A stretch of 64,000 nucleotides of DNA from contig CM037588.1 in the NCBI GenBank assembly GCA_021018995.1, positions 93,160,765 to 93,224,764 of the forward strand, written 5' to 3'. The stretch comes from Chloranthus sessilifolius. Its lineage: Eukaryota > Streptophyta > Magnoliopsida > Chloranthales > Chloranthaceae. A program made the translations under genes and the position numbers. Under the pieces are notes generated by a model, which saw only the letters and a program-made list of their open reading frames with translations, ran no database searches and was not told the DNA's origin. Shown here piece after piece: positions 1 to 64,000 of this stretch; positions within the stretch are counted from its first letter, which is position 1; each line of letters starts with the position of its first letter.

Positions 1-123
1 TGGGAAGGACCCTATGTCATCTGAGAAGTATTGCCAGGATACGCCGTTCGCCTCGCCACCATGGATGGAGACCACTTTCATGAGCCCATCAACGTTGGAT
101 ACCTCCGGAGGTTCTACTCATAG
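1..123 (+). pseudogene. Tail of Tat-type integrase (element B, first unit)
   Basis: This is the last part of a Ty3/gypsy pol gene. It reads through MDGDHFHEPINVGYLRRFY, the typical end of the integrase C-terminal region in plant Tat elements, and it matches the end of the complete pol at 21800-21924 closely. The rest of this unit lies to the left of the window. Seen directly: the near-identical DNA in the second unit. Known from the family: the product would be the integrase C-terminal tail. The element is a fossil with breaks. Confidence 0.85.
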
Positions 124-219
124 GTCTTGCGACAAGGTAAGTGTTGATAAAGGTAGATGCGTGACCGCTTAAGGAACCCATAGAAGAGGCCATCGTTTCA
201 AAGACAAGTAGGCAAAAAG

Positions 220-221
<2 letters not shown>

Positions 222-268
<47 letters not shown>
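222..268. repeat. TA dinucleotide microsatellite
   Basis: A run of about 23 TA units lies just after the pol tail of the first B unit. The second unit has no such tract at the matching place, so the tract expanded in this copy or was lost in the other. Confidence 0.95.
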
Positions 269-271
<3 letters not shown>

Positions 272-850
272 ACATATATTCCCTGAAAACCTTTACCATT
301 TTGCTACACACGTCGGGCCAATAACCATTTCTTTCATATACCCCTCCCAAAAACATCAAAAAAAAAAGAAGAGGAGAAAAGAGAAATATGTGTTAATACC
401 AACAAAAAAGGAGAAAAGAGAGGAAAAATCCCAAAAAAATAAAAATAAATAAAGAGAGGAAAAATCCAAACCAAAAAAAATATACATATATAGAAAAGTA
501 AAACCCCAAAAAGGGGGATCAAGAATGAAAAATAAACGACTGGGGCACGTATAGTAAAAAGCCCCTGGAAAGGAAGAGGAATCACTGAATCTGGAATTCA
601 CTCAAAGCCTAAATCCAAAATCCCAGAAAAACCTAGCTTGTTTCAGCCCTAGCCACATTACAACCTAGAAGAAAGCACTCTTTAAGGTCCACAAGCAGTC
701 ATAGCATCTGTTTCATCAGCACAACTTGAGTTAACGGACCACACAGAACTTTATCCAGCCGGCGATGATGGAACCGATGTCCATATCATGGCTTTCTGGT
801 TCTTGAAAAAAAAAAGGAAAGAAGAAAAAATTAATTTGAGTTCAAAGCAA

Positions 851-1047
851 GATGGACGTGGTGAAAACCCGCAAGGGCACCATGCGTAAAAACAGTAAAC
901 TCACGCGGACTAGGTGAAAACTTGAAAAGGCACCTGGGGTAAGAGAGAGAACCCATGGACGTAGTGAAAACTCGAAAGGGCACTACGGGTAAAAATAGGG
1001 ATGACGGGCATAGCGAAAACCCGTCTTGGGCACTGCGAGTAAAAATA
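851..1047 (+). repeat. Four imperfect units of about 50 bp (GTGAAAACCCG..GGGCAC)
   Basis: Four copies share the pattern GTGAAAAC-CG-AAGGGCAC followed by GGGTAAAAA, each time with the gaaaac and gggcac boxes a few bases apart. The second B unit keeps only the last one (about 22255-22320). Within each unit the pairs GTGAAAAC/GGGCAC and CATG/CTACG vary together with the bases GGTAAA, which hints at an old tandem duplication. No protein reading is likely. Confidence 0.7.
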
Positions 1048-1726
1048 TCAAGAAAAGAGAGATTAGGAGAGGATCTGTTCTAGCCCGCCTATTTTAGTCT
1101 GGACCCCTTGAGCCTCTTCTCCCCTTTGCTGGGCCGGTCATGTTAAAAATTGGATCGGATCCCGATCAAGTATGTCGTCTCTACCGCGCCGTCTGATGCA
1201 TGACCAAAGATAAAGATAGAAGACGAATCAATCTCGGGGAAGATGACCTTTCTATGTTTAAAAGAAAAACTTGAGCCTCACGAGCAGGGTTCGACCATGC
1301 TCAAAAAAGGATCCACCAGTTGACCTCGTAAATACCGACTTCACAAAAAGGAGAAAAGGAGAAAATTTCAAAAAAAGATAATAGATTTTCCTTTTCCATA
1401 AAGAGCCTCACACTGTGTAGAAAAAAAATTTTCTTTAGATTTTCCTTTTCCATAAAAGGCCTTACGTTGCGAGATATATGGAAGAAAATTTGAACACCAA
1501 AAAAAATAAAAAAAAAATATATATATATAATAGATTTCATTTCTTTTCTTATAGCGTTACGTGTGAAGTGTCACATCCCAAAAAGATAACAACATGACTT
1601 TCTATTTTCTACCTTCTTTACAAGTATATAAAAAAAAAAGAAGAAATAACCCAAAACAAAAGATCTCTATTAAGGGGCATCAAACCCCCCTCTGTGTATA
1701 TGATCTATGATATGTACAGGAACAGG

Positions 1727-3400
1727 TCAGGGGTGGGGACCACGCTTCAAAGCATTGATCTCTGCAAGGAGAGAGTCCTCACGGGCATTCCAATCAGACA
1801 ACCACCTACCATGAAGACTCTTCTGCCGCCTCTGCGAAGCGTCAGCTGCACTGCCAGACTCAGTCAAAAGCCCAGTCAACCGAAGAACCTCACTCTCGGC
1901 CATAGCAGCTCTCACCTCCACAATCTCAGCTCTAGCCCTTTCCTTCTCCAAAGCCTCAGTCAAAGCCAGCCTCTCTATAGAAAGAGACTCAATCCTAGTC
2001 TGGAGTATCGTTTCCTTGTATGGCTAGGGCCCCGTCTCTATCAAATCTATCGAAACAAGGCTAGGGGCAGGTAAGTCCTCGGATGCCAGCCAAACCTTGT
2101 AATCAAAAGAGAGAACACCCCCCTGAACTAAGCTACACATGTGCGTCGATTAGCGGGTCTCCCAGTGGGCTGCTATGCAGTCTAGGTCACTGAGAGAACC
2201 CCAAGAGAATATCAAAGTGCACAAGGGCGGCTTCACAGTGCACGACACATGTTGGGTATATCCGAATTGATGGAGCACCCGAGATGGGAAATAGTAGGTA
2301 CTATCAGTCAACCCCAAAAGCGTGATACCCTCACAATCCTGAGAACGGACAATCGGAAAGGTGTCGTCCGTCTAGGGAAGTTGTCAAATCAACTCTGCAT
2401 TAGATATCCACAGGCTCAGTTCCTCGATACTCCCATGGGGCAGTCTCGAGCAACGGGTCAGAAAGCCTCGAGCCACATCCCCTCTTACCAAGCAAAATCT
2501 CGGCACGGGCCCCATGATAGCCAAATGCTCTCCTAGCCAAATTTGAATGAGGAGTGGACTCCCGCTGAGAATCCTGACCTGGCTCGAAGCCGAGGCATCC
2601 AGGCCCCGATACGTCTCAGCCAGGACCAGGTGTACCAGTGAATGACCTCCCTCCAATTCGGTCAAGACATCGCATAACCCGAGGGAAAATGTCTCGCCCC
2701 TAGTAAAGAAGAGAACTTCTGACAGCAAATAAAGGGCAAAGGCCTTTACATTGAAAGGATCTCGGATAGGCAACTTTCGGAGACTCGAGTCACTGAAAAG
2801 TTCTCTCAGGAATTTCATCGAGCACTTGGTGGGCCCCCCGGCGAAGCCCTTCTCATACACACCCTTTTTCAAATCGAGAATCGCCGGACCACCTTTCCAT
2901 ACCCCGGTTTGGGCACCACTTTGGTAAGTCCCTGATGCATCCTCAAGCCAGTAATAGAGGCTAGCTCTTCCAAGGTTGGGGTGAGCTCCCTGGACCCAAA
3001 TCTAAAGACATGGGCCCTATGGTCCCACGACGCCAAAGCCGCCTACAGGAGGCTAGGCAACAGAGGAATAGCAAGGAAAGAGGAAAGGCAGGATAACCCG
3101 AGGCGATCCAGAATAGCGAGCTTGCCCTCAGCCAAGCTATCGCACCATCTTTGTAAAAAACTGGGCCCCGGGTCCAAATAGGGAAGTATACTAGCCCCAG
3201 CCCCATATGAGAATTTGGGTCAAGATGCGGGTCCATTGACGTACAAAGATGTTCTTTATAAAAATCAGTCAATGTAGGGCGATGGATCCGCTTGTAGGGA
3301 GAGCAAAAGAAAAAAAAAAGGGGGCAAAAAGGCCAAGTCTGGATGAAAAGAGCAGCAAAGAGGGCCAGGTTCGAGTTATGAAGAACCTCGTTGAGCCCAG
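1727..3400 (-). pseudogene. Antisense accessory ORF, DUF7745-like (element B first unit)
   Basis: On the minus strand, opposite to pol, lies a decayed gene not needed for retroviral replication. Going from high to low coordinates, the stretch near 2880-2960 reads LEELASITGLRM, and 2384-2870 contains FNVKAFALYLLSEVLFF, LTELEGGHSLVHLVLAETYR and SPLLIQIWLGEHL. This order and wording match the plant DUF7745 / mobile-domain-like proteins as I remember them. The end, about 1727-1963, is a charged coiled coil rich in Glu, Arg and Ala. Antisense extra ORFs downstream of pol are known in Tat elements. The function is unknown. A pair of CpG palindromes lies just upstream on this strand (3409-3476). The gene is a fossil with several breaks. 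Confidence 0.6.
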
Positions 3401-3408
3401 TTATAGGA

Positions 3409-3476
3409 GGCATATATATTATATACGCCAAGGCAAAATTTAAAATAATTTCCCAGGCGTATATAATATATACGCC
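3409..3476 (-). promoter_or_regulatory. Two CpG palindromes upstream of the antisense ORF
   Basis: Two 21-bp inverted repeats of the form GGCGTATAT-aat-ATATACGCC occur at 3409-3429 and 3456-3476, the second with perfect 9-bp arms. The same palindrome is repeated in the B LTR upstream of its TATA box (13645-13820, 26563-26780). Here it stands at the upstream side of the antisense accessory ORF and also contains TATAAT/TATATA strings. A promoter role is inferred from position only. Confidence 0.55.
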
Positions 3477-4379
3477 CATCTAAAATTGCAGGGAAGTGTG
3501 GCTCCCCTCACATTGGTCCATTTTTTACTTCCCCTAAAAGGGACGGGTTTCGCTTGGCCTACTTTTTTATCCCGAGGCTCACACACCCATGGGAAATCCT
3601 TGGATGATGCGGTATCCGTGGGTCATATACGGAGGATCATATGCGAGCTCAATCTCATCATTGGAGGGGCTCTTGCCCGCTTCATGCCAAAGAAAAGGAA
3701 ACCATAAAAGCAGAGAGATAACCAAATAGAGCGTTCATATAAACCATAAAAATCATAAAGCCATTCAAACAAAATTGTTGTTTAAAAGATTACATATTCC
3801 CCAATAAACAAAAGTCTAAACTGTTTTAATGTTTCCAATTTTCAGAAAATAAACTAGTCTTGGGCAGCCAGCTCCCTTCGACTTTTTTCGGGGCCGAGTC
3901 GCGCTTTGAAAAGTATGAGTCTCTCCCACCCGAGTCCCCACCTGAGAGATGCGGCCGAGTAGAGAGCACGACTCCTTTTCAAGAGCACGCTGCAGGAGCA
4001 CACCAGAGGCAATCAGGTAGGGAAACAAGCAGAAGGTAAATAAGAAAATGATTAGGTTTGGTCAGTATTCACTCACCACCTTAGCCTCTCTAAGCTCGAC
4101 GATGTTGCGGTAATATTCAGCTTGGTTCACGGCCGACTCATAATTATGCACAGCAAGAAAAAGAGGTGTCAGTCACACAGGTCATCAGCATAGTTCAAGA
4201 AAACAAAGAGAGATTCATATGAAATAACAACCAAAAAAAAGAGAGAGAAAAAGGAAAAATGCTGAAACACAACACTAGTTCTCAAAAGAGCGTCGCAACG
4301 CCTGTTTGCCCCACTCTGAGAGTCGTGTTAAATCAATTCAGAATGATCGGGTTCACCCAAAAATTCTCAAACATTGTTT

Positions 4380-4720
4380 TACACAGGGACACCTCATGGC
4401 TGATCCGGCAGGCAAAATACTGGTCATGTTTATCCCCGGTCATTAGGAACTCGCTTCCGAACCCACTTTCCTAAATAAGATAGCTGGGTCTAATTTGTTT
4501 AAAGACCAAGACCATGCATCCCTAGGAGTCAGGACCTGATCCGACAGGCAGATAATTTTACCCATCCCCGATCACTGTTCCCTAAACATTCCCCGGGAGT
4601 CAGGGCCTGATCCGGCAAGTAAATAAACTCATCCATCACCAGTCGCTCTTGGGAACATACACCTAGCCCAAAATCTTCTCCAACAAGAGGTGAAACCTGA
4701 TCCGGTAGGCAAACCAAGGA
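4380..4720 (+). repeat. Degenerate repeats with CTGATCCGGCAGGCAAA core
   Basis: Four copies of GGxxCTGATCCGxCAGGCAxAT, each followed by a stretch such as CATCCCCGATCAC or CATCACCGGTCGC, are spaced about 70-110 bases apart. The second unit has the same array at about 24270-24590. The CCGG cores differ between copies mainly by transitions, as expected for methylated DNA. The role is unknown. Confidence 0.6.
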
Positions 4721-4786
4721 CCTATCACCGGAATGCGCATGTCCTTCAGGTGTATCAACATGGCAAGTTGATCTGCCTAAGGATAC

Positions 4787-4976
4787 ATGCAAAAAAAAAA
4801 GAGAGAAGAAAAAAAAAGGGGAGGAAAAAAAAAAGAAGAAACGAAAAAAGAAAAAGAAAAAAAAAAAAAAAGTGGAAGAAAAAAAAAAGAAAAAAGAAGA
4901 AGAAAAAAAAGAACAGGAAAAAAAAAAGAAGAGAAAAGAAAAAAGAGAAGGGAAAAAAAAGAAGGAGAAGGTTCGG
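4787..4976 (+). repeat. Purine-only tract of about 190 bases
   Basis: Nearly every base is A or G, with short G runs spaced among A runs. The tract lies in the 3' region of B and is matched by 24661-24843 in the second unit, so it is an old part of the family and not a chance expansion. The Lys/Arg-rich translation of the plus strand and the Phe-rich one of the minus strand are artefacts of composition. A polypurine tract for plus-strand priming would be far shorter and sit next to the LTR. Confidence 0.85.
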
Positions 4977-6218
4977 GATAACTACCTTTTGTTATGTAGT
5001 TAAAATCCTGTGTAGGTTGACCCCACCTTCTAAGCATTGGCTCTGATCACCCACCTTCAGATCTATGTTGACCAAGAGTGCACCCGACTTCAGACCATTC
5101 GAAAAGTTAATTGTTAGTTGAAACTGACCCGTCAAAAATGAAATTACAACCAACCAAACTATGTGCAGACATACAGGCCAAAGGGCTCATTCCCTTTTAT
5201 TTCCTTTTACACAGGCTTAAAACCTGTATAGGCACGGTGTCCCTGTTGAATGTACGCACTTACGTCTGGGTATCCGCAGGATGGTCGTTTGTCCTCGTAA
5301 ATTATACCTTACGGTCAAGGTTTCCGTTCGCACCTATTTGCTGCTTATCGCCCCTGATGGGTGTCTGTCTGTGCATAGTTAGTAAGATGTGATTTCATTG
5401 GGGATGGAGGCTAGAATTAGCCATCTCTTTCGATGGATCTTTGGTCCTAGCCCGATCTTTTTTAGGTTTGTTTAGAGTTAAGGCACTCCGGTTCGTGTGA
5501 ATCAGGAGCACCTCACCACCGAAACGTGCACATCCTCAAGGTGTACCTATCCCTGGCAAAGTGCACGCACTCTTAAAGCGTATCAACTGGCATTTGATCC
5601 ACTTAAAGAGTTGTGCAAGAATAAAATTGACAGAGGTCCTTGAGCTTTACTTAGAGGCCTCGAAATAAAAGAAAATTCAAAAAAAAAAAATTAACACACA
5701 AAAATTCACTCTTAAAATGGGCATGCATTCCCAAGAAGTGTTGCGACATCAATATTCGCTTCACTTGGGTAAATCGTGCTAAAGCAACGTCGAGGTTGAT
5801 AGGTTTTCCCAAAGACTCTGAGACTTACCTAGGTAAGGGCACCCATGGCCAATCTAATGGAGCTGTCGATACCCCATAGGATTGGACATAATTTATAGGC
5901 CTTCGCTTCGTGTACTTCGCGTTGATCCCGAAGCATAGATCGATCACCCCGTTTCATGGAGCTGTCTGGTTCAGATTAATACTCAACGTCACAAATCTAT
6001 AATTTCCCTTAGGAAGTGGATGATATCCCGGCTAGCGGGCTTACACTTTTTGTGATCATCGCAGTTATGCCCAGTAAAGTCGTAATGCGCTTGGGAACTG
6101 TTAGCATTGAGGTACGGACGATATCCCGAAATGAGAGGGATTACGTACACTCACCATCACCATGGATGTTTGAGAATTGAGTTGAACCAGGCGAACCCAT
6201 CAAACGAGCCTTGGACCT

Positions 6219-6285
6219 CTTCGGATGTCTCTTTTCTTTGGCATCCAATCATTAGTGATCGAATACCAAAGAGGGGCATTCGTAG
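6219..6285 (+). promoter_or_regulatory. Hairpin containing the polypurine tract of B, first unit
   Basis: An imperfect inverted repeat of about 67 bases starts CTTCGGATGTCTC and ends in GAGGGGCAT-CG-AG around the apex ATCATTAGTGAT. The 3' arm holds the purine tract CCAAAGAGGGGCA, after which the LTR starts with a TAGACACCC string. The same structure stands at 26098-26164 and, in opposite orientation, at 51273-51336. Its conservation in three copies points to a real family feature. Confidence 0.65.
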
Positions 6286-6732
6286 ACACCCAAATTCAGC
6301 CCAAGGCCCGATCAGTCTGTACTCTGAGAGAGATGTACCCCTGTGCTTCCGATGGCACCCCTGAACCCACAGGAATTGCCTTGAACCCTTAGAAACCTAC
6401 CCAGACCTTTAGGAATCACCCTGAACCCTTTAGAACCATTCCCCCAACCCTTAGAAATCACCCCTAAACCCTTGGATCCCCTCCCAGACCCAACTTGAAC
6501 CCTTCTGAACAATTGATGGGAGGAGAGCTACGAAATTTTACACAGACCACTGCCAAGGATGATCTACATACCATTGGAAGGAGGACTTCTCCAGCTTTCC
6601 AGCAAGCCAAAGATCACCTAATTTTAGTTATGGTTCAAAGGTATGGCCGATTGAAGTTTTACATAAAATCATGACTTTTGCTCAGGCGTACGTATTACAT
6701 ACGCCCAGCAAATTTTACCCCAGTTTGGTCAG
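6280..6732 (+). mobile_element. B LTR, left part, split by element A
   Basis: This is the start of a B-family LTR of about 1.55 kb. It matches 26160-26600 and carries on after the inserted element A at 13641. The LTR start is placed at TCGTAGACACCC by comparison with the TGTAGACACCC start of the Tat LTR at 44834 (minus). The last five bases, GTCAG (6728-6732), are the target site copy made by the insertion of A. Confidence 0.75.
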
Positions 6733-7019
6733 TGTTGAGAACTAGAAAATACCATTTTCCACCCCTTAATATGGGCCTTGATAGACCCTTGAGAGAACTA
6801 AATATGTGCTTTAAGTGTTTATTTTATAGCTAACAACAAAGGCAGACTTAACTCTGAAACTAGCTTAAAAGTACCAAAAAGATGATGACCCATCTTGATC
6901 TGGAGGAAGAAGGAGAAGGGACAGCCTCACTGGCTGTCAAAATGCCTAAACTAAAGAAGACAAAGGCCTGGTTTCAACCCGGAAATAGGTTTGGAGCTAT
7001 TCGAAAAGAAGAATGCACT

Positions 7020-7262
7020 AAAGAATGCTATTCAGAAGGATTCCTGATCTTTTCGAAAGGATTACTGATCTATTCAAAAAGGTCCCCAATCTGTGCGAAT
7101 AGAGCTTCAGAAGTTACAGTACCTTTCGAAAAGGTCTCCAATCTGTGCGAATAGAGCTTCAGAAGTTATAGTACCTTTCGAAAAGGTCCCCAATCTGTGT
7201 GAATAGAGCACCAAAAGTTACAGTTCCTTTTGAAAAGGTCCCTAATCTGTGCGAAATTGTAT
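7020..7262 (+). repeat. 52-bp tandem repeats with TTTCGAAAAGG motif in U3 of A
   Basis: The string AAAGGTC recurs with GGTC at 7081, 7133, 7185 and 7237, an exact period of 52. Each unit holds CCTTTCGAAAAGGTC followed by CAATCTGTGCGAATAGAGC and an AAGTTACAG box. Looser copies of TTCGAAA precede it from 7020. The core TTCGAA is a CpG palindrome. The array lies upstream of the TATA box, as expected for an enhancer-like block. Confidence 0.88.
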
Positions 7263-7603
7263 TATGAAGATTCCCAGCATCTACAAGGGCATTTCATTAA
7301 TCTCTGCATGTGCTCCAATGCATTTAAAAACCTAGGAGTATTCTGAGCACGAACCAGAGGCATATTCCACTCCATGTGAACACCCAGAGATGATATTACT
7401 TGGCGGGAACTTCTAGAAGCTCAAACAGATTTTTGAATTACCTAACAGAATTGATGCCTATGTCTCCTGATTGGCTGAACCAGATCAAGCAGTTCTGATT
7501 GACCAGAACAGATATGGATCCTTGTGCTCAACTCCTATTAGTTGATATGGATCTAACCAATTCTGATTGGTTGATGCACATCTGAGTTGGACTTGGGGAA
7601 AAC

Positions 7604-7611
7604 TATAAATA
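7604..7611 (+). promoter_or_regulatory. TATA box of the A 5' LTR
   Basis: TATAAATA stands in AACTATAAATAGACG, a strong plant TATA context. Transcription would start about 30 bases downstream, which would place the R region from about 7640. The same box is at 12628-12635 in the other LTR. Confidence 0.75.
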
Positions 7612-8623
7612 GACGAACTATTTGCCCAATTTGGGTATCCAGAATTTGAGTTTCATTCCTGCTGCCCCATTTTTCATTTCAGATCAAGATAACGTGTCTG
7701 AAACCTCTATAATAGCCTAGCTTTTGTCTGTATTTGAGAACTGTGAGATACTTGTGTAATTCAAGTGAGAATTGTATTCAAGACTACAAATCCGAGAGCT
7801 GTTTTAAGCTGTGTTCTATAATTATAATGGTGGATTTGAAAAGGTTGCTTTCATCAGTACGTTCTCAATCGGATTCATGTTGAGGGTTCATTGTGATCTC
7901 CTCACTCATTAGATTCCTTTGGATTTGCTATTTTTATGCAATTTCCCTTAATTCACTATCCCTATGAGAATCTGTGTTTGTAACCTGGTTCTTACAGCAT
8001 TTGTAGTGGTGCTTATGTTCTGAATCAAGACTTTAGATTGAAGAAGAAAACTATTGGATGATCTGTGTTCATGACAGTGGACAGATCATAGCCATAAGTT
8101 CAACTCAATTCTAATCCGTGAATTAGATTATTTTCTCTTACATCTGAGCTGGTAGCCAGATGAAAATTTGATACTTTCCCAACTGTGTTACACTATTTCT
8201 CATTCTGCAATCAACTACTAAGCTTAAGTTAGCTGTTATTTCTCCATTCTTATTAATTTTGCACCCAATTCCCCCAACTCGGATCTGGATCACTTAGTTT
8301 AAATTTTACTTTTAGATAATCTAGTTAATGCGACAAATTCAACCTCTCATCTTACTTTCTTTGTAGATAGGATTAGAGGCTAGATCTAGTAGCTCAGATC
8401 TGGAGGTTTACCATACATTTTAAATCAATTCTCTGTGGACGACCTTTTACTCACTTACATTTAAAACTTGCTACAATTGGCCCTGATCTTGCAAGCTGAT
8501 TGATTTCTCTCTGTGCTGATATTTTCTTTCTTTTTAGTTTTCCAATTTCAGTAGTCCATACTTTGAAAAATCTGTTTTCAAAATACAAATAAATCATGCA
8601 CACTTAGGAACATAACAAGTTTT

Positions 8624-8641
8624 TGGTACCGTTGCCGGGGA
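8624..8641 (+). promoter_or_regulatory. Primer binding site of A (tRNA-Asp)
   Basis: TGGTACCGTTGCCGGGGA follows the 5' LTR by a few bases. It is complementary to the 3' end of plant tRNA-Asp (CCCCGGCAACGGCGCCA) with one difference. Athila-type elements are known to use this primer. Confidence 0.85.
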
Positions 8642-11600
8642 ATAGATTTTAAAATTGGTAGACCTAAGTTTTTCAATTTTGTAGATCTGATTTTCATTTT
8701 AATTTTTGCTTTAAACCTACACTTTGCATTCCAAGTGCTTGATTAAATGTCTACTGCAGTTTTGTATAGAAAACCTGTTTTATTGCAGCAGAATTTTTTT
8801 TATTTTTCTAAGTTTTTATTCTTTGCCTTCTAGTTATTTGAATAAATGCTGCTGTCACTCTTTTGTCTTTTTGTCAAATTTGGGCAGTAGCTTGAGTTTT
8901 CTTTTTATTTTTGTCAATACACTTGAATAAGGTACTGCTGTAGGTTTTTTTTTTTTTTTTTTTTAAATTTTTTTTTCAGATCTGGAGCAGCTGCCAAACA
9001 AGGAGCATCTGAATTGCAGCAAGAACAGATCTGCTTAAGTTTGCATCCTCTTTCTCCTTTGCACTCATTTTCTATTTTTTGAATTCTTGAGAACCATCTG
9101 TTTTGCTGTATTTGATGTTTATTTTGATTATAATTTCTCCTGTCTTCTAGGCATGCTAATTTTTTTATATAAAACCAAATACAAAAATAAAAGAAAATGA
9201 AAACACAATTAGAAAATTTCTAAGTTGTTTCTTATTATTTTTTCAGCAGTAGTAAATAAGGGCTCTTAGGACCTCAGGCTGACCCAAAACAAATAAAAAA
9301 AAAAATTAATAGAAAATTATAAAAGCATAAAAAAATATCTTCCAGATGGGCTGTTTTTCTTTGTTTGTATCCAATTTTCCCATCTGGACCTGCTGAGATC
9401 ATGCTTTTTTTTCGTTTTTAGGAATCATGTAGGATAATGAGCAGTGGCTCATAGGCTCTTTTGAGTATTCAATGGAGCCACTGACTTTATTTTCCTTCAA
9501 GATTTCTATGTATGAATCCTATTTTTAACTGTGTACTCCCATGCTTCATCAATTTCAAATTCAAATTGATTCATACTCACACAAGCAGCAGGGGGGTTTC
9601 TTTTGGCATAGGTGGTTTAGAGTTTCTTTTAGGATTTTCTGTTTTAGGAATTTTAGTTTAAAATTCTATTTTTAGATCGCTGATTTTTCTTTCTTAGGTC
9701 TTAATTTTACTAATTTTTCACATTTTGGTAATTTGAAATTCAGTTTTTAACTTTGTTTTCCTGTTTTTGTATATGCAATTCTGTTTTTATATCTGCATTT
9801 TCTATTTTTATAGCTTTGTATTCAGTTCCTTACTTTGGTTTTACTGTTTTTCTATTATTAGCAATAGTTTCCTTCCATTTGCATAGCAATCCTTCTATTT
9901 TTTAGATTTTATTTTTTTAGCAGTTCTAGCTTTGTTTTGTTGATTTTTCTTGCATTTGTATATCATGTTTTCCATTTTCCTGCTCATATATTCAGTTTTA
10001 CATTTTTATTTTTTTGCTGCATATAGTTTAGATTTTTCTGTTCTTAGTTTTTCTTTCTTCTTTTACCCTGCTACCCCTAGTCTCTCATTGTCTAGAACAT
10101 TGAGGACAATGTTCATCATAGGTTTGGGGGTGTGGCAGAGATGCCAAATATTTAGTTAACATTAATGCAGCTTATGACCAGTAGAATTTTTGAAAATGAA
10201 GTGATTTCCCACCTGTTTTTTTTTTAAAAAATGAGGAACCTGTTTTTTTTAAAAAAAATGAGGAAGTTAAAACTTTTTAAAATTGAATTCTAGTCTAATT
10301 CTAATACTTTCATGAAGTGAATGTCAGAAAATTTCCAAAAGAAAATTGATGTTATAGTAAACCTAAAAAGAGAGAAAACAGTGATGATATACCTCAGGAA
10401 TTTGATAGAAAACCACACCCAGTGAGATTTGGGCTTAAAATGTATTCTTTGGAAGTATGAATTGGCAATTTTTTATGCTCTAAGGACTGTTTGAACCTAC
10501 TTGTTATCACTAGAAGTTACACATCCAAGTTAAAATAGCTGGACAGCAATCATGATATTAAAGACATGATGTAAGGCCTCCTTTTGGACAGTTTGAACTT
10601 CAAAAAGCCCCAGCTTTTAAAACGGCCCTTGATACACACCATTTAAGCTTTATAAATCCAAGATTTCTTTGAAACCTCATCAACCTCATTTAGCCTCACC
10701 CTCACTCTGAGAATTCAGAAGGTAAAGGAAAGAAAGCTGAAGGAAGGAGAGTTGGGTAACAGTTTGGTAAAAGAAAAAGAAAAATAATTGAAGGCAATGA
10801 TGTATCAGCAGAAGAAATGTGGTATTCCAGTCAATGTTGCCTTGAAAAAAAAAAAATAATAAATAAAATAAAATAAAATAAGAAAAGGAAAAGTCATTTC
10901 ATTGGAAGGTTGAAAAAGAAGGAGAAAAAGATGGCCACTTTGGCTCTGAAAATTCAAAGAAGAAGATGAAATTGTGCTGAAATGAAGAAGGTGTGTATAC
11001 CACCTCCTTACCTTGACTGACTTCTCATTTGTGAACTCCATTTCAGCCCTTTATTCTTGATAAATTTCACCCATAAGCCACATTACAACCCAAGTTAAAG
11101 TCCTTACTGATCAAAGATGGATTGAGCTGTCACATGGAGATAAGGATTTGTGTAATCTATGGTGAAAAGAGCAGTAAATTCAGAACTGAAAAGCAATGCC
11201 CATGCTCCTGCTTACAGTCCAATTTGAGGGCTGTAACTGCTCTTGAGCTATGTGAAATAGTAAAACCCTCCTACTTGTATATTGAGTGACAACCCTGGTG
11301 AGAGTTGGGTTTGAAATCAACTTATTTGGGGTAACATCATAACAGGATTCTCAAATTGAAGGCAAGCTTTTCATTAATTTTTCTATTAAAACTTTTTGAC
11401 ACAAACTGAGTGAATGGTAAAAGAATTACAGTAGAATTTTAGTTTTGAACTGATGTTTTCTTTAGAATCCTCTTACAGCTTGACTGATGCAGGTGTGAAT
11501 AATCTGATTTGATGAAAGCCTGTTTTAACAAAACTGCATTAATATTAACAGATTTATTGGAGAAGTTTGTGGGTACCTTCACTGAAAACCCTCAGGAGAC

Positions 11601-11734
11601 TTCACTCCTCCACTAAGGATCACCTAGGGTTCAAAAGGCTTGTTGCATATGCTAAATGCAACTGTGCTCCCTACAAAAGTGGCTTTTTTACTTTGTTTTT
11701 AATTTTATCTTTGCTCAGGGACTAGCAAAGCTTA
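8642..11734 (+). mobile_element. Internal region of A, no coding function seen
   Basis: About 3.1 kb without any recognisable retroelement domain on either strand. The first half is T-rich (for example 9600-10080) and resembles a leader. At 10117-10136 AGGTTTGGGGGTGTGGCAG repeats the look of a polypurine tract 1.6 kb before the true one. From there to 11734 the sequence is related, in opposite orientation, to 28741-30340 of element C. The only frames are short and low in complexity. Confidence 0.75.
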
Positions 11735-11746
11735 GGTTTGGGGGTG
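11735..11746 (+). promoter_or_regulatory. Polypurine tract of A
   Basis: GGTTTGGGGGTG directly precedes the TGTTGAG start of the 3' LTR. It is the usual form of the plus-strand primer in Athila-like plant elements, and its counterpart in C is at 28728-28739 (minus). Confidence 0.8.
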
Positions 11747-13640
11747 TGTTGAGAACTGGAAAATACCATTTTCCACCCCTTAATCTGGGCCTTGATAGAC
11801 CGTTGAGAGAACTAAATAAGTGCTTTAAGTATTTGTTTTATAGCTAACAATAAAGGCAGGCTTAACTCTGAAAGTAGCTTAAAAGTACCAAAAAGATGAT
11901 GACCCATCTTGATCTGGAGGAAGAAGGAGAAGAGACAGCCTCACTGGCTGTCAAAATGTCTAAACTAAAGAAGACAAAGGCCTGGTTTCAACCCGAAAAT
12001 AGGTTTGGAGCTATTCAAAAAGAAGAATGCACTACAGAATGCTATTCGAAAGGATTCCTGATCTTTTCGAAAGGATTACTGATCTATTCGAAAAGGTCCC
12101 CAATCTGTGCGAAAAGAGCCCCAGAAGTTACAGTACCTTTCGAAAAGGTCCCCAATCTGTGCGAATAGAGCTCTAGAAGTTACAGTACCTTTCGAAAAGG
12201 TCCCAAATCTGTGCGAATAGAGCTCGAGAAGTTACAGTTCCTTTCGGAAAGGTCCCTAATCTATGCGAAATCGTATTCTGAAGATTCCCAGCATCTGTAA
12301 TGGCATTTCAGTAATCTCTGCACGTGCCCCAATGCATTTAAAAAACCAGGAGCATTCTGGAAGATTCTGAGCACGAACCAGAGGCATATTCCACTCCATG
12401 TGAACACCCAAAGATGATATTACTTGGCGGGAACTTCTAAAAGCTCAAACAGATTTTTGAATTACCTAACAGAATTGATGCCTTTGTCTCCTGATTGGCT
12501 GAACCAGATCAAGCAGTTCTGATTGGCCATAACAGATATGGATACTTGTGCTCGACTCCTATTAGTTGATATGGATCTAACCATTTCTGATTGGTTGATG
12601 CACATCTGAGCTGGACTTGGGGAAAACTATAAATAGACGAACTATTTGCCCAATTTGGGTATCCAGAATTTAAGTTTCATTCCTGCTGCCCCATTTTTCA
12701 TTTCAGATCAAGATAGCTTGTCTGAAACCTCTGTAATAGCCTAGCTTTTGTCTATAATTGAGAACTGTGAGATACTTGTGTAATTCAAGTGAGAATTGTA
12801 TTTAAGACTACAAATCCAAGAGTTGTTTTTAGCTGTGTTCTGTAATTGTAATGGTGGATTTGAAAAGGTTGCTTTCATCAGTACGTTCTCAATCAGATTC
12901 ATGTTGAGGGTTCATTGTGATCTCCTCACTCATTAGATTCCTTTAGATTTGCATTTTTAAGCAATTTCCCTTAATTCACTATCCCTGTGGGAATCTGTGT
13001 TTGTAACCTAGTTCTTACAGCATTTGTAGTGGTGCTTATGTTCTGAATCAAGACTTTGGATTGAAGAAGAAAACTATTGGATAATCTGTGTCCATGACAG
13101 TGGACAAATCATAGCCACAAGTTCAACTCAATTCTAATCCTTGAATTGGATTATTTTCTCTTACATCTGAGCTGGTAGCCAGATGAAGATTTGATACTTT
13201 ATCAACTGTGTTACACTATTTCTCATTCTGCAATCAACTACTAAGCTTAAGTTAGCTGTTATTTCTCCATTCTTATTAATTTTGCATCCAATTCCCCCAA
13301 CTCGGATCTGGATCACTTAGTTTAAATTTTACTTTTAGATAATCTAGTTAATGTGACAAATTCAACCTCTCATCTTACTTGCTTTGTAGATAGGATTAGA
13401 GGCCAAATCTGGTAGCTCAGATCGGGAGGTTTACCATACATTTTAAATCAATTCTCTGTGAACGATCTTTTACTCACTTACATTTAAAACTTGCTACAAT
13501 TGACCCTGATCTTGCAGGCTGATTGATTTCTCTCTGTGCTGATATTCTCTTTCTTTTTAGTTTTCCAATTTTAGTAGTCCATACTTTGAAAAATCTGTTT
13601 TCAAAATACAAATAAATCATGCACACTTAGGAGCACAACA
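11747..13640 (+). repeat. 3' LTR of element A
   Basis: This copy of the LTR has the inverted repeat GGAAAATaccATTTTCC at 11758-11774, the 52-bp array with GGTC at 12095, 12147, 12199 and about 12251, and TATAAATA at 12628-12635. It ends GCACAACA next to the second target-site copy ATCAG. Confidence 0.88.
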
Positions 13641-14752
13641 ATCAGGCGTATATATTATATGCGCTTGACATTTTTGGGCCAAATTTGGCCCGGCATATAT
13701 AATACATAAGCCCAGCATAGATAGGGCCCACCACGGGCACCCACCTTCTCAGATCTCCTCTAGTTTTCATGAAAATCACTATACATAAACTGGGCGTATG
13801 TAATATATATGCCCAGCTACAGTAGCTGTCATCATATGCTCGAAATTCCTTCATCGGGTTTGACCTTTTGACCATCCCCTTGGTTGAGGTGGGTGTCTTA
13901 AGGTTTGTTGCACCCCCTTTGGGCTTATATGCAACCCTTAAGTCATCTACGGTCTCACCCCATCATCTGTCATTGAAACCGGTTCCCCAAACCCCTAGGA
14001 CTCTAAAAACCTATAAAACCTTAGATGGGGGATTACCTAATTGCTAAACCAATTAGCTCTTAAGCAACCCTCTAACCCACCTTTTCTTTATAAATAGAGA
14101 GGCACCCCCTCTTCCCAAAGGGTTGAAAAAAATTAGGGTTGGAAGTTTTTGAGGTTGAGAGAGAGAGCCCTAGTGAGAGAAAGTTCTCTTTTATTTTTCA
14201 TTCTTCAATCAGAATTCCAGCAAGCTTAGTTCACCCCTTTCAATCCATTTCAACCATTAGATCACTCCTTTTTAGTCAAGCTTAGTCTCTAGCTTCACCC
14301 TACACTTCCCATCTACCAAATCCTAGCATTAGAATCCATTCTCCTACCGTTTAAGCCATTTAAAGACATTGGAAATACACCAAAGTGAAGGTCCTCCACG
14401 GTGCAACAAGGGCCTGTGAGCTCCGACTCACCCCTCTCTTCCTCTACCTTCTTAGTGTTTCCTCCGTCCAAGGATTCAAGCCGTTACGCTACCGAAATTT
14501 TAGTTTGGATCAAAGCTTGATAGGACCATATTGCCTTCGGGCAAGCGAAAGCTCCACGAATTTATTTTTCATTTGGGCCATAGATAGAGGCCGCTACATG
14601 CGGATTGATCGGGCGCCTAAACCCTTCCCGATCGATAACCGAAGCCCCTACCCTAGTATCTTTGGTAAGAACTGGTAAATCAGAGTCATATTTAGCACTT
14701 CAGTGCTCAAAATAATGATTTAAAGGTTTCCCAGGTCACCAAAAGCTCCATG
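13641..14752 (+). mobile_element. B LTR, right part, with CpG palindromes and TATA box
   Basis: This part resumes the LTR broken by A and matches 26600-27702 at roughly 93 per cent by eye. The first 180 bases hold copies of the GGCGTATrTAATATATACGCC palindrome, some decayed by transitions. TATAAATA at 14089-14096 (TTTATAAATAGAGAGGC) is the likely promoter. The LTR end is set near 14750 because a primer-site-like TGGCAACTCTAC follows. Since a 3' region precedes this LTR and a leader plus protease follows it, it seems to be shared by two units. Confidence 0.75.
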
Positions 14753-14815
14753 TGGCAACTCTACATTTATTCCATCATGAGCACATCGTCGCGACGGGTT
14801 TGAGAGAATCCATGG
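14753..14815 (+). promoter_or_regulatory. Primer-site-like sequence and leader of the second B unit
   Basis: TGGCAACTCTAC (TGGTGACTCTAC at 27705) resembles the TGGCGACTC start of the primer site I remember for Tat/Ogre elements, which use tRNA-Arg. The following leader up to TGGTTGCACA is also present after the next LTR (27703-27776). The tRNA match is short, so the call is tentative. Confidence 0.4.
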
Positions 14816-14852
14816 TTGCACAGATGTTTCCGCCAATGTAACCCCAGATGAA

Positions 14853-15224
14853 GTGGGAGAAATAATCGGGCAAGTATTGGCCCCAAATGCCATCTCATTC
14901 ACTGATGCGGATATGTCGCTCGATAGGGAATCTGGTGGTGCCGTTGGTCTTAATAGACAACGGGTCAGCACTGAACATATGCCCTATAAGGACGACAATC
15001 AAAATAGTGCAAATCCCAATACCTTACGGCCATCCATAATAAGTGCCAGGGGATTCGACAACACCAGGAGAGAAATCATAGGAGAAGTAGACCTCGACCT
15101 GATCATCTGGCTGAAAACTTCCACCATCCCCTTTCAGGTGATGGACATCAATTCTACATTTAATCTACTGTTGGGCCAACCGTGGCTACATGAGATCGAG
15201 GCAATATCATCAACTCTACACTAA
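14853..15224 (+). pseudogene. Aspartic protease region of Tat-type polyprotein (second B unit)
   Basis: The translation contains ISFTDADMS at the start, a repeat of the protease N-terminal region of plant Tat elements (compare LTFTDADMP at 39460-39490, minus), then LRPSIISARGFDNTRREIIG and FNLLLGQPWLHEIEAISSTL, the typical end of the retropepsin fold. It would cut the polyprotein. No gag is recognised before it. The protease follows the leader almost directly in this unit. Fossil with breaks. Confidence 0.75.
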
Positions 15225-15737
15225 AAACTTTGATTCATCTCAGAGGGAAGAATCGTCACCATCTTAGTTGAAAGCATAGAAGACAGGGAGAGGAGCGCTC
15301 TTCATATTGAGAATCCGAAAGTGCTTAACATGCCGCTCACAGCAGATGACACCGATCTCCATCGATTTGAGTATGACTTCTCAGCCGTTACCCTCGGGTC
15401 GACTGAAAAAACCCTTGCCAAAACTGGAGGAGGAATGGATGCAGTTGTGTTCATGCTCCACAAATGGGGCCACCAAAAAGGGAAAGGGCTGGGCCCCCGC
15501 CTTCAAGGAAGGAGAGACCCCGTCAGGGCCAAGGGGCAACAAACCAAATTCGGCCTGGGCTATAGGCCCATTGAAGAAGAAGTCAGAGAGGCCAAGGAAA
15601 GGATAAGAGCCGTGGCAATCGCCATGGCCAGAGGAATCAACCTGGAAGAAGAACCTCACGCTCGACCCCACATCCGTCAAACCTTTGTGAGTGTCAGGGT
15701 GGTAAAGATTGATTTGAATGGGGAGATGAGGGAAACC
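15225..15737 (+). pseudogene. Protease-RT linker with G-patch-like segment (second B unit)
   Basis: This is the polyprotein part between protease and reverse transcriptase. Around 15440-15570 it reads KGKGLGPRLQGRRDPV and FGLGYRPIEEE, the glycine pattern of a G-patch, which Tat elements are known to carry after the protease. The Tat element I has a related stretch at 38690-38915. A nucleic-acid-binding role would follow from the family. The region is split at 15738 by the LTR fragment E and continues at 18151. Confidence 0.6.
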
Positions 15738-15929
15738 TGTTAAGACCTGAAAAGTATCACTTTTCACCCCTTAACTTAACCTTTGATTAGACCCATAGCC
15801 ACCTAATTAGTCCTTGTTAAGTGTTTTATGTAGGTAGTACCCAGCAGTGAAATAAGGCCATGAATCCTGCTAAAAAGCCTGTTTTGGCACCAGAAGTCCC
15901 TCAGAAGGATGAAGTCTGAATCCAGACCT

Positions 15930-16560
15930 AAAAATGAGCCTCGCGTAGTCCAGCTGAGCTTCCCAAGACTCTACAACAACTTCTCGCACAGATGATTGAC
16001 TGAAGAGCCTCAGAAACATAAACTCGTGTAGCTCTCGCAAAGCTCAAGAATAGAACACCTCGTGCAGTCTCGCGCAGTTCAAAGTAGACTTCTCTCAAAC
16101 TCACGCAGTTCACTCAGAACGGCTGAGAAGAGAGAGCTTCAGAAGACTCCTCGCACAACTGTCGTGCAGTCACCGCAGGATGCAACTATCAAAAGATAAC
16201 TCCTCGCACCATTCAAGAAGAAAGCGTCCTTGTGAAGGCAAAGCCACCCTCACGAAGATCAATTAAGACATGGAACCTCACATAGTTCAGAACTCATCAA
16301 AGCCTCGTGAGGTAACTCGCGAAGCGCAGTGAAGATAAGTGCTCATGAAGTTCTCGCGCTATCAAATCTATCCTTGTGAAGATCAACCTCGCGACTGCAT
16401 AAGCTCCAACCCAGCGACATCTGATGCTCTGATGTCCATTCAACCTCCCGACTGCCTGAAGAGTAAACCAAGATAACCTCGCGAAGGTGGAAGCTTCAAT
16501 TTCAAATCATCCTAGCGAAGAACAAAAGCTACCACTCGACAAGTCTTGGAAACGATGGCT
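15930..16560 (+). promoter_or_regulatory. CTCGCGAAG-type motif cluster in U3 of LTR E
   Basis: About 20 variants of CTCGCGnAGTT / CTCGTGnAG / CTCGCGACTGC are scattered at uneven distances, many centred on TCGCGA or CGCG. The cluster lies between the LTR start and the TATA box. The same motif family is found in the LTRs of C and D and in front of their accessory ORFs. An enhancer or protein-binding role is inferred. Confidence 0.6.
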
Positions 16561-16755
16561 GCCTAGCAAAGCTCTGAACCTCAAGCTTCTATTTCTTTAG
16601 CAGAGGACTTTATGGGAATTTCCAGCAATTAGGGCACGCACTCCCATGCTCAAATCTCCATGCACGCGCCCCAAGGCATCAAAGGATCACCATTCAGCCA
16701 CGTGGCATCATTAAAATTAGGGTTTCCTAACCATAATGCACCACCACACCACTGC

Positions 16756-16763
16756 TATAAATA
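16756..16763 (+). promoter_or_regulatory. TATA box of LTR E
   Basis: TATAAATA in GCTATAAATACCCACAC. The matching box of the D LTR is at 57108-57115 on the minus strand. Confidence 0.7.
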
Positions 16764-18150
16764 CCCACACTTAGCTTGGGTTTAGAGGAGCTTAGAATTT
16801 CTTTTCTTTCTACATCCTGGAATAGCTAGGAACCCATCTCATTTCTGGGAGACCTGATCTGAGATCGTTTAGTTTTTCTTTCTGTAGTTGTAAGTAGCTT
16901 TCTTTTTTTTTTTCCTTCTCTCCATAGTCCTGCACTTGCTGGCTATGTCTTTGTATGTATTTTGAACTAGATTAATGGAAGTTCTATAATAGGATCTGTA
17001 CTTTATGGGATTTGTGTTTGTGTGTGAGATGCTCTATGCAAGGCTGCTGCCTTGTGATCTGCCATTGCTTTAGTTGTGTTTCAAAGCAATGGAGGACTGA
17101 TTCTAAGGGCCACTCAGATCCATGTGACCTGTGTGTCTGGGCTATCATGGTCCTATACAGCCTTAGCCCCACCACAGGACCCACTAGATCTGAAATCCCC
17201 ATGGAAGCTTGAGCTGGTAGCCTTGTGACCATGGTGGTAGCAGTGATATTCTTGTTTTGTCTTGGACTCCGTGAGGAGGATAATCTCTGGGATAGTCTGT
17301 GACCATTTAAGTGGACAGATTATAGCCTTAGGGTGATTCTAATCCACCGATCCAAGATGGATCCTTCTTCTTTACACCTTAGCTTGTAGAAGCCTGGTGG
17401 GAGATTGTACAGAGGCAGACTCCCCTATATTTGTATAGATCCGCCATCAGATGTTGGATCTGATCTGGTTATAGAGATTGTAGGCTTGTGACTGGACCAT
17501 TGTAGCCTCACTCAAGCAATGGACAGCTAGATCGAAGGTTGTACTCAATCTCTTGCTGGTTCTATGTGTCTGAGCTATCATGGTCCTATATAGCCTTAGC
17601 CCCACATATAGAGCTTTAGAGGTTGAGGTTCCCTATGGATTCTTGAGCTGGTAGCCTGGATGAAATAGTGTCTGCAATGATTTACTGGTTATGTTTTGAC
17701 CCATCCCTGGATGGTGGTTCCCCTATGGGATAATATGTGACCATTTGAGCGGACAGGTTATAGCCTTAAGAGTGGAATCATGGCAGAGTGATGGGTTGGA
17801 TCCTTTCTCCTCAGTGGTGATAATGTAGCCACTGGACAGGACTTCTATAACATCAAATATGAATATGAGTTACAAAACTCCCCTGATCTAGGCTCAATAA
17901 TATACTTCTCACCCTTTTATATTTATTTTCCACACTCCATCCATCCTCTCAACCCTTTCTGTAGTTTAGACATTAGAATACTTAGAATAAGTGACCTTAA
18001 ACTCCCCTCCTTTTAGGACTGCCAGATCTGTAGTCAGATCTGGAGGGACTACTAGAGATGGCTCCTTTGGAGCTGTAGATCACCTTTCCCTGTGGGACAA
18101 ACTCTTACTTATCAAAACTTGCTACAATGGACCCTGTATCTTGCATGTCT

Positions 18151-18654
18151 ACCGATGCCGAGGGAGGAACTGCAAGAGCCTACCGATGCCGCTTCCAACC
18201 GAAGAGGTAAAGGCCAGGCCTCGTAGGTAAGTAACTGGGCATCTTTACCCCAATTCCTGGGAGCTGCCAAAGGCCGTGAATACAGTACCGACTCTATAAT
18301 AAAAAATAGCCTGTAAAAAGTGAGGTTAGCCTCTGGGACACTCTACCCTGTATATATAGAGATTCACCTCGCCAAGGGCTGACTTTCGAAAAAATGTAAA
18401 AAACCATAAAAATAGAAAAAATACAAATTCTAAATATATTATCTTTTAAAATTCCCAATAAAATTAAAAATGATGTCGTGATACCCGTCCCGCGTGAAGC
18501 CGACCCCTTTCCTATAGAAATACAAGAAGAGGTAGGAGTCACGAGTCTGGACGAGGAAGGTTAAATCGATGAGCTCCCCAATGAGCTCCTCAAACAATTT
18601 GCCGATTTTGAGCATGGCCCTACCTCAATCGTCGAAGAGACGGAGGATGTCAAT
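18151..18654 (+). pseudogene. Remainder of protease-RT linker (second B unit)
   Basis: After E the polyprotein resumes with a short basic stretch (LPMPLPTEEVKARPRR near 18180-18230). It then passes through about 300 AT-rich bases without clear coding character to the start of the reverse transcriptase region. The linker is poorly conserved between Tat families, so little more can be said. Confidence 0.45.
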
Positions 18655-20052
18655 TTGGGCACCAAAGAGGCCCCTAGAATCACCAAAATCGAAACATCGC
18701 TGTCCCCTGCGGAGAGAAAAGGTATGATAGACTTCCTTCGGGCATACCAAGACGTCTTCTCATGGTCGTATGAAGACATGCCTGGTTTGGATACCAATCT
18801 GGTTGAGCATGAGTTGCCACTCTACCCTGATATTAAGCCGATTAAACAGAAGCTGAGATGCCTCCGACCTGAATGGATGTTGATGCTGAAGGACAAGGTC
18901 ATTAAGCAGTATGACGCGGGTTTCCTCATGGTATCCAAGTACCTGCAATGGGTGGCCAATATCGTCCCCGTACCGAAGAAGGATGTGAAGGTTCGAATGT
19001 GCATTGATTTCCAAAATCTCAATAAGGCAACCCCTAAGGATGACTTTCTGTTACCACACATCGACATCTTGGTCGATAACATTGCTAGGCACGGAATGCT
19101 CTCATTCATGGATGGATTCTCGAGCTACAATCAGATTAAGATGGCAGAGACCGACCGAGAAAAAACTGCGTTCATCACTCCCTGGGTTACCTTCTATTAC
19201 AAGGTGATGCCATTCGGCCTAAAGAATGCCGGGGCAACCTACCAGAGAGCTATGATGGCCCTGTTTCACGACATGATGCACCGAGAGATTGAAGTGTATG
19301 TCGATGACCTGATTGCCAAATCACCGGAAAGGGATGACCACCTGGTAAACCTTCAAAAGCTGTTTGAGAGGTTGAGAAAGTACAGGTTGCGATTGAATCC
19401 CCAAAAGTGCGCGTTCGGCTCTATGTCAGGAAAACTGTTCGGCTTTATTGTCAGTAGGAGAGGGATTGAGGTTGATAAGACCAAGATCAAGGCCATCACT
19501 AAAATGCCCCCACCGTCTATAGAGAAGGAGGTCAGAGGCTTTTTAGGCAGAATCCAATACATTAGCCAGTTCATTACACAGTTAACTATGATATGCGCAC
19601 TAATCTTCAAGCTATTAAGAAAGGATTCACCAGTTGAGTGGAATGATGACTGCCAAGCTACATTTGACAAGATCAAGGGTTACCTCCTAAATCCTCCATT
19701 ATTGGTACCTCCTGTACCTGATAGACCCTTGATAATGTACCTGTCCATGACAGAGTTTACCATGGGCTGTGTGTTAGGGCAACATGATGAGACAAGAAGA
19801 AGAGAGCAGGCCATCTACTACCTGAGTAAGAAGTTCACTGATTATGAGACGCGCTATTCTCAACTTGAGAAGGCATGTTTAGCACTCGTATGGGCTACTC
19901 AAAGACTTCGACACTACCTATTATCCCAAGCTATTTTACTTCTAGCACGGATGGATCCGTTGAAGTACCTGTTCGAGAAACCTGCTCTCACTGGCCGAAC
20001 TGCACGATGGCAACTACTTCTCTCCGAATTTGACATTAGTTATGTCACCTAA
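18655..20052 (+). pseudogene. Reverse transcriptase and first RNase H (second B unit)
   Basis: A long frame of 465 codons. Residues about 30-60 read DVFSWSYEDMPGLD and VEHELPL, the conserved RT entry of Tat elements. RMCIDFQNLNKATPKD is near 114-129, FMDGFSSYNQI (first catalytic Asp) near 151-161, MPFGLKNAGATYQR at 185-198, and the polymerase box YVDD at 215-218. From about 355 on, MYLSMTEFTMGCVLGQ and QAIYYLSKKFTDYETRYSQLEK mark the first RNase H. The enzyme would copy element RNA into DNA and degrade the RNA strand. It is the best-kept pol segment in the window, but the polyprotein as a whole is broken in several places. Confidence 0.9.
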
Positions 20053-20179
20053 AAGTCGATCAAGGGGCAAATACTCACTGATCATCTTGCTAAGAGGCCG
20101 GACTATGAGCCTCTAAAGACAGAATTCCCCGATGAGGACATCCTGTTCATGACTGAAGAGGATACGGAGGAAACATAGG

Positions 20180-20560
20180 AGTCCTAGGTAATGCACTTTG
20201 ATGGGGCATCGCATGTTGAAGGCCAAGGAGTTGGCGCCATTCTTATCTTGCTAAGAGGATCGCATGTACCCATCTCAATCAAGTTGAACTTCCCATGTAC
20301 CAACAATATGGCCGAGTATGAAGCCTGTACAGCTAGTTTATAGGCGGCTCTTGATCTAAATATAACTCACCTCAGGGTCTTTGGGGATTCACAGTTAATC
20401 ATATGCCAGACCAATGGAGATTAGAAGACCAAGGATGAGAAGCTGATCCCGTACCATGAACATCTTCAGGGTCTGATAACCTACTTCAAGGAAGTCACCT
20501 TCTCCTATGTGCCACGAGCAAGAAATCAGTTTGCAAATGCCCTGGCTACCCTGGCCTCTA
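20180..20560 (+). pseudogene. Second (plant Tat type) RNase H of element B
   Basis: The stretch reads MHFDGASHVEGQGVGAIL, then FPCTNNMAEYEAC, LRVFGDSQLIICQ and VPRARNQFANALATLASM, with the Asp, Glu and Asp positions of an archaeal-type RNase H. A second RNase H after the first is a hallmark of the Tat lineage and is the main reason for that assignment. Fossil with breaks. Confidence 0.85.
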
Positions 20561-21924
20561 TGGTTGTGATTCCGTACGGGGTTGAGATGAAGCCGATCAT
20601 GATAGAGCAGAGGGATGAACCGGCATTCTGTCACCTGATCGAGGGATCTATCGAGTTTGATGATGAGCCACCCTGGTTCTCAGACATCAAGAATTTCCTC
20701 GAGACCCGAACTGTCCTGGAAGGAACATCGAAGGTAGACAGACGCACCATCCAGCGATTGGCAACGAACTACGTCATCTGTGACGATCTCCTATACAGAC
20801 GGTCTCATGACAATGTTTTGCTCTAATGCCTAACTGAGAGAGAAGCGGTTGAGATCATGAAGGAGATCCATGAAGGAGTCTGCGGGGCACACGTCAGTGG
20901 ACACATGCTCGCTAAGAAAATTCTAAGGCAAGGATACTATTGGACCACTTTAGAGACTGATTGCTGCAAACATATTCAGAAGTGCTACAAGTTCTAAGAA
21001 CACTCCAGTCTAATACATGCTCCGGTCATTGATTTACACAGCATGACCACTCCTTGGCCGTTCACCACCTGGGGTCTCGACGTCATCGGCAAGATCAATC
21101 CTAAGGCTTCCAACGGACATCAGTTCATCCTCGTCGCAGTGGAGTACTTCACGAAGTGGGTAGAGGTGGCCTCCTATACGAGCATTAAGGCCAGTCATGT
21201 CGAGAAGTTCATCAAGAACAACATCATTTACAGATTTGGCGTGCCCAAGGATATCATCACTGATAATGGCACTAATTTCACTAATAGGCGCATCTAGGCC
21301 TTGTGTGAGCAGTTCCAGATCAAGCATCATCGCTCATCCCCATACAGGCCTCATATGAATGAAGCTGTAGAAGTGGCCAACAAAACTCTGATCCGCATTC
21401 TGGAAAAGATGGTAGTCACTTATAGAGATTAGAGTGAGCAGTTACCCTTTGCGCTTTGGGCCTATAGAACGTCTATCCGTACCGCTACAAGGGCAACACT
21501 ATTCTCCCTTTTGTATGGAACTGAGGTCGTGCTACTCGTTGAGGTCGAAGTACCATCACTTCATATCCTTTTGGAATCCCATCTACCCGAAGCTGAGGAG
21601 GAAAGATCCCGTTTTGAGCTGCTAGATTTGATTGACGAGGAGAGACTCCTAGCTTTGTGTCACACCCAAGTCTATTAGAGGAGAATTGCACGTGCCTACA
21701 AGAAGCATGTTCGCACTCGAGACTTGCAGATAGGTGACACGGTACTGAGGAGGATTTTCCCGTCTCTCCACGCCGATCCAAGAGGGAAGTTTAAGCCGAA
21801 TTGGGAAGTGCCCTACGTCATCCGAGAAGTATTACTGGGATAAGTCGTTTGCCTAGACACCATGGACGGAGACCACTTTCATGAGCCCATCAACGCTAGA
21901 TACCTCCGGAGGTTCTACTCATAG
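20561..21924 (+). pseudogene. Integrase of element B (second unit)
   Basis: An N-terminal zinc-binding-like part is followed by the catalytic core: GLDVIGKINPKASNGHQFIL near 21070-21130 (first Asp) and ITDNGTNF near 21255-21280 (second Asp). The region with the final Glu lies near 21360. The C-terminal end matches 1-123 and stops at TAG 21922-21924. It would insert the DNA copy into the genome. Fossil with several breaks. Confidence 0.85.
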
Positions 21925-22778
21925 GTCTTGCGACAAGGTAACTTTCCTATACCCCTCCCAAAAACATCAAAAAAAAAGAAGAGGAGAAAAGAGAAATATG
22001 TGTTAATACCAACAAAAAACGAGAAAAGAGAGGAAAAATCCTGAAAAAAAAAAGAAAAGAAAGTGAGGAAAAATCCAAACCAAAAAAAATATACATATAT
22101 AGAAAAGTAAAACCCCAAAAGGGGGGATTAAGAATGAAAAAGAAACGACTGGGGCACGTACAGTAAAAAGCCCCTAGAAAGGAAGAGGAATCATTGAATC
22201 TGGAATTCACTCAAAGCCTAAATCCAAAATCCCAGAAAAACCTAGCCTGTTTGAGCTACGGGTAAAAACAGGGATGGCGGGCATAGCGAAAACCCGTCTT
22301 GGGCGCTCTGAGTAAAAATGTCAAGAAAAGAGAGATTAGGAGAGGATTTGTTCTAGCCCGCCTATTTTAGTCTGGACCCCTTAAGCCTCTTCTCCCCTTT
22401 GCTGGGCCGGTCATGTTAAAAATTGGATCGGATCCCGATCAAGTATGTCGTCTCTACCTCGTCATCTGATGCATGACCAAAGATAAAGACAGAAGACTAA
22501 TCAATCTTGGGGAAGCTGACCTTTCCATGTTTAAAAGAAAAACCTGAGCTTCACGAGCAGGGTTCAACCATGCTCAAAAAAGGGCCCACCAGTTGGCCTC
22601 ATAAATACCGACGTCACAAAAAGAAGAAGGAGAAAAGGAGAAAATTTCAAAAAAAGATAATAGATTTTCCTTTTCCATAAAGAGCCTCACAATGTGTAGA
22701 AAAAAAAATTTTCTTTAGATTTTCCTTTTCCATAAAAGGCCTTACGTTGCGAGACGTATGGAAGAAAATTCGAACACC

Positions 22779-22817
<39 letters not shown>

Positions 22818-23048
22818 TAATAGATTTCATTTCTTTTCTTACAGCGTTACGTGTGAAGTGTCACGTCCCAAAAAGATAACAACATGACACTTTCTATTTT
22901 CTGCCTTCTTTACAAGTATAAAAAAAAAAAAAAAGAGAAAGAAGAAAAAAAAAAAGAAAAAGAAGAAACAACCCAAAAAAAAAGATCTCTGTTAAGGGGC
23001 ATCAGCCCCCCCTCTGTGTATATGATCTATGGTATGTACAGGAACAGG

Positions 23049-23690
23049 TCAGGGGCAGGGACCACGCTTCAAAGCACTGATCTTTGCAAGGAGAGAGTCC
23101 TCACGGGCATTTTGATCAGACAACCACCTACCATGAAGACTCTTCTGCCGCCGCTGTGAAATGTCAGCTGCACTGCTAGACTCAGTCAAAAGCCCAGTCA
23201 ACCGAAGAACCTCACTCTCGGCCATAGCAGCTCTCACCTCCGCAATCTCAGCTCTGGCCCTTTCCTTCTCCAAAGCCTCAGTCAAAGCCAGCCTCTCTGC
23301 AGAAAGAGACTTAATCCTAGTTCAGAGTATTGTTTCCTTGTATGGCCAGGGCTCCGTCTCTATCACATCTATAAAAAGTAGGCTAGGGGCAGGTAAGTCC
23401 TCAGATGCCGGCCAAACCTTGTAATCAGAAGAGACAACGCCCCCTTGAACTAAGCTGCACATGTGCGCCGATTGGCGGGTCTCCCAGAGGGTTGCTATGC
23501 GGTCTAGGTCACTGAGAGAACCCCGAGAGAATATCAGAGAGCACAATGGCGGCCTCACAGTGCACGACATGTATTGGGTATATCCGAATTGACGGAGCAC
23601 CCGAGATGGGAAATAGTAGGTACTACGAGTCAACCCTAAAAGCGTGATACCCTCACAATCCCGAGAGCGAACAATCAAAAAGGTGCCGTC
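23049..23690 (-). pseudogene. Antisense accessory ORF remnant (second B unit)
   Basis: The minus strand again encodes the charged coiled coil (EALEKERARAEIAEVRAAMA near 23230-23285), nearly identical to 1727-1963, and part of the stretch before it. The DUF7745-like core present in the first unit is not recognisable here. The coiled coil differs from the first copy at only a handful of residues. Confidence 0.5.
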
Positions 23691-24660
23691 CGTTTAAACT
23701 GTTTCAATGTTTCCAATTTCAAAAAATAAACTAGTCTTGGGCAGCCCCCTTCAACTTCTTCCGGCGTTGAGTCGTGCTTTGAAAAGTACGAGTCTCTCCC
23801 ACCCGAGTCCACGCCTGAGAGATGCGGCCAAGCAGAGAGCGCGACTCCTTTTCACGAGCACGCTGCAGGAGTACACCAAAGGCCATCAGGTAGGGAAACA
23901 AACAGAAGGTAAATAAGAAAATGATTAGGTTTGGTCAACATTCACTCACCACCTCAGCTTCTCTAAGCCTGACAATGTTGCAGTAATATTCGGCATGGTT
24001 CAAGGCTGACTCATAATTTTGCACAGCAAGGAAAAGAGGTGTCAGTCACACTGGTCATCAGCATAGTTCAAGAAAAAAAAGAGAGATTCACATGAAATAA
24101 TAGCCAAAAAAAAGAGAGAGAAAAAGGAAAAATACTGAAACAGAACACAAGTTCTCAAAAGAGCGTCACAACGCCTATTTTCCCCACTCTGAGAGCTGTG
24201 TTAAATCAATTCGGAATGATCGAGTTCACCCAAAAATTCTCAAACCCTGTTTTACACAGGGACACCTCATGCCTGATTCGGCAGGCAAAATCCTAGTCAT
24301 GTTTATCCCCAGTCATTAGGAACCCGCTTCCGAACCCACTTTCCTAAACATGATAGTTGGGTCTAATTTGTTTGAAGACCAAGACCACGCATCCCCAGGA
24401 GTCAGGACCTGATCCGGCAGGCAGATAATTTTACCCATCCCTGGTCACTGTTCCTAAACATTCCCCAGGAGTCAGGGCATGATCCGGCAGGCAAATAAAC
24501 TCATCCATCACCGGTCGCTCCTGGGAACATACACCTAGCCCACAATCTTCTCCAATAGGAGGCAAGACCTGATCCGACAGGTAAACCAAGGACCTATCAC
24601 CGGAATGTGCACGTCCTTAAGGTGTATCAACATGGCAAGTTGATTTGCCTAAGGATACAT

Positions 24661-24843
24661 GCAAAAAATAGAGAGAAGAAAAAAAAAGGGGAAGAAAAAA
24701 AAAAGGAGAATAGAAAAAAGAAAAAGAAAAAAAAAAAAAAGAGGAAGAAAAAAAAAAAGAAAAAAGAAGAAGAAAAAAAAGAAAAGGAAAAAAAAAAGAA
24801 GAGAAAAGAAAAGAGAGAAGAAAAAAAAAAAAAGGAGAAGGTT
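24661..24843 (+). repeat. Purine-only tract, second copy
   Basis: About 180 bases of A and G only, in the same place as 4787-4976. The internal pattern of A and G runs is the same in order, with small length differences. Confidence 0.85.
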
Positions 24844-26097
24844 CGGGATAACAACCTTTTGTTATGTAGTTAAAATTCTGTGTAGGTTGACCCCACCTTC
24901 CAAGCACTGGCTCTGATCACCCACCTTCGGATCTATGATGACCAAGAGTGCACCCGACTTCAGACCATTGGAAAAGTTTATTGTCAGTTGAAACTGACCC
25001 GTCAAAAATGAAATTACAACCAATCAAACTATGTGCAAACATACAGGCCGAAGGGCTCATTGCCGAAGGGCTCATTCCCTTTTATTTCCTTTACACGGGC
25101 TTAAAACCTGTATAGGCATGGTGTCCATGTTGAATGTATGCACTTGCGTCTGGGTATCTGCCGGATGGTCGTTTATCCTCGTAAATTGTACCTTAGGGTC
25201 GAGGCGTTCGTGCCTATTTGCTGCTTATCACCCCTGATGGGTGTCTGTCTGTGCATAGTTAGTAAGATGTGATTACATTAGGGATGGAGGCTAGAATTGG
25301 CCATATCTTTCGATGGATGTTTGGTCCTAGCCCGATCTTTTTTAGCTTTGTCTTGAGTTAAGGCACTCTGGTTCGTGTGAATCAGGAGCACCTCACCACC
25401 GGTACGTGCGCATCCCCAAGGTGTACCTATCCCTGGCAGAGCGCACGCACTCTTAAAGCGTATCAACTGATATTTGATCCACTTAAGGAGTTGTGCAAGA
25501 ATAAAATTGACAGAGGTCCTTGAGCTTTGCTTAGAGGCCTCAAAACAAAAGAAAATTAAAAAAAAAAAAAAATAACACAAAAATTCACTCTGAAAATGGG
25601 CATGCATTCCCAAGGAGTGTTGTGACATCAATATTCACTTCACTCGGGTAAATCATGCTAAAGCAACCTCGAGGTTGATAGGTTCACCCAATGACTCCAA
25701 GCCTTACCTAGGTAAGGGCACCCGTGGCCAATCCAATGGAGCTGTCGATACCCCATAGGATTGGACACAATTTGTAGGCCTTCGCTTTGTGTACTTCGCG
25801 TCGATTCCGAATCATAGATCGATCACCCCGTTTCATGGATCTGTCTTGTTCAAATTAATACTCAACATCACAAATCTATAATTTCCCTTAGGAAGTGGGC
25901 GATCTCCTGGCTAGTGGGCTTACACTTTTTGTGATCATCGTAGTTATGCCCAGCAATGTCGCAATGTGCTTGGGGACTGTTAGCATTTAGGTACAAACGA
26001 TATCACGAAATGAGAGGACTTACATACACTCACCATCACCATGGATGTTTGAGAATTGAGTTCAACCAGGCGAACCCATCAAACGTTCCTTGGACCT

Positions 26098-26164
26098 CTT
26101 CGGATGTCTCTTGTCTTTGGCATCCGATCATTAGTGATCGAATACCAAAGAGGGGCATCCGAAG
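26098..26164 (+). promoter_or_regulatory. PPT hairpin of element B, second unit
   Basis: CTTCGGATGtCTC at the left and GGGGCATCCGAAG at the right form the stem, with apex CGATCATTAGTGATCG. The arms pair for nearly their whole length, with a few mismatches. The purine run AAAGAGGGGC is in the right arm, and the LTR begins at its base. This is the best preserved of the three copies. Confidence 0.7.
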
Positions 26165-27702
26165 ACACCCAAATTCGGCCCAAGGCCCGATCACCAGATT
26201 CGAGAGAGATGTACTCGCAAGCTCCGATGGCACCCCTGAACCCTTAGGAATCATCCTAAACCCTTAAGAACCTACCCAGACCTTTAGGAATCACCCTAAA
26301 CCCTTTAGAATCATTCTCCCAACCCTTAGAGATCACCCCTAAACCCTAGGATCCCTTCCCAGACCCAACTTGAACCCTTCTCAGTAATTGATGGGAGGAG
26401 AGCTATAAAATTTTACACAGACCACTGCTAAGGATGAGCCACATACCATTGGAAGGAGGACTTCTCCAGCTTTTCAGCAAGCCAAAGATCACCCAATTTG
26501 AGTTATGGTTCAGAAGTTATGGCCGATTGAAGTTTTACATAAAATCATGACTTTTGCTCAGGCGTGCGTATTACATACGCCCAACAAATTTTGCCCCAGT
26601 TTGGGCAGGCGTATGTATTATATGCGCCTGGCATTTTTAGGCCAAATTTGGCCGGGCGTATATAATACATATGCCCAGCATAGGTAGGGCCCACCACGGG
26701 CACCCACCTTCTCAGATCTCCTCTGGTTTTCATGAAACTCACTCTACATAAATTGGGCGTATGTAATATATACGCCCAGCTTAGCTACTGTAACTATCAT
26801 CAAATGCTCGAAATTCCTTCATCAGGTTTGACCTTTTGACCATCCCCTTGGTTGAGGTGGGTGTCTTAAGGTTGGTTGCACCCCCTTTGAGCTTATCTGC
26901 AACCCTTAAGTCATCTATGGTCTCACCCCATCATCTGCCATTGAAACCGGTTCCCCAAACCCCTAGGACTCTAAAAACCTAGAAAACCTTAGATGGGGGA
27001 TTACCTAATTGCTAAACCAATTAGCTCTTAAGTAACCCTCTAACCCACCTTTTCCCTACAAATAGAGAGGCACCCCCTCTTCCCAAAGGGTTGAAAGTTT
27101 TTGAGCTTGAGAGAGAAAGCCCTAGTGAGACAAAGTTCCCTTTTATTTTTTATTCTTCAACCAGAATTCTAGCATGCTTAGTTCACCCCTTTCAATCCAT
27201 TTCAACCATTAGATCACTCTTTTTTAGTCCAGCTTAGTCTCTAGCTTCACCCTACACTTCCCATCTATCGAATCCAAGCATTAGAATCCGTTCTCCTACC
27301 GTTTAAGCCATTTAAAGCCATCGGAAGTACACCAAAGTGAAGGTCTTCCACGGTGTAACAAGGGTCCGTGAGCTCCGACTCACCCCTCTCTTCCTCTACC
27401 TTCTTGGTGTTTCCTCCGTCCAAGGATTCAAGCCGTTACACTGTCGAAATTTTGGTTTGCCTCAAAGCTTGATAGGACCATATTACCTTCGGGCAAGCGA
27501 AAGCTCCGCCCATTTATTTTTCATTTTGGCCATAGATAGAGACCGCTACGTGCGGGTTGATCGGGTGCCTAAACCCTTCCCAATCGATAACCGAAGTCCC
27601 TACCCTAGAGTCTTTGGCAAAATCTGGTAAATCAAAGTCATATTTAGCACTTCTGTGCTCAAAATATTGATTTAAAGGTTTTCCAGGTCACCAAAAGCTC
27701 CG
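26160..27702 (+). mobile_element. B LTR after the second unit
   Basis: An LTR of about 1.54 kb, matching 6280-6727 plus 13646-14752. Four CpG palindromes of the GGCGTAT..ATACGCC type lie between 26563 and 26780. A decayed TATA (CTACAAATAGAG) is near 27057-27066. By eye it differs from the other B LTR by about 7 per cent, mostly C/T and G/A changes. Confidence 0.78.
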
Positions 27703-27780
27703 GGTGGTGACTCTACATTTATTCCATCGTGAGCGCATCGTCGCGACAGGTTTGAGAGAATCCATGGTCGCACACTTGGG
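27703..27780 (+). mobile_element. B leader after the second LTR
   Basis: TGGTGACTCTACATTT and the next 70 bases up to TGGTCGCACAC match 14753-14812 closely. They lie outside the LTR if the primer site is placed correctly, so a third internal region once followed. The match ends just before element C sequence begins at about 27797. Confidence 0.5.
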
Positions 27781-27796
27781 AAATTCTCAAAAGGTT

Positions 27797-28727
27797 CTTA
27801 AGTTAAACTGAGAAGTGAGGAGCCCGTGCTTCACGGGGCTGGCGTATGCATTTACTTATTCGCGTAGTTGCAGGGCCTTCGCGGAGTTGCTTTTGGTTGG
27901 TGGGAAGTGCTCAATTGCGCAGTTAGTCTTCAGTTAATCGCACAGTTGCTTTGCACCACAGTACTGTCACAGAGATGATCTAGAGTGCCTAGAGTTCTCT
28001 CACAGTAGAGCTTCAGAAGCTCTCTCTTTCGCTAGGTACTCATGCAGTCATGCTCCTGCACTCGCGTAGTAATTGGTAAGGCTTCAGAGTGCGAGAGATC
28101 TGTGCGAGGAGAATTCTAGGCATCTCTCTCTTCCAGGGCCACGCACAAACTCTGCAAGGTTAATTTTAGTTTAATACACACTTGAACTTGCTATGTTCGT
28201 CACGCAGCTTCTTTAAGGCTTTATCTCTGCGAGAGCTTCACGACCATAAATTCTGAGGGTTTTAGTCTACGAGATCTTTGTGAGATTTTTGCGATGTCTT
28301 TATAGCTCTTCTCTTAACTATGCGTCCTATCTGTGCGAGGGCATCTTCCACTACATATTTAGCTTCGTGAAGGAGCTTCTCAACTCTGCGAGATCTATCT
28401 TTCTATGCTCCGACACATTGCACTTGTTGCTTCTGCAGTTTCTCCACTCTCAGCCAACTTCATTCATCTTCTAGGCATTTGGTCCATGATGATCAGCACC
28501 TGGTCACCATGGTGAGCACTACCAGGGTGTTGCATTAGGCTTTGGTTCAACTATCATCTTTGCATGTCTTCTTCCTCTTCTTTGTGCCAATAGGGATGGA
28601 TTTTGTGTTAAGCTGCACAGATTATTGCTAACTACAAAACACACTTAACAAATGATTATTTGTCTTCTTCAAGGTCTATCAAAAGCTAGGTTAAGAGGTG
28701 AAAAGTTGTTCTTTTCAATGAATAACA
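27797..28727 (-). repeat. Partial 3' LTR of C (U3 part)
   Basis: This matches 35957-36871 and starts on the minus strand with TGTTATTCATTGAAAAG. It contains many TCGCGnAG and CTCGCG motifs (27850-28420), as in LTR E. It ends at the junction with B at about 27780-27797, where the two partners share the string GGGAAATTC or close to it. Confidence 0.8.
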
Positions 28728-28739
28728 CCCCCCCAAACC
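28728..28739 (-). promoter_or_regulatory. Polypurine tract of C
   Basis: On the minus strand AGGTTTGGGGGG directly precedes the TGTTATT start of the LTR, the same form as in A (11735-11746). Confidence 0.8.
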
Positions 28740-30535
28740 TAATCTTTGCTAGTTCCTGAGCAAAGGAAAATTTAAAACAACTATTCTAAGAATTTAAATG
28801 TCATTTTCGTAGGGGGCACAAATATATTTAACATATGTACCAAGCCTTTTAAACCACTAGGTGATCCCTAGTGGAGGAGTGAAGTCTCCTGAGGGTTTTC
28901 AGTGAAGGTACCCACAAACTTCACCATTAAAATAGTTAAAAATAGTGTAGTCAATGACAAAACAAATTTCAATGAATAAAGCCTTAGTCCATACCTATCC
29001 TTTAAAATTAGAGGAAATTACAGCAGTAATGCAACCATTTAAAACTTAAAATCAACATGCATGTGCATCACCACCAATTAGTTCAGATCAGGAATACAAT
29101 ATGCAAATAATCAGTACAAAGTTTGCCTTAAATTCAAAAATCAGGTTGGATACAACTCCAGAGAAGTTAAAATTCAGACCCAATTCTCATCAGGGCTATC
29201 TCTCAACAATGAAAATCAAAAGGGTGTTTACATTCTCACCATCTCAAGAGCAGTTATAGACCCCAAATGGGCCTGCAAGCATGAGCATAGGCAAAGCTTC
29301 TGATTTCTGGCATCCTCATGACTTTTCACCATAGATTGGATAACTCCCCATCTCCACATGGCAACTCATTTCACTTAGGATCAACAAGGTCTTTTGATGG
29401 GTTGTAATTTGGCTTATGGGCGAGGTTTGTAAAGAATAAAGGGATAAAAAGGATCAAAATTGAGAAATCAACAAGGTAAGGAGTGATTCATGACTTCATC
29501 TTCCTTAATGTTTTTCAGAGTCAAAGTGGCCAGCTTCTTCTCTTCTTTTCAATTTTTCAGATGATGTTCTTCTCTTGACTTCTCTTTCCTTTTCCCTTTC
29601 TCTTTTTATTTAATATTTTTATGATGAACTGCCACACAAAAAGACCACTGATACACTGCTGCTCATATGTTGTTGTTCTTCTCCTTCCACCCACTCTCAC
29701 TATCTTCAACTCCTCCTTTACCTTCTGAATTCTCAGAGTGAGGGTACAGTTGAATCAGGTCAAGAGGTCACGGTGCAAGTACTCCAGTGTTTGTCAAAGA
29801 AAAGTAGGATTTTTAAGTCTCAACGAGTGTATGCAAAAGGGCAGTTTTAGGAGGTTAGATTTTTGGGCTCAAACTGTCCAAATGAAGGCCTTGGATCATT
29901 TTCTTAATGCCATGAGTGCTATCAATTAGTTTTGATTTGGAGGTTCCTAACTTCTAGTGAAAAGTTCTTGACTCAATCAGTCCTTAGAGCATAAATAATG
30001 CCAAAAACTCTCTTCAAAAGAAAATGATGGGCCCAAATCTCACTTGGTATGGTCCTCAAATTAACCCATGGGGTATATTTTCACCTTTTTTTCTCTCCTC
30101 TTAGGTTCACTAAGTACCAATTGAAAAAATTTATGATGTTAGCTTCATGGTGGTGCACAAATTTTAAGATTTTTAGTTTCAACTGTTTGCAAAATTTTTT
30201 AATTTTTTCACAAACTTACTAATTCTAACAAGTTAGGTGGGAATTGATTTTATTCATTCCAATTAAACCAACACTGTTGCACTAAGGTTAATTGTTCTAT
30301 TGGCAGACCTACCCTGCCACACCCCTAGACCTATGAGGAGAAGTGTCCTCACTGATTCAAAGGTGGATGTGCAGCGGGGTCAAGACCTAGAGAGTAACAT
30401 AACAGAAACTTCAAGAACGAAAAACACAGAACAAGTAATATAAAAAACAAACATAGAGATTGGAAACTAAACAAAACAGAACAAAGAGCAATGTTATTAT
30501 AAAAGCTAAAGTATGTACAAAGTAAGTGGAAGGAA
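28740..30535 (-). mobile_element. Non-coding 3' region of C
   Basis: Some 1.8 kb without a convincing gene. It is related to the last 1.6 kb of the interior of A (10117-11734), for example around 28860-28920 against 11565-11640. Its far end, near 30313-30340, again has a CTAGGGGTGTGGCAG string on the minus strand, like AGGTTTGGGGGTGTGGCAG in A. Confidence 0.7.
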
Positions 30536-33360
30536 CTACACAAAAAATGATACACTATTTCCTAACAAATACAAGTGCACAAGTTGATCATCAGAGTCCT
30601 TGGCCTCAGCTGGTGGTTCCTTGATTCCCTTCCCCTTTGCTTGCTTCAAAGTGGCAGCCTTAGACAGTGGTCTTTTGGAAGTAGTTTTCCTAAGCTTGGC
30701 TAAGCTTTTTCTTGTTGGAGTGGGGGAAGGATTTTGTGTAGGTTCCTTCATTTTGAGTCCAGGTTTGACGGGGCAAGGACTCGTGGCATCCGGAGCTGAT
30801 TGTTGGAGAGGTACATCAGGGTTTAGTTCTTTAGAAAGAGCCTCTGCCATCTCTCAGCCAGTTTAAGCATTTACCCATTTCTCCAAAGCTATAATGGTCA
30901 CTCCATAATCATAAGCTCGCTCTTCAGTCAGTCGGAGCTTCTCTTTTAATTCCTTGATGACATCTTCCTGACTCTCTACTCTGTTCTTTGCTTCATTGTA
31001 TTGGACCACGATCTCCCTCCATCCTTGCTTGATTTCCTTTTTCTCAACCTTATGAGCAAGCTTTAGTAGTTTAATTTGATCAAGGAGGGGCTGCCGTACT
31101 ATAGCTTTCAAGTCAGCCATGCCTTGAACTACATCTCTTTTTATATAGGCATTAGCTTTCATGGCTCTGATGAGGGTGGAGTAAGGGGGCATGGGGGTAG
31201 CAAAGATAGGAAAGATGGGCATACCAGCACTGGAAGAAGGGCCAACCGGGAATGGAAGGGGACTGGATGAGGACAGAAGTGGGGTGGAGGGCAGAGGGTG
31301 AGGGACATGGATGGTAGGCTCCTGTGGAGGTAGTTGAAGGTTAGGTTCAGTTTGTGTGGAGGCAACTCTAAAGGTTCTGAGGGAAGTTTCAGGGATAGGT
31401 TCAATGGGAGTAAGAGCTGGTGGGGGGCTAGGGATTGATGTAGGGACAGTTGATTGTTGGGGCTGTTGGGTGAGAGTGGTTAAAGTTGCCTGGATGGATT
31501 GTAAAATGTTTGGGATGGAGGTAGGGTTTGGTAAGGTGGAGTGAAGTGAATGATGTTTGGCCTCAATTGTAGCTTGGGTTTGGGTATTGGCCAACATTTG
31601 GGAGTGTAGGAAAAGTGAGAGGTGTAGGATTTGGGGTAAGAGGTCTGGTATGGTATTGGGTGTGGGTTAGATAGGTGAAACTAGTTGGAAGGGAGATGTG
31701 GGTCTATGAGTGAAGGTAGTGGCCTGTTGTGGTGTCTAATGTGGAGGGGCAAAGTGTGGAGGGTGAGTTGAGTCTGGGAGAGGTGTATACTCAAGGTTGA
31801 TTTCTCCGAGGATAGTCGACATCATAGTGGAAAAATCCTCTCCTGAAAATGGCTCATTACCATGGGATAAGGGAATGGATTGGTCTACAGGCTCACTAGG
31901 GATAGGTATAAAAGGTGAGAAAGTCTCAATGGAATACTGGGGGGCTTAAAAGGTATGGGCTTCAGGTTCATAGGGTGTGGGTATGGGGATTGGACTAGTT
32001 GGGGTTTTAGGGATTGACATTGGTTAGGTTATATAGGTGGGTTGGGGTGTAGAAGGGGTTTTAGAAGTTTTTCTTTTCTTCTGGTATGGGGTCTTGACAG
32101 GTGGGCTAGAAAATAGGTAAGGGTACAGGAGTGGGTAAGGTGGCTGTGGCTATGGTGTTTAGTGATGTAGGGTCATGTAAGGGTAGTGGGTATGTGATGG
32201 GTTGTGATGTCTGGGTGAAAGGTGTAGGAGGTATGGAGGTAGGGGTAATGGATGAAGTGGTGAGTGTGGTGCTGGCTGACACAAGTGAGGGAGAGGTTGC
32301 AGGAGTAGCAGCAACTGCTTCCTGAATGGTGGGGGCTGCATCTCTCAGTAACTCCTCCCTCCTCTTCTTCTTTCTTGCCATCATGGTTCCACTGACTCCC
32401 CATTAATTATTTCCACTATGTTTGGGGTTCAATGCCACAGTCTCCTCCTCCCATTGATATGGGTACTTTCCCCACTTCAACAATGCTGTAATCAATCTAC
32501 AGTAGGGAAGGGCATGAGGTTTCTTCAATATCTTCACCTTCTTGCATAGATTTATCATCCCCTCAAAAACTAACTTGGCTGCATCCAAGTAGTGGTTTCT
32601 ATGAAAAGATAAGAGGGCATCAACTATAGGGTACCTCCTTTCCTGCTCATGCCCAGAGCAATATACATTTTTGCGCAACACAGCATCCATTAGCCTAAGG
32701 TTGGGGTGCAGATCCCTCTTTCTGACTGAGTCACCTAACGCAGTGATCCCTCCAGTTAACTCCTTGGCTATCTAAGTGATGGTGGCAGTCAAAGGTGGAC
32801 CCAATCCCCACTCAGGGTTATACCTAGCTGGTATCCCTAGTATCCTTACAATGTCTGCCTGGATGAATAGCATCTCAAAATCATCAATTAAAACCAGCAG
32901 TGCTTGGTTCCCATCATCACCAGTTTTTAACTTCATATTCTGATAAAATAACCTTACCAATCGTGAGAAAACCAGCTGCATTAGGGGCCTCAATAGGGGC
33001 AGCAGAGATGCCTTAGTCAGATATTCAATGGAGGCAAAAGTTTCTGGTAGCTCCTCAAAATAGGCTTTGTAAAAAATTGTTTCAACCTCCAGCTTGATTG
33101 CTTGCACAAAGTCAGAGGGGACCCTGAGGTATTCAGTAGTCTCTTCCACTTCAACCTCAAGGGTCACAGCTTTGCCCTTTTTCTATTTCTTCTTCAAAAT
33201 TTCTGGGCTCTTAACTGGTGGGTGGTCTCTGGCCCTCTTCTTTGGGGCAGATTTCCTCTTTTTTTATGGAATGGAGGGCTCAAAAATAGGTGAGGGAGCC
33301 TCAGAGGTCTCCAATGTGGAGGCCTCTACAATCCTAGCCAATTTTCTAGTGGCCATAGGA
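30536..33360 (-). pseudogene. Accessory ORF of C (putative plant transposon protein-like)
   Basis: Minus-strand coding remnant, parallel to the whole ORF of D. It begins with a basic segment (KSAPKKRARD, as KSAPVKRARD in D). The domain follows: LVRLFYQNMKLKTGD, LVLIDDFEMLF and VRILGIPARYNPEWG near 32780-32970, and VLRKNVYCSGHEQERRYPI near 32620-32690. Then come a Pro/Ser/Thr-rich linker, a coiled coil (VESQEDVIKELKEKLRLTEE near 30900-30990) and a Lys-rich tail. I match the domain, from memory, to the plant family PF20167. It is not a replication enzyme. Nuclear localisation and DNA binding are only suggested by the basic segments. Fossil with several breaks. Confidence 0.65.
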
Positions 33361-33794
33361 CTGCCACTGACGGATGGGTTCAGCATCGTGGAAAGGGTAT
33401 CTACAAATTTTAAACCCGTGGCCATAGGTGCTCAAATTAGTAAAATTTGGGTTTATAACTTTCAGAGAATACCACTCACTCACAGTAAGCACAAAACCTT
33501 CAAATTCCCTCCTTCCTTTCTTCTTTTAACTAAATCAAGCACAGGGCAGAGGGAAAAATGGAAATTGTACCAGTTGAGAGCTAGGGTTCCACTTGAAATT
33601 ATGCATAGTAGCTCAAATCCCCCCAAACCTCACTCGTAGTTATCAAGAGTAGCTGGGGAACAATATGATGGGAGGAAAAAGCATGAGGTAGTGTGGATTA
33701 CAAAGTAGAGAAGAAAGGAGGGGAAAGGAACGTCGGTTCTTGTGCTGAGAAACTAGGCCAGACAAAGGAAATGAAGAAAATGAGGGGCTTCACT

Positions 33795-34245
33795 GCATTT
33801 ATAGAGCAAATCCCGTGGTTCACAGAGATGGCAATAGGAGCTCGCGGAGTAAAATTTTCACGTAGTTGGCCTTTAAGACCGCGAGGCGTTCTATCGCGCA
33901 GAAGAACAAACTGCCTCTCATTGAACACGCAAAGCTGAATCTTTTACCATAGTGCGCGATGCCTTGTGTTGCCTCAGAAATTATTCTTGTGTGGTGCTAG
34001 CACAGAACAACACTAAGCCATGCTTCTCTTACAGCTTGAGCTCGCGGAGCAGAAAGGCAGCTCCGCGAGGCATTTTTATGGCCATTGCTTAAGCTTTTAG
34101 TGCACGAGAAACCCAATTGATGGCTCGTGCAATAAATTTAAGAGTCTAGTTCTGCGAGACAACATAACTTCTCAACCTTTACTCAGTGAGCTCAGTGCAG
34201 CATAGTGGTTAGTGTATTCATGCTGTTCTGCACCCAACCACCGTG
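33795..34245 (-). promoter_or_regulatory. Internal promoter-like block of C: TATA box and CTCGCGAG motifs
   Basis: On the minus strand a cluster of CTCGCGnAG-type motifs (34245 down to about 33835, for example GCTCGCGGAGC, TCCGCGAGGC, ACCGCGAGGC, TCGCGCAG) is followed by CTATAAATGC at 33796-33805, then by the accessory ORF about 450 bases on. This is the same order of motif cluster and TATA box as in the U3 of the LTRs of this group. The accessory gene may therefore have had its own promoter, separate from the LTR. Confidence 0.55.
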
Positions 34246-34303
34246 CATGAGCATCAACCCTCAGACAGATAATTCATTTCAATCATGAAACACATATGCC
34301 CAT

Positions 34304-34654
34304 TTAAATCAACAATTCATCAACATTGTAGGATTCTAAAAATAGTTCTTCTTTACTAAGCCCATGAAACGAAGGCAGCATATTGATGGTGGAGGATTTA
34401 ATCTCATAATTCCCTTCAATAGAGGGGAATTGAATGCAGAAGGGAGAGGTGTACTCCCCAGGTGCATTGTATTCCTTTAATATTCTCTGCCTCTCAACCA
34501 TGATAGCTAGTTCAGTTTCAACAGAAGGGCTTTGTGTGGAGTGTCTAGGTCTAAGGATCCTTTTCACCTCTAAATTTGGGGGTTCCAAGTCAAGGTTGAA
34601 GGACCTTCTACCGAGCATACACTCACCAACAGTAATGAAAATGCTTACAAGCAC
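34304..34654 (-). pseudogene. Gag N-terminal remnant of C
   Basis: The translation has CMLGRRSFNLDLEPPN, LKEYNAPGEYTSPFCIQFP, EGNYEIKSSTINMLPS and FHGLSKEE. It matches the gag start of D (CMLGRRSLSPALEPLN and so on, 55040-55310) residue for residue in most places. Only this N-terminal part of gag is seen. A capsid role is known for the family. Confidence 0.7.
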
Positions 34655-34933
34655 ACAGAAAGAATTTCAAATAAAAAGTAATAACTACATAGATTTACAC
34701 TTAAACAAAATAGTAGGGGATTCAACATAAATGGAGTGAGATTGGGGGGAAAGAAAGTGCAAACAGAGCTAGCTACACTCCAGCTGCAGCTCTAGTTTTT
34801 CCCTTCTTCTGCTATCCATTGCTGTAAAATTCCATAAAGAATCATTAGTACTTTTATTCTAGTTTAGGTATAGCTACAAAGAATTTGAACATCTACATTA
34901 TAGTACAACTCAAGTTTACTAAAAAGATCCATA

Positions 34934-34953
34934 TCCCCGACAGCAGCGCCAAT
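34934..34953 (-). promoter_or_regulatory. Primer binding site of C (tRNA-Asp-like)
   Basis: Minus-strand TTGGCGCTGCTGTCGGGGAT resembles TGGCGCCGTTGCCGGGGAT, complementary to plant tRNA-Asp, with three differences. It lies about 10 bases inside the 5' LTR. Confidence 0.65.
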
Positions 34954-34963
34954 GGCTCACTAG

Positions 34964-36871
34964 TGCCCACAAAAAGGACCATGCAATAGGTTGAATAGGG
35001 CTTTAGATTCAGCTGGTCATTGCTACAAATGGTTTGCAATGACTCAGCCTCAAGCTGCAATTACTACAAAGAGATTAGATCTAACATCTAATTTCAGCTA
35101 AGTAAAATAGAGGGGAGCCAGTTCCTATACAAACCTCCTCACAAGGCTCTAGAAGCTCATGTGCAGGGGAGAAGAATCCTTCTCAAACATGTGAATTGAC
35201 ACAACCTTAGGGCTATACTCTGTCCACTCGAATGGTCACAGGGTATCCCATTGGTCTATCCATATCACAGAGGCCAGAGAAAGAACATGAAAACTGCTAT
35301 AACCACCATGGTCCATAGGCCTCCGAGCTCCCTGGATCTCACTACAGATCTAGCATTGCTTTCCATGGGCCTATCAAACTAAGGGAAATTAGATGGTAAA
35401 CAATAGATCTACTAGAAACTAAATAGGCTAGTCCCAAATACATGGATCCTATAAACATCTAAAGAAACCATAAGATCTTTAGATTCAATTAGGCATTAAA
35501 ACGACAATCCATTGATGAACACAAAACTTACAATGAATTATCTCCAGGCTACAGCCTATACATAACTGCTCATCCATAATCCCAATATATACAAAAACCT
35601 ATTACAAACTAAAATAAAACTAAACCTAGCTGCTTACAGGGGAATTAGCCAACAAGTGCTGGGCTAAGAGAGAAGAAAAAGGGGAAAAGGAGGTGATCAA
35701 ACCCTAACCCTAGACTGCTGGAGCTTGAAACTGACAGAGGATAAAAAGAAGAGTTGATGATAAAACTAAACTCTAAGTGTAGCTTATATACTCTTTCCAT
35801 ACTGCCTGTCTCTGAAGGGATTAATCCTAATTTCTCCAACAAATGTGGCACTGTTACATCCCTTGAATATCTTGAGATGTGCACCATGCCCTGAAACATT
35901 TGCTGGAGAAATTAGGGTTAATCCCAAGATATTCAAGGAAATTCCCAAAATGTCCTTAAGTTAAACTGAGAAGCGGGGAGCCCGTACTTTACGGGGCTGG
36001 CGCATGCATTTACTTATTCAAGCAGTTGCAGGGCCTTCACAGAGTAGCTTTTGGTTGGTGGGAAGTGCTCAATCATGTAGTTACTCTTCAGTTAATCATG
36101 CAGTTGCTTTGCATCGCAGTGCTGTCGTGGAGATGATCTGGAGTGCCTAGACTTCTCGCACAGTAGAGCTTCAGAAGCTCTCTCTCTCGCTAGGTACTCG
36201 CGGAGTTATGCTCCTGCGCTCACGTAATAATTTGTAAGGCTTCATAGAGTGCGAGATCTATGCGAGGAGAATTCTGGGAGTCTCTCTCTTCTAGGGCCAC
36301 GCACGAACTCCGCGAGGTGAATTTTAGTTCAGTACACACTTAGACTCGCTATGTTCGTCGCGCTGCTGCTTTAAGGCTTTATCTCCGCAAGAGCTTCGCG
36401 ACCACAAATTCTGAGGGTTTTAGTCTGTGAGATCTTTGTGATATCTTTATAGCTCTTCTCTTAATTGCGCGTCCTATCTGTGTGAGGGCATCTTCCACTG
36501 CATCTTTACCTTCACGAAGGAGCTTCTCAACTCTGCGAGATCTGTCTTTCTATGCTTCAATACATTGCACTTGCTGCTTTTACAGTTTCTCCACTCTCAG
36601 CCAACTTCATTCATTTGCTAGGCATTTGGTCCATGATGATCAGCACCTGGTCACCATGGTGAGCACTATTAGGGTGTTCCATTAGGCTTTGGTTCAGCTG
36701 TCATCTTTGCATGTCTTCTTCTTCTTTAGGCCAATAAGGATGGATTCTGTGTTAAGCTGCATAGATTATTGCTAACTACAAAACACACTTAACAGATGAT
36801 TATTAGTCTGCTTCAAGGTCTATTAAAGGCTAGTTTAAGAGGTGAAAAGTGGTACTTTTCAGTAAATAACA
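34964..36871 (-). repeat. 5' LTR of C
   Basis: About 1.9 kb, starting on the minus strand with TGTTATTTACTGAAAAGT. The inverted repeat TGAAAAGTaccACTTTTCA is at 36843-36861. A dense group of CGCG-, CTCGCG- and TGCGAG-type motifs covers 36000-36540, and a TATATAAGC box (minus) is at 35783-35791. By eye it differs from the partial 3' LTR by about 7-9 per cent, much of it C/T and G/A. Confidence 0.75.
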
Positions 36872-36872
36872 C

Positions 36873-37376
36873 CTACAGAGCTATTTGTGGGTGCATCCTA
36901 CAGAGTTTCTGCTTTACAGGTTTCGTGTCGGGTTCCAAAATGAATCGATGTTCTTCCAAGCTGGGGTCTAAACCAGGCATATCTTCAAAGGACCATGCGA
37001 AAGAGTCAAGGTGTTCTTGCAAAACTTGGACAATATGTTGGCATTCTTTAGAGTTAAGCGCTGCACTAACTAGCAATTTCTTAGGTTTCTCTTTGGTGCC
37101 AAAATTAATTTCTTCTGTCGGTTCCACGGCAGCTATAGTTTTCTCGTCGAAATGCTTGATAACCCGTTGGAAGCCCTGCGCCCCCTCGGTGACCGGTGTT
37201 CTTTCTTCCTCATCGGTAAACTTGTATATTGTAAAATTATTACACTGGGGATTCGATTTTATGAGAAGTGACCCTTCATTGGCGTAATTTATGATCGAGA
37301 GATCTTTGGTAAGGTGAAAGTTAAGGCTATTGATTCTTCTCTCAAAGTCATGAAGTATCTCGTCAGGTATGCTCAC
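36873..37376 (-). pseudogene. Start of reverse transcriptase, element I
   Basis: The translation includes INFGTKEKPKKLLVSAALN, LQEHLDSFAWSFEDMPGLDP and EEHRFILEPDTKPVKQK, the typical RT entry of Tat elements and parallel to 18655-18850 of B. The palm with its YVDD box is not present because C begins here. Confidence 0.8.
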
Positions 37377-39114
37377 CGGCTTGTTTAGTCGAGATGTTTT
37401 ACGTCCTAGCGCTGGAGATGGGATAATAGTCTCAGGAGAAAAGTCTCCTTATTGATTGGACGATGGATTCGAGACGGTGTAAAACATCTCGAATAAACAA
37501 AAATAAAATGAGATCTTCTGAATAAATGACGCAGGTGACAGGGGTATCGTAGTTTGGATTCCCTCTATCTCATTGATTGTCTCTTCCACAAAGAATCTCT
37601 TAAGATCGTAATCGATTGAACTATCATCCTCAAAGATATGATATGGTTGCTTTTCCCATGAAGGGGAGTCTCCTAAAGGACCTCTAGGGGGTGGGAGCTC
37701 TTTCTCTTGATCTTCATAATACGTCAGGATTTATACGCATGTTCGGCAACGATGCTGGTAATGGTAAAGAACGCATGGAGATTCCCAAGGGCATTCTAAT
37801 TCTTCAAATTTATAATCATCGATAATATCAAATTCACTTTCTTGATCTGATAAAGATTGGAGTCCTAGGTTGGCTTGTTCTGCTAATTCGAGTGTGGGGA
37901 GGTCTATCCAGTAGTCCTTGTCGACACTTGGCGGAGGTCGCCACTCTTCCTCGAGCGATTTCCAAAATATTTAGAGTTGTAGTGCATTTGGGGATGAAGG
38001 AGAGTCTAATTCAAACTCCTTTTCAAACCCCAAGAGTGCGACATGGGTATTTCCTCCTGGGTCAGTCAACTGGCTGTCAGAATTCTCTTCTTCTTACGTC
38101 GATAGCGGAGCCGGTGAGTTGTTGCTTATTTCCATCGTTACAGGATCTGAGCCGTTCACTTCTATCATCGCAGAATATCGGATCCCACTAGTGAATTGCT
38201 CTAATATGTGAATGCATGCCTCACAACGGGGTTGATATGGGTGAGAGATACAAGGTGAGTCCTATGGGCATTCCCATCCTTCAAGGCCAAGGCCGAGGTG
38301 GATGCTATATGAGTTAAACTCTGCTTGTGAGGCATCATCTTCTTCCCACATTGAGTATAAATGTTCTTTATCTCCTTGCAAGGTAGCTATGTGGAAGTCC
38401 TCATCATCAGTGGATTCCCAATCTTTTACTTGTGGGTCGGGCTCAGGAGGTTCTTCCTTCTTCTCCTCTATGTGCTTTTTGAGATCAAACAAGGGTTTGA
38501 TTCCTTCAAGGGGTTTATCAATGTTGTCTTTTAGGTTCGTCAAATTACTGAATGCTTTAGTCATTTGTTCAATTTCCACTTCTTGGGATTTAGTGAAGGA
38601 TACCTCATTTTGCCTAGGTGCATTGTCTTTCTCAGTGGTCCCATAGATGAAGTGATCATATAGAGACCATTTTAGTGAGGTAGGGAACTAGTCAGCTTGT
38701 GAGCAGTCCGATTGATATCCTAGCCCTATGTGTTTGCGTATTTTTGTTGGGACAACGGGTCCTACATGACCTTGCTTACTCTTTTTGAGTCCGGTGTGAG
38801 GAATGTATCCAAGTTGGTACCTAAGATCCCACCCCTTTATTGCGGTGGGGATGATGCCATTAAGCTTGGCGAGGTCTGGAGCAACCTCTCTCCTCATCAA
38901 CTCTCGTCGACACATCAGGGGAGAACTAGGATGGGTAGGGTCAGACTTTTGCTACGGTTGTCTCATCCGAGAATCGAGTCTTTTGAATGTGTCCTGTATT
39001 TAATATGGAATCATGGGTCGTTGGAATGCTTGCCGCATAATCAGTATCCATTTCCTGGAGAGGTGTATCGGCGTATATACGGACGATGGAGTCCCTGTAT
39101 GGGAACTTGACGCA
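37377..39114 (-). pseudogene. Protease-RT linker of element I
   Basis: An acidic, poorly conserved polyprotein stretch (for example EEPPEPDPQVKDWESTDDED near 38400-38450) and a glycine-containing segment GYIPHTGLKKSKQGHVGP with HIGLGY (38690-38830) that resembles a G-patch, as in the linker of B. Fossil with breaks. Confidence 0.5.
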
Positions 39115-39510
39115 TTAATGATACATAGACGCGAAGGCCTTCATTGATTCCAACCACTTTCTTCCTAAGATGAGATTGTAGGGGCTAGCAAAATTAGAAA
39201 CATGGAAGGTGACGTCCTTTGTCACAGGTCTGAGGCGCACCTGGAGTTTAATAGTCCCTTTAACAAAGCGACGTGAGCTGCCATAAGCTATAAGTGACAG
39301 GGCCGAGGGCCTGACGTCTTGTTCTATGCACTCGAGCATCTTTAAAGTCATGAGTGGGTAAATATTGAGTCCTGCTCCGGTATCCACTAACGCATGAGGT
39401 ACAGAGAATCCTCTAATGATGACCGTGAGATATATAAGAGCGGCATTCCCACATAGTGACTCATTAGGCATGTCTGCGTCGGTGAATGTGAGTGCTGGAG
39501 GTTGCACCAT
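39115..39510 (-). pseudogene. Aspartic protease of element I
   Basis: LTFTDADMP opens the domain, the active-site block reads ALVDTGAGLNIYPL, and it closes with YNLILGRKWLESMKAF. The Asp-Thr-Gly triad of a retropepsin is visible. It would process the gag-pol polyprotein. Confidence 0.85.
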
Positions 39511-39587
39511 GACCGAGGCAATTTGATGAAGCTCATCTAGGGTTGTGTCCTTGTCTATAGGGTGTCCTCAAGTGTCCTTACTAACAA

Positions 39588-42194
39588 TTAATGATGATCA
39601 GGAGATTTCTTGATGAGCTCTAATATAGATATCTGAGTTGGGATCGTTTGAAGGTGCCATAGCAGGTTGTATTCTTGCCCTGGCTCGAGTGTAATCTCTT
39701 TGCCTGGCCGATGAGCCTTAGGTGCAGGCGGTTGAAGTGGTTGAGGTGCAATAATTGGCGGAGGAATGATGTGAGGTGGGGGCGGCAAGTGAACCTCTCT
39801 TTCTCTTGCGTTCCCATCTAGTTACGGTGCATTCATGATATCCTTGTTTCTAGGGAAAGGAGGAGATGGGTAATTGGTTATGGATTTGAGAATTGGGCAA
39901 GTCGGCTATTAATTGAACCTAGCGTGGCTCGACGTCAATGTATTTTCGAAGCTAGTAAAATTAGAGGTCGGAGTGTGGGTCTGCACGGTGTCGTTCCAAG
40001 GTGGGAGGTACTGCGTGTAATCCTCTTCTTCTAAGAAAGCTGAGACTAGGGTCTCATGCGGGTCAGAGAGTTTTCCTCGCTCGCCTTCCTTTATGCTTAG
40101 TGAGCACTCAATCTTCATTTCATTTTCTAGGTTTGGAGTCTTCTGAGTGACACTTTCTACCCACGAGGCATCTTGGGCTGTGGTTTGAAGAACGTGATCT
40201 CCAAACTCGAATTCAGAATCAGACGATAGAGGTGGTGAGAGTGTCGATTCAGGATTTGGAGGGGTCAAAGGTTTAGATGGGGGACGATGGAGGAATGGTC
40301 TCCTAGCCCTAAAGGAGTTGACTCGTATCTAGGTAAATTTTGGATAAGGTGGCGGGTTTAACGGAGCGATGCGAGTGATCAAGGCCGAGGGATGTGGGGG
40401 TGAAAAGACTCTCATAGCGGTAGTGACAATGTCAGATGGTTGAATGAGAGTGATTAATGTAGAGGGTTGGAAAGTGGGTCAACTGGAGAGTTCCACAGTG
40501 GTGACATGAGTCGGTGCCCCTTGGTTGTGATTAGGCATGAGGTTGTTTATGATCCCCAAGTTTTGTTGGGGTTGGTTGTCGCTAGGGTTAGGTTTCCTCA
40601 ATGCTTCCCAATCAATTTGGTTCTGATCGCTCATGTCATAGATCACATCTCGGAGGACCCAACAGTCCTCTAAGTTGTGTCCAGCATATCGATGGAATGC
40701 ACAATATTTACTGTAGTCTAGATTTGCATGCCATGGGCGAGGTTTTTTTGGTGGGAATCGGAGGAGGTTATGAGTGTTAAGAAATCAGAAGATATTAGGG
40801 ATTGTATTAGGTAGAGGGGGATAATGTTCCTACCTCAGTTGGTAGGGGCCTCTAGTTGGATTAAAGTTTTGCGGTGGGGGGACATTATTATAATTCGACA
40901 CGTGGGCCGGTCGGTTCTGTGTTGTGTTTTGGTTCTGATAGGTGTTGGGGTATTGATTTCTATTTTGGTATTGGCCTTGACCCTGGTTTTGGCCTTAGTT
41001 CTGGTTTGCATATCTGGATTGATTAGCGCCCTGATTCTGATTGCTATACCATTGTTGATTTTGATTTTGCATGAAGTTGCATGGTTGGGAGCTTTAGAAT
41101 TTTATCCTTGGTTGACAACGGTGTTGCCCTATTCAGTCCCTAATGCTTTCTTATTATTTTTCGACTTGGATTCGCTAGAGGAGCTTATTTTGGACGTAAC
41201 GATAGATAGGGCAAGGTCTCCACCTTTAATGTGTCGTGCTAGTCAGGATGCCCGAGAATGAAGTGCAGTGAAGTCGGGGCGATCGCTTAGGACAAGTGCA
41301 CTCTTTAACGGTTCCCTAGTATTGTCAATGATAATGTCAACTGAATCCTTTTCTTTCATTGAAGTGTCGGTCCTCGCGGCAAGTTTTCTCCATCGAGCAA
41401 TGAAGTCAACAAACTCTTCATCGGGTCCTTGCTTGGCAGCCACCAGGTCACTGAGGCTGACTATCTCTTGGATAAAGTGTTTGTATTGGTCTAAGAACTG
41501 ACCGATTAAATTATCAAAGGGTTTGATATTATAGAGCGGGAGTCTTGTGAACCAGCATAAAGCTTCCCCTTCTAATGAACATTGAAAGTAGTGAATGAGA
41601 AGTCCTTGGTTGTCGCGTATACGCCGACAATCATTACAAAAGAGTGCCAAGTGATGGTTCGGATTTCCCGTGCCATTATATTTGGTAAATTTTGACAGTT
41701 TGAATCCTATAGGTAGATTAAATTCGACATCCCTGTAAAATTTATCGAACCCGAATGAATGACCAGGGCGCTCCCTCTTGGCCATGTACTCTTCGAGCAT
41801 TTTAGGGAGATCTTCGATCTTAATGACACAGCGCGAAGCATGCTGTGTCATTAAGGAACGTGTGAGCATGCTACCTCAATGACACGGCGTCTTTAAGGAA
41901 TGTGTGAGCATGCTACCTCAATGACACAGCGCGAGCTGACACCGTACTCGGGGTAGGCGGTGGTCTTTCTTGTGGCTCTTGCTCTTCCAAATTTTGTTGT
42001 CCCCTAATGGTTTCATATGCAGTAGCCAATCCTCGAAGCAACTCTTCGGAGTTATCGCCTCCTCTTTGTATTCTTTGGATACTAAGTTCTATAATTTGTT
42101 GAGTGTTGAGGTTTTGCCCAGAGGTATTATTTCTATCGTTATGGCTTTTACCGGCATGTGGTGTAGAGAAGGGGTTCTCTTGTTCACCAGCCAT
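39588..42194 (-). pseudogene. Gag of element I
   Basis: The N-terminal region is at 41913-42194, and the capsid-like core at 41243-41869 has LPIGFKLSKFTKYNGTGNPNHH, LEGEALCWFTRLP and FVDFIARWRKLAA, the retrotransposon gag pattern of Tat. A Gln/Asn- and aromatic-rich stretch follows near 40750-41100. The end (39588-39800) is proline-rich with EYNLLWHLQTIPTQISILEL, typical of the gag-protease border in Tat. Fossil with several breaks. Confidence 0.7.
41819..41940. repeat. Inverted repeat and short duplication in gag region of I
   Basis: CTTAATGACACAGC and GCTGTGTCATTAAG form a perfect 14-bp inverted repeat around nine bases. Two near-identical copies of TTAAGGAAyGTGTGAGCATG with CTACCTCAATGACAC follow in tandem. 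It looks like local repair or slippage debris. Confidence 0.7.
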
Positions 42195-44834
42195 GTTAAC
42201 TTCAGGTTGCCATGGGCTAAATGTGTAAGGCGGTTCTTGCTCTTATGCAGGGTTGTCATGAAGTTCCCACAACGGAGGGTCTCCTAAACTCACTCTACGT
42301 ATGTCAGACATCTCAAATTTTTGACGAAGGCTCGTATATCTAAAAAGGAATCTGAACGACACGACGAAAATAGAAATAAGGAAACAAAATAAAGCTAACT
42401 ATCTAAGAAAAGTTTGCAAAAAAGTCCCATCGCGATTGCTAGTCTATTGGTGCGCGCTTTTTTTGGGTTCCTCTCGGCTCCCGTTGAATCAGTGGCTCCA
42501 ATTCTGTCTAGGTGGACTCTAGCGATGCGGTGTTTGGAATGACAAAAATAAATAAAAAGGGGAATTTTTATAGGAAGGTTCCTAGTTTGATTGCGATCGC
42601 TAGCTGCAGATATTTAACGACGCTGTAACATGTCAGTGATCACGCTGTGAAGCGGGTGTGGGTTATTTCTATACTGAATCGTCCGCCTGCGAACGTCAAC
42701 AGTAGTGCTTCTCTTTGGTTCAGTTAGTTTAATTCTCCTCTTATTTCCCTTTGCAATTATAATTTTGGTCAGTTTAGATTTCCCAATTCTATTATTATTA
42801 TGCTTTGGTTGTGTGGACTTATTAAGGCGAGTTATATTAGTGTTCTGATGCTGTCATGAGTTCAGTGAGCATCAAGGTTCTGATATTACTAAAAGTCCAA
42901 TCGGTTTCAGTCTCCTATTGGTGCTAGGAGTGCATATGTATCAGTTCCAATAATGTTCTAACTAAAATTAAGCATGCTAATTGTACTGGGATTCTAATTA
43001 AAGCAATTGTAGTAATTCTACTATAATTATAATTAAAGTACTCATAATAATTCTACTATGATTCTAATTGAAATAAAAAGACTACTATTTCTTACGGGCC
43101 TAATTAAAGCAATAAATTTATTTTTCTATTATAATATCAACGGAAACAAAAGGACTGATTTTTCTACGACCCTAACTATTACGGAATTATGATCGCAAAA
43201 TATAACTAATCATGAATAAACTAAACTTCCTAGAATTCAGATTTGGAATAATCAATTAACTAAATTAATGAAAGAGAAATTTTGATTTAACACTCTAATA
43301 ATTATATCAAAGCCTAAGTAAAGCAAATAACTAATTATGTCTAGATATGAACTAATTAAAGAAATTTATTAATTCTAAAAAGCTCTAAAAGAAAGGGTTT
43401 GGGCTCGCTACGCTAAGGAGGATTGGCCTCGTTCCCGAGTACCCTCCGTAAGCTCCCTTAGGTAAATCGGGTGGCTGAGATTAAAAGGAAAAAATTGAAT
43501 TTCGAATGGTAAAGTAATATTTTTAGGCTTTTCAGAGTTGATTTCGGAATAATAATTATGAATTAAATTATAAACTAGAATTATGAAAAACTAAAATTAA
43601 TATTTAGGATTTTGTTTTTTAGAGTTGTTAAACTAAGAAATTAGAATTAAAAAAAAAACTAAATTTTTAGGATTGAATTCGGGTCCGAAATCAGAAAAAT
43701 CAGGCCGTATGATTAAGGACTTATTCTGAACTGTGAGAGTTAGAACCAGAAATTAATGATAGGACTGTAAATCATGATTTTAGAGTAGAATTTGGTCTTA
43801 GGGATCGGTGTATCGGACCGTTAAATTAAGTACTGGCTCTAGAAACCGGAAAATTAGATCCAGATATAGAAGATTCGGTTCGAAAAGGGTGCTACGGTCT
43901 AAGACTAAAAATAAAATTAAAAATTAATAGATCTAGAGTTTATAAGCTATGGTCGGGATACTAAAAAAATTAAATTATTACCTAAGGGTCGGGGCTGCGG
44001 AGAGAAATCTCAAAGATTAGAAGCTTGAATCTCGGAACCATGATTAGGGTGCTCTATGGGTTTGTCCTCGTTGTTCTATGACTTCGGAATTCGTTCTCTC
44101 TCAAAAATTCTAGCCTTTTCGTCCAACCTCCCTTTTATTTTCAAGAAAAAAAAAAGCTTTTATAGGTTTTCCTTCAATTATGGGCTTGTTTAAAGGCACT
44201 TAATTGAATTGCGTGCCTGGATTTCGACGCTTAATCGCTTTGAGTCGGTCACTAACTTAGTGAGCAACCGACTGACTTGCTTAGTGAGTCTCCTAGTCCT
44301 AACAAATTAGGACTAATTATGTGCATGTTATCATGCACTCAATCTGATTAAGCATTAAACCCGAAACATTTAATCAAGGAAACATAGGAGTCAAGGGTAG
44401 TAAGACTAGGTCGGGCATAGGCCAATTGCGCGCAGGTGGTGAAGCGCTCAATCCGATCACGCATTCTATTTCAGGTACGCAATCGAGTCTCAAATCGGTC
44501 TGGGAAAGAAAGTTTGGTCTGAAAGGTGGACTGGTCACACACTTGTGGTTTTGCGCGTGATCGAATTATGTGCTGGGTTTCTAGCGCGTAATTCGGGGTC
44601 GTCTGGGTGTGGTTTCTAGAATGAAATACAAGACTATTGTTTCAGTCTACATTCCGGCTATATACTATTTCTTAGTATATAGTCTCCCTACGCTGGGATC
44701 TGAGCCACAAAGCTATTGTTTCAGCCTGTGTTCAGCCATGTACTATTTTATGATCCCACACCGAGGGTTAAAAGGGTCAAAGGTTGATTGAACAAGTTTG
44801 TATACTCTGAGAAGGCAAAATGGGGGTGTCTACA
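42195..44834 (-). mobile_element. Leader and 5' LTR of element I
   Basis: The LTR starts on the minus strand at 44834 with TGTAGACACCCC and probably ends near 42500-42560. I cannot fix the end because no clear primer site is seen. It contains a direct repeat (44630-44675 and 44712-44755, CTATTGTTTCAG..TACTAT), several GCGCGTGATCGAATT-like strings (44430-44600), and AT-rich repeats of TAATTCTACTATAAT type (42960-43110). No gene is present. Confidence 0.6.
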
Positions 44835-45519
44835 ATGAGATCAACACTTACCATTGATTGAATTCTCATACAATAATAGCTTTCTGATGAGTATCGGTAT
44901 GGCCCCTTACGAGGCACTATATGGACAACGATATAAATCAACGATTAATTGGGAAGAGACCGGAGAAAAGTTTATATTAGGTTCAGAAGTTATCGAGAGT
45001 AATGCCGAGGTTGTTCGTCTGATTCGTCAAAGGATCAGAACAACTGAGAGTAGACAGAAGAGCTATGCCAATTTAAAAAGGACAAGAGTCAATTTTCAAG
45101 TTGGTGATCATGTGTTCATCAAAATTTTACCAATGAAAGGTGTAATGCACTTCAGAAAGAAGGGAATGCCAAGCCCATACTATATAGGACCTTTTAACAT
45201 TTTCGGATGGGTTGGCAAAGTTATATATAGAGTTGCTCTACCTCCGCAACTCGATAGGGTACACAATGTGTTTCACGTGTTGATGCTGAGGAAGTACGTG
45301 AAGGACCCGACTCACATTTTCGATGAGCAACTGATTGAAATTTATGAGGATTTGACTATGAGAGAAGAACCTGTTTAGATACTTGATCGAAAGGAGCAAT
45401 TATTGTGCACTAAACATTTCCCCTTAGGGCTTGTTGAGTGGCGGAATCACTCAGTAGAAGAGGACACTTGGGAGCGCAAAGCAGAGATTCGCGATCAATA
45501 CCCACTTTTATTTCAGTGA
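44835..45519 (+). pseudogene. Integrase C-terminal part and chromodomain-like end, element G
   Basis: The translation runs LPLIEFSYNNSFLMSIGMAP, EALYGQRYKSTINWEETGE, FQVGDHVFIKI, then RKKGMPSPYYIGPFNI, LDRVHNVFHVLMLRKYV and finally VEWRNHSVEEDTWERKAEI. These are the integrase tail and the chromodomain-type ending of Tekay/Del chromoviruses, and the plant signature NVFHVLMLRKY is clear. Chromodomains of this group are known to aid targeting to heterochromatin. Upstream pol is missing because element I begins at 44834. Confidence 0.88.
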
Positions 45520-45719
45520 GATTTGAGAGAATTTTGTGTACTTGTAAAAAATAAAAATTAATTAATGAACTTAAATACCCAGTGTTTGACTTATATGGAG
45601 CTTGTTGAATCTACAAAGAACACATTTTGGAGTCTGGATGAGATGTAGTTAGTTGAGAGTGAAAACTCAAAGTTCTAAGATTTTGAATTTTGATAGAACA
45701 GAGAAACATGAGTTTTCTT

Positions 45720-45990
45720 TTATCAAAATCGATCGATCAAATTGGCAACCAATCGATCAATTTTGAAACTGATCGATTAGAATGGAAACCGATCATTCGA
45801 TTTGACAAACAGAGAAATGCCAAATTTTGTTGAAAACTGATTGATCGAACTGGAATCAATCGATCAATTTTGGAAATTGATCGATCGAAATGGGAAATCG
45901 ATTGATGAAAATAATTGACTGGCGTAATTAAAAAGTGAAATTGATCAATCGATTTTAGAAATCGATCGATCAATTTGGGCATTATATAAG
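45720..45990 (+). promoter_or_regulatory. GATCGATCGA motif array and TATA box before the accessory ORF of G
   Basis: Some 14 copies of ATCGATCGA or close variants, alternating with AATTTTGG, AAATGG and AACTGG boxes, fill 45725-45975. TATATAAG follows at 45983-45990 and the accessory ORF starts at 46209. The same motif array recurs inside the LTR of G (48538-48800) and nowhere else in the window. Position suggests a promoter with family-specific binding sites. Confidence 0.6.
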
Positions 45991-46208
45991 GGAATCGGGC
46001 TTTTCTATTCTAAAATTGCATGATTTCTTTGGATTTATTTTTCTCGTGTTCTTGGAGATCTCCAGACCTAGATTTCAACAGTTGGAACAACGATTCTTCA
46101 TGGATTAAATCCGAATCTCTTCAAAAAGGTAAACCCTATCTTTCCATTGAATTCATTTTTTGCATTTCAAAGTTCGAACCCTAGCTTCCTTAGTTTGTTT
46201 AAAACCAA

Positions 46209-47441
46209 ATGGCTCCTAAAGCTAAGACAACTACTAAACCTCCAACGCCGAAGAGTCCCACATCTCAGGCAGGATCTTGGCGACACCCACCACCACTGGA
46301 ATGACCCAATGTGTGGTGGGTAGCAAAGGGTTTTAAGATTGAATGGACTTTTGACAAGGAGCTTTTCCACGAGCACGAAGCGACCACTGGGCATTTCAAT
46401 ACCTCAGAAAAGTCAGACTGGAAAGCTTACTCCACCCTTTTATTAACTATTATTACCCACGTTTGGTAAGACCCTTTTACCCAAACAGTACTTGGGTGAG
46501 AAGGAGAACACCATATGCACCAAGATAGATAACAGGGTCTATGAATTCAACCATGGCCATGTTGCCGATGCAATGGAGTGTCATGCATAGTACTATGATG
46601 AGATCGATTTGATGGAACCAAACCCAACACCTCTCGACCATCGTATTATACTTGAGAAAATGACCAATGGCAAGCATGGATCAGGCTAGTCGGTGACGAG
46701 AGCCCAGTTACCCAATCGTTTATGGATGTTAGATGTCATTTTTAAGTGCAACCTCTACCCAATGAGACACAAGACAGAAAGGGTAGGCGTTGTATAGCAG
46801 GCACTATTTTTGGCCTTCTCAGGACAGTGGTTTAATGCACCAGAGGTAGTTTTTGAGGGCATAAAATATGCCTGTGGGAAAATGTTGGAAGGCGGAGCAA
46901 AACCCTCAGAGGAGATACCTTACGTACGCCTTATCTCCAACATGATAGAAGATTACTCTGGCAGAGAGGATTATGTGATTTCAGAAGAGAAACCGAGGTT
47001 AAACGACAATGTGAAGCGGTATTCGCTAAAAGAGTGGAAGAAAAGCTATAAACAGTTACTGAAAGCCAGGAAGTAGGAGAATAGGAGCAACCTGCTCCTG
47101 CTAGTCAAGGATAAGCATAGCCAGCACCAGCAGCGCAGCCTCAATAGCGTGCTTCGCACCGTGTGCCCCCACCTCAGCAGGCACCTGCAGCTTTGATCGA
47201 GGATGTTCTGGCCCTCATGGCTAAGAACAATCGCCAACTGCACTGTCATATGGATTACCACGAGAGCGTGCTGACCCATCAAATGCGGCATGCATATCCT
47301 ACTGACTATATGTCTCACCTTGCTGACACTCGTGCCTATGTGGTTGACCCGCATTCCTACACCACAGACACGTCTACTTTAAAGAGTAGGGATACGGAAA
47401 GGGATGAGGTTGGACCATCGGATACGCAGCTGTATCAATGA
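46209..47441 (+). pseudogene. Accessory ORF of G, downstream of pol
   Basis: The gene starts MAPKAKTTTKPPTPKSPTS, like the basic MAPK start of the D ORF. Near 46810-46970 it reads FSGQWFNAPEVVFEGIKYAC and EEIPYVRLISNMIEDY, matching in order and spacing SLGHGFNAAWLIFEAMKDMM and VHTLPYGRLITKLL of the D ORF. It ends in a Lys-rich stretch and a Gln/Ala/Pro-rich tail. I read it as the same accessory protein family in a chromovirus. Extra ORFs downstream of pol are known in plant Ty3/gypsy elements. Function unknown. Fossil with several breaks. Confidence 0.55.
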
Positions 47442-47902
47442 GAGGAATGGGGTTATTTGTGAGCTTTTAAAATTGTTTTGAACTTCGATAGTTTGTGTAA
47501 TTTAATAACAATTGGGTCTTGGAAGACGTTCAAAATCACTTTTTGTCATGTTTGTATATAAATTTTAATTTCAGTGTTTTGCTGTAAATTCATGAAATTG
47601 TTTATGATATATGCATATGATTAGTAAACGTAGTCTTAGTTTATGATAAGTTGGACTGCTAATATAGCTATAAATGTTTTCTTCATTTCGAGACTGCAAT
47701 TTATACTTGAATGGTTTAATTGTCTAGTTCGGAGTATGGATTAAACTTGAATGAGAATTTTAGTAAAGATGAACTTTAGCTGAGAGCTCAGTTAAAGGAT
47801 TGGGTTCCTTTAGGTATGGAATTTTGACTCTCTTAGGTGAGTATAGAATGAGTGTCATTACACAACCTAAGTGACACTACTCAATTTTTGAGGACGAAAA
47901 TT

Positions 47903-47918
47903 CCTAAGGAGGGCAGAA
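47903..47918 (+). promoter_or_regulatory. Polypurine tract of G
   Basis: CCTAAGGAGGGCAGAA precedes TGTGACG. With the upstream GAGGACGAAAATTC it is the standard end of Tekay/Del-type elements. The stretch 47442-47902 before it is non-coding. Confidence 0.85.
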
Positions 47919-50189
47919 TGTGACGTCTTGAAAATTTTCAATTTCTAAACAAGTCCATCCTTGTGTGTGTGTCCGACAGGTCACACGACTGACCTTGTAG
48001 TTTTGGTGGCATGAATTAAATTCCAAAAATATACCTTGAGTATAAAATAAGGAATAAGTGATGATATGGACCGTTAGATGAGTGACCGTACACTGACGTG
48101 CGGTGCATCAGCTTAACACCGAAAACTGGGTCTTAGAGTATAAAAGCAAATGGATAAGAGATTTCCAATTTTTGCTTTGTTTGTTTGTGAAAGTAGAAAG
48201 GAAGGAGAAATTAAATTCCTCCTCCCAGCCTTCTTGTGTGAGCCAACCATTTGATCGCGTCATACGAGATAGATAGAGCGAAGAGTAATGTGTACTTAAG
48301 TGGAGAGTTGTTGTAGGCTTCGTTTTGAGTACGATTGCAGGAGGAATCCACGAATTTCACTCTGAAACCCTCCGTGGCAACTACTCTTGAAAAGAGCATG
48401 AATGACCAAGGAAAGGCAAGAAAAATGTGTTAAGATTTAGTAAAAGTGTAAGTGAAATTGAGAAGCATAGGATTCAATTTTTGGGGAGAAACAAGTCAGG
48501 GAAGGAGAAACACGTAGGGCTGAGAATCAGTCAAAACCGATCCATCGAAATCAATAATCGATCGATCGATTTTGACAGGATAAAAATATGAAGAGTTTAT
48601 GGAGAAACTGATCGACTGAAATGGAATTTGATCGATTGATTTTGGAAAATGATCGATTGATTTGGGAACCGATCAAATAGATTATGATGACAAGGAAATG
48701 TGAAAACTCTAAAGAAACTGATCGATCGAACTGGAATTCGATCGATCGATTTTGGAAGCCGATCGATCAATTTGAGATTCGACCGATCGATTTATCCTAT
48801 TTCTGAGGTTTTCTGTTTTTGGGAAAGAAACTTGGGAAGACTTTGGGACTTCCTTTTCTTTGTCACTTTTGACATGTAAGATGTAAATTTGATGTGTTCT
48901 AGGTTAAGATCAAGGGTGTGTGATAAGAGGGCTATCTTGAAAAGAAGAAATCATTGTTTGGGCTTCAAGTTGAAGTAGGGAAAATCTCATAATATGTGCA
49001 TTGTATACAACTAGCATGGATATTGTGATATGATGAATAAAAGTGTGTAAATCATGAATTTTTTCATCTAATACGCATGATCTTTGTATATGGATTCAAA
49101 CAGGAGAATGTGTGTGTGTGTGTATGTGAACTACATAAGATGTGTACATGTGTGTGTGATTGAACTTCAAGATTTCCAAACTCCAAATATAGTTATAAAA
49201 TACCACATTTCACTGTGATGAACTAAAATTAAGACTTCTCACTTTGATTTAAGGTTCACGTGAAATGAATCCCTTGTGCTTTGGGACGGCGGGATATCCA
49301 TTCATTTTCTTACCGATCTGCGATAAACATCATTCGGCACAAGCATCCCTCATATGAAGGGGCTTGGACATCATGAAAATGGTTCATTGAACGAAGATGG
49401 TTGGGATTCGCATCGATATATGTGCGGCTCTTGATGCTATATATGCTCGAGATTATATTTAAGTGATCAAGTTAAGTTTTTGTTTTGTTATGTGAAAAGA
49501 TTAGAAATCATGTGAAATACCTTTGAAATTTGCATTTGAGATCAGTCTTATTTAAATTCCAACACCTTTAAATTGTAAATCTTTATTTGAAAAGCATATT
49601 CAAATTATGTCATGAGATATATGTGTGATGTGATAATATGCATGCTATTGATGATTCCCTACTGAGCTTAGACTATTAGCTCATCCCTCGACTATACGTC
49701 AAAAGTATAGGTGTAGACGTGAATACTGAGGACCTTGATCTTGACGACTCAAAATACATTCCGAAGGAGTAGACTGAGCCCCCTCCAGAGGAGTTTTTCT
49801 GATAGTTGGGAGACTAGTTAGATTAGATTTTTGTGGTTTGCGTGGATTAGGCTTGGTATGTCCAGCCAATTTTTGTTAGAAATTCAGAACATACGTAATT
49901 ATGATATACATTGTTTTGTGAACCATGTTTCGGTGATGGTCGACCATCACCGGTGGTTCGTTTCGGTTCTTTTGCCCATGTAGTTTTCTATGGTATGAGA
50001 ACCATAATTTTGTCTTACTTTTATAGAAATTGAGATTTTTGTGTTTATCTATGATGACTCTATCTGCTTAGTTAAAAATAACTGCTTTGATTTTTGCCTT
50101 ATGTGGATGTACCAAGTGTTTCATTCGGGGATCGGCCATATCGGCGGTCTGACGGTACTGGTTTTCGGGTTCAAAAATTTGGGCTGTCA
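47919..50189 (+). repeat. 3' LTR of element G
   Basis: About 2.27 kb from TGTGACGTCTTG to GGGCTGTCA. TATAAAAG at 48139-48146 is the likely TATA box. The GATCGATCGA array (48538-48800, about a dozen copies) lies after the TATA box here, so it would be transcribed. A CGGTGATGG/CCATCACCG inverted repeat is at 49930-49952. No gene is seen. The 5' LTR is missing, so the element cannot be dated from LTRs. Confidence 0.82.
48538..48800 (+). promoter_or_regulatory. GATCGATCGA motif array in the LTR of G
   Basis: Repeated ATCGATCGAT/CGATCGAAATGG strings alternate with AATTTTGGAAnC boxes. They match the array at 45725-45975 in motif and in the spacer boxes, though not as one simple duplicated block. 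Confidence 0.8.
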
Positions 50190-51340
50190 TATTGAGCCCC
50201 CTGCAATCACCGAAATTGCAGTGGCGTTACGATGAAAATTATAGGATAGAGGGAAAGCAAAGAAGGTAAAGGAATAGAGGGGAGAGTCGAAGCTCTCTTG
50301 TAGTTCCACTATGGACCTTCACGTGAATGCGCTTCCGGTGCGCTTCCAATACCGGATGGGCTAAGGAAGGGGTTTGAACCTGTAAGGCTAGGGGGACTAG
50401 AAGGTAGGAGAGGTAGGCTGAGGCCTTGATCTTGCTAAAGGTGAGGGATTTATGATGGGAGATAGGGTGTAAAGGATGAACTTAGGTTTGGGAATTTGAG
50501 GGTTAGAACTTGAAAATGGAAAGGATACTCTCTTGATATTTTTCTCTCTTTTTTAGAAATTTTTTCAAGCCTAAAGCAAGGGGGGTGGCTCTCTATATAT
50601 AGAGAAAGGGAGGATTAGTGAAGGGTTTGAGGTGCTAATTAGTTTAGCAATTTGGTAAGAGGGATCTAAGGTTTTCTAGGTTTTTTAGAGCTTAGATAGG
50701 CGGGAATTGGGTTTGGTGGTAGATGATAGGGTGGGGCTTTTAAATGGCTAATGGGTTACACATAGAACTAAAGGGGGTGCAACAGTCCTAAAGGGACCCA
50801 CCCCAAATATTGGGGTGGTCAATAAGTCAAACCCAAAAAGTAAAATTTGACCATTTTCCAAAAAACACTATTCATAAGCCTTGTGTATACTTTATATACG
50901 TTAGGCTTAGGAACAGTGTTCCTGAGAAAATAGAGAAGAACATTGTTCCCAAAAATGAAATAAGAATCGAAGTTTAGCAAGAAATGGTTTTATGATATTT
51001 TATATACGCAAGGCCAATTTCTGGAAAATTTTGCCTTGTGTATATAAAATATATACAAGGCCCAATTCTGGGCAGTGACTCAGCAGGCTTGAAAAATGGG
51101 CCTGGGACCAATCCACCAAGGGTTGATGAGATTTGGTTGGGCCTTCTAAGGGTTTGGGAAAGGGTTAAGGTTTCGAGTTAAGCTCCAAAGGTTTGGGAGG
51201 TGCTTTCAGAAGCTTGGAAGTACACCTTTCTCGAACTACGTGTTGATAGGGCCTTGGGCCAAATTTGGGTGTCTAAAGATGCCCCTTTGGTATTCGATCA
51301 CTAATGATCGCATGCCAAAGAAAGAGGCATCCGAAGAGGT
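50190..51340 (-). mobile_element. Element H: partial B-type LTR with PPT hairpin
   Basis: The reverse strand matches B LTRs over U3 and part of R: TAGACACCCAAATT near 51270, palindromes related to GTATATAAAATATATAC at 50880-51060, a TATA block (TATATATAGAGAGCC, minus) at 50594-50602, and the block near B position 14380-14480 at 50225-50330. It is clearly more diverged than the two B LTRs are from each other. Upstream (to the right) it keeps the PPT hairpin (51273-51336) and then joins D. On the left it abuts the LTR of G. Confidence 0.65.
51273..51336 (-). promoter_or_regulatory. PPT hairpin of element H
   Basis: CTAAAGATGCCCCTTTGGTATTC at the left pairs with CATGCCAAAGAAAGAGGCATCCGAAG at the right around GATCACTAATGATC. 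It is the third copy of the hairpin at 6219-6285 and 26098-26164. In spite of the greater age of H the stem is largely kept. Confidence 0.65.
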
Positions 51341-52944
51341 TGGAAAGGGGAAGTGGGGGCATGATGGAAAGTGGTAGGGGGAGAAGGTGAAAGGGCTGGG
51401 GAGTGATGTGGTGAAGGGAGTGGTGAATCTGGGAGAGGGATGTCATGGGTGGGCAAGGTATCAAGCAAGGTCGTCATGAAGGCCTGATATCCTGAAGTGG
51501 TGGCTAAGTTAAAGTCAAGATCATGGAGGGAAGATGTAGTTGGGAGGGGTTGGACTAGGGGTTGGTCAATATGGGGTGTGTCTGTGGGAATGACAGTGGA
51601 GGTGGAGGTGGAAGTGGGTAAAGATAAGGCAGGGGTAGTGTGAGAGGTTTTCTTTTTAAGGTAGGTTATCAAGGGAGGGCTGTCAGGGTTGAGGTCAGAG
51701 GATGTCGGAGGTACTAGCGCTGTGTATTGAGGTAAGGTGGGTGAAGGGGGAGTGTTGTCATGGGGTTCAACACTTTCCACCCAGGAACGAATTACAGTGG
51801 GGGGTGGAATGGAAAAGGGAGATAAGAGAGGGAAAGGGAGAGATGGAATAGGTGAAGAAATTAGTGGAGAGGCAAGTGTGGTGGATGGAGGGATTGCTGC
51901 AGAAGCAGAGGTGACAGAAGCTTGCGCCACCTTCTTTGGGGTAGGGGCTTTAGCCTTCTTTTTGGGGGCAGGGGTGGCCTTTCCCACTGCAGCTCCCTCT
52001 CCCTGCTCGAAAAAATTCTGAGCTTCAGCCTTCTTCTTCTTCTTCTGGGAATCCATTAGACTTTTGTTGATCCCCCATTGTCTTTTGGCAAAAGTGGTGG
52101 GAGTGAGGTCAGCAGATAATTCCCCCACTGGTATCTTGTATCCACCCTTCAGAAGTAATTTGGTGATGAGTCTTCCGTAGGGGAGAGTGTGGACCTTCTT
52201 TTGCAGCCCAAGCTTCACCATCATATCTTTCATGGCCTCAAAAATCAACCATGCTGCATTAAATCCGTGGCCCAGAGAGAAGGAATAGAGAGCATCAGCA
52301 ATTGGTGTCCTCCTTTCTTGCTGATGGCCGGAGCGGTAGATATTCTTCCTTAGCACTTGATCGATGAATAGCAGCTTGGGATCCAAATCTCTTCTTCTGA
52401 TAGAGTCCCCTGTGGCCTTCAAGCCTCTGGTAATGGCCTGGGCAATGGTATCGAGAGGGGCATTCACAGGGGCACCATAATCGCAGTTGGGATAAAAAAT
52501 GGAAGGAATGCCCAAGACTTCAGCAATCAACGCTGGGTTAAGCAGCATCTCAAAATTGTCAACTAACATAAGGAGGCCAGGCTGCCCATGTGCGTCTGGT
52601 CTAACCCTAAGGTGTTGGTAGAAGAGTTGCACTAACCTAGGATAGGCTAGTGCAGGAATCATTTGCATCAAGGGGAACAAACCAGCCTTGCACAAGAACT
52701 CAATGGCAGGAGCAGACAACGGCTCAGATTCAAAGAACAATATATCAAAAATGGCTTCAGGTTCTAAGGGAATGGAAATGAGGAGCTCAGAGGGAGTAGA
52801 GTAATCCGGTGTATTTGGAGCCACCTCAGGAATCACCTCCTTCCCTTTTTGTTGTGCCGTAGAGGACGTGGCTTTCTTAGGGACAAGCTCCACGGTGGCC
52901 TGGTCCCTGGCTCTCTTCACTGGTGCACTTTTAGGAGCCATCAA
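51301..52944 (-). CDS. Whole accessory ORF of D (putative plant transposon protein-like, 547 aa)
   Basis: The longest open frame in the window and the only long one that looks uninterrupted. Residues 1-40 are basic (MAPKSAPVKRARD, LVPKK). About 45-290 form the domain shared with C and G: PRLVQLFYQHLRVRPDAHG, MLVDNFEMLLNPALIAEVLG, VLRKNIYRSGHQQERRTPI and KVHTLPYGRLITKLLL. A Lys-rich segment (KKKKKAEAQ, APKKKAKAPTPKK) follows near 300-345, and the rest is Pro/Ser/Thr-rich. The last dozen or so residues are encoded beyond the junction with H. I compare the domain, from memory, with PF20167, whose function is unknown. The basic segments would fit nuclear import and DNA binding. The start fits the MAPK start of the G gene. 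Confidence 0.7.
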   Translation of the reverse strand: MMAPKSAPVKRARDQATVELVPKKATSSTAQQKGKEVIPEVAPNTPDYSTPSELLISIPLEPEAIFDILFFESEPLSAPAIEFLCKAGLFPLMQMIPALAYPRLVQLFYQHLRVRPDAHGQPGLLMLVDNFEMLLNPALIAEVLGIPSIFYPNCDYGAPVNAPLDTIAQAITRGLKATGDSIRRRDLDPKLLFIDQVLRKNIYRSGHQQERRTPIADALYSFSLGHGFNAAWLIFEAMKDMMVKLGLQKKVHTLPYGRLITKLLLKGGYKIPVGELSADLTPTTFAKRQWGINKSLMDSQKKKKKAEAQNFFEQGEGAAVGKATPAPKKKAKAPTPKKVAQASVTSASAAIPPSTTLASPLISSPIPSLPFPLLSPFSIPPPTVIRSWVESVEPHDNTPPSPTLPQYTALVPPTSSDLNPDSPPLITYLKKKTSHTTPALSLPTSTSTSTVIPTDTPHIDQPLVQPLPTTSSLHDLDFNLATTSGYQAFMTTLLDTLPTHDIPLPDSPLPSPHHSPALSPSPPTTFHHAPTSPFQPLRMPLSLACDH

Positions 52945-53229
52945 GATTCACCCTGGTGAGTGTGCAGTTGAAATTTGGAAAGGAAATATTAAGAGCAGAG
53001 TCTAACCCTAAAAGTTAGGGTTCTGTTCAATTTGACGCACGGTAGATCGCAAGAGCTCCTAGCAGGGGGCAAATGTTGATGGAAGCTTTAAGAACAAAAA
53101 TCTAGAATTTCAAAGTGAGCAATGAACTGTAGACAGGAAGCTGGAGGAGAGAGGTTGAGAGGAGTGGGAGCTAGGGTTTCACTGGAAGGAGAGGAAAGAG
53201 AAAGCAGTAAAGAAAAGCAGCGCGGGGTG

Positions 53230-53440
53230 GGATTTAAATATCGCGAGGCTCGGCACGCTTTGAAAATATCAACTCGCTGGCTAGGCATGAATGGGTCGCG
53301 AGATTAGATGTTCCTGTAAACTGCGCGAGGCAGCCCACCCAGTTATATCTGAAGCTCGTGACAGCAAAACAAAGTAGTTCTTGATGAACTGCATGAGAGG
53401 GGACCAAACCCATTATTCAGAACCCCGCGATGGCTTAACA
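53230..53440 (-). promoter_or_regulatory. Internal promoter-like block of D
   Basis: On the minus strand CTGCGCGAGG-type motifs (about seven between 53440 and 53241, for example GGGTCGCGAG, TGCGCGAGGCAG and ATCGCGAGGC on the plus strand) are followed by TATTTAAATC at 53231-53240, about 290 bases before the accessory ORF. The motif is that of the D LTR. Between this block and gag (53441-53756) I see nothing else. Confidence 0.5.
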
Positions 53441-53756
53441 GAGTTAGAATTCACTCACCCACTAGTCAGCTTTTTAACCCTGACTTTATGGGTGGATTCT
53501 CTCACAGCCTCTCTTCCAGGGACACCCATAAGCATTATAAGGCATTCACAAATTCTCACACTCTCAAAGCATTAAATTCACACATCATGAAAAGCATTCA
53601 AATACTACCATTATAATTCAATCACTTGAAATTAGCAAACAAGGGGAACAGGAATAAAAGTAGGCATAAAGTACTAAACTCAGATTCCAACAAGATTGCT
53701 ATAAATTCCTCTAAACTGTAAAGTACATATTATACAAAGGTGCACAGTTCTTATCA

Positions 53757-55340
53757 TCAATTCAATGAAAGATCCCCTTCAGGGTTGGAGGATCCTTCAC
53801 CACTCAAAAATTGGCCCTTGGGATTAACCACTGGTTGACTGGGCAACCTTCCCTCTTCTCTTTTGGCTAAGGTGTTCGCTAGTTGTCCAATCAGTTCTTC
53901 CATCTTCTTAATGCTCTGACCATGAGAGTTCACAGTCTGAGCCAAGGAACCCAGGTTTTGCAGTGAGGTCAAGACCTGGTCCTCGAAAGAAGTATTTCTA
54001 GGTTGAGAAGGGGGTAAGACCAACTGATTTTGCTACTGATGGGGCTGCTGATGGTGCTGGAAGGTAGACCTAGGGGCATTCCCTTGATTAAACTGCTGTT
54101 GTGGCCTTTGTGGTAAGGCCAACATCTGCTGGGGCTGCATGTAGTTGTCTTGCCTCCACCTCAGATTTGGGTGGTCTCTCCATTGGTAACCAACATTTTG
54201 GTGCTGGTATCCATATGGCTGCCTATTGTAGCCCCCAGATTGTTGCTGGCCATAAGATTGAGCAGCAGTAGCATGTTCCAAAACTAATTTAGGAAATTGC
54301 CCTGCAGATGGACATTCCTCCACTGTGTCCTGTGGGGACTGGCATATCAGACATGCCTCCGCCACATGAGCAGCCCCTCTGGGTTACATCACAGTCAATA
54401 ATTTGTCAAACTTCATAGAGAGGTTTGCCATCTGCAGCTACAGGTCATTGTTCCCAAACACCTCATAAACATTTCCTCTTGATCCAGCAGCAGGCCCCAC
54501 CTTTGACTCAGATTCCTTACTAGTTCTTGCCAGGGATGGCTTTTGAAAAGCATTCTCACTAATCACCTCAAACAATTCCCATGCCTCCTCAGAAGTCTTG
54601 TGCATGTAGGATCCACCACAAGAGGCATCGACCATATCTCTATTTTTCTCATCAATCCCATTGTAGAAGCCTTGTACAAGCTGCCACTCTGGGATCTTGT
54701 GGTGGGGGCATTGTTTGAGCATCTCTTTAAACCTATCCCAGGACTGGTTAAAATCCTCAGTTGGGGATTGAGCAAACGCAAGAATCTCTTTCCTCAACTG
54801 GCTAGTTTTGGTCTCAGGGAAGAACTTGGTTAGGAACTTGGTCTACAGGTCTTTCCATGAAGCAATGCTATTGTTGGGGAGAGTGGTCAACCAGGTACTG
54901 GCCCTATCCTTCAGAGAGAAGGGAAAGAGTCTGAGCCTAGTAGCCTCAGGTCCCAAACCAGTGATATTAAAAGTGGTGCACAAGGCCAAGAACTGGTCAA
55001 TATGCTTGTAAGGGTCCTCTTTGCTAAGCCCATGGAAAGTTTGGCAAGACATCTGGATGATTGAAGTTTTTATCTCATAGTTCCCCTGAACATCAGGGAA
55101 TTGAATGCTAAAAGGGGAGTTATAGTCATCCGGAGCATTCAACTCCTTGAGGGTTCTGGGTTGTTCTTCACCCATAATTGTTGTCACAGATTCACTTGGG
55201 GGCTCTCCTGTAGTGTGCCTGTCTCTCCTAAGTCTCCTTTCCCTTTCTAACTCAGGGTTAAGAGGCTCTAAAGCAGGGCTGAGGGATCTCCTCCCTAGCA
55301 TACAAGCACACCAACAGCAAGGAAAGCTTCTTGCAGGCAC
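53757..55340 (-). pseudogene. Gag of element D (Athila-like)
   Basis: The N-terminal part reads LKELNAPDDYNSPFSIQFP and FHGLSKEDPYKHIDQFLALC. The gag core has LRLFPFSLKDRASTWLTTLP, FNQSWDRFKEMLKQCPHHK and MVDASCGGSYMHKT, each a standard phrase of Athila gag. A Cys-rich EACLICQSPQDTVEECP (zinc-knuckle-like) is near 54310-54360, then a Gln-rich stretch, and the end GRLPSQPVVNPKGQF is the well-known Athila gag tail. It would form the particle. Fossil with a few breaks. Confidence 0.85.
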
Positions 55341-55641
55341 ATTGCAAAAGAATAATTGTACACTAACAAATTTATCTAACTAGTTTACAGCTATTCAGAG
55401 AATACATTTAAAACTATCCTATATACTGCTAGAAAATTTTTTAAGAAAGATAGACAGAGCTTTAAAAGTCAGAGAGTTTGCAAACAGAGGTAGCTAAGCT
55501 CCAATTGCAGTCCAACTATCCTTCACTGCTGCGGTTTAGATCTGCAAGAAAGATTCAAAATTATGTCAGCAGTATCAATTATTCACATGTGCAAAGAATA
55601 CTAAGAATACAAAAACTAAGGGTCTACTAATAGATCATCGT

Positions 55642-55659
55642 TCCTCGGCAATGGCGCCA
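55642..55659 (-). promoter_or_regulatory. Primer binding site of D (tRNA-Asp)
   Basis: Minus-strand TGGCGCCATTGCCGAGGA differs from the tRNA-Asp complement TGGCGCCGTTGCCGGGGA at two places, both G to A. It follows the LTR end CCAACA by a short spacer. Confidence 0.82.
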
Positions 55660-55665
55660 AAAACT

Positions 55666-58083
55666 TGTTGGCGGATTTCTGAGTGTGTGCTTACTTTATT
55701 GGTTGGTGGTGAAAGTCATTTAAAAATCAAAGAAAGAGTAAAACAGGGGATGGAATCAGCACAACTAAGAAATCCTAGACCTGCAAGATACAGGGTCCAT
55801 TGTAGCAAGTTTTGATAAGTAAGAGTTTGTCCCACAGGGAAAGGTGATCTACAGCTCCAAAGGAGCCATCTCTAATAGTCCCTCCAGATCTGACTACAGA
55901 TCTGGCAGTCCTAAAAAGGGTTAAAGGGATGGATGGAATGTGGAAAATAAATATATAAGGGTGAGAAGTATGTTATTGAGCCCAGATCAGAGAAGTTTTG
56001 TAACTCAGATTCAAATCTGATGTTATAGAAATCCTGTCCAGTGGCTACATTATCACCATTGAGGAGAAAGGATCCAACCCATCACTCTGCCATGATTCCA
56101 CCCTTAAGGCTATAACCTGTCCACTCAAATGGTCACAGATTATCTCATAGGGGAACCACTATCCAGGGATGGGTCAAAACATAACCAGTAAATCATTGCA
56201 GGCACTATTTCATCCAGGCTACCAGCTCAAGAATCCATAGGGAACCTCAACCTCTAAAGCTCTATATGTGGGGTTAAGGCTGTATGGGACCATGATAGCC
56301 CAGACACATAGAACCAGCAAAAGATTGAGTACAACCTTCGATCTAGCTGTCCATTGCTTGAGTGAGGCTACAATGGTCCAGTCACCAGCCTACAATCTCT
56401 ATAACCAGATCAGATCCAACATCTGATGGCGGATCTATACAAATATAGGGGAGTCTGCCTCTGTACAATCTCTCACCAGGCTTCTACAAGCTCAGGTGTA
56501 AAGAAGAAGGATCCATCTTGGATCGGTGGATTAGGATCACCCTAAGGCTATAATCTGCCACTTAAATGGTCACAGACTATCCCAGAGGCTATCCTCCTCA
56601 CGGAGCCCAAGATAAAACAAGAATATCGCTGCTACCACCATGGTCACAAGGCTACCAGCTCAAGCTCCCACGGGGATTTCAGATCTAGTGGGTCCTGTGG
56701 TGGGGCTAAGGCTGTATAGGACCATGATAGCCCAGACACACAGGTCACTTGGATCTAAGTGGCCCTTAGAATCAGTCCTCCACTGCTTTGAAACACAGCC
56801 AAAGCAATGACGGATCACAAGGCAGCATCCTTGCACAGAGCATCTCACACACAAACACAAATCCCACAAAGTATAGATCCTATTACAGAACTTCCATTAA
56901 TCTAGTTCAAAATACATCCAAAGACATAGCCAGCAAATGCTGGACTATGGAGAGAAGGAAAAAGAAAAAGAAAGCTACTTACAACTACAAAAAGAAAAAC
57001 TAAACGATCTCAGATCAGGTCTCCCAGAAATGAGATGGGTTCCTAGCTATTCCAGGATGCAGAAAGAAAAAGAAAGTCTAAGCTCTTAAACCTAAGCTAA
57101 GTGTGGGTATTTATAGTAGTGGTGTGGCGGCACATTAGGGTTAGGAAACCCTAATTTTAACAATGCCACATGGTCAAATAGTGATCCTCCGATACCTTGG
57201 GGCGCGTGCACGGAGATTTGAGCATGGGATTGCGTGCCCTAATCACTAGAAATTTCTAGAAAGTCCTCAGCTGAAGAGATGGAAGTTTGAGGTTCAGAGC
57301 TTCACTAGGTAGTCATTGTTTCCCAGACTTGTCGCGTGGTAGCTTTTGTTCTTTGCTAGGATGATTTGAAATTGAAGCTTCTACCTTCACGAGGTTTGGT
57401 TGGTTTGCTCTTCAGGTAGTCGTGAGGTTGAGTGGACATCAGAGCCTCAGATGTCGCGGGGTTGGAGCTTAAGCAGTCACGAGGTTGATCCTCGCGAGGG
57501 TAGATTTGAATAGCGCGAGAACTTTGCGAGCACTTATCTTCACTAGGCTTTGTGAGTTACCTTGCGAGGCTTTGATGAGTTCTAAACAGCGCGAGGTTCC
57601 ATGTCTTAACTGATCTTCGTGAGGGTGGCTTTGCCTTCACAAGGACGCTTTCTTCTTGAATGGCGCGAGAACTACTCGAGGAGTTCTCTTATGATAATTG
57701 CATCTGCGGCGACTGCGCGAGGAGTCTTCTGAAGCTCTCTCTTCTCAGCCGTTCTGAGCGAATTACGTGCGGTTGAGAGAAGTCTGCTTTGAACTGCGTG
57801 AGGTGTTCTATTCTTGAGCTTTGTGAGAGCTGCACGAGAAGTTATTATAGAGTCTTGGGAAACTCAGCTGAACTGCACGAAGCTCATCTTCAGGTCTGGA
57901 TTCTGACTTCATCCTTCTGAGGGACTTCTGGTGCCAAAACAGGCTTTTTAGCAGGATTCCTGGCCTTATTTTACTGCTGGGTACTACCTACATAAAACAC
58001 TTAACAATGTCTTATTAGGTGGCTATGGGTCTAATCAAAGGTTAAGTTAAGGGGTGAAAAGTGGTACTTTTCAGGTCTTAACA
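55666..58083 (-). repeat. 5' LTR of element D
   Basis: 2,418 bp from TGTTAAGACC (58083) to CCGCCAACA (55666), minus strand. The inverted repeat TGAAAAGTaccACTTTTCA is at 58055-58073. A cluster of about 20 CTCGCGAG-, GCGCGAGAAC- and TCGTGAGG-type motifs fills 57230-57870, and TATAAATA (minus) is at 57108-57115. The rest, R and U5, is non-coding. Confidence 0.88.
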
Positions 58084-58568
58084 GCTACATAGTCAACAAA
58101 GTGAGGATGACTAGGGCAGTGAGGATAGCCCGGATGAGTTCCTTGGTACTGGAGGTGAACGCCTTGTGCAGGTGCAACGCTCCTCTCGTTGTTGGTTTGA
58201 GATGCAGGGCGAGGCAACTCATAGTGGGTTTCTTCACCAACAGTATACCCACTTCTCCAACTTTGGGATTGCGAGTGAGGTAAAGACATATTTTTGGGCT
58301 GTTCTTTTGTCTCCTTTCTCTTTTGGCTGGCACCCTTTTGTCCCAGGATCTGACATTTTCTTTCTTCTAATGCAGCCTTTTCTTCCAATCACATTCCGCG
58401 AGGCCTGGTTCGACCTTCAGTGCTTCTACACCTGCCTTCCTCATGTTGTGAAGTTTTTCTTGGCATAGGCGGACTTAGGAGACTTCTTATTGATCAGCCA
58501 CATAATTTACCATTTTATCACCCTTAACCTAGTGATGCTAGGACTTAGTTTGCTAGTAACGAGTTACT
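58084..58568 (-). pseudogene. Fragment K: Tat-like gag scrap
   Basis: The minus strand reads MEEKAALEERKCQILG and further Lys-, Gln- and Pro-rich stretches that look like the N-terminal part of a Tat gag, although the match is weak. D lies at its downstream side. From about 58470 to 58568 nothing is recognisable. Confidence 0.4.
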
Positions 58569-58569
58569 G

Positions 58570-59943
58570 ATGTGTAGATATTAAAGATAAGCAAAAAATT
58601 AGAGCCTAAGTGTTAATCCTTGTCAAAATGAACTCAAAAAGTAGTAAAAAGACTACTAAGTGTTAAAGATGATTCGCCAACAACAGGAAGGCTGAAAAAT
58701 CGTAATTCTTCAAAAGACGATTCTTCAGAAAGCAACAAAAGAAGAAACCGATCAATCCAAAATAAGAAATTGTTAGTTGAAAGCCTACTAAAAATAGAAA
58801 ATCATGAATTATGATTTTCCAGAAAGAATAAGAAAGAAATCGTTATTTACAATTTCCAAAAAATAGAAGCTTTCTACTACGCACTGCTGCTACGGATCAC
58901 CTGAGAGTTTAACACCGTCATATCCAGAATTAGAAGACTCCTACAATTAGAAGTCCGGTGAACCACGGATCTGAGAAGATTGATAAAGATCTAATCCGAA
59001 GGACTCTACTGTTGCTCAATAAAGAATAATCCAAAAGCGCATCAACTAAAGAATGCAAGGAAAGATAAAATTAGGAATTAGAGTTATATTAGGAATCTTT
59101 TGTTTTTAGTAGTTTCTTTTATTATAACTAGATCTTTATAAACTGACCCCTTCTGATCTATAAATAAGAGGGCTCGACATAGGAATAAGCATCGAAGAAT
59201 TTCAGCATCAGTTGACGCTTGAGGTTGGATTTTCTTCCAATCAAAATAGTGTAACATAGTTAGAGTAGATTAGATATCAGAGGTTTCTCAAGAGCAATTG
59301 ACGACTGCAATTGAGTGTAGGTATCTGTAATTTCTCAAGAGCAATTGACGACTGCAGCTGAGGGGTGAAGGATATATTTTACTTTGCTTTCTAGTTTATA
59401 TTTTATTTGCTTTATAAACATCTCCAAGTTTTAATTTGAATTGACGACTTAGGTAAGAATTTACAGATTTGTGTAACGATTTTTACTTTTCCATCTTCAG
59501 TTTTCTAGAGTTTGATTGATGCCCAAAATTTTGGTTGATTGTTGATTAGATTAAATTTGTATTAATAGGATCTTAGACTTGATTGATGACCGATGCTAGG
59601 AGACTAAAATATGGTGTAGCGGTACTGTTTATTTTCATAAATATCTGAAAGCTGAAGATTAAGATTGACGACCTTAATCTGAAGGAGGATTAAGATTTAT
59701 TTTTATGCACTTTAGTTTAATAACCCATTCTTTTATTCATTTTTCTCCAGTAGATTAGATCTTAAAGATAAATAAAAAATTTTAAGATAGGGATTTAGAT
59801 AAAGATATAAAATAGGAATTAATTAGATAATGAACTTCCTCATGGGATCGATCCTATACTAGCTCTACAATTTCCATTGTGTGCTTGCAATAGGTTAAGA
59901 CTTGAATTTAATATAATTATAATACAAAATAAGCAACCGACCA
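58570..59943 (+). repeat. 5' LTR of element J
   Basis: The right end AACCGACCA is fixed by the primer site that follows. The left end is estimated near 58570 (TGTGTAGATATTAAAG). TATAAATA stands at 59159-59166 (CTATAAATAAGAGG). CTCAAGAGCAATTGACGACTGC is nearly repeated at 59288 and 59335. AATCGTAATTC/AAACGATT-like strings occur in U3 but are not a dense array. Confidence 0.65.
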
Positions 59944-59949
59944 AGTTTT

Positions 59950-59967
59950 TGGCGCCGTTTCCGGGGA
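59950..59967 (+). promoter_or_regulatory. Primer binding site of J (tRNA-Asp)
   Basis: TGGCGCCGTTTCCGGGGA, one base off the tRNA-Asp complement. Confidence 0.85.
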
Positions 59968-60267
59968 AGCGAAATTTATCTAATTCTTTTAAGTTTTTAT
60001 CTAATATTTTTATCCTTTTAGAAACTAAAATTTATCTTTCTCTTTTTGTATTTCTTTATATTTTTATTTTTCTTTGATCACTTAAACTTTTACAGGTTTA
60101 TTCAGAGGAATAGATCAGGACTTCAACACTTTTGCTGGACACAAAGACTAGAAACTCAGATTTGTTTCTCTCCCTACCTGCTAAAATAAAAGTAGAAAAA
60201 TTTTGAAACCAAAACTGAGTACAGTAATTGTTCTAATCAAATGTCTTGTTATTAAAGTGATTCCATC

Positions 60268-61084
60268 ATGACAGACAATGATCAGAACTTGCTCAAAATC
60301 ATGGGGGAATATTATGCACTGACACCACTTACTCCTCCCTCATGCATTCAAATACCCTATACTGTCGGTAATAAGCCTTTCGAAATCACACCCAGTATAC
60401 TCCAAATACTACCTATCTTTCACGGGCTGATGGACGAAGATCCCTCATTGCATCTAAATAATTTTGTAGAAATATGCAATATTATCAGGATCATGAGTTG
60501 GCCTAACACAATCATCCGTTTGAGGTTATTTTCATATTCTCTCCGAGACGAAGCAAAGCAGTGGATACATTCTTTGCCCCGGAATTAGATAGCTGATTGG
60601 AGGAGTTGAAACAGAAATTCCTTATGGAATACTATCCCACATATAGAGCAACTCGGATCCGGTATTTGACCATAACGTTTCAACAATTTCCGGATGAACC
60701 TCTTTGGGAGAGCAGGAATCCCTCAACGATCTTATGCATAGGTGTCCTCACTATGGGGTCACGAAAGGGCAAATAATTCTTACCCTCTACGAAGGACTTG
60801 ACGATGCAACCCTACATATGGTTGATGTTCCGTGTGGTGGTATGTTCCGTAATTTAACAATAGTGGATGCTTGGGAACTCTTTGAGACCCTTAGCAAAGA
60901 AATGGTGCAACACCATGCATCGGGTGAGATTGAATTGGAGCCTTTGACAAGTGTACTTCCTAATCAAGGAGGATTATATAACTTAAATGTAATGACAAAA
61001 GTTCTTCCGAAGCTGAAGCTTTGGGAGGGGAAGATTCAATCTGTGGTGGGTATAAAATTGCACCCAATATCTGGACAAGGTTAA
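60268..61084 (+). pseudogene. Gag of element J (Athila-like)
   Basis: The reading includes FEITPSILQILPIFHGLMDE, IIRLRLFSYSLRDEAKQWI, LMHRCPHYGVTKGQIILTLY and MVDVPCGGMFRNLTIVDAWE, the same order of gag phrases as in D but clearly diverged from it. Particle protein by family. A few breaks. Confidence 0.82.
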
Positions 61085-61783
61085 GCTTGTGGTCCTAACC
61101 ATAGCCTGACTCATACAGCTCCAAAGTATCCCACTATTCCTTTTTACACCACGAAGGCCCAAGACCACACTGACATTAAGGGAGCCCTGTTGCAGATAGT
61201 CGACAGCTGGATGCAGCGTGGCTGAATTCAAATGCAATTACTCCAAAATCTCCTGGAATCCATTACACAATTGGAAATTCAAGTTGAACGCCTGACCAAT
61301 TGGGGTAACTCAAGAGAGAGTAATTCATCTTCCTCATGGCCAGTTGGCACCCTAGGAGGAATTACTTCTATGGGAGGGATATCAACTCCCCTTGATTGCC
61401 ATTGAATTTCTCCTGAATTTATCAAGCTACCGACTCACCCGTAGTAAACATGTGTAACATATGTACATAATTACTTTTGAAATGACACCTTTACGATTTA
61501 TACAATATTACTGAATCGTAAAGGCTCTTTCTTTGTTTTAATCACTTGAAACGCATGGATTTGCGATTCACGTGAATATAGAGTCCAATGGTAGTGAGTA
61601 CGATTTTCTCAATTTTAGATTCTCGTGAACATTATCCAGAATTGCAAACGACAATTCTGAGGAACAGGAGAACCTAGTGATCAGTCTTTTTGGGTGCATT
61701 GGAAGTAAAACCAATTCAATTTTGTATAGGAAACATGCAAGCTTTGCATTCAAAACTACCACCCCCCAACCACCCGAGCCTGG
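61085..61783 (+). mobile_element. Remainder of element J
   Basis: Up to about 61440 the sequence still looks like a gag tail (IQVERLTNWGNSRESN, then Ser- and Gly-rich). From there to 61783 it is non-coding with CGATTTATAC/GAATCGTAAAG strings. No pol or 3' LTR of J is present before F begins. Confidence 0.5.
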
Positions 61784-62049
61784 TGTTAAGTGGTGAAAAA
61801 TGCCACTTTTCACCCTCTAACCTGACCATTGATAGACCTGTGAGCACACTAATAAGCTTCTGTCAAGGGCATTTTATAGACAACAATAAAAAAAGACATT
61901 AATGCAAAAAACCACTCAAGAATGCCCAAAAAGGGGTTATCTCTCAGCACAGGACTAACCCGGTAGCAGCACACTAGAGGGTAGCACATCACTAGACCCT
62001 TGGAGTGCGTGGCTACAGCAGGGCAAGGCGAAGGAAGTAAAAACTAGCT

Positions 62050-62490
62050 GAAAACGTCCTATCGATTGGTCACCTGAAGATTTCGATAGGAGCTGAAAGC
62101 AAAGAAAGGAAGAATTCGTGTAGTTGAAGAGGAGTTCGATAGGATCCAAGAACCTATCGAGCTGTTGAAAGAAAGGAAGAAATCATCCTATCGAAAACCT
62201 GCCTGAAGCGTCAAAGGAACCTATCGAACGGTGATTGAGCCTTTTGATAAAACTGAAAGCAAACCTATCGAAATGGTGGAATGCAGAGCGGAACCTGTCG
62301 AAATGGTTCTCCAACCTGTCGAAGAGCCCTTCCAACCTGTCGAATACTCTAAGCCAAGGGCAGAGAATGCTGAAACTCTAAGAGAAGGCTCATTCTATCG
62401 GAACCTATCGAAGAGATCTGAGAACCTAGCGAAAGGACCAAAATTCTCTATTCCAACCTATCAAAAGCTTCCTGAACTTGTCGAAATCGT
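62050..62490 (+). promoter_or_regulatory. CCTATCGAAATGG motif array in U3 of F
   Basis: About 15 copies of CCTATCGAA, CCTGTCGAA or their reverse complements stand at uneven distances, several extended to CCTGTCGAAATGG. The array lies about 140 bases upstream of the TATA box. The core resembles CCTTTCGAAAAGG of A and CGATCGAAATGG of G. Confidence 0.8.
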
Positions 62491-62629
62491 GTGCAGAACT
62501 TCTGAGAAATTCCACTGTGCACACGTTATGATTCAGTGACCTACTGACCGACACGATGGTTCCAGAAGATGCCCTAAGAAGCCCTAACCGACCCACGTGC
62601 TCTAACAGAATTCTAACAGAGGGAAAAGC

Positions 62630-62637
62630 TATAAATA
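62630..62637 (+). promoter_or_regulatory. TATA box of LTR F
   Basis: TATAAATA in GCTATAAATAGAGACCCC. Confidence 0.75.
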
Positions 62638-63759
62638 GAGACCCCCAATTGCCATTGGGGGGAGGATCGAGATCTGAGCCAAATTCTGGAGATTAGAGCT
62701 TGTAGACAAACTCCATTTCCCTCCTTTAGCCCAGAAATGGTTGGCTAATTCCCCTGGAGTAGCGAGGAGAGAAGTTAGAGCTGTAATTGGGTAAGGTTAA
62801 GAGTGCTATTGTAGGTTCCTAGCTGCACAGACTACAGATCTGAGAGTATTTCCATTATAGAGTGACCTTGTTTGCAATGTTAATGTTGATTTTAATGCTG
62901 TAATTAGATCTAAAGTTCCTTTGGTTCCATTTGGTAATCGATCGGATCTGTGTAGAGGAGTCTGTATATCAGCTCACCCACTTAACGGGTAGACCTCTTG
63001 GATACCACTTGATCTCCCTGGATCTGATGCTCCTGTGATTTCTTGAGTCTGTGACCTAGAAATTGCAGCATCTGTAGTGGTTTTAATTGTTCTAATTGAT
63101 GCTCTGGCTTTGAAGGAGATCCCTAGGATGGTCTATGACCATTAAAGTGGACAGATCATAACCTTAAGATGAATCTAAGCTTAGGCTCCAATTGGATTCA
63201 CCTGCTGTAATCCATGCATTCGATAAAGTCTATAGGATGGTCTGTGACCATTAAAGTGGGCAGATCATAGCCTTAAGACCAGGTGGATCCTATGATTTAG
63301 AGTGGAATTTATACCTTGCAGCCATGCTTATAGCCAATGAGGGATTTGTGTGCTCTGAACCTCGGTAGCATAATTACTTGAATCTAATTTTAGTGCAAAC
63401 CAATCTCCAAGCTACTCTTCTCCATTTTCTGTTCCTTTTACCTCTTCCCCCTGCAAGATCTAAGATCCTAAACTCGGTCCAAGTTAGTTTATGTTTAATT
63501 TTAGCATTAGCTTAAGTGACAATCCATTTCAAACCTCTCCCCTGTCTTCTAGCTAAATTAGCAATAGTTAGGGTGTCAGATCTGGAGATTTATCATATTT
63601 TAAAACTAACCTCCCTGTGGACATTCCCTTACTCACCATTTGTGTAAAACTTTCTACAACAGACCATGATTACTTGCAGGTCTGTATGAGTGTGTTCTGC
63701 CTAATTTTAGATGATTTTAGACCCTATTTGAGGGAAGGCAAGCAAACACAACAAGTTTT

Positions 63760-63777
63760 TAGCGCCGTTGTCGGGGA
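63760..63777 (+). promoter_or_regulatory. Primer binding site of F (tRNA-Asp)
   Basis: TAGCGCCGTTGTCGGGGA differs from the tRNA-Asp complement at two places. Confidence 0.8.
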
Positions 63778-64000
63778 GGCAGTTTAGAAATTGATAGATC
63801 TAAGTTTTGATCATAGATCTGTAATTTTTGTTTGATTTTTACTAACTGCATTTGTAAGTTTTATTATTTTTTAGTAGTTTGTGTGCATTTCATCAGATCT
63901 AAGGCTACCAGTGACAGGAGAATCGTGCTGGAGACTGCTCTGTAGTTTGCATCCTTCTACTCCCCTGTTATTTTTCAAATCTATTGATAATTTTTGTTAG

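What the first reader, a model, noticed from the sequence alone, without database searches (positions are those of the whole stretch)
30536..58083. Accessory ORF and matching motif array: a possible paired trans/cis system in several retroelement lineages
Seen: the accessory ORFs of C, D and G each follow a cluster of short CpG motifs and a TATA-like box (34245-33795; 53440-53230; 45725-45990). The same family-specific motif is clustered in the LTR of the same family (36000-36540; 57230-57870; 48538-48800). Motif type changes between families, TCGCGAG in C and D and GATCGATCGA in G, while the place of the array stays. Known: VANDAL DNA transposons encode VANC proteins that bind family-specific short motif arrays and remove DNA methylation. 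Inference: the accessory protein recognises its own CpG motif in LTR and internal promoter, as activator or anti-silencing factor.
Basis: partly seen in the sequence, partly recalled or inferred. Interest (0 to 1): 0.88.

Follow-up and report, generated by a model that had tools for sequence, protein, structure and literature searches.

The report
Retroelement gene sharing its LTR's switch
In a plant genome, several unrelated kinds of retrotransposon carry a related extra gene whose own promoter holds the same family-specific repeated DNA motif as the element's main promoter, which suggests that the extra protein switches on (or shields) its own element.

Summary
Motifs learnt from LTRs alone were enriched in the 700 bp before the accessory ORF in 8 of 8 families tested (at most 1 of 300 shuffles reached the count), and pairing each promoter with its own LTR was the best of 40,320 pairings. 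Three families are from the window, five from outside. By features they are four Athila-like, three Tekay-like and one Sirevirus; their ORFs share a PF20167-like domain. Motif similarity follows ORF similarity (Mantel r 0.64-0.67; descent not corrected). In C, D and J the LTR and promoter share no extended sequence, so the match is no recent copy. One factor per family probably serves both promoters: strong. That this factor is the accessory protein is inference, about 50%: no usable structure, no binding data, no sign of CpG protection. LTR arrays also occur without a PF20167 ORF (B, P, Tat-like elements). The cis half is already described for Sireviruses (PMC2829016), and retrotransposon-encoded methylation modifiers have been speculated on (PMC12844716). 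Corrections: exact TCGCGAG is absent from C, and the 547-aa ORF is truncated.

The parts
34953..36873 (-). C element 5' LTR; CTCYGCGAG array 36000-36560; TATA ~35785-35790
   Evidence: partial 3' LTR 27779-28729 at 87%; array; TATA; inner end set by reading the primer-binding site
34310..34621 (-). C gag remnant; no pol between it and the internal array
   Evidence: tblastn to D gag 51%
33815..34195 (-). C internal array before accessory ORF; TATAAA 33798-33803
   Evidence: stretch 33795-34250: 7 hits of LTR-learnt matrix, 0 of 1000 shuffles reach it; TATA
30863..33425 (-). C accessory ORF, broken by stops; domain pieces 32406-33182, C-terminal open piece 30863-31597
   Evidence: (42% to D), (second piece PF20167 E 0.0029, below cut-off; first piece no hit)
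55668..58082 (-). D element LTR; CCTCGYGAAG array 57280-57900; TATA ~57110-57115
   Evidence: copy at 15737-18151, 88%
53760..55340 (-). D gag, interrupted by in-frame stops; pol absent
   Evidence: first open piece PF03732 E 0.00037, below cut-off; rest by reading
53230..53440 (-). D internal array; TATTTAAA 53233-53240
   Evidence: 4 hits, 0 of 1000 shuffles; site near -385 in 6 of 6 and near -303 in 5 of 6 copies that could be read in element orientation
51301..52941 (-). D accessory ORF (PF20167-like), open but truncated near 51340 by another repeat
   Evidence: (E 5e-10, 40 bits, below 45-bit cut-off)
44854..45519 (+). G integrase C-terminus (SH3) and chromodomain: Tekay-like chromovirus
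45725..45975 (+). G internal array of ATCGATCGAT; TATATA 45983-45988
   Evidence: 17 hits, 0 of 1000 shuffles
46209..47441 (+). G accessory ORF relic (stops, frameshifts)
   Evidence: tblastn to D547 29%, E 5e-11; pieces
47929..50188 (+). G LTR; array 48530-48800
   Evidence: ends by reading; array
61782..63751 (+). H 5' LTR; AACCTATCGA array 62056-62490; TATA ~62630; body lies past the window end
   Evidence: 3' LTR copy 89% in L009-L010; promoter hits
6732..13641 (+). B element (LTRs 6732-8619, 11746-13641); TTTTCGA array in LTR; no PF20167 ORF or internal array found
15737..18151 (+). second D LTR with the same array

Best explanation
These elements carry a self-addressed regulatory module. 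A family-specific, often palindromic CpG-bearing motif is arrayed upstream of the LTR promoter and again close to the TATA box of a second, internal promoter that drives the accessory gene. Shown: the arrays, their match within each element, a TATA-like box in most, a related domain in the ORFs. Inferred: one DNA-binding factor per family acts on both promoters. Inferred further: that factor is the accessory protein itself (basic N-terminus, PF20167-like domain, proline/serine linker, helical C-terminus), which activates or de-silences the element and its own gene, and whose specificity has drifted with its motif.
For: Own-LTR motif enriched before the ORF in 8 of 8 families (C, D, J, H, G, N, U, V); own pairing best of 40,320 permutations. 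H: motif fixed in the window LTR, then clustered just before an ORF outside the window: 13 matrix hits in 351 bp, a stretch marked out after a first look, and 15 in the fixed 700 bp. N: five of the six best non-LTR windows of 220 kb are the promoters of its five ORF copies; the sixth, tied for fifth, is unassigned. L031 and L032 were picked from the PF20167 list by ORF length and score, not for arrays, and gave families U and V. TATA-like box after the last site in 7 of 8, no null computed. Motif and ORF distances correlate. C, D, J show no LTR-promoter similarity at E<0.01. Array CpG o/e 0.88-2.36 against 0.12-0.96 in the ORFs, array bounds set by eye.
Against: No binding, expression or methylation data. 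No DNA-binding fold shown: model pLDDT 43, second job not accepted. P has an internal array before an 80-aa ORF without PF20167, and B has an LTR array without the ORF. Array CpGs decay between sister LTRs as fast as others: kept 0.45 v 0.44 (D), 0.46 v 0.44 (B), 0.26 v 0.67 (C, only 3 sites outside). Specificity is not clean: J's LTR matrix hits the C and D promoters more often than their own matrices do (7 v 6, 7 v 5), H's hits G's promoter (5; 1 of 300), and several promoter-learnt matrices hit foreign LTRs, for instance C's and D's in N's, D's in H's, N's in G's. G and H motifs are alike (P 0.003) though their ORFs are 29% identical. C, D and J share one motif type, so there are about six types. 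For V the reverse test failed: 1 hit, 42 of 100 shuffles.
Confidence: 0.5

Rival explanations
1. Host transcription factors: each family has adopted binding sites for some host factor in both promoters, so LTR and accessory gene are co-expressed; the accessory protein does something else (for instance particle or nuclear transport).
For: Arrays lie upstream of TATA boxes, as host enhancers do. Arrays also occur without the ORF (B, P, Tat-like A/T). The authors of the Sirevirus boxes compared them with known plant cis-elements and mainly recovered stress-related sites.
Against: About six motif types would each have to be adopted twice, and motif distance tracks ORF distance (not corrected for descent).
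Confidence: 0.3
2. The motif arrays are tandem repeats spread within the element by slippage, template switching or recombination between LTR and internal region, without regulatory meaning.
For: 20-21 bp periodicity in G and H; LTR-internal similarity over 139 bp (75%) and 154 bp (71%) in G, 58 bp in U, 42 bp in N, 34 bp in H, 24 bp in V.
Against: No such similarity in C, D, J; D sites keep their places in copies; CpG density is far above the depleted surroundings.
Confidence: 0.1
3. The protein is a self-repressor: it binds the arrays and limits both promoters, giving copy-number control.
For: The same anatomy would serve; self-limiting Ty1 products exist in yeast (recalled).
Against: Internal arrays sit upstream of, not over, the TATA boxes.
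Confidence: 0.1

Closest known systems
Sirevirus (Ty1/copia) repeated-motif boxes and 'ENV' gene, Bousios 2010 (PMC2829016)
   Same: Palindromic CpG boxes upstream of the LTR TATA and again before the 3' ORF; of 13 elements with boxes the 9 with ENV have internal copies, the 4 without have none. Family V here is of this type.
   Different: Here also in Ty3/gypsy Athila-like and Tekay-like elements with other motif types; a PF20167-like domain links the ORFs; in the sections read the paper did not propose that the ORF product binds the boxes.
VANDAL/VANC anti-silencing (PMC5735166; PMC10398659)
   Same: TE-encoded protein and family-specific short motif arrays in noncoding DNA that turn over by tandem duplication.
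   Different: DNA transposon; the VANC motifs quoted (YAGTATTAY, AGTTGTCC/AC) lack CpG; binding and demethylation shown there, not here; no sequence relation tested.
Athila 3' ORF with Transposase_32 (sunflower, PMC11728184) and the speculation in PMC12844716
   Same: Sense 3' ORF with PF20167, predicted nuclear. PMC12844716 cites VANC and leaves open whether ORF proteins of Athila and other lineages modulate their methylation.
   Different: No arrays or internal promoter reported in the passages read.
Retand TRP28 and maize Grande gene23 (PMC11963269, PMC7264820)
   Same: Accessory gene with own promoter (Grande), nuclear product, predicted DNA binding (TRP28), regulatory role suggested.
   Different: Antisense, different domain.
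Spm TnpA
   Same: TE protein that activates its own element with demethylation (passage in PMC10398659).
   Different: DNA transposon; subterminal repeats are recalled.

Membership tests
PF20167 Transposase_32 | Pfam score over the 45-bit cut-off | tested here: inconclusive
   V 66.8 bits and the L031 fusion ORF 62 bits pass; D 40, L007 35.2, N 22.9, one C piece 17.9 are below; the other C piece and the G, H, K and U pieces had no hit. C, G, H, J, N and U are linked to D by tblastn; V to the rest by the Pfam profile only.
Sirevirus repeated-motif boxes | Palindromic motif in LTR before TATA and again before the 3' ORF | tested here: met
   V: CGGACGTCCG 10 times (<=1 mismatch) before the ORF, 1 in its LTR, 2 in the LTR of sister L031, before TATA; the reverse matrix test for V failed.
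Sirevirus repeated-motif boxes | CGG-CCG core, Ty1/copia element | tested here: not met
   C, D, J, H, G, N, U motifs lack it; G, N, U follow chromovirus pol.
VANC system | Element-encoded protein binds the arrays and removes methylation | not testable with these tools
   no binding or bisulfite data; CpG decay no slower in arrays
VANC system | Family-specific motif arrays that co-vary with the protein | tested here: met
   (8 families; shared descent not corrected; some cross-hits)
Tekay chromovirus (G, N, U) | Chromodomain after integrase | tested here: inconclusive
   G by Pfam below the cut-off; N and U by reading the sequence only; no RT tree
Athila lineage (C, D, H, J) | RT/INT phylogeny | not tested
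   label rests on primer-binding-site form (recalled), gag, and a sense 3' ORF of PF20167 type

The most novel reading that the evidence does not exclude
The extra genes of Athila-like, Tekay-like and Sirevirus elements are one old, fast-diverging family of sequence-specific self-activators: each protein reads a private CpG motif planted in its own LTR and its own promoter, so that the element switches on or de-silences itself and its non-autonomous kin but little else, a retrotransposon counterpart of VANC spanning both LTR superfamilies.
Probability: 0.4. Interest if true: 0.9.

Novelty: new variant of a known kind. Interest (0 to 1): 0.74.

Why it matters
The role of the 3' accessory ('env-like') genes of plant LTR retrotransposons is open; a survey passage calls them highly divergent and perhaps independently acquired (PMC6317226). 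A private motif shared by the gene's promoter and the LTR makes the question directly testable: each family's motif is a ready prediction of what its protein should bind, and would show how retrotransposons regulate themselves against silencing.

Tried and rejected
Protein-database searches with D547, its domain and alignment A1 gave no hit under the thresholds; viral contigs no relative; PDB by sequence one hit at E 0.19, taken as chance. AlphaFold with 6 rows: pLDDT 43, not used for fold search. Helical phasing of sites, ten arrays: P 0.021 (H LTR), 0.028 (C LTR), 0.068 (G LTR), 0.086 (C 3' LTR), the other six 0.165 or more; not claimed. A soft EM motif search gave no CpG motif for B, C and D, so a hard-assignment version was used; its seeds must contain CG, which biases motifs to CpG words. 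CpG protection: not seen. Array scan of 283.5 kb: 38 runs, 18 in listed LTRs (bounds of two, S and R, partly guessed), 8 before accessory ORFs, 12 elsewhere; at its cut-off it missed the D2, C, K, J and J2 3' LTR arrays and the C, D, J and K promoter arrays. P's own matrix did not rank its internal array among its top eight windows, those of J, J2 and K did. For H the top window was not its own promoter (rank 2, 12 hits) but one in a probable LTR (13 hits), so assigned only by end similarity. In the joint test J2, K and the D copies were left out as copies, B and P for lack of the ORF; V was learnt with 4 sites instead of 12 because few were seen; I had seen all the arrays by then, though the learning itself was unsupervised. 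The core strings were typed after seeing the arrays. How many genome copies G has did not complete.
Full report
What is there. The window is plant DNA packed with nested LTR elements; it lies at G000:C5:93160765-93224764 of a 2.17-Gb assembly. C and D (minus strand) look Athila-like: 1.9-2.4 kb LTRs beginning TGTTA, a primer-binding site of the TGGCGC form (lineage recalled), gag, then a sense accessory ORF; both lack pol. G (plus strand) is a chromovirus, with integrase SH3 and chromodomain just before the array. H begins at 61782 and runs out of the window; B (6732-13641) is a short element with LTR arrays and no PF20167 ORF found.

The arrays. Motifs found without prior input in five LTRs beat shuffles in clustering and, C least clearly, in strength; 8 of 8 LTR copies against 1 of 23 control tiles show such clustering. 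LTR-learnt matrices hit the ORF promoters of C, D and G, with the cross-hits told in the observation check. Exact TCGCGAG is not in C.

Tests outside the window. For H the LTR motif had been fixed in the window. Reading on into L009 showed gag, then a cluster of that motif, a TATA-like box and an ORF related to D547; the matrix gave 13 hits in a 351-bp stretch marked out after the first look, 0 of 1000 shuffles. In 220 kb to the right, J, J2, K (C family) and five tandem copies of N carry related ORFs. With the N LTR motif, five of the six best non-LTR windows are the five N ORF promoters; the sixth, tied for fifth, is unassigned. For K the own promoter ranks first, for J it ties for first with K's promoter and a probable LTR, for J2 it ties third to fifth, for H it is second. 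N is a second chromovirus, by reading, with a CTCGCTCGAGCGAG palindrome array before a TATA box.

A PF20167 search of the genome scored 150 of 13,856 first-look candidates. Two places were read. L032 is a Sirevirus by its repeated polypurine tracts (my reading): a 394-aa ORF (PF20167 66.8 bits) preceded by ten CGGACGTCCG-like sites and a TATA box. L031 holds a sister in which gag is fused to the PF20167 domain and, by luck, a third chromovirus, U, with AAATCGAGGGTCGATTT-type sites in both places.

Joint test. For eight families I learnt the motif from the LTR and counted hits in the 700 bp before the ORF: observed/shuffled mean C 6/0.8, D 5/0.7, J 9/1.6, H 15/0.9, G 17/2.3, N 8/1.7, U 5/0.9, V 11/1.6; 0 of 300 shuffles reached these, 1 of 300 for N. 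Own pairing was the best of 40,320. In the reverse direction 7 of 8 were enriched (at most 1 of 100 shuffles), V was not. Off-diagonal hits exist in both directions (named in the Against line). Motif similarity correlates with ORF identity: Mantel r 0.64, 48 of 40,320 permutations (LTR motifs), and r 0.67, 22 of 40,320 (promoter motifs); this does not correct for shared descent.

Reading. In C, D and J LTR and promoter share no extended sequence, so the common words were kept or gained twice; in G, N and U a repeat unit may have been copied. Arrays are CpG-rich in CpG-poor elements, and D sites stay in place across copies. This argues for one DNA-binding factor per family acting on both promoters. 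That it is the accessory protein is suggested by the association of arrays and a related ORF in three kinds of element and by co-variation, but P (array before an 80-aa ORF without PF20167) and LTR arrays in B and Tat-like elements show that the link is not exclusive. P and D are 92% identical over the first 1.9 kb inside the LTR, gag included: D keeps the ORF and lacks pol, P has pol-like pieces and lacks the ORF, so P and B could be served in trans; this is inference. Whether the effect is activation, de-silencing or repression is open; decay of CpGs in dead copies gives no sign of protection.

Known. The cis half was described for Sireviruses in 2010: passages and sections 9 and 19 of PMC2829016 read. 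VANC is the mechanistic model: passages of PMC5735166 and PMC10398659 read. Athila Transposase_32 ORFs: PMC11728184, abstract, sections 9-10 and passages. PMC12844716, passages, already asks whether retrotransposon ORF proteins modulate methylation, citing VANC. Retand and aORF reviews: PMC11963269 parts 1-3 of 5 and PMC7264820 parts 1-2 of 3. eORF survey: PMC6317226 passages. I saw no paper joining such arrays to PF20167 proteins in the listings of searches, of an open-licence library only.

Noticed in passing
L009-L030 joined: 146570-146690 and 148562-148768; window 26572-26767, 13645-13804: Elements T and A (Tat/Ogre-like by my reading) carry palindromic GGCGTATATA-type arrays, in T both in the LTR and again before a leader ORF with no Pfam hit: perhaps the same logic with another gene.
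   Followed up: partly
window 51301-58082 and joined right flank 128125-141580: D (gag + accessory ORF, no pol) and P (gag and pol-like pieces, no PF20167 ORF) are 92% identical over the first 1.9 kb inside the LTR and about 85% over the last 1.75 kb of the LTR: complementary halves of one family.
   Followed up: partly
joined right flank 165006-213516: A Tekay-like element (N) stands in five tandem units flanked by LTR-like repeats.
   Followed up: no
L031:932-2872: Sirevirus-type gag region (Pol_BBD hit) fused in frame to a PF20167 domain in a 647-aa ORF.
   Followed up: no
joined right flank 53275-53500 and P: A second short 3' ORF shared by J and P, starting MAEDNPF / MADDKPN.
   Followed up: no
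joined right flank 117566-118266 and 25466-25966: Further CpG-word arrays (CGCTCGAG; GCGCGCAATT) outside the listed LTRs and promoters; the first ties for fifth with the N motif.
   Followed up: no
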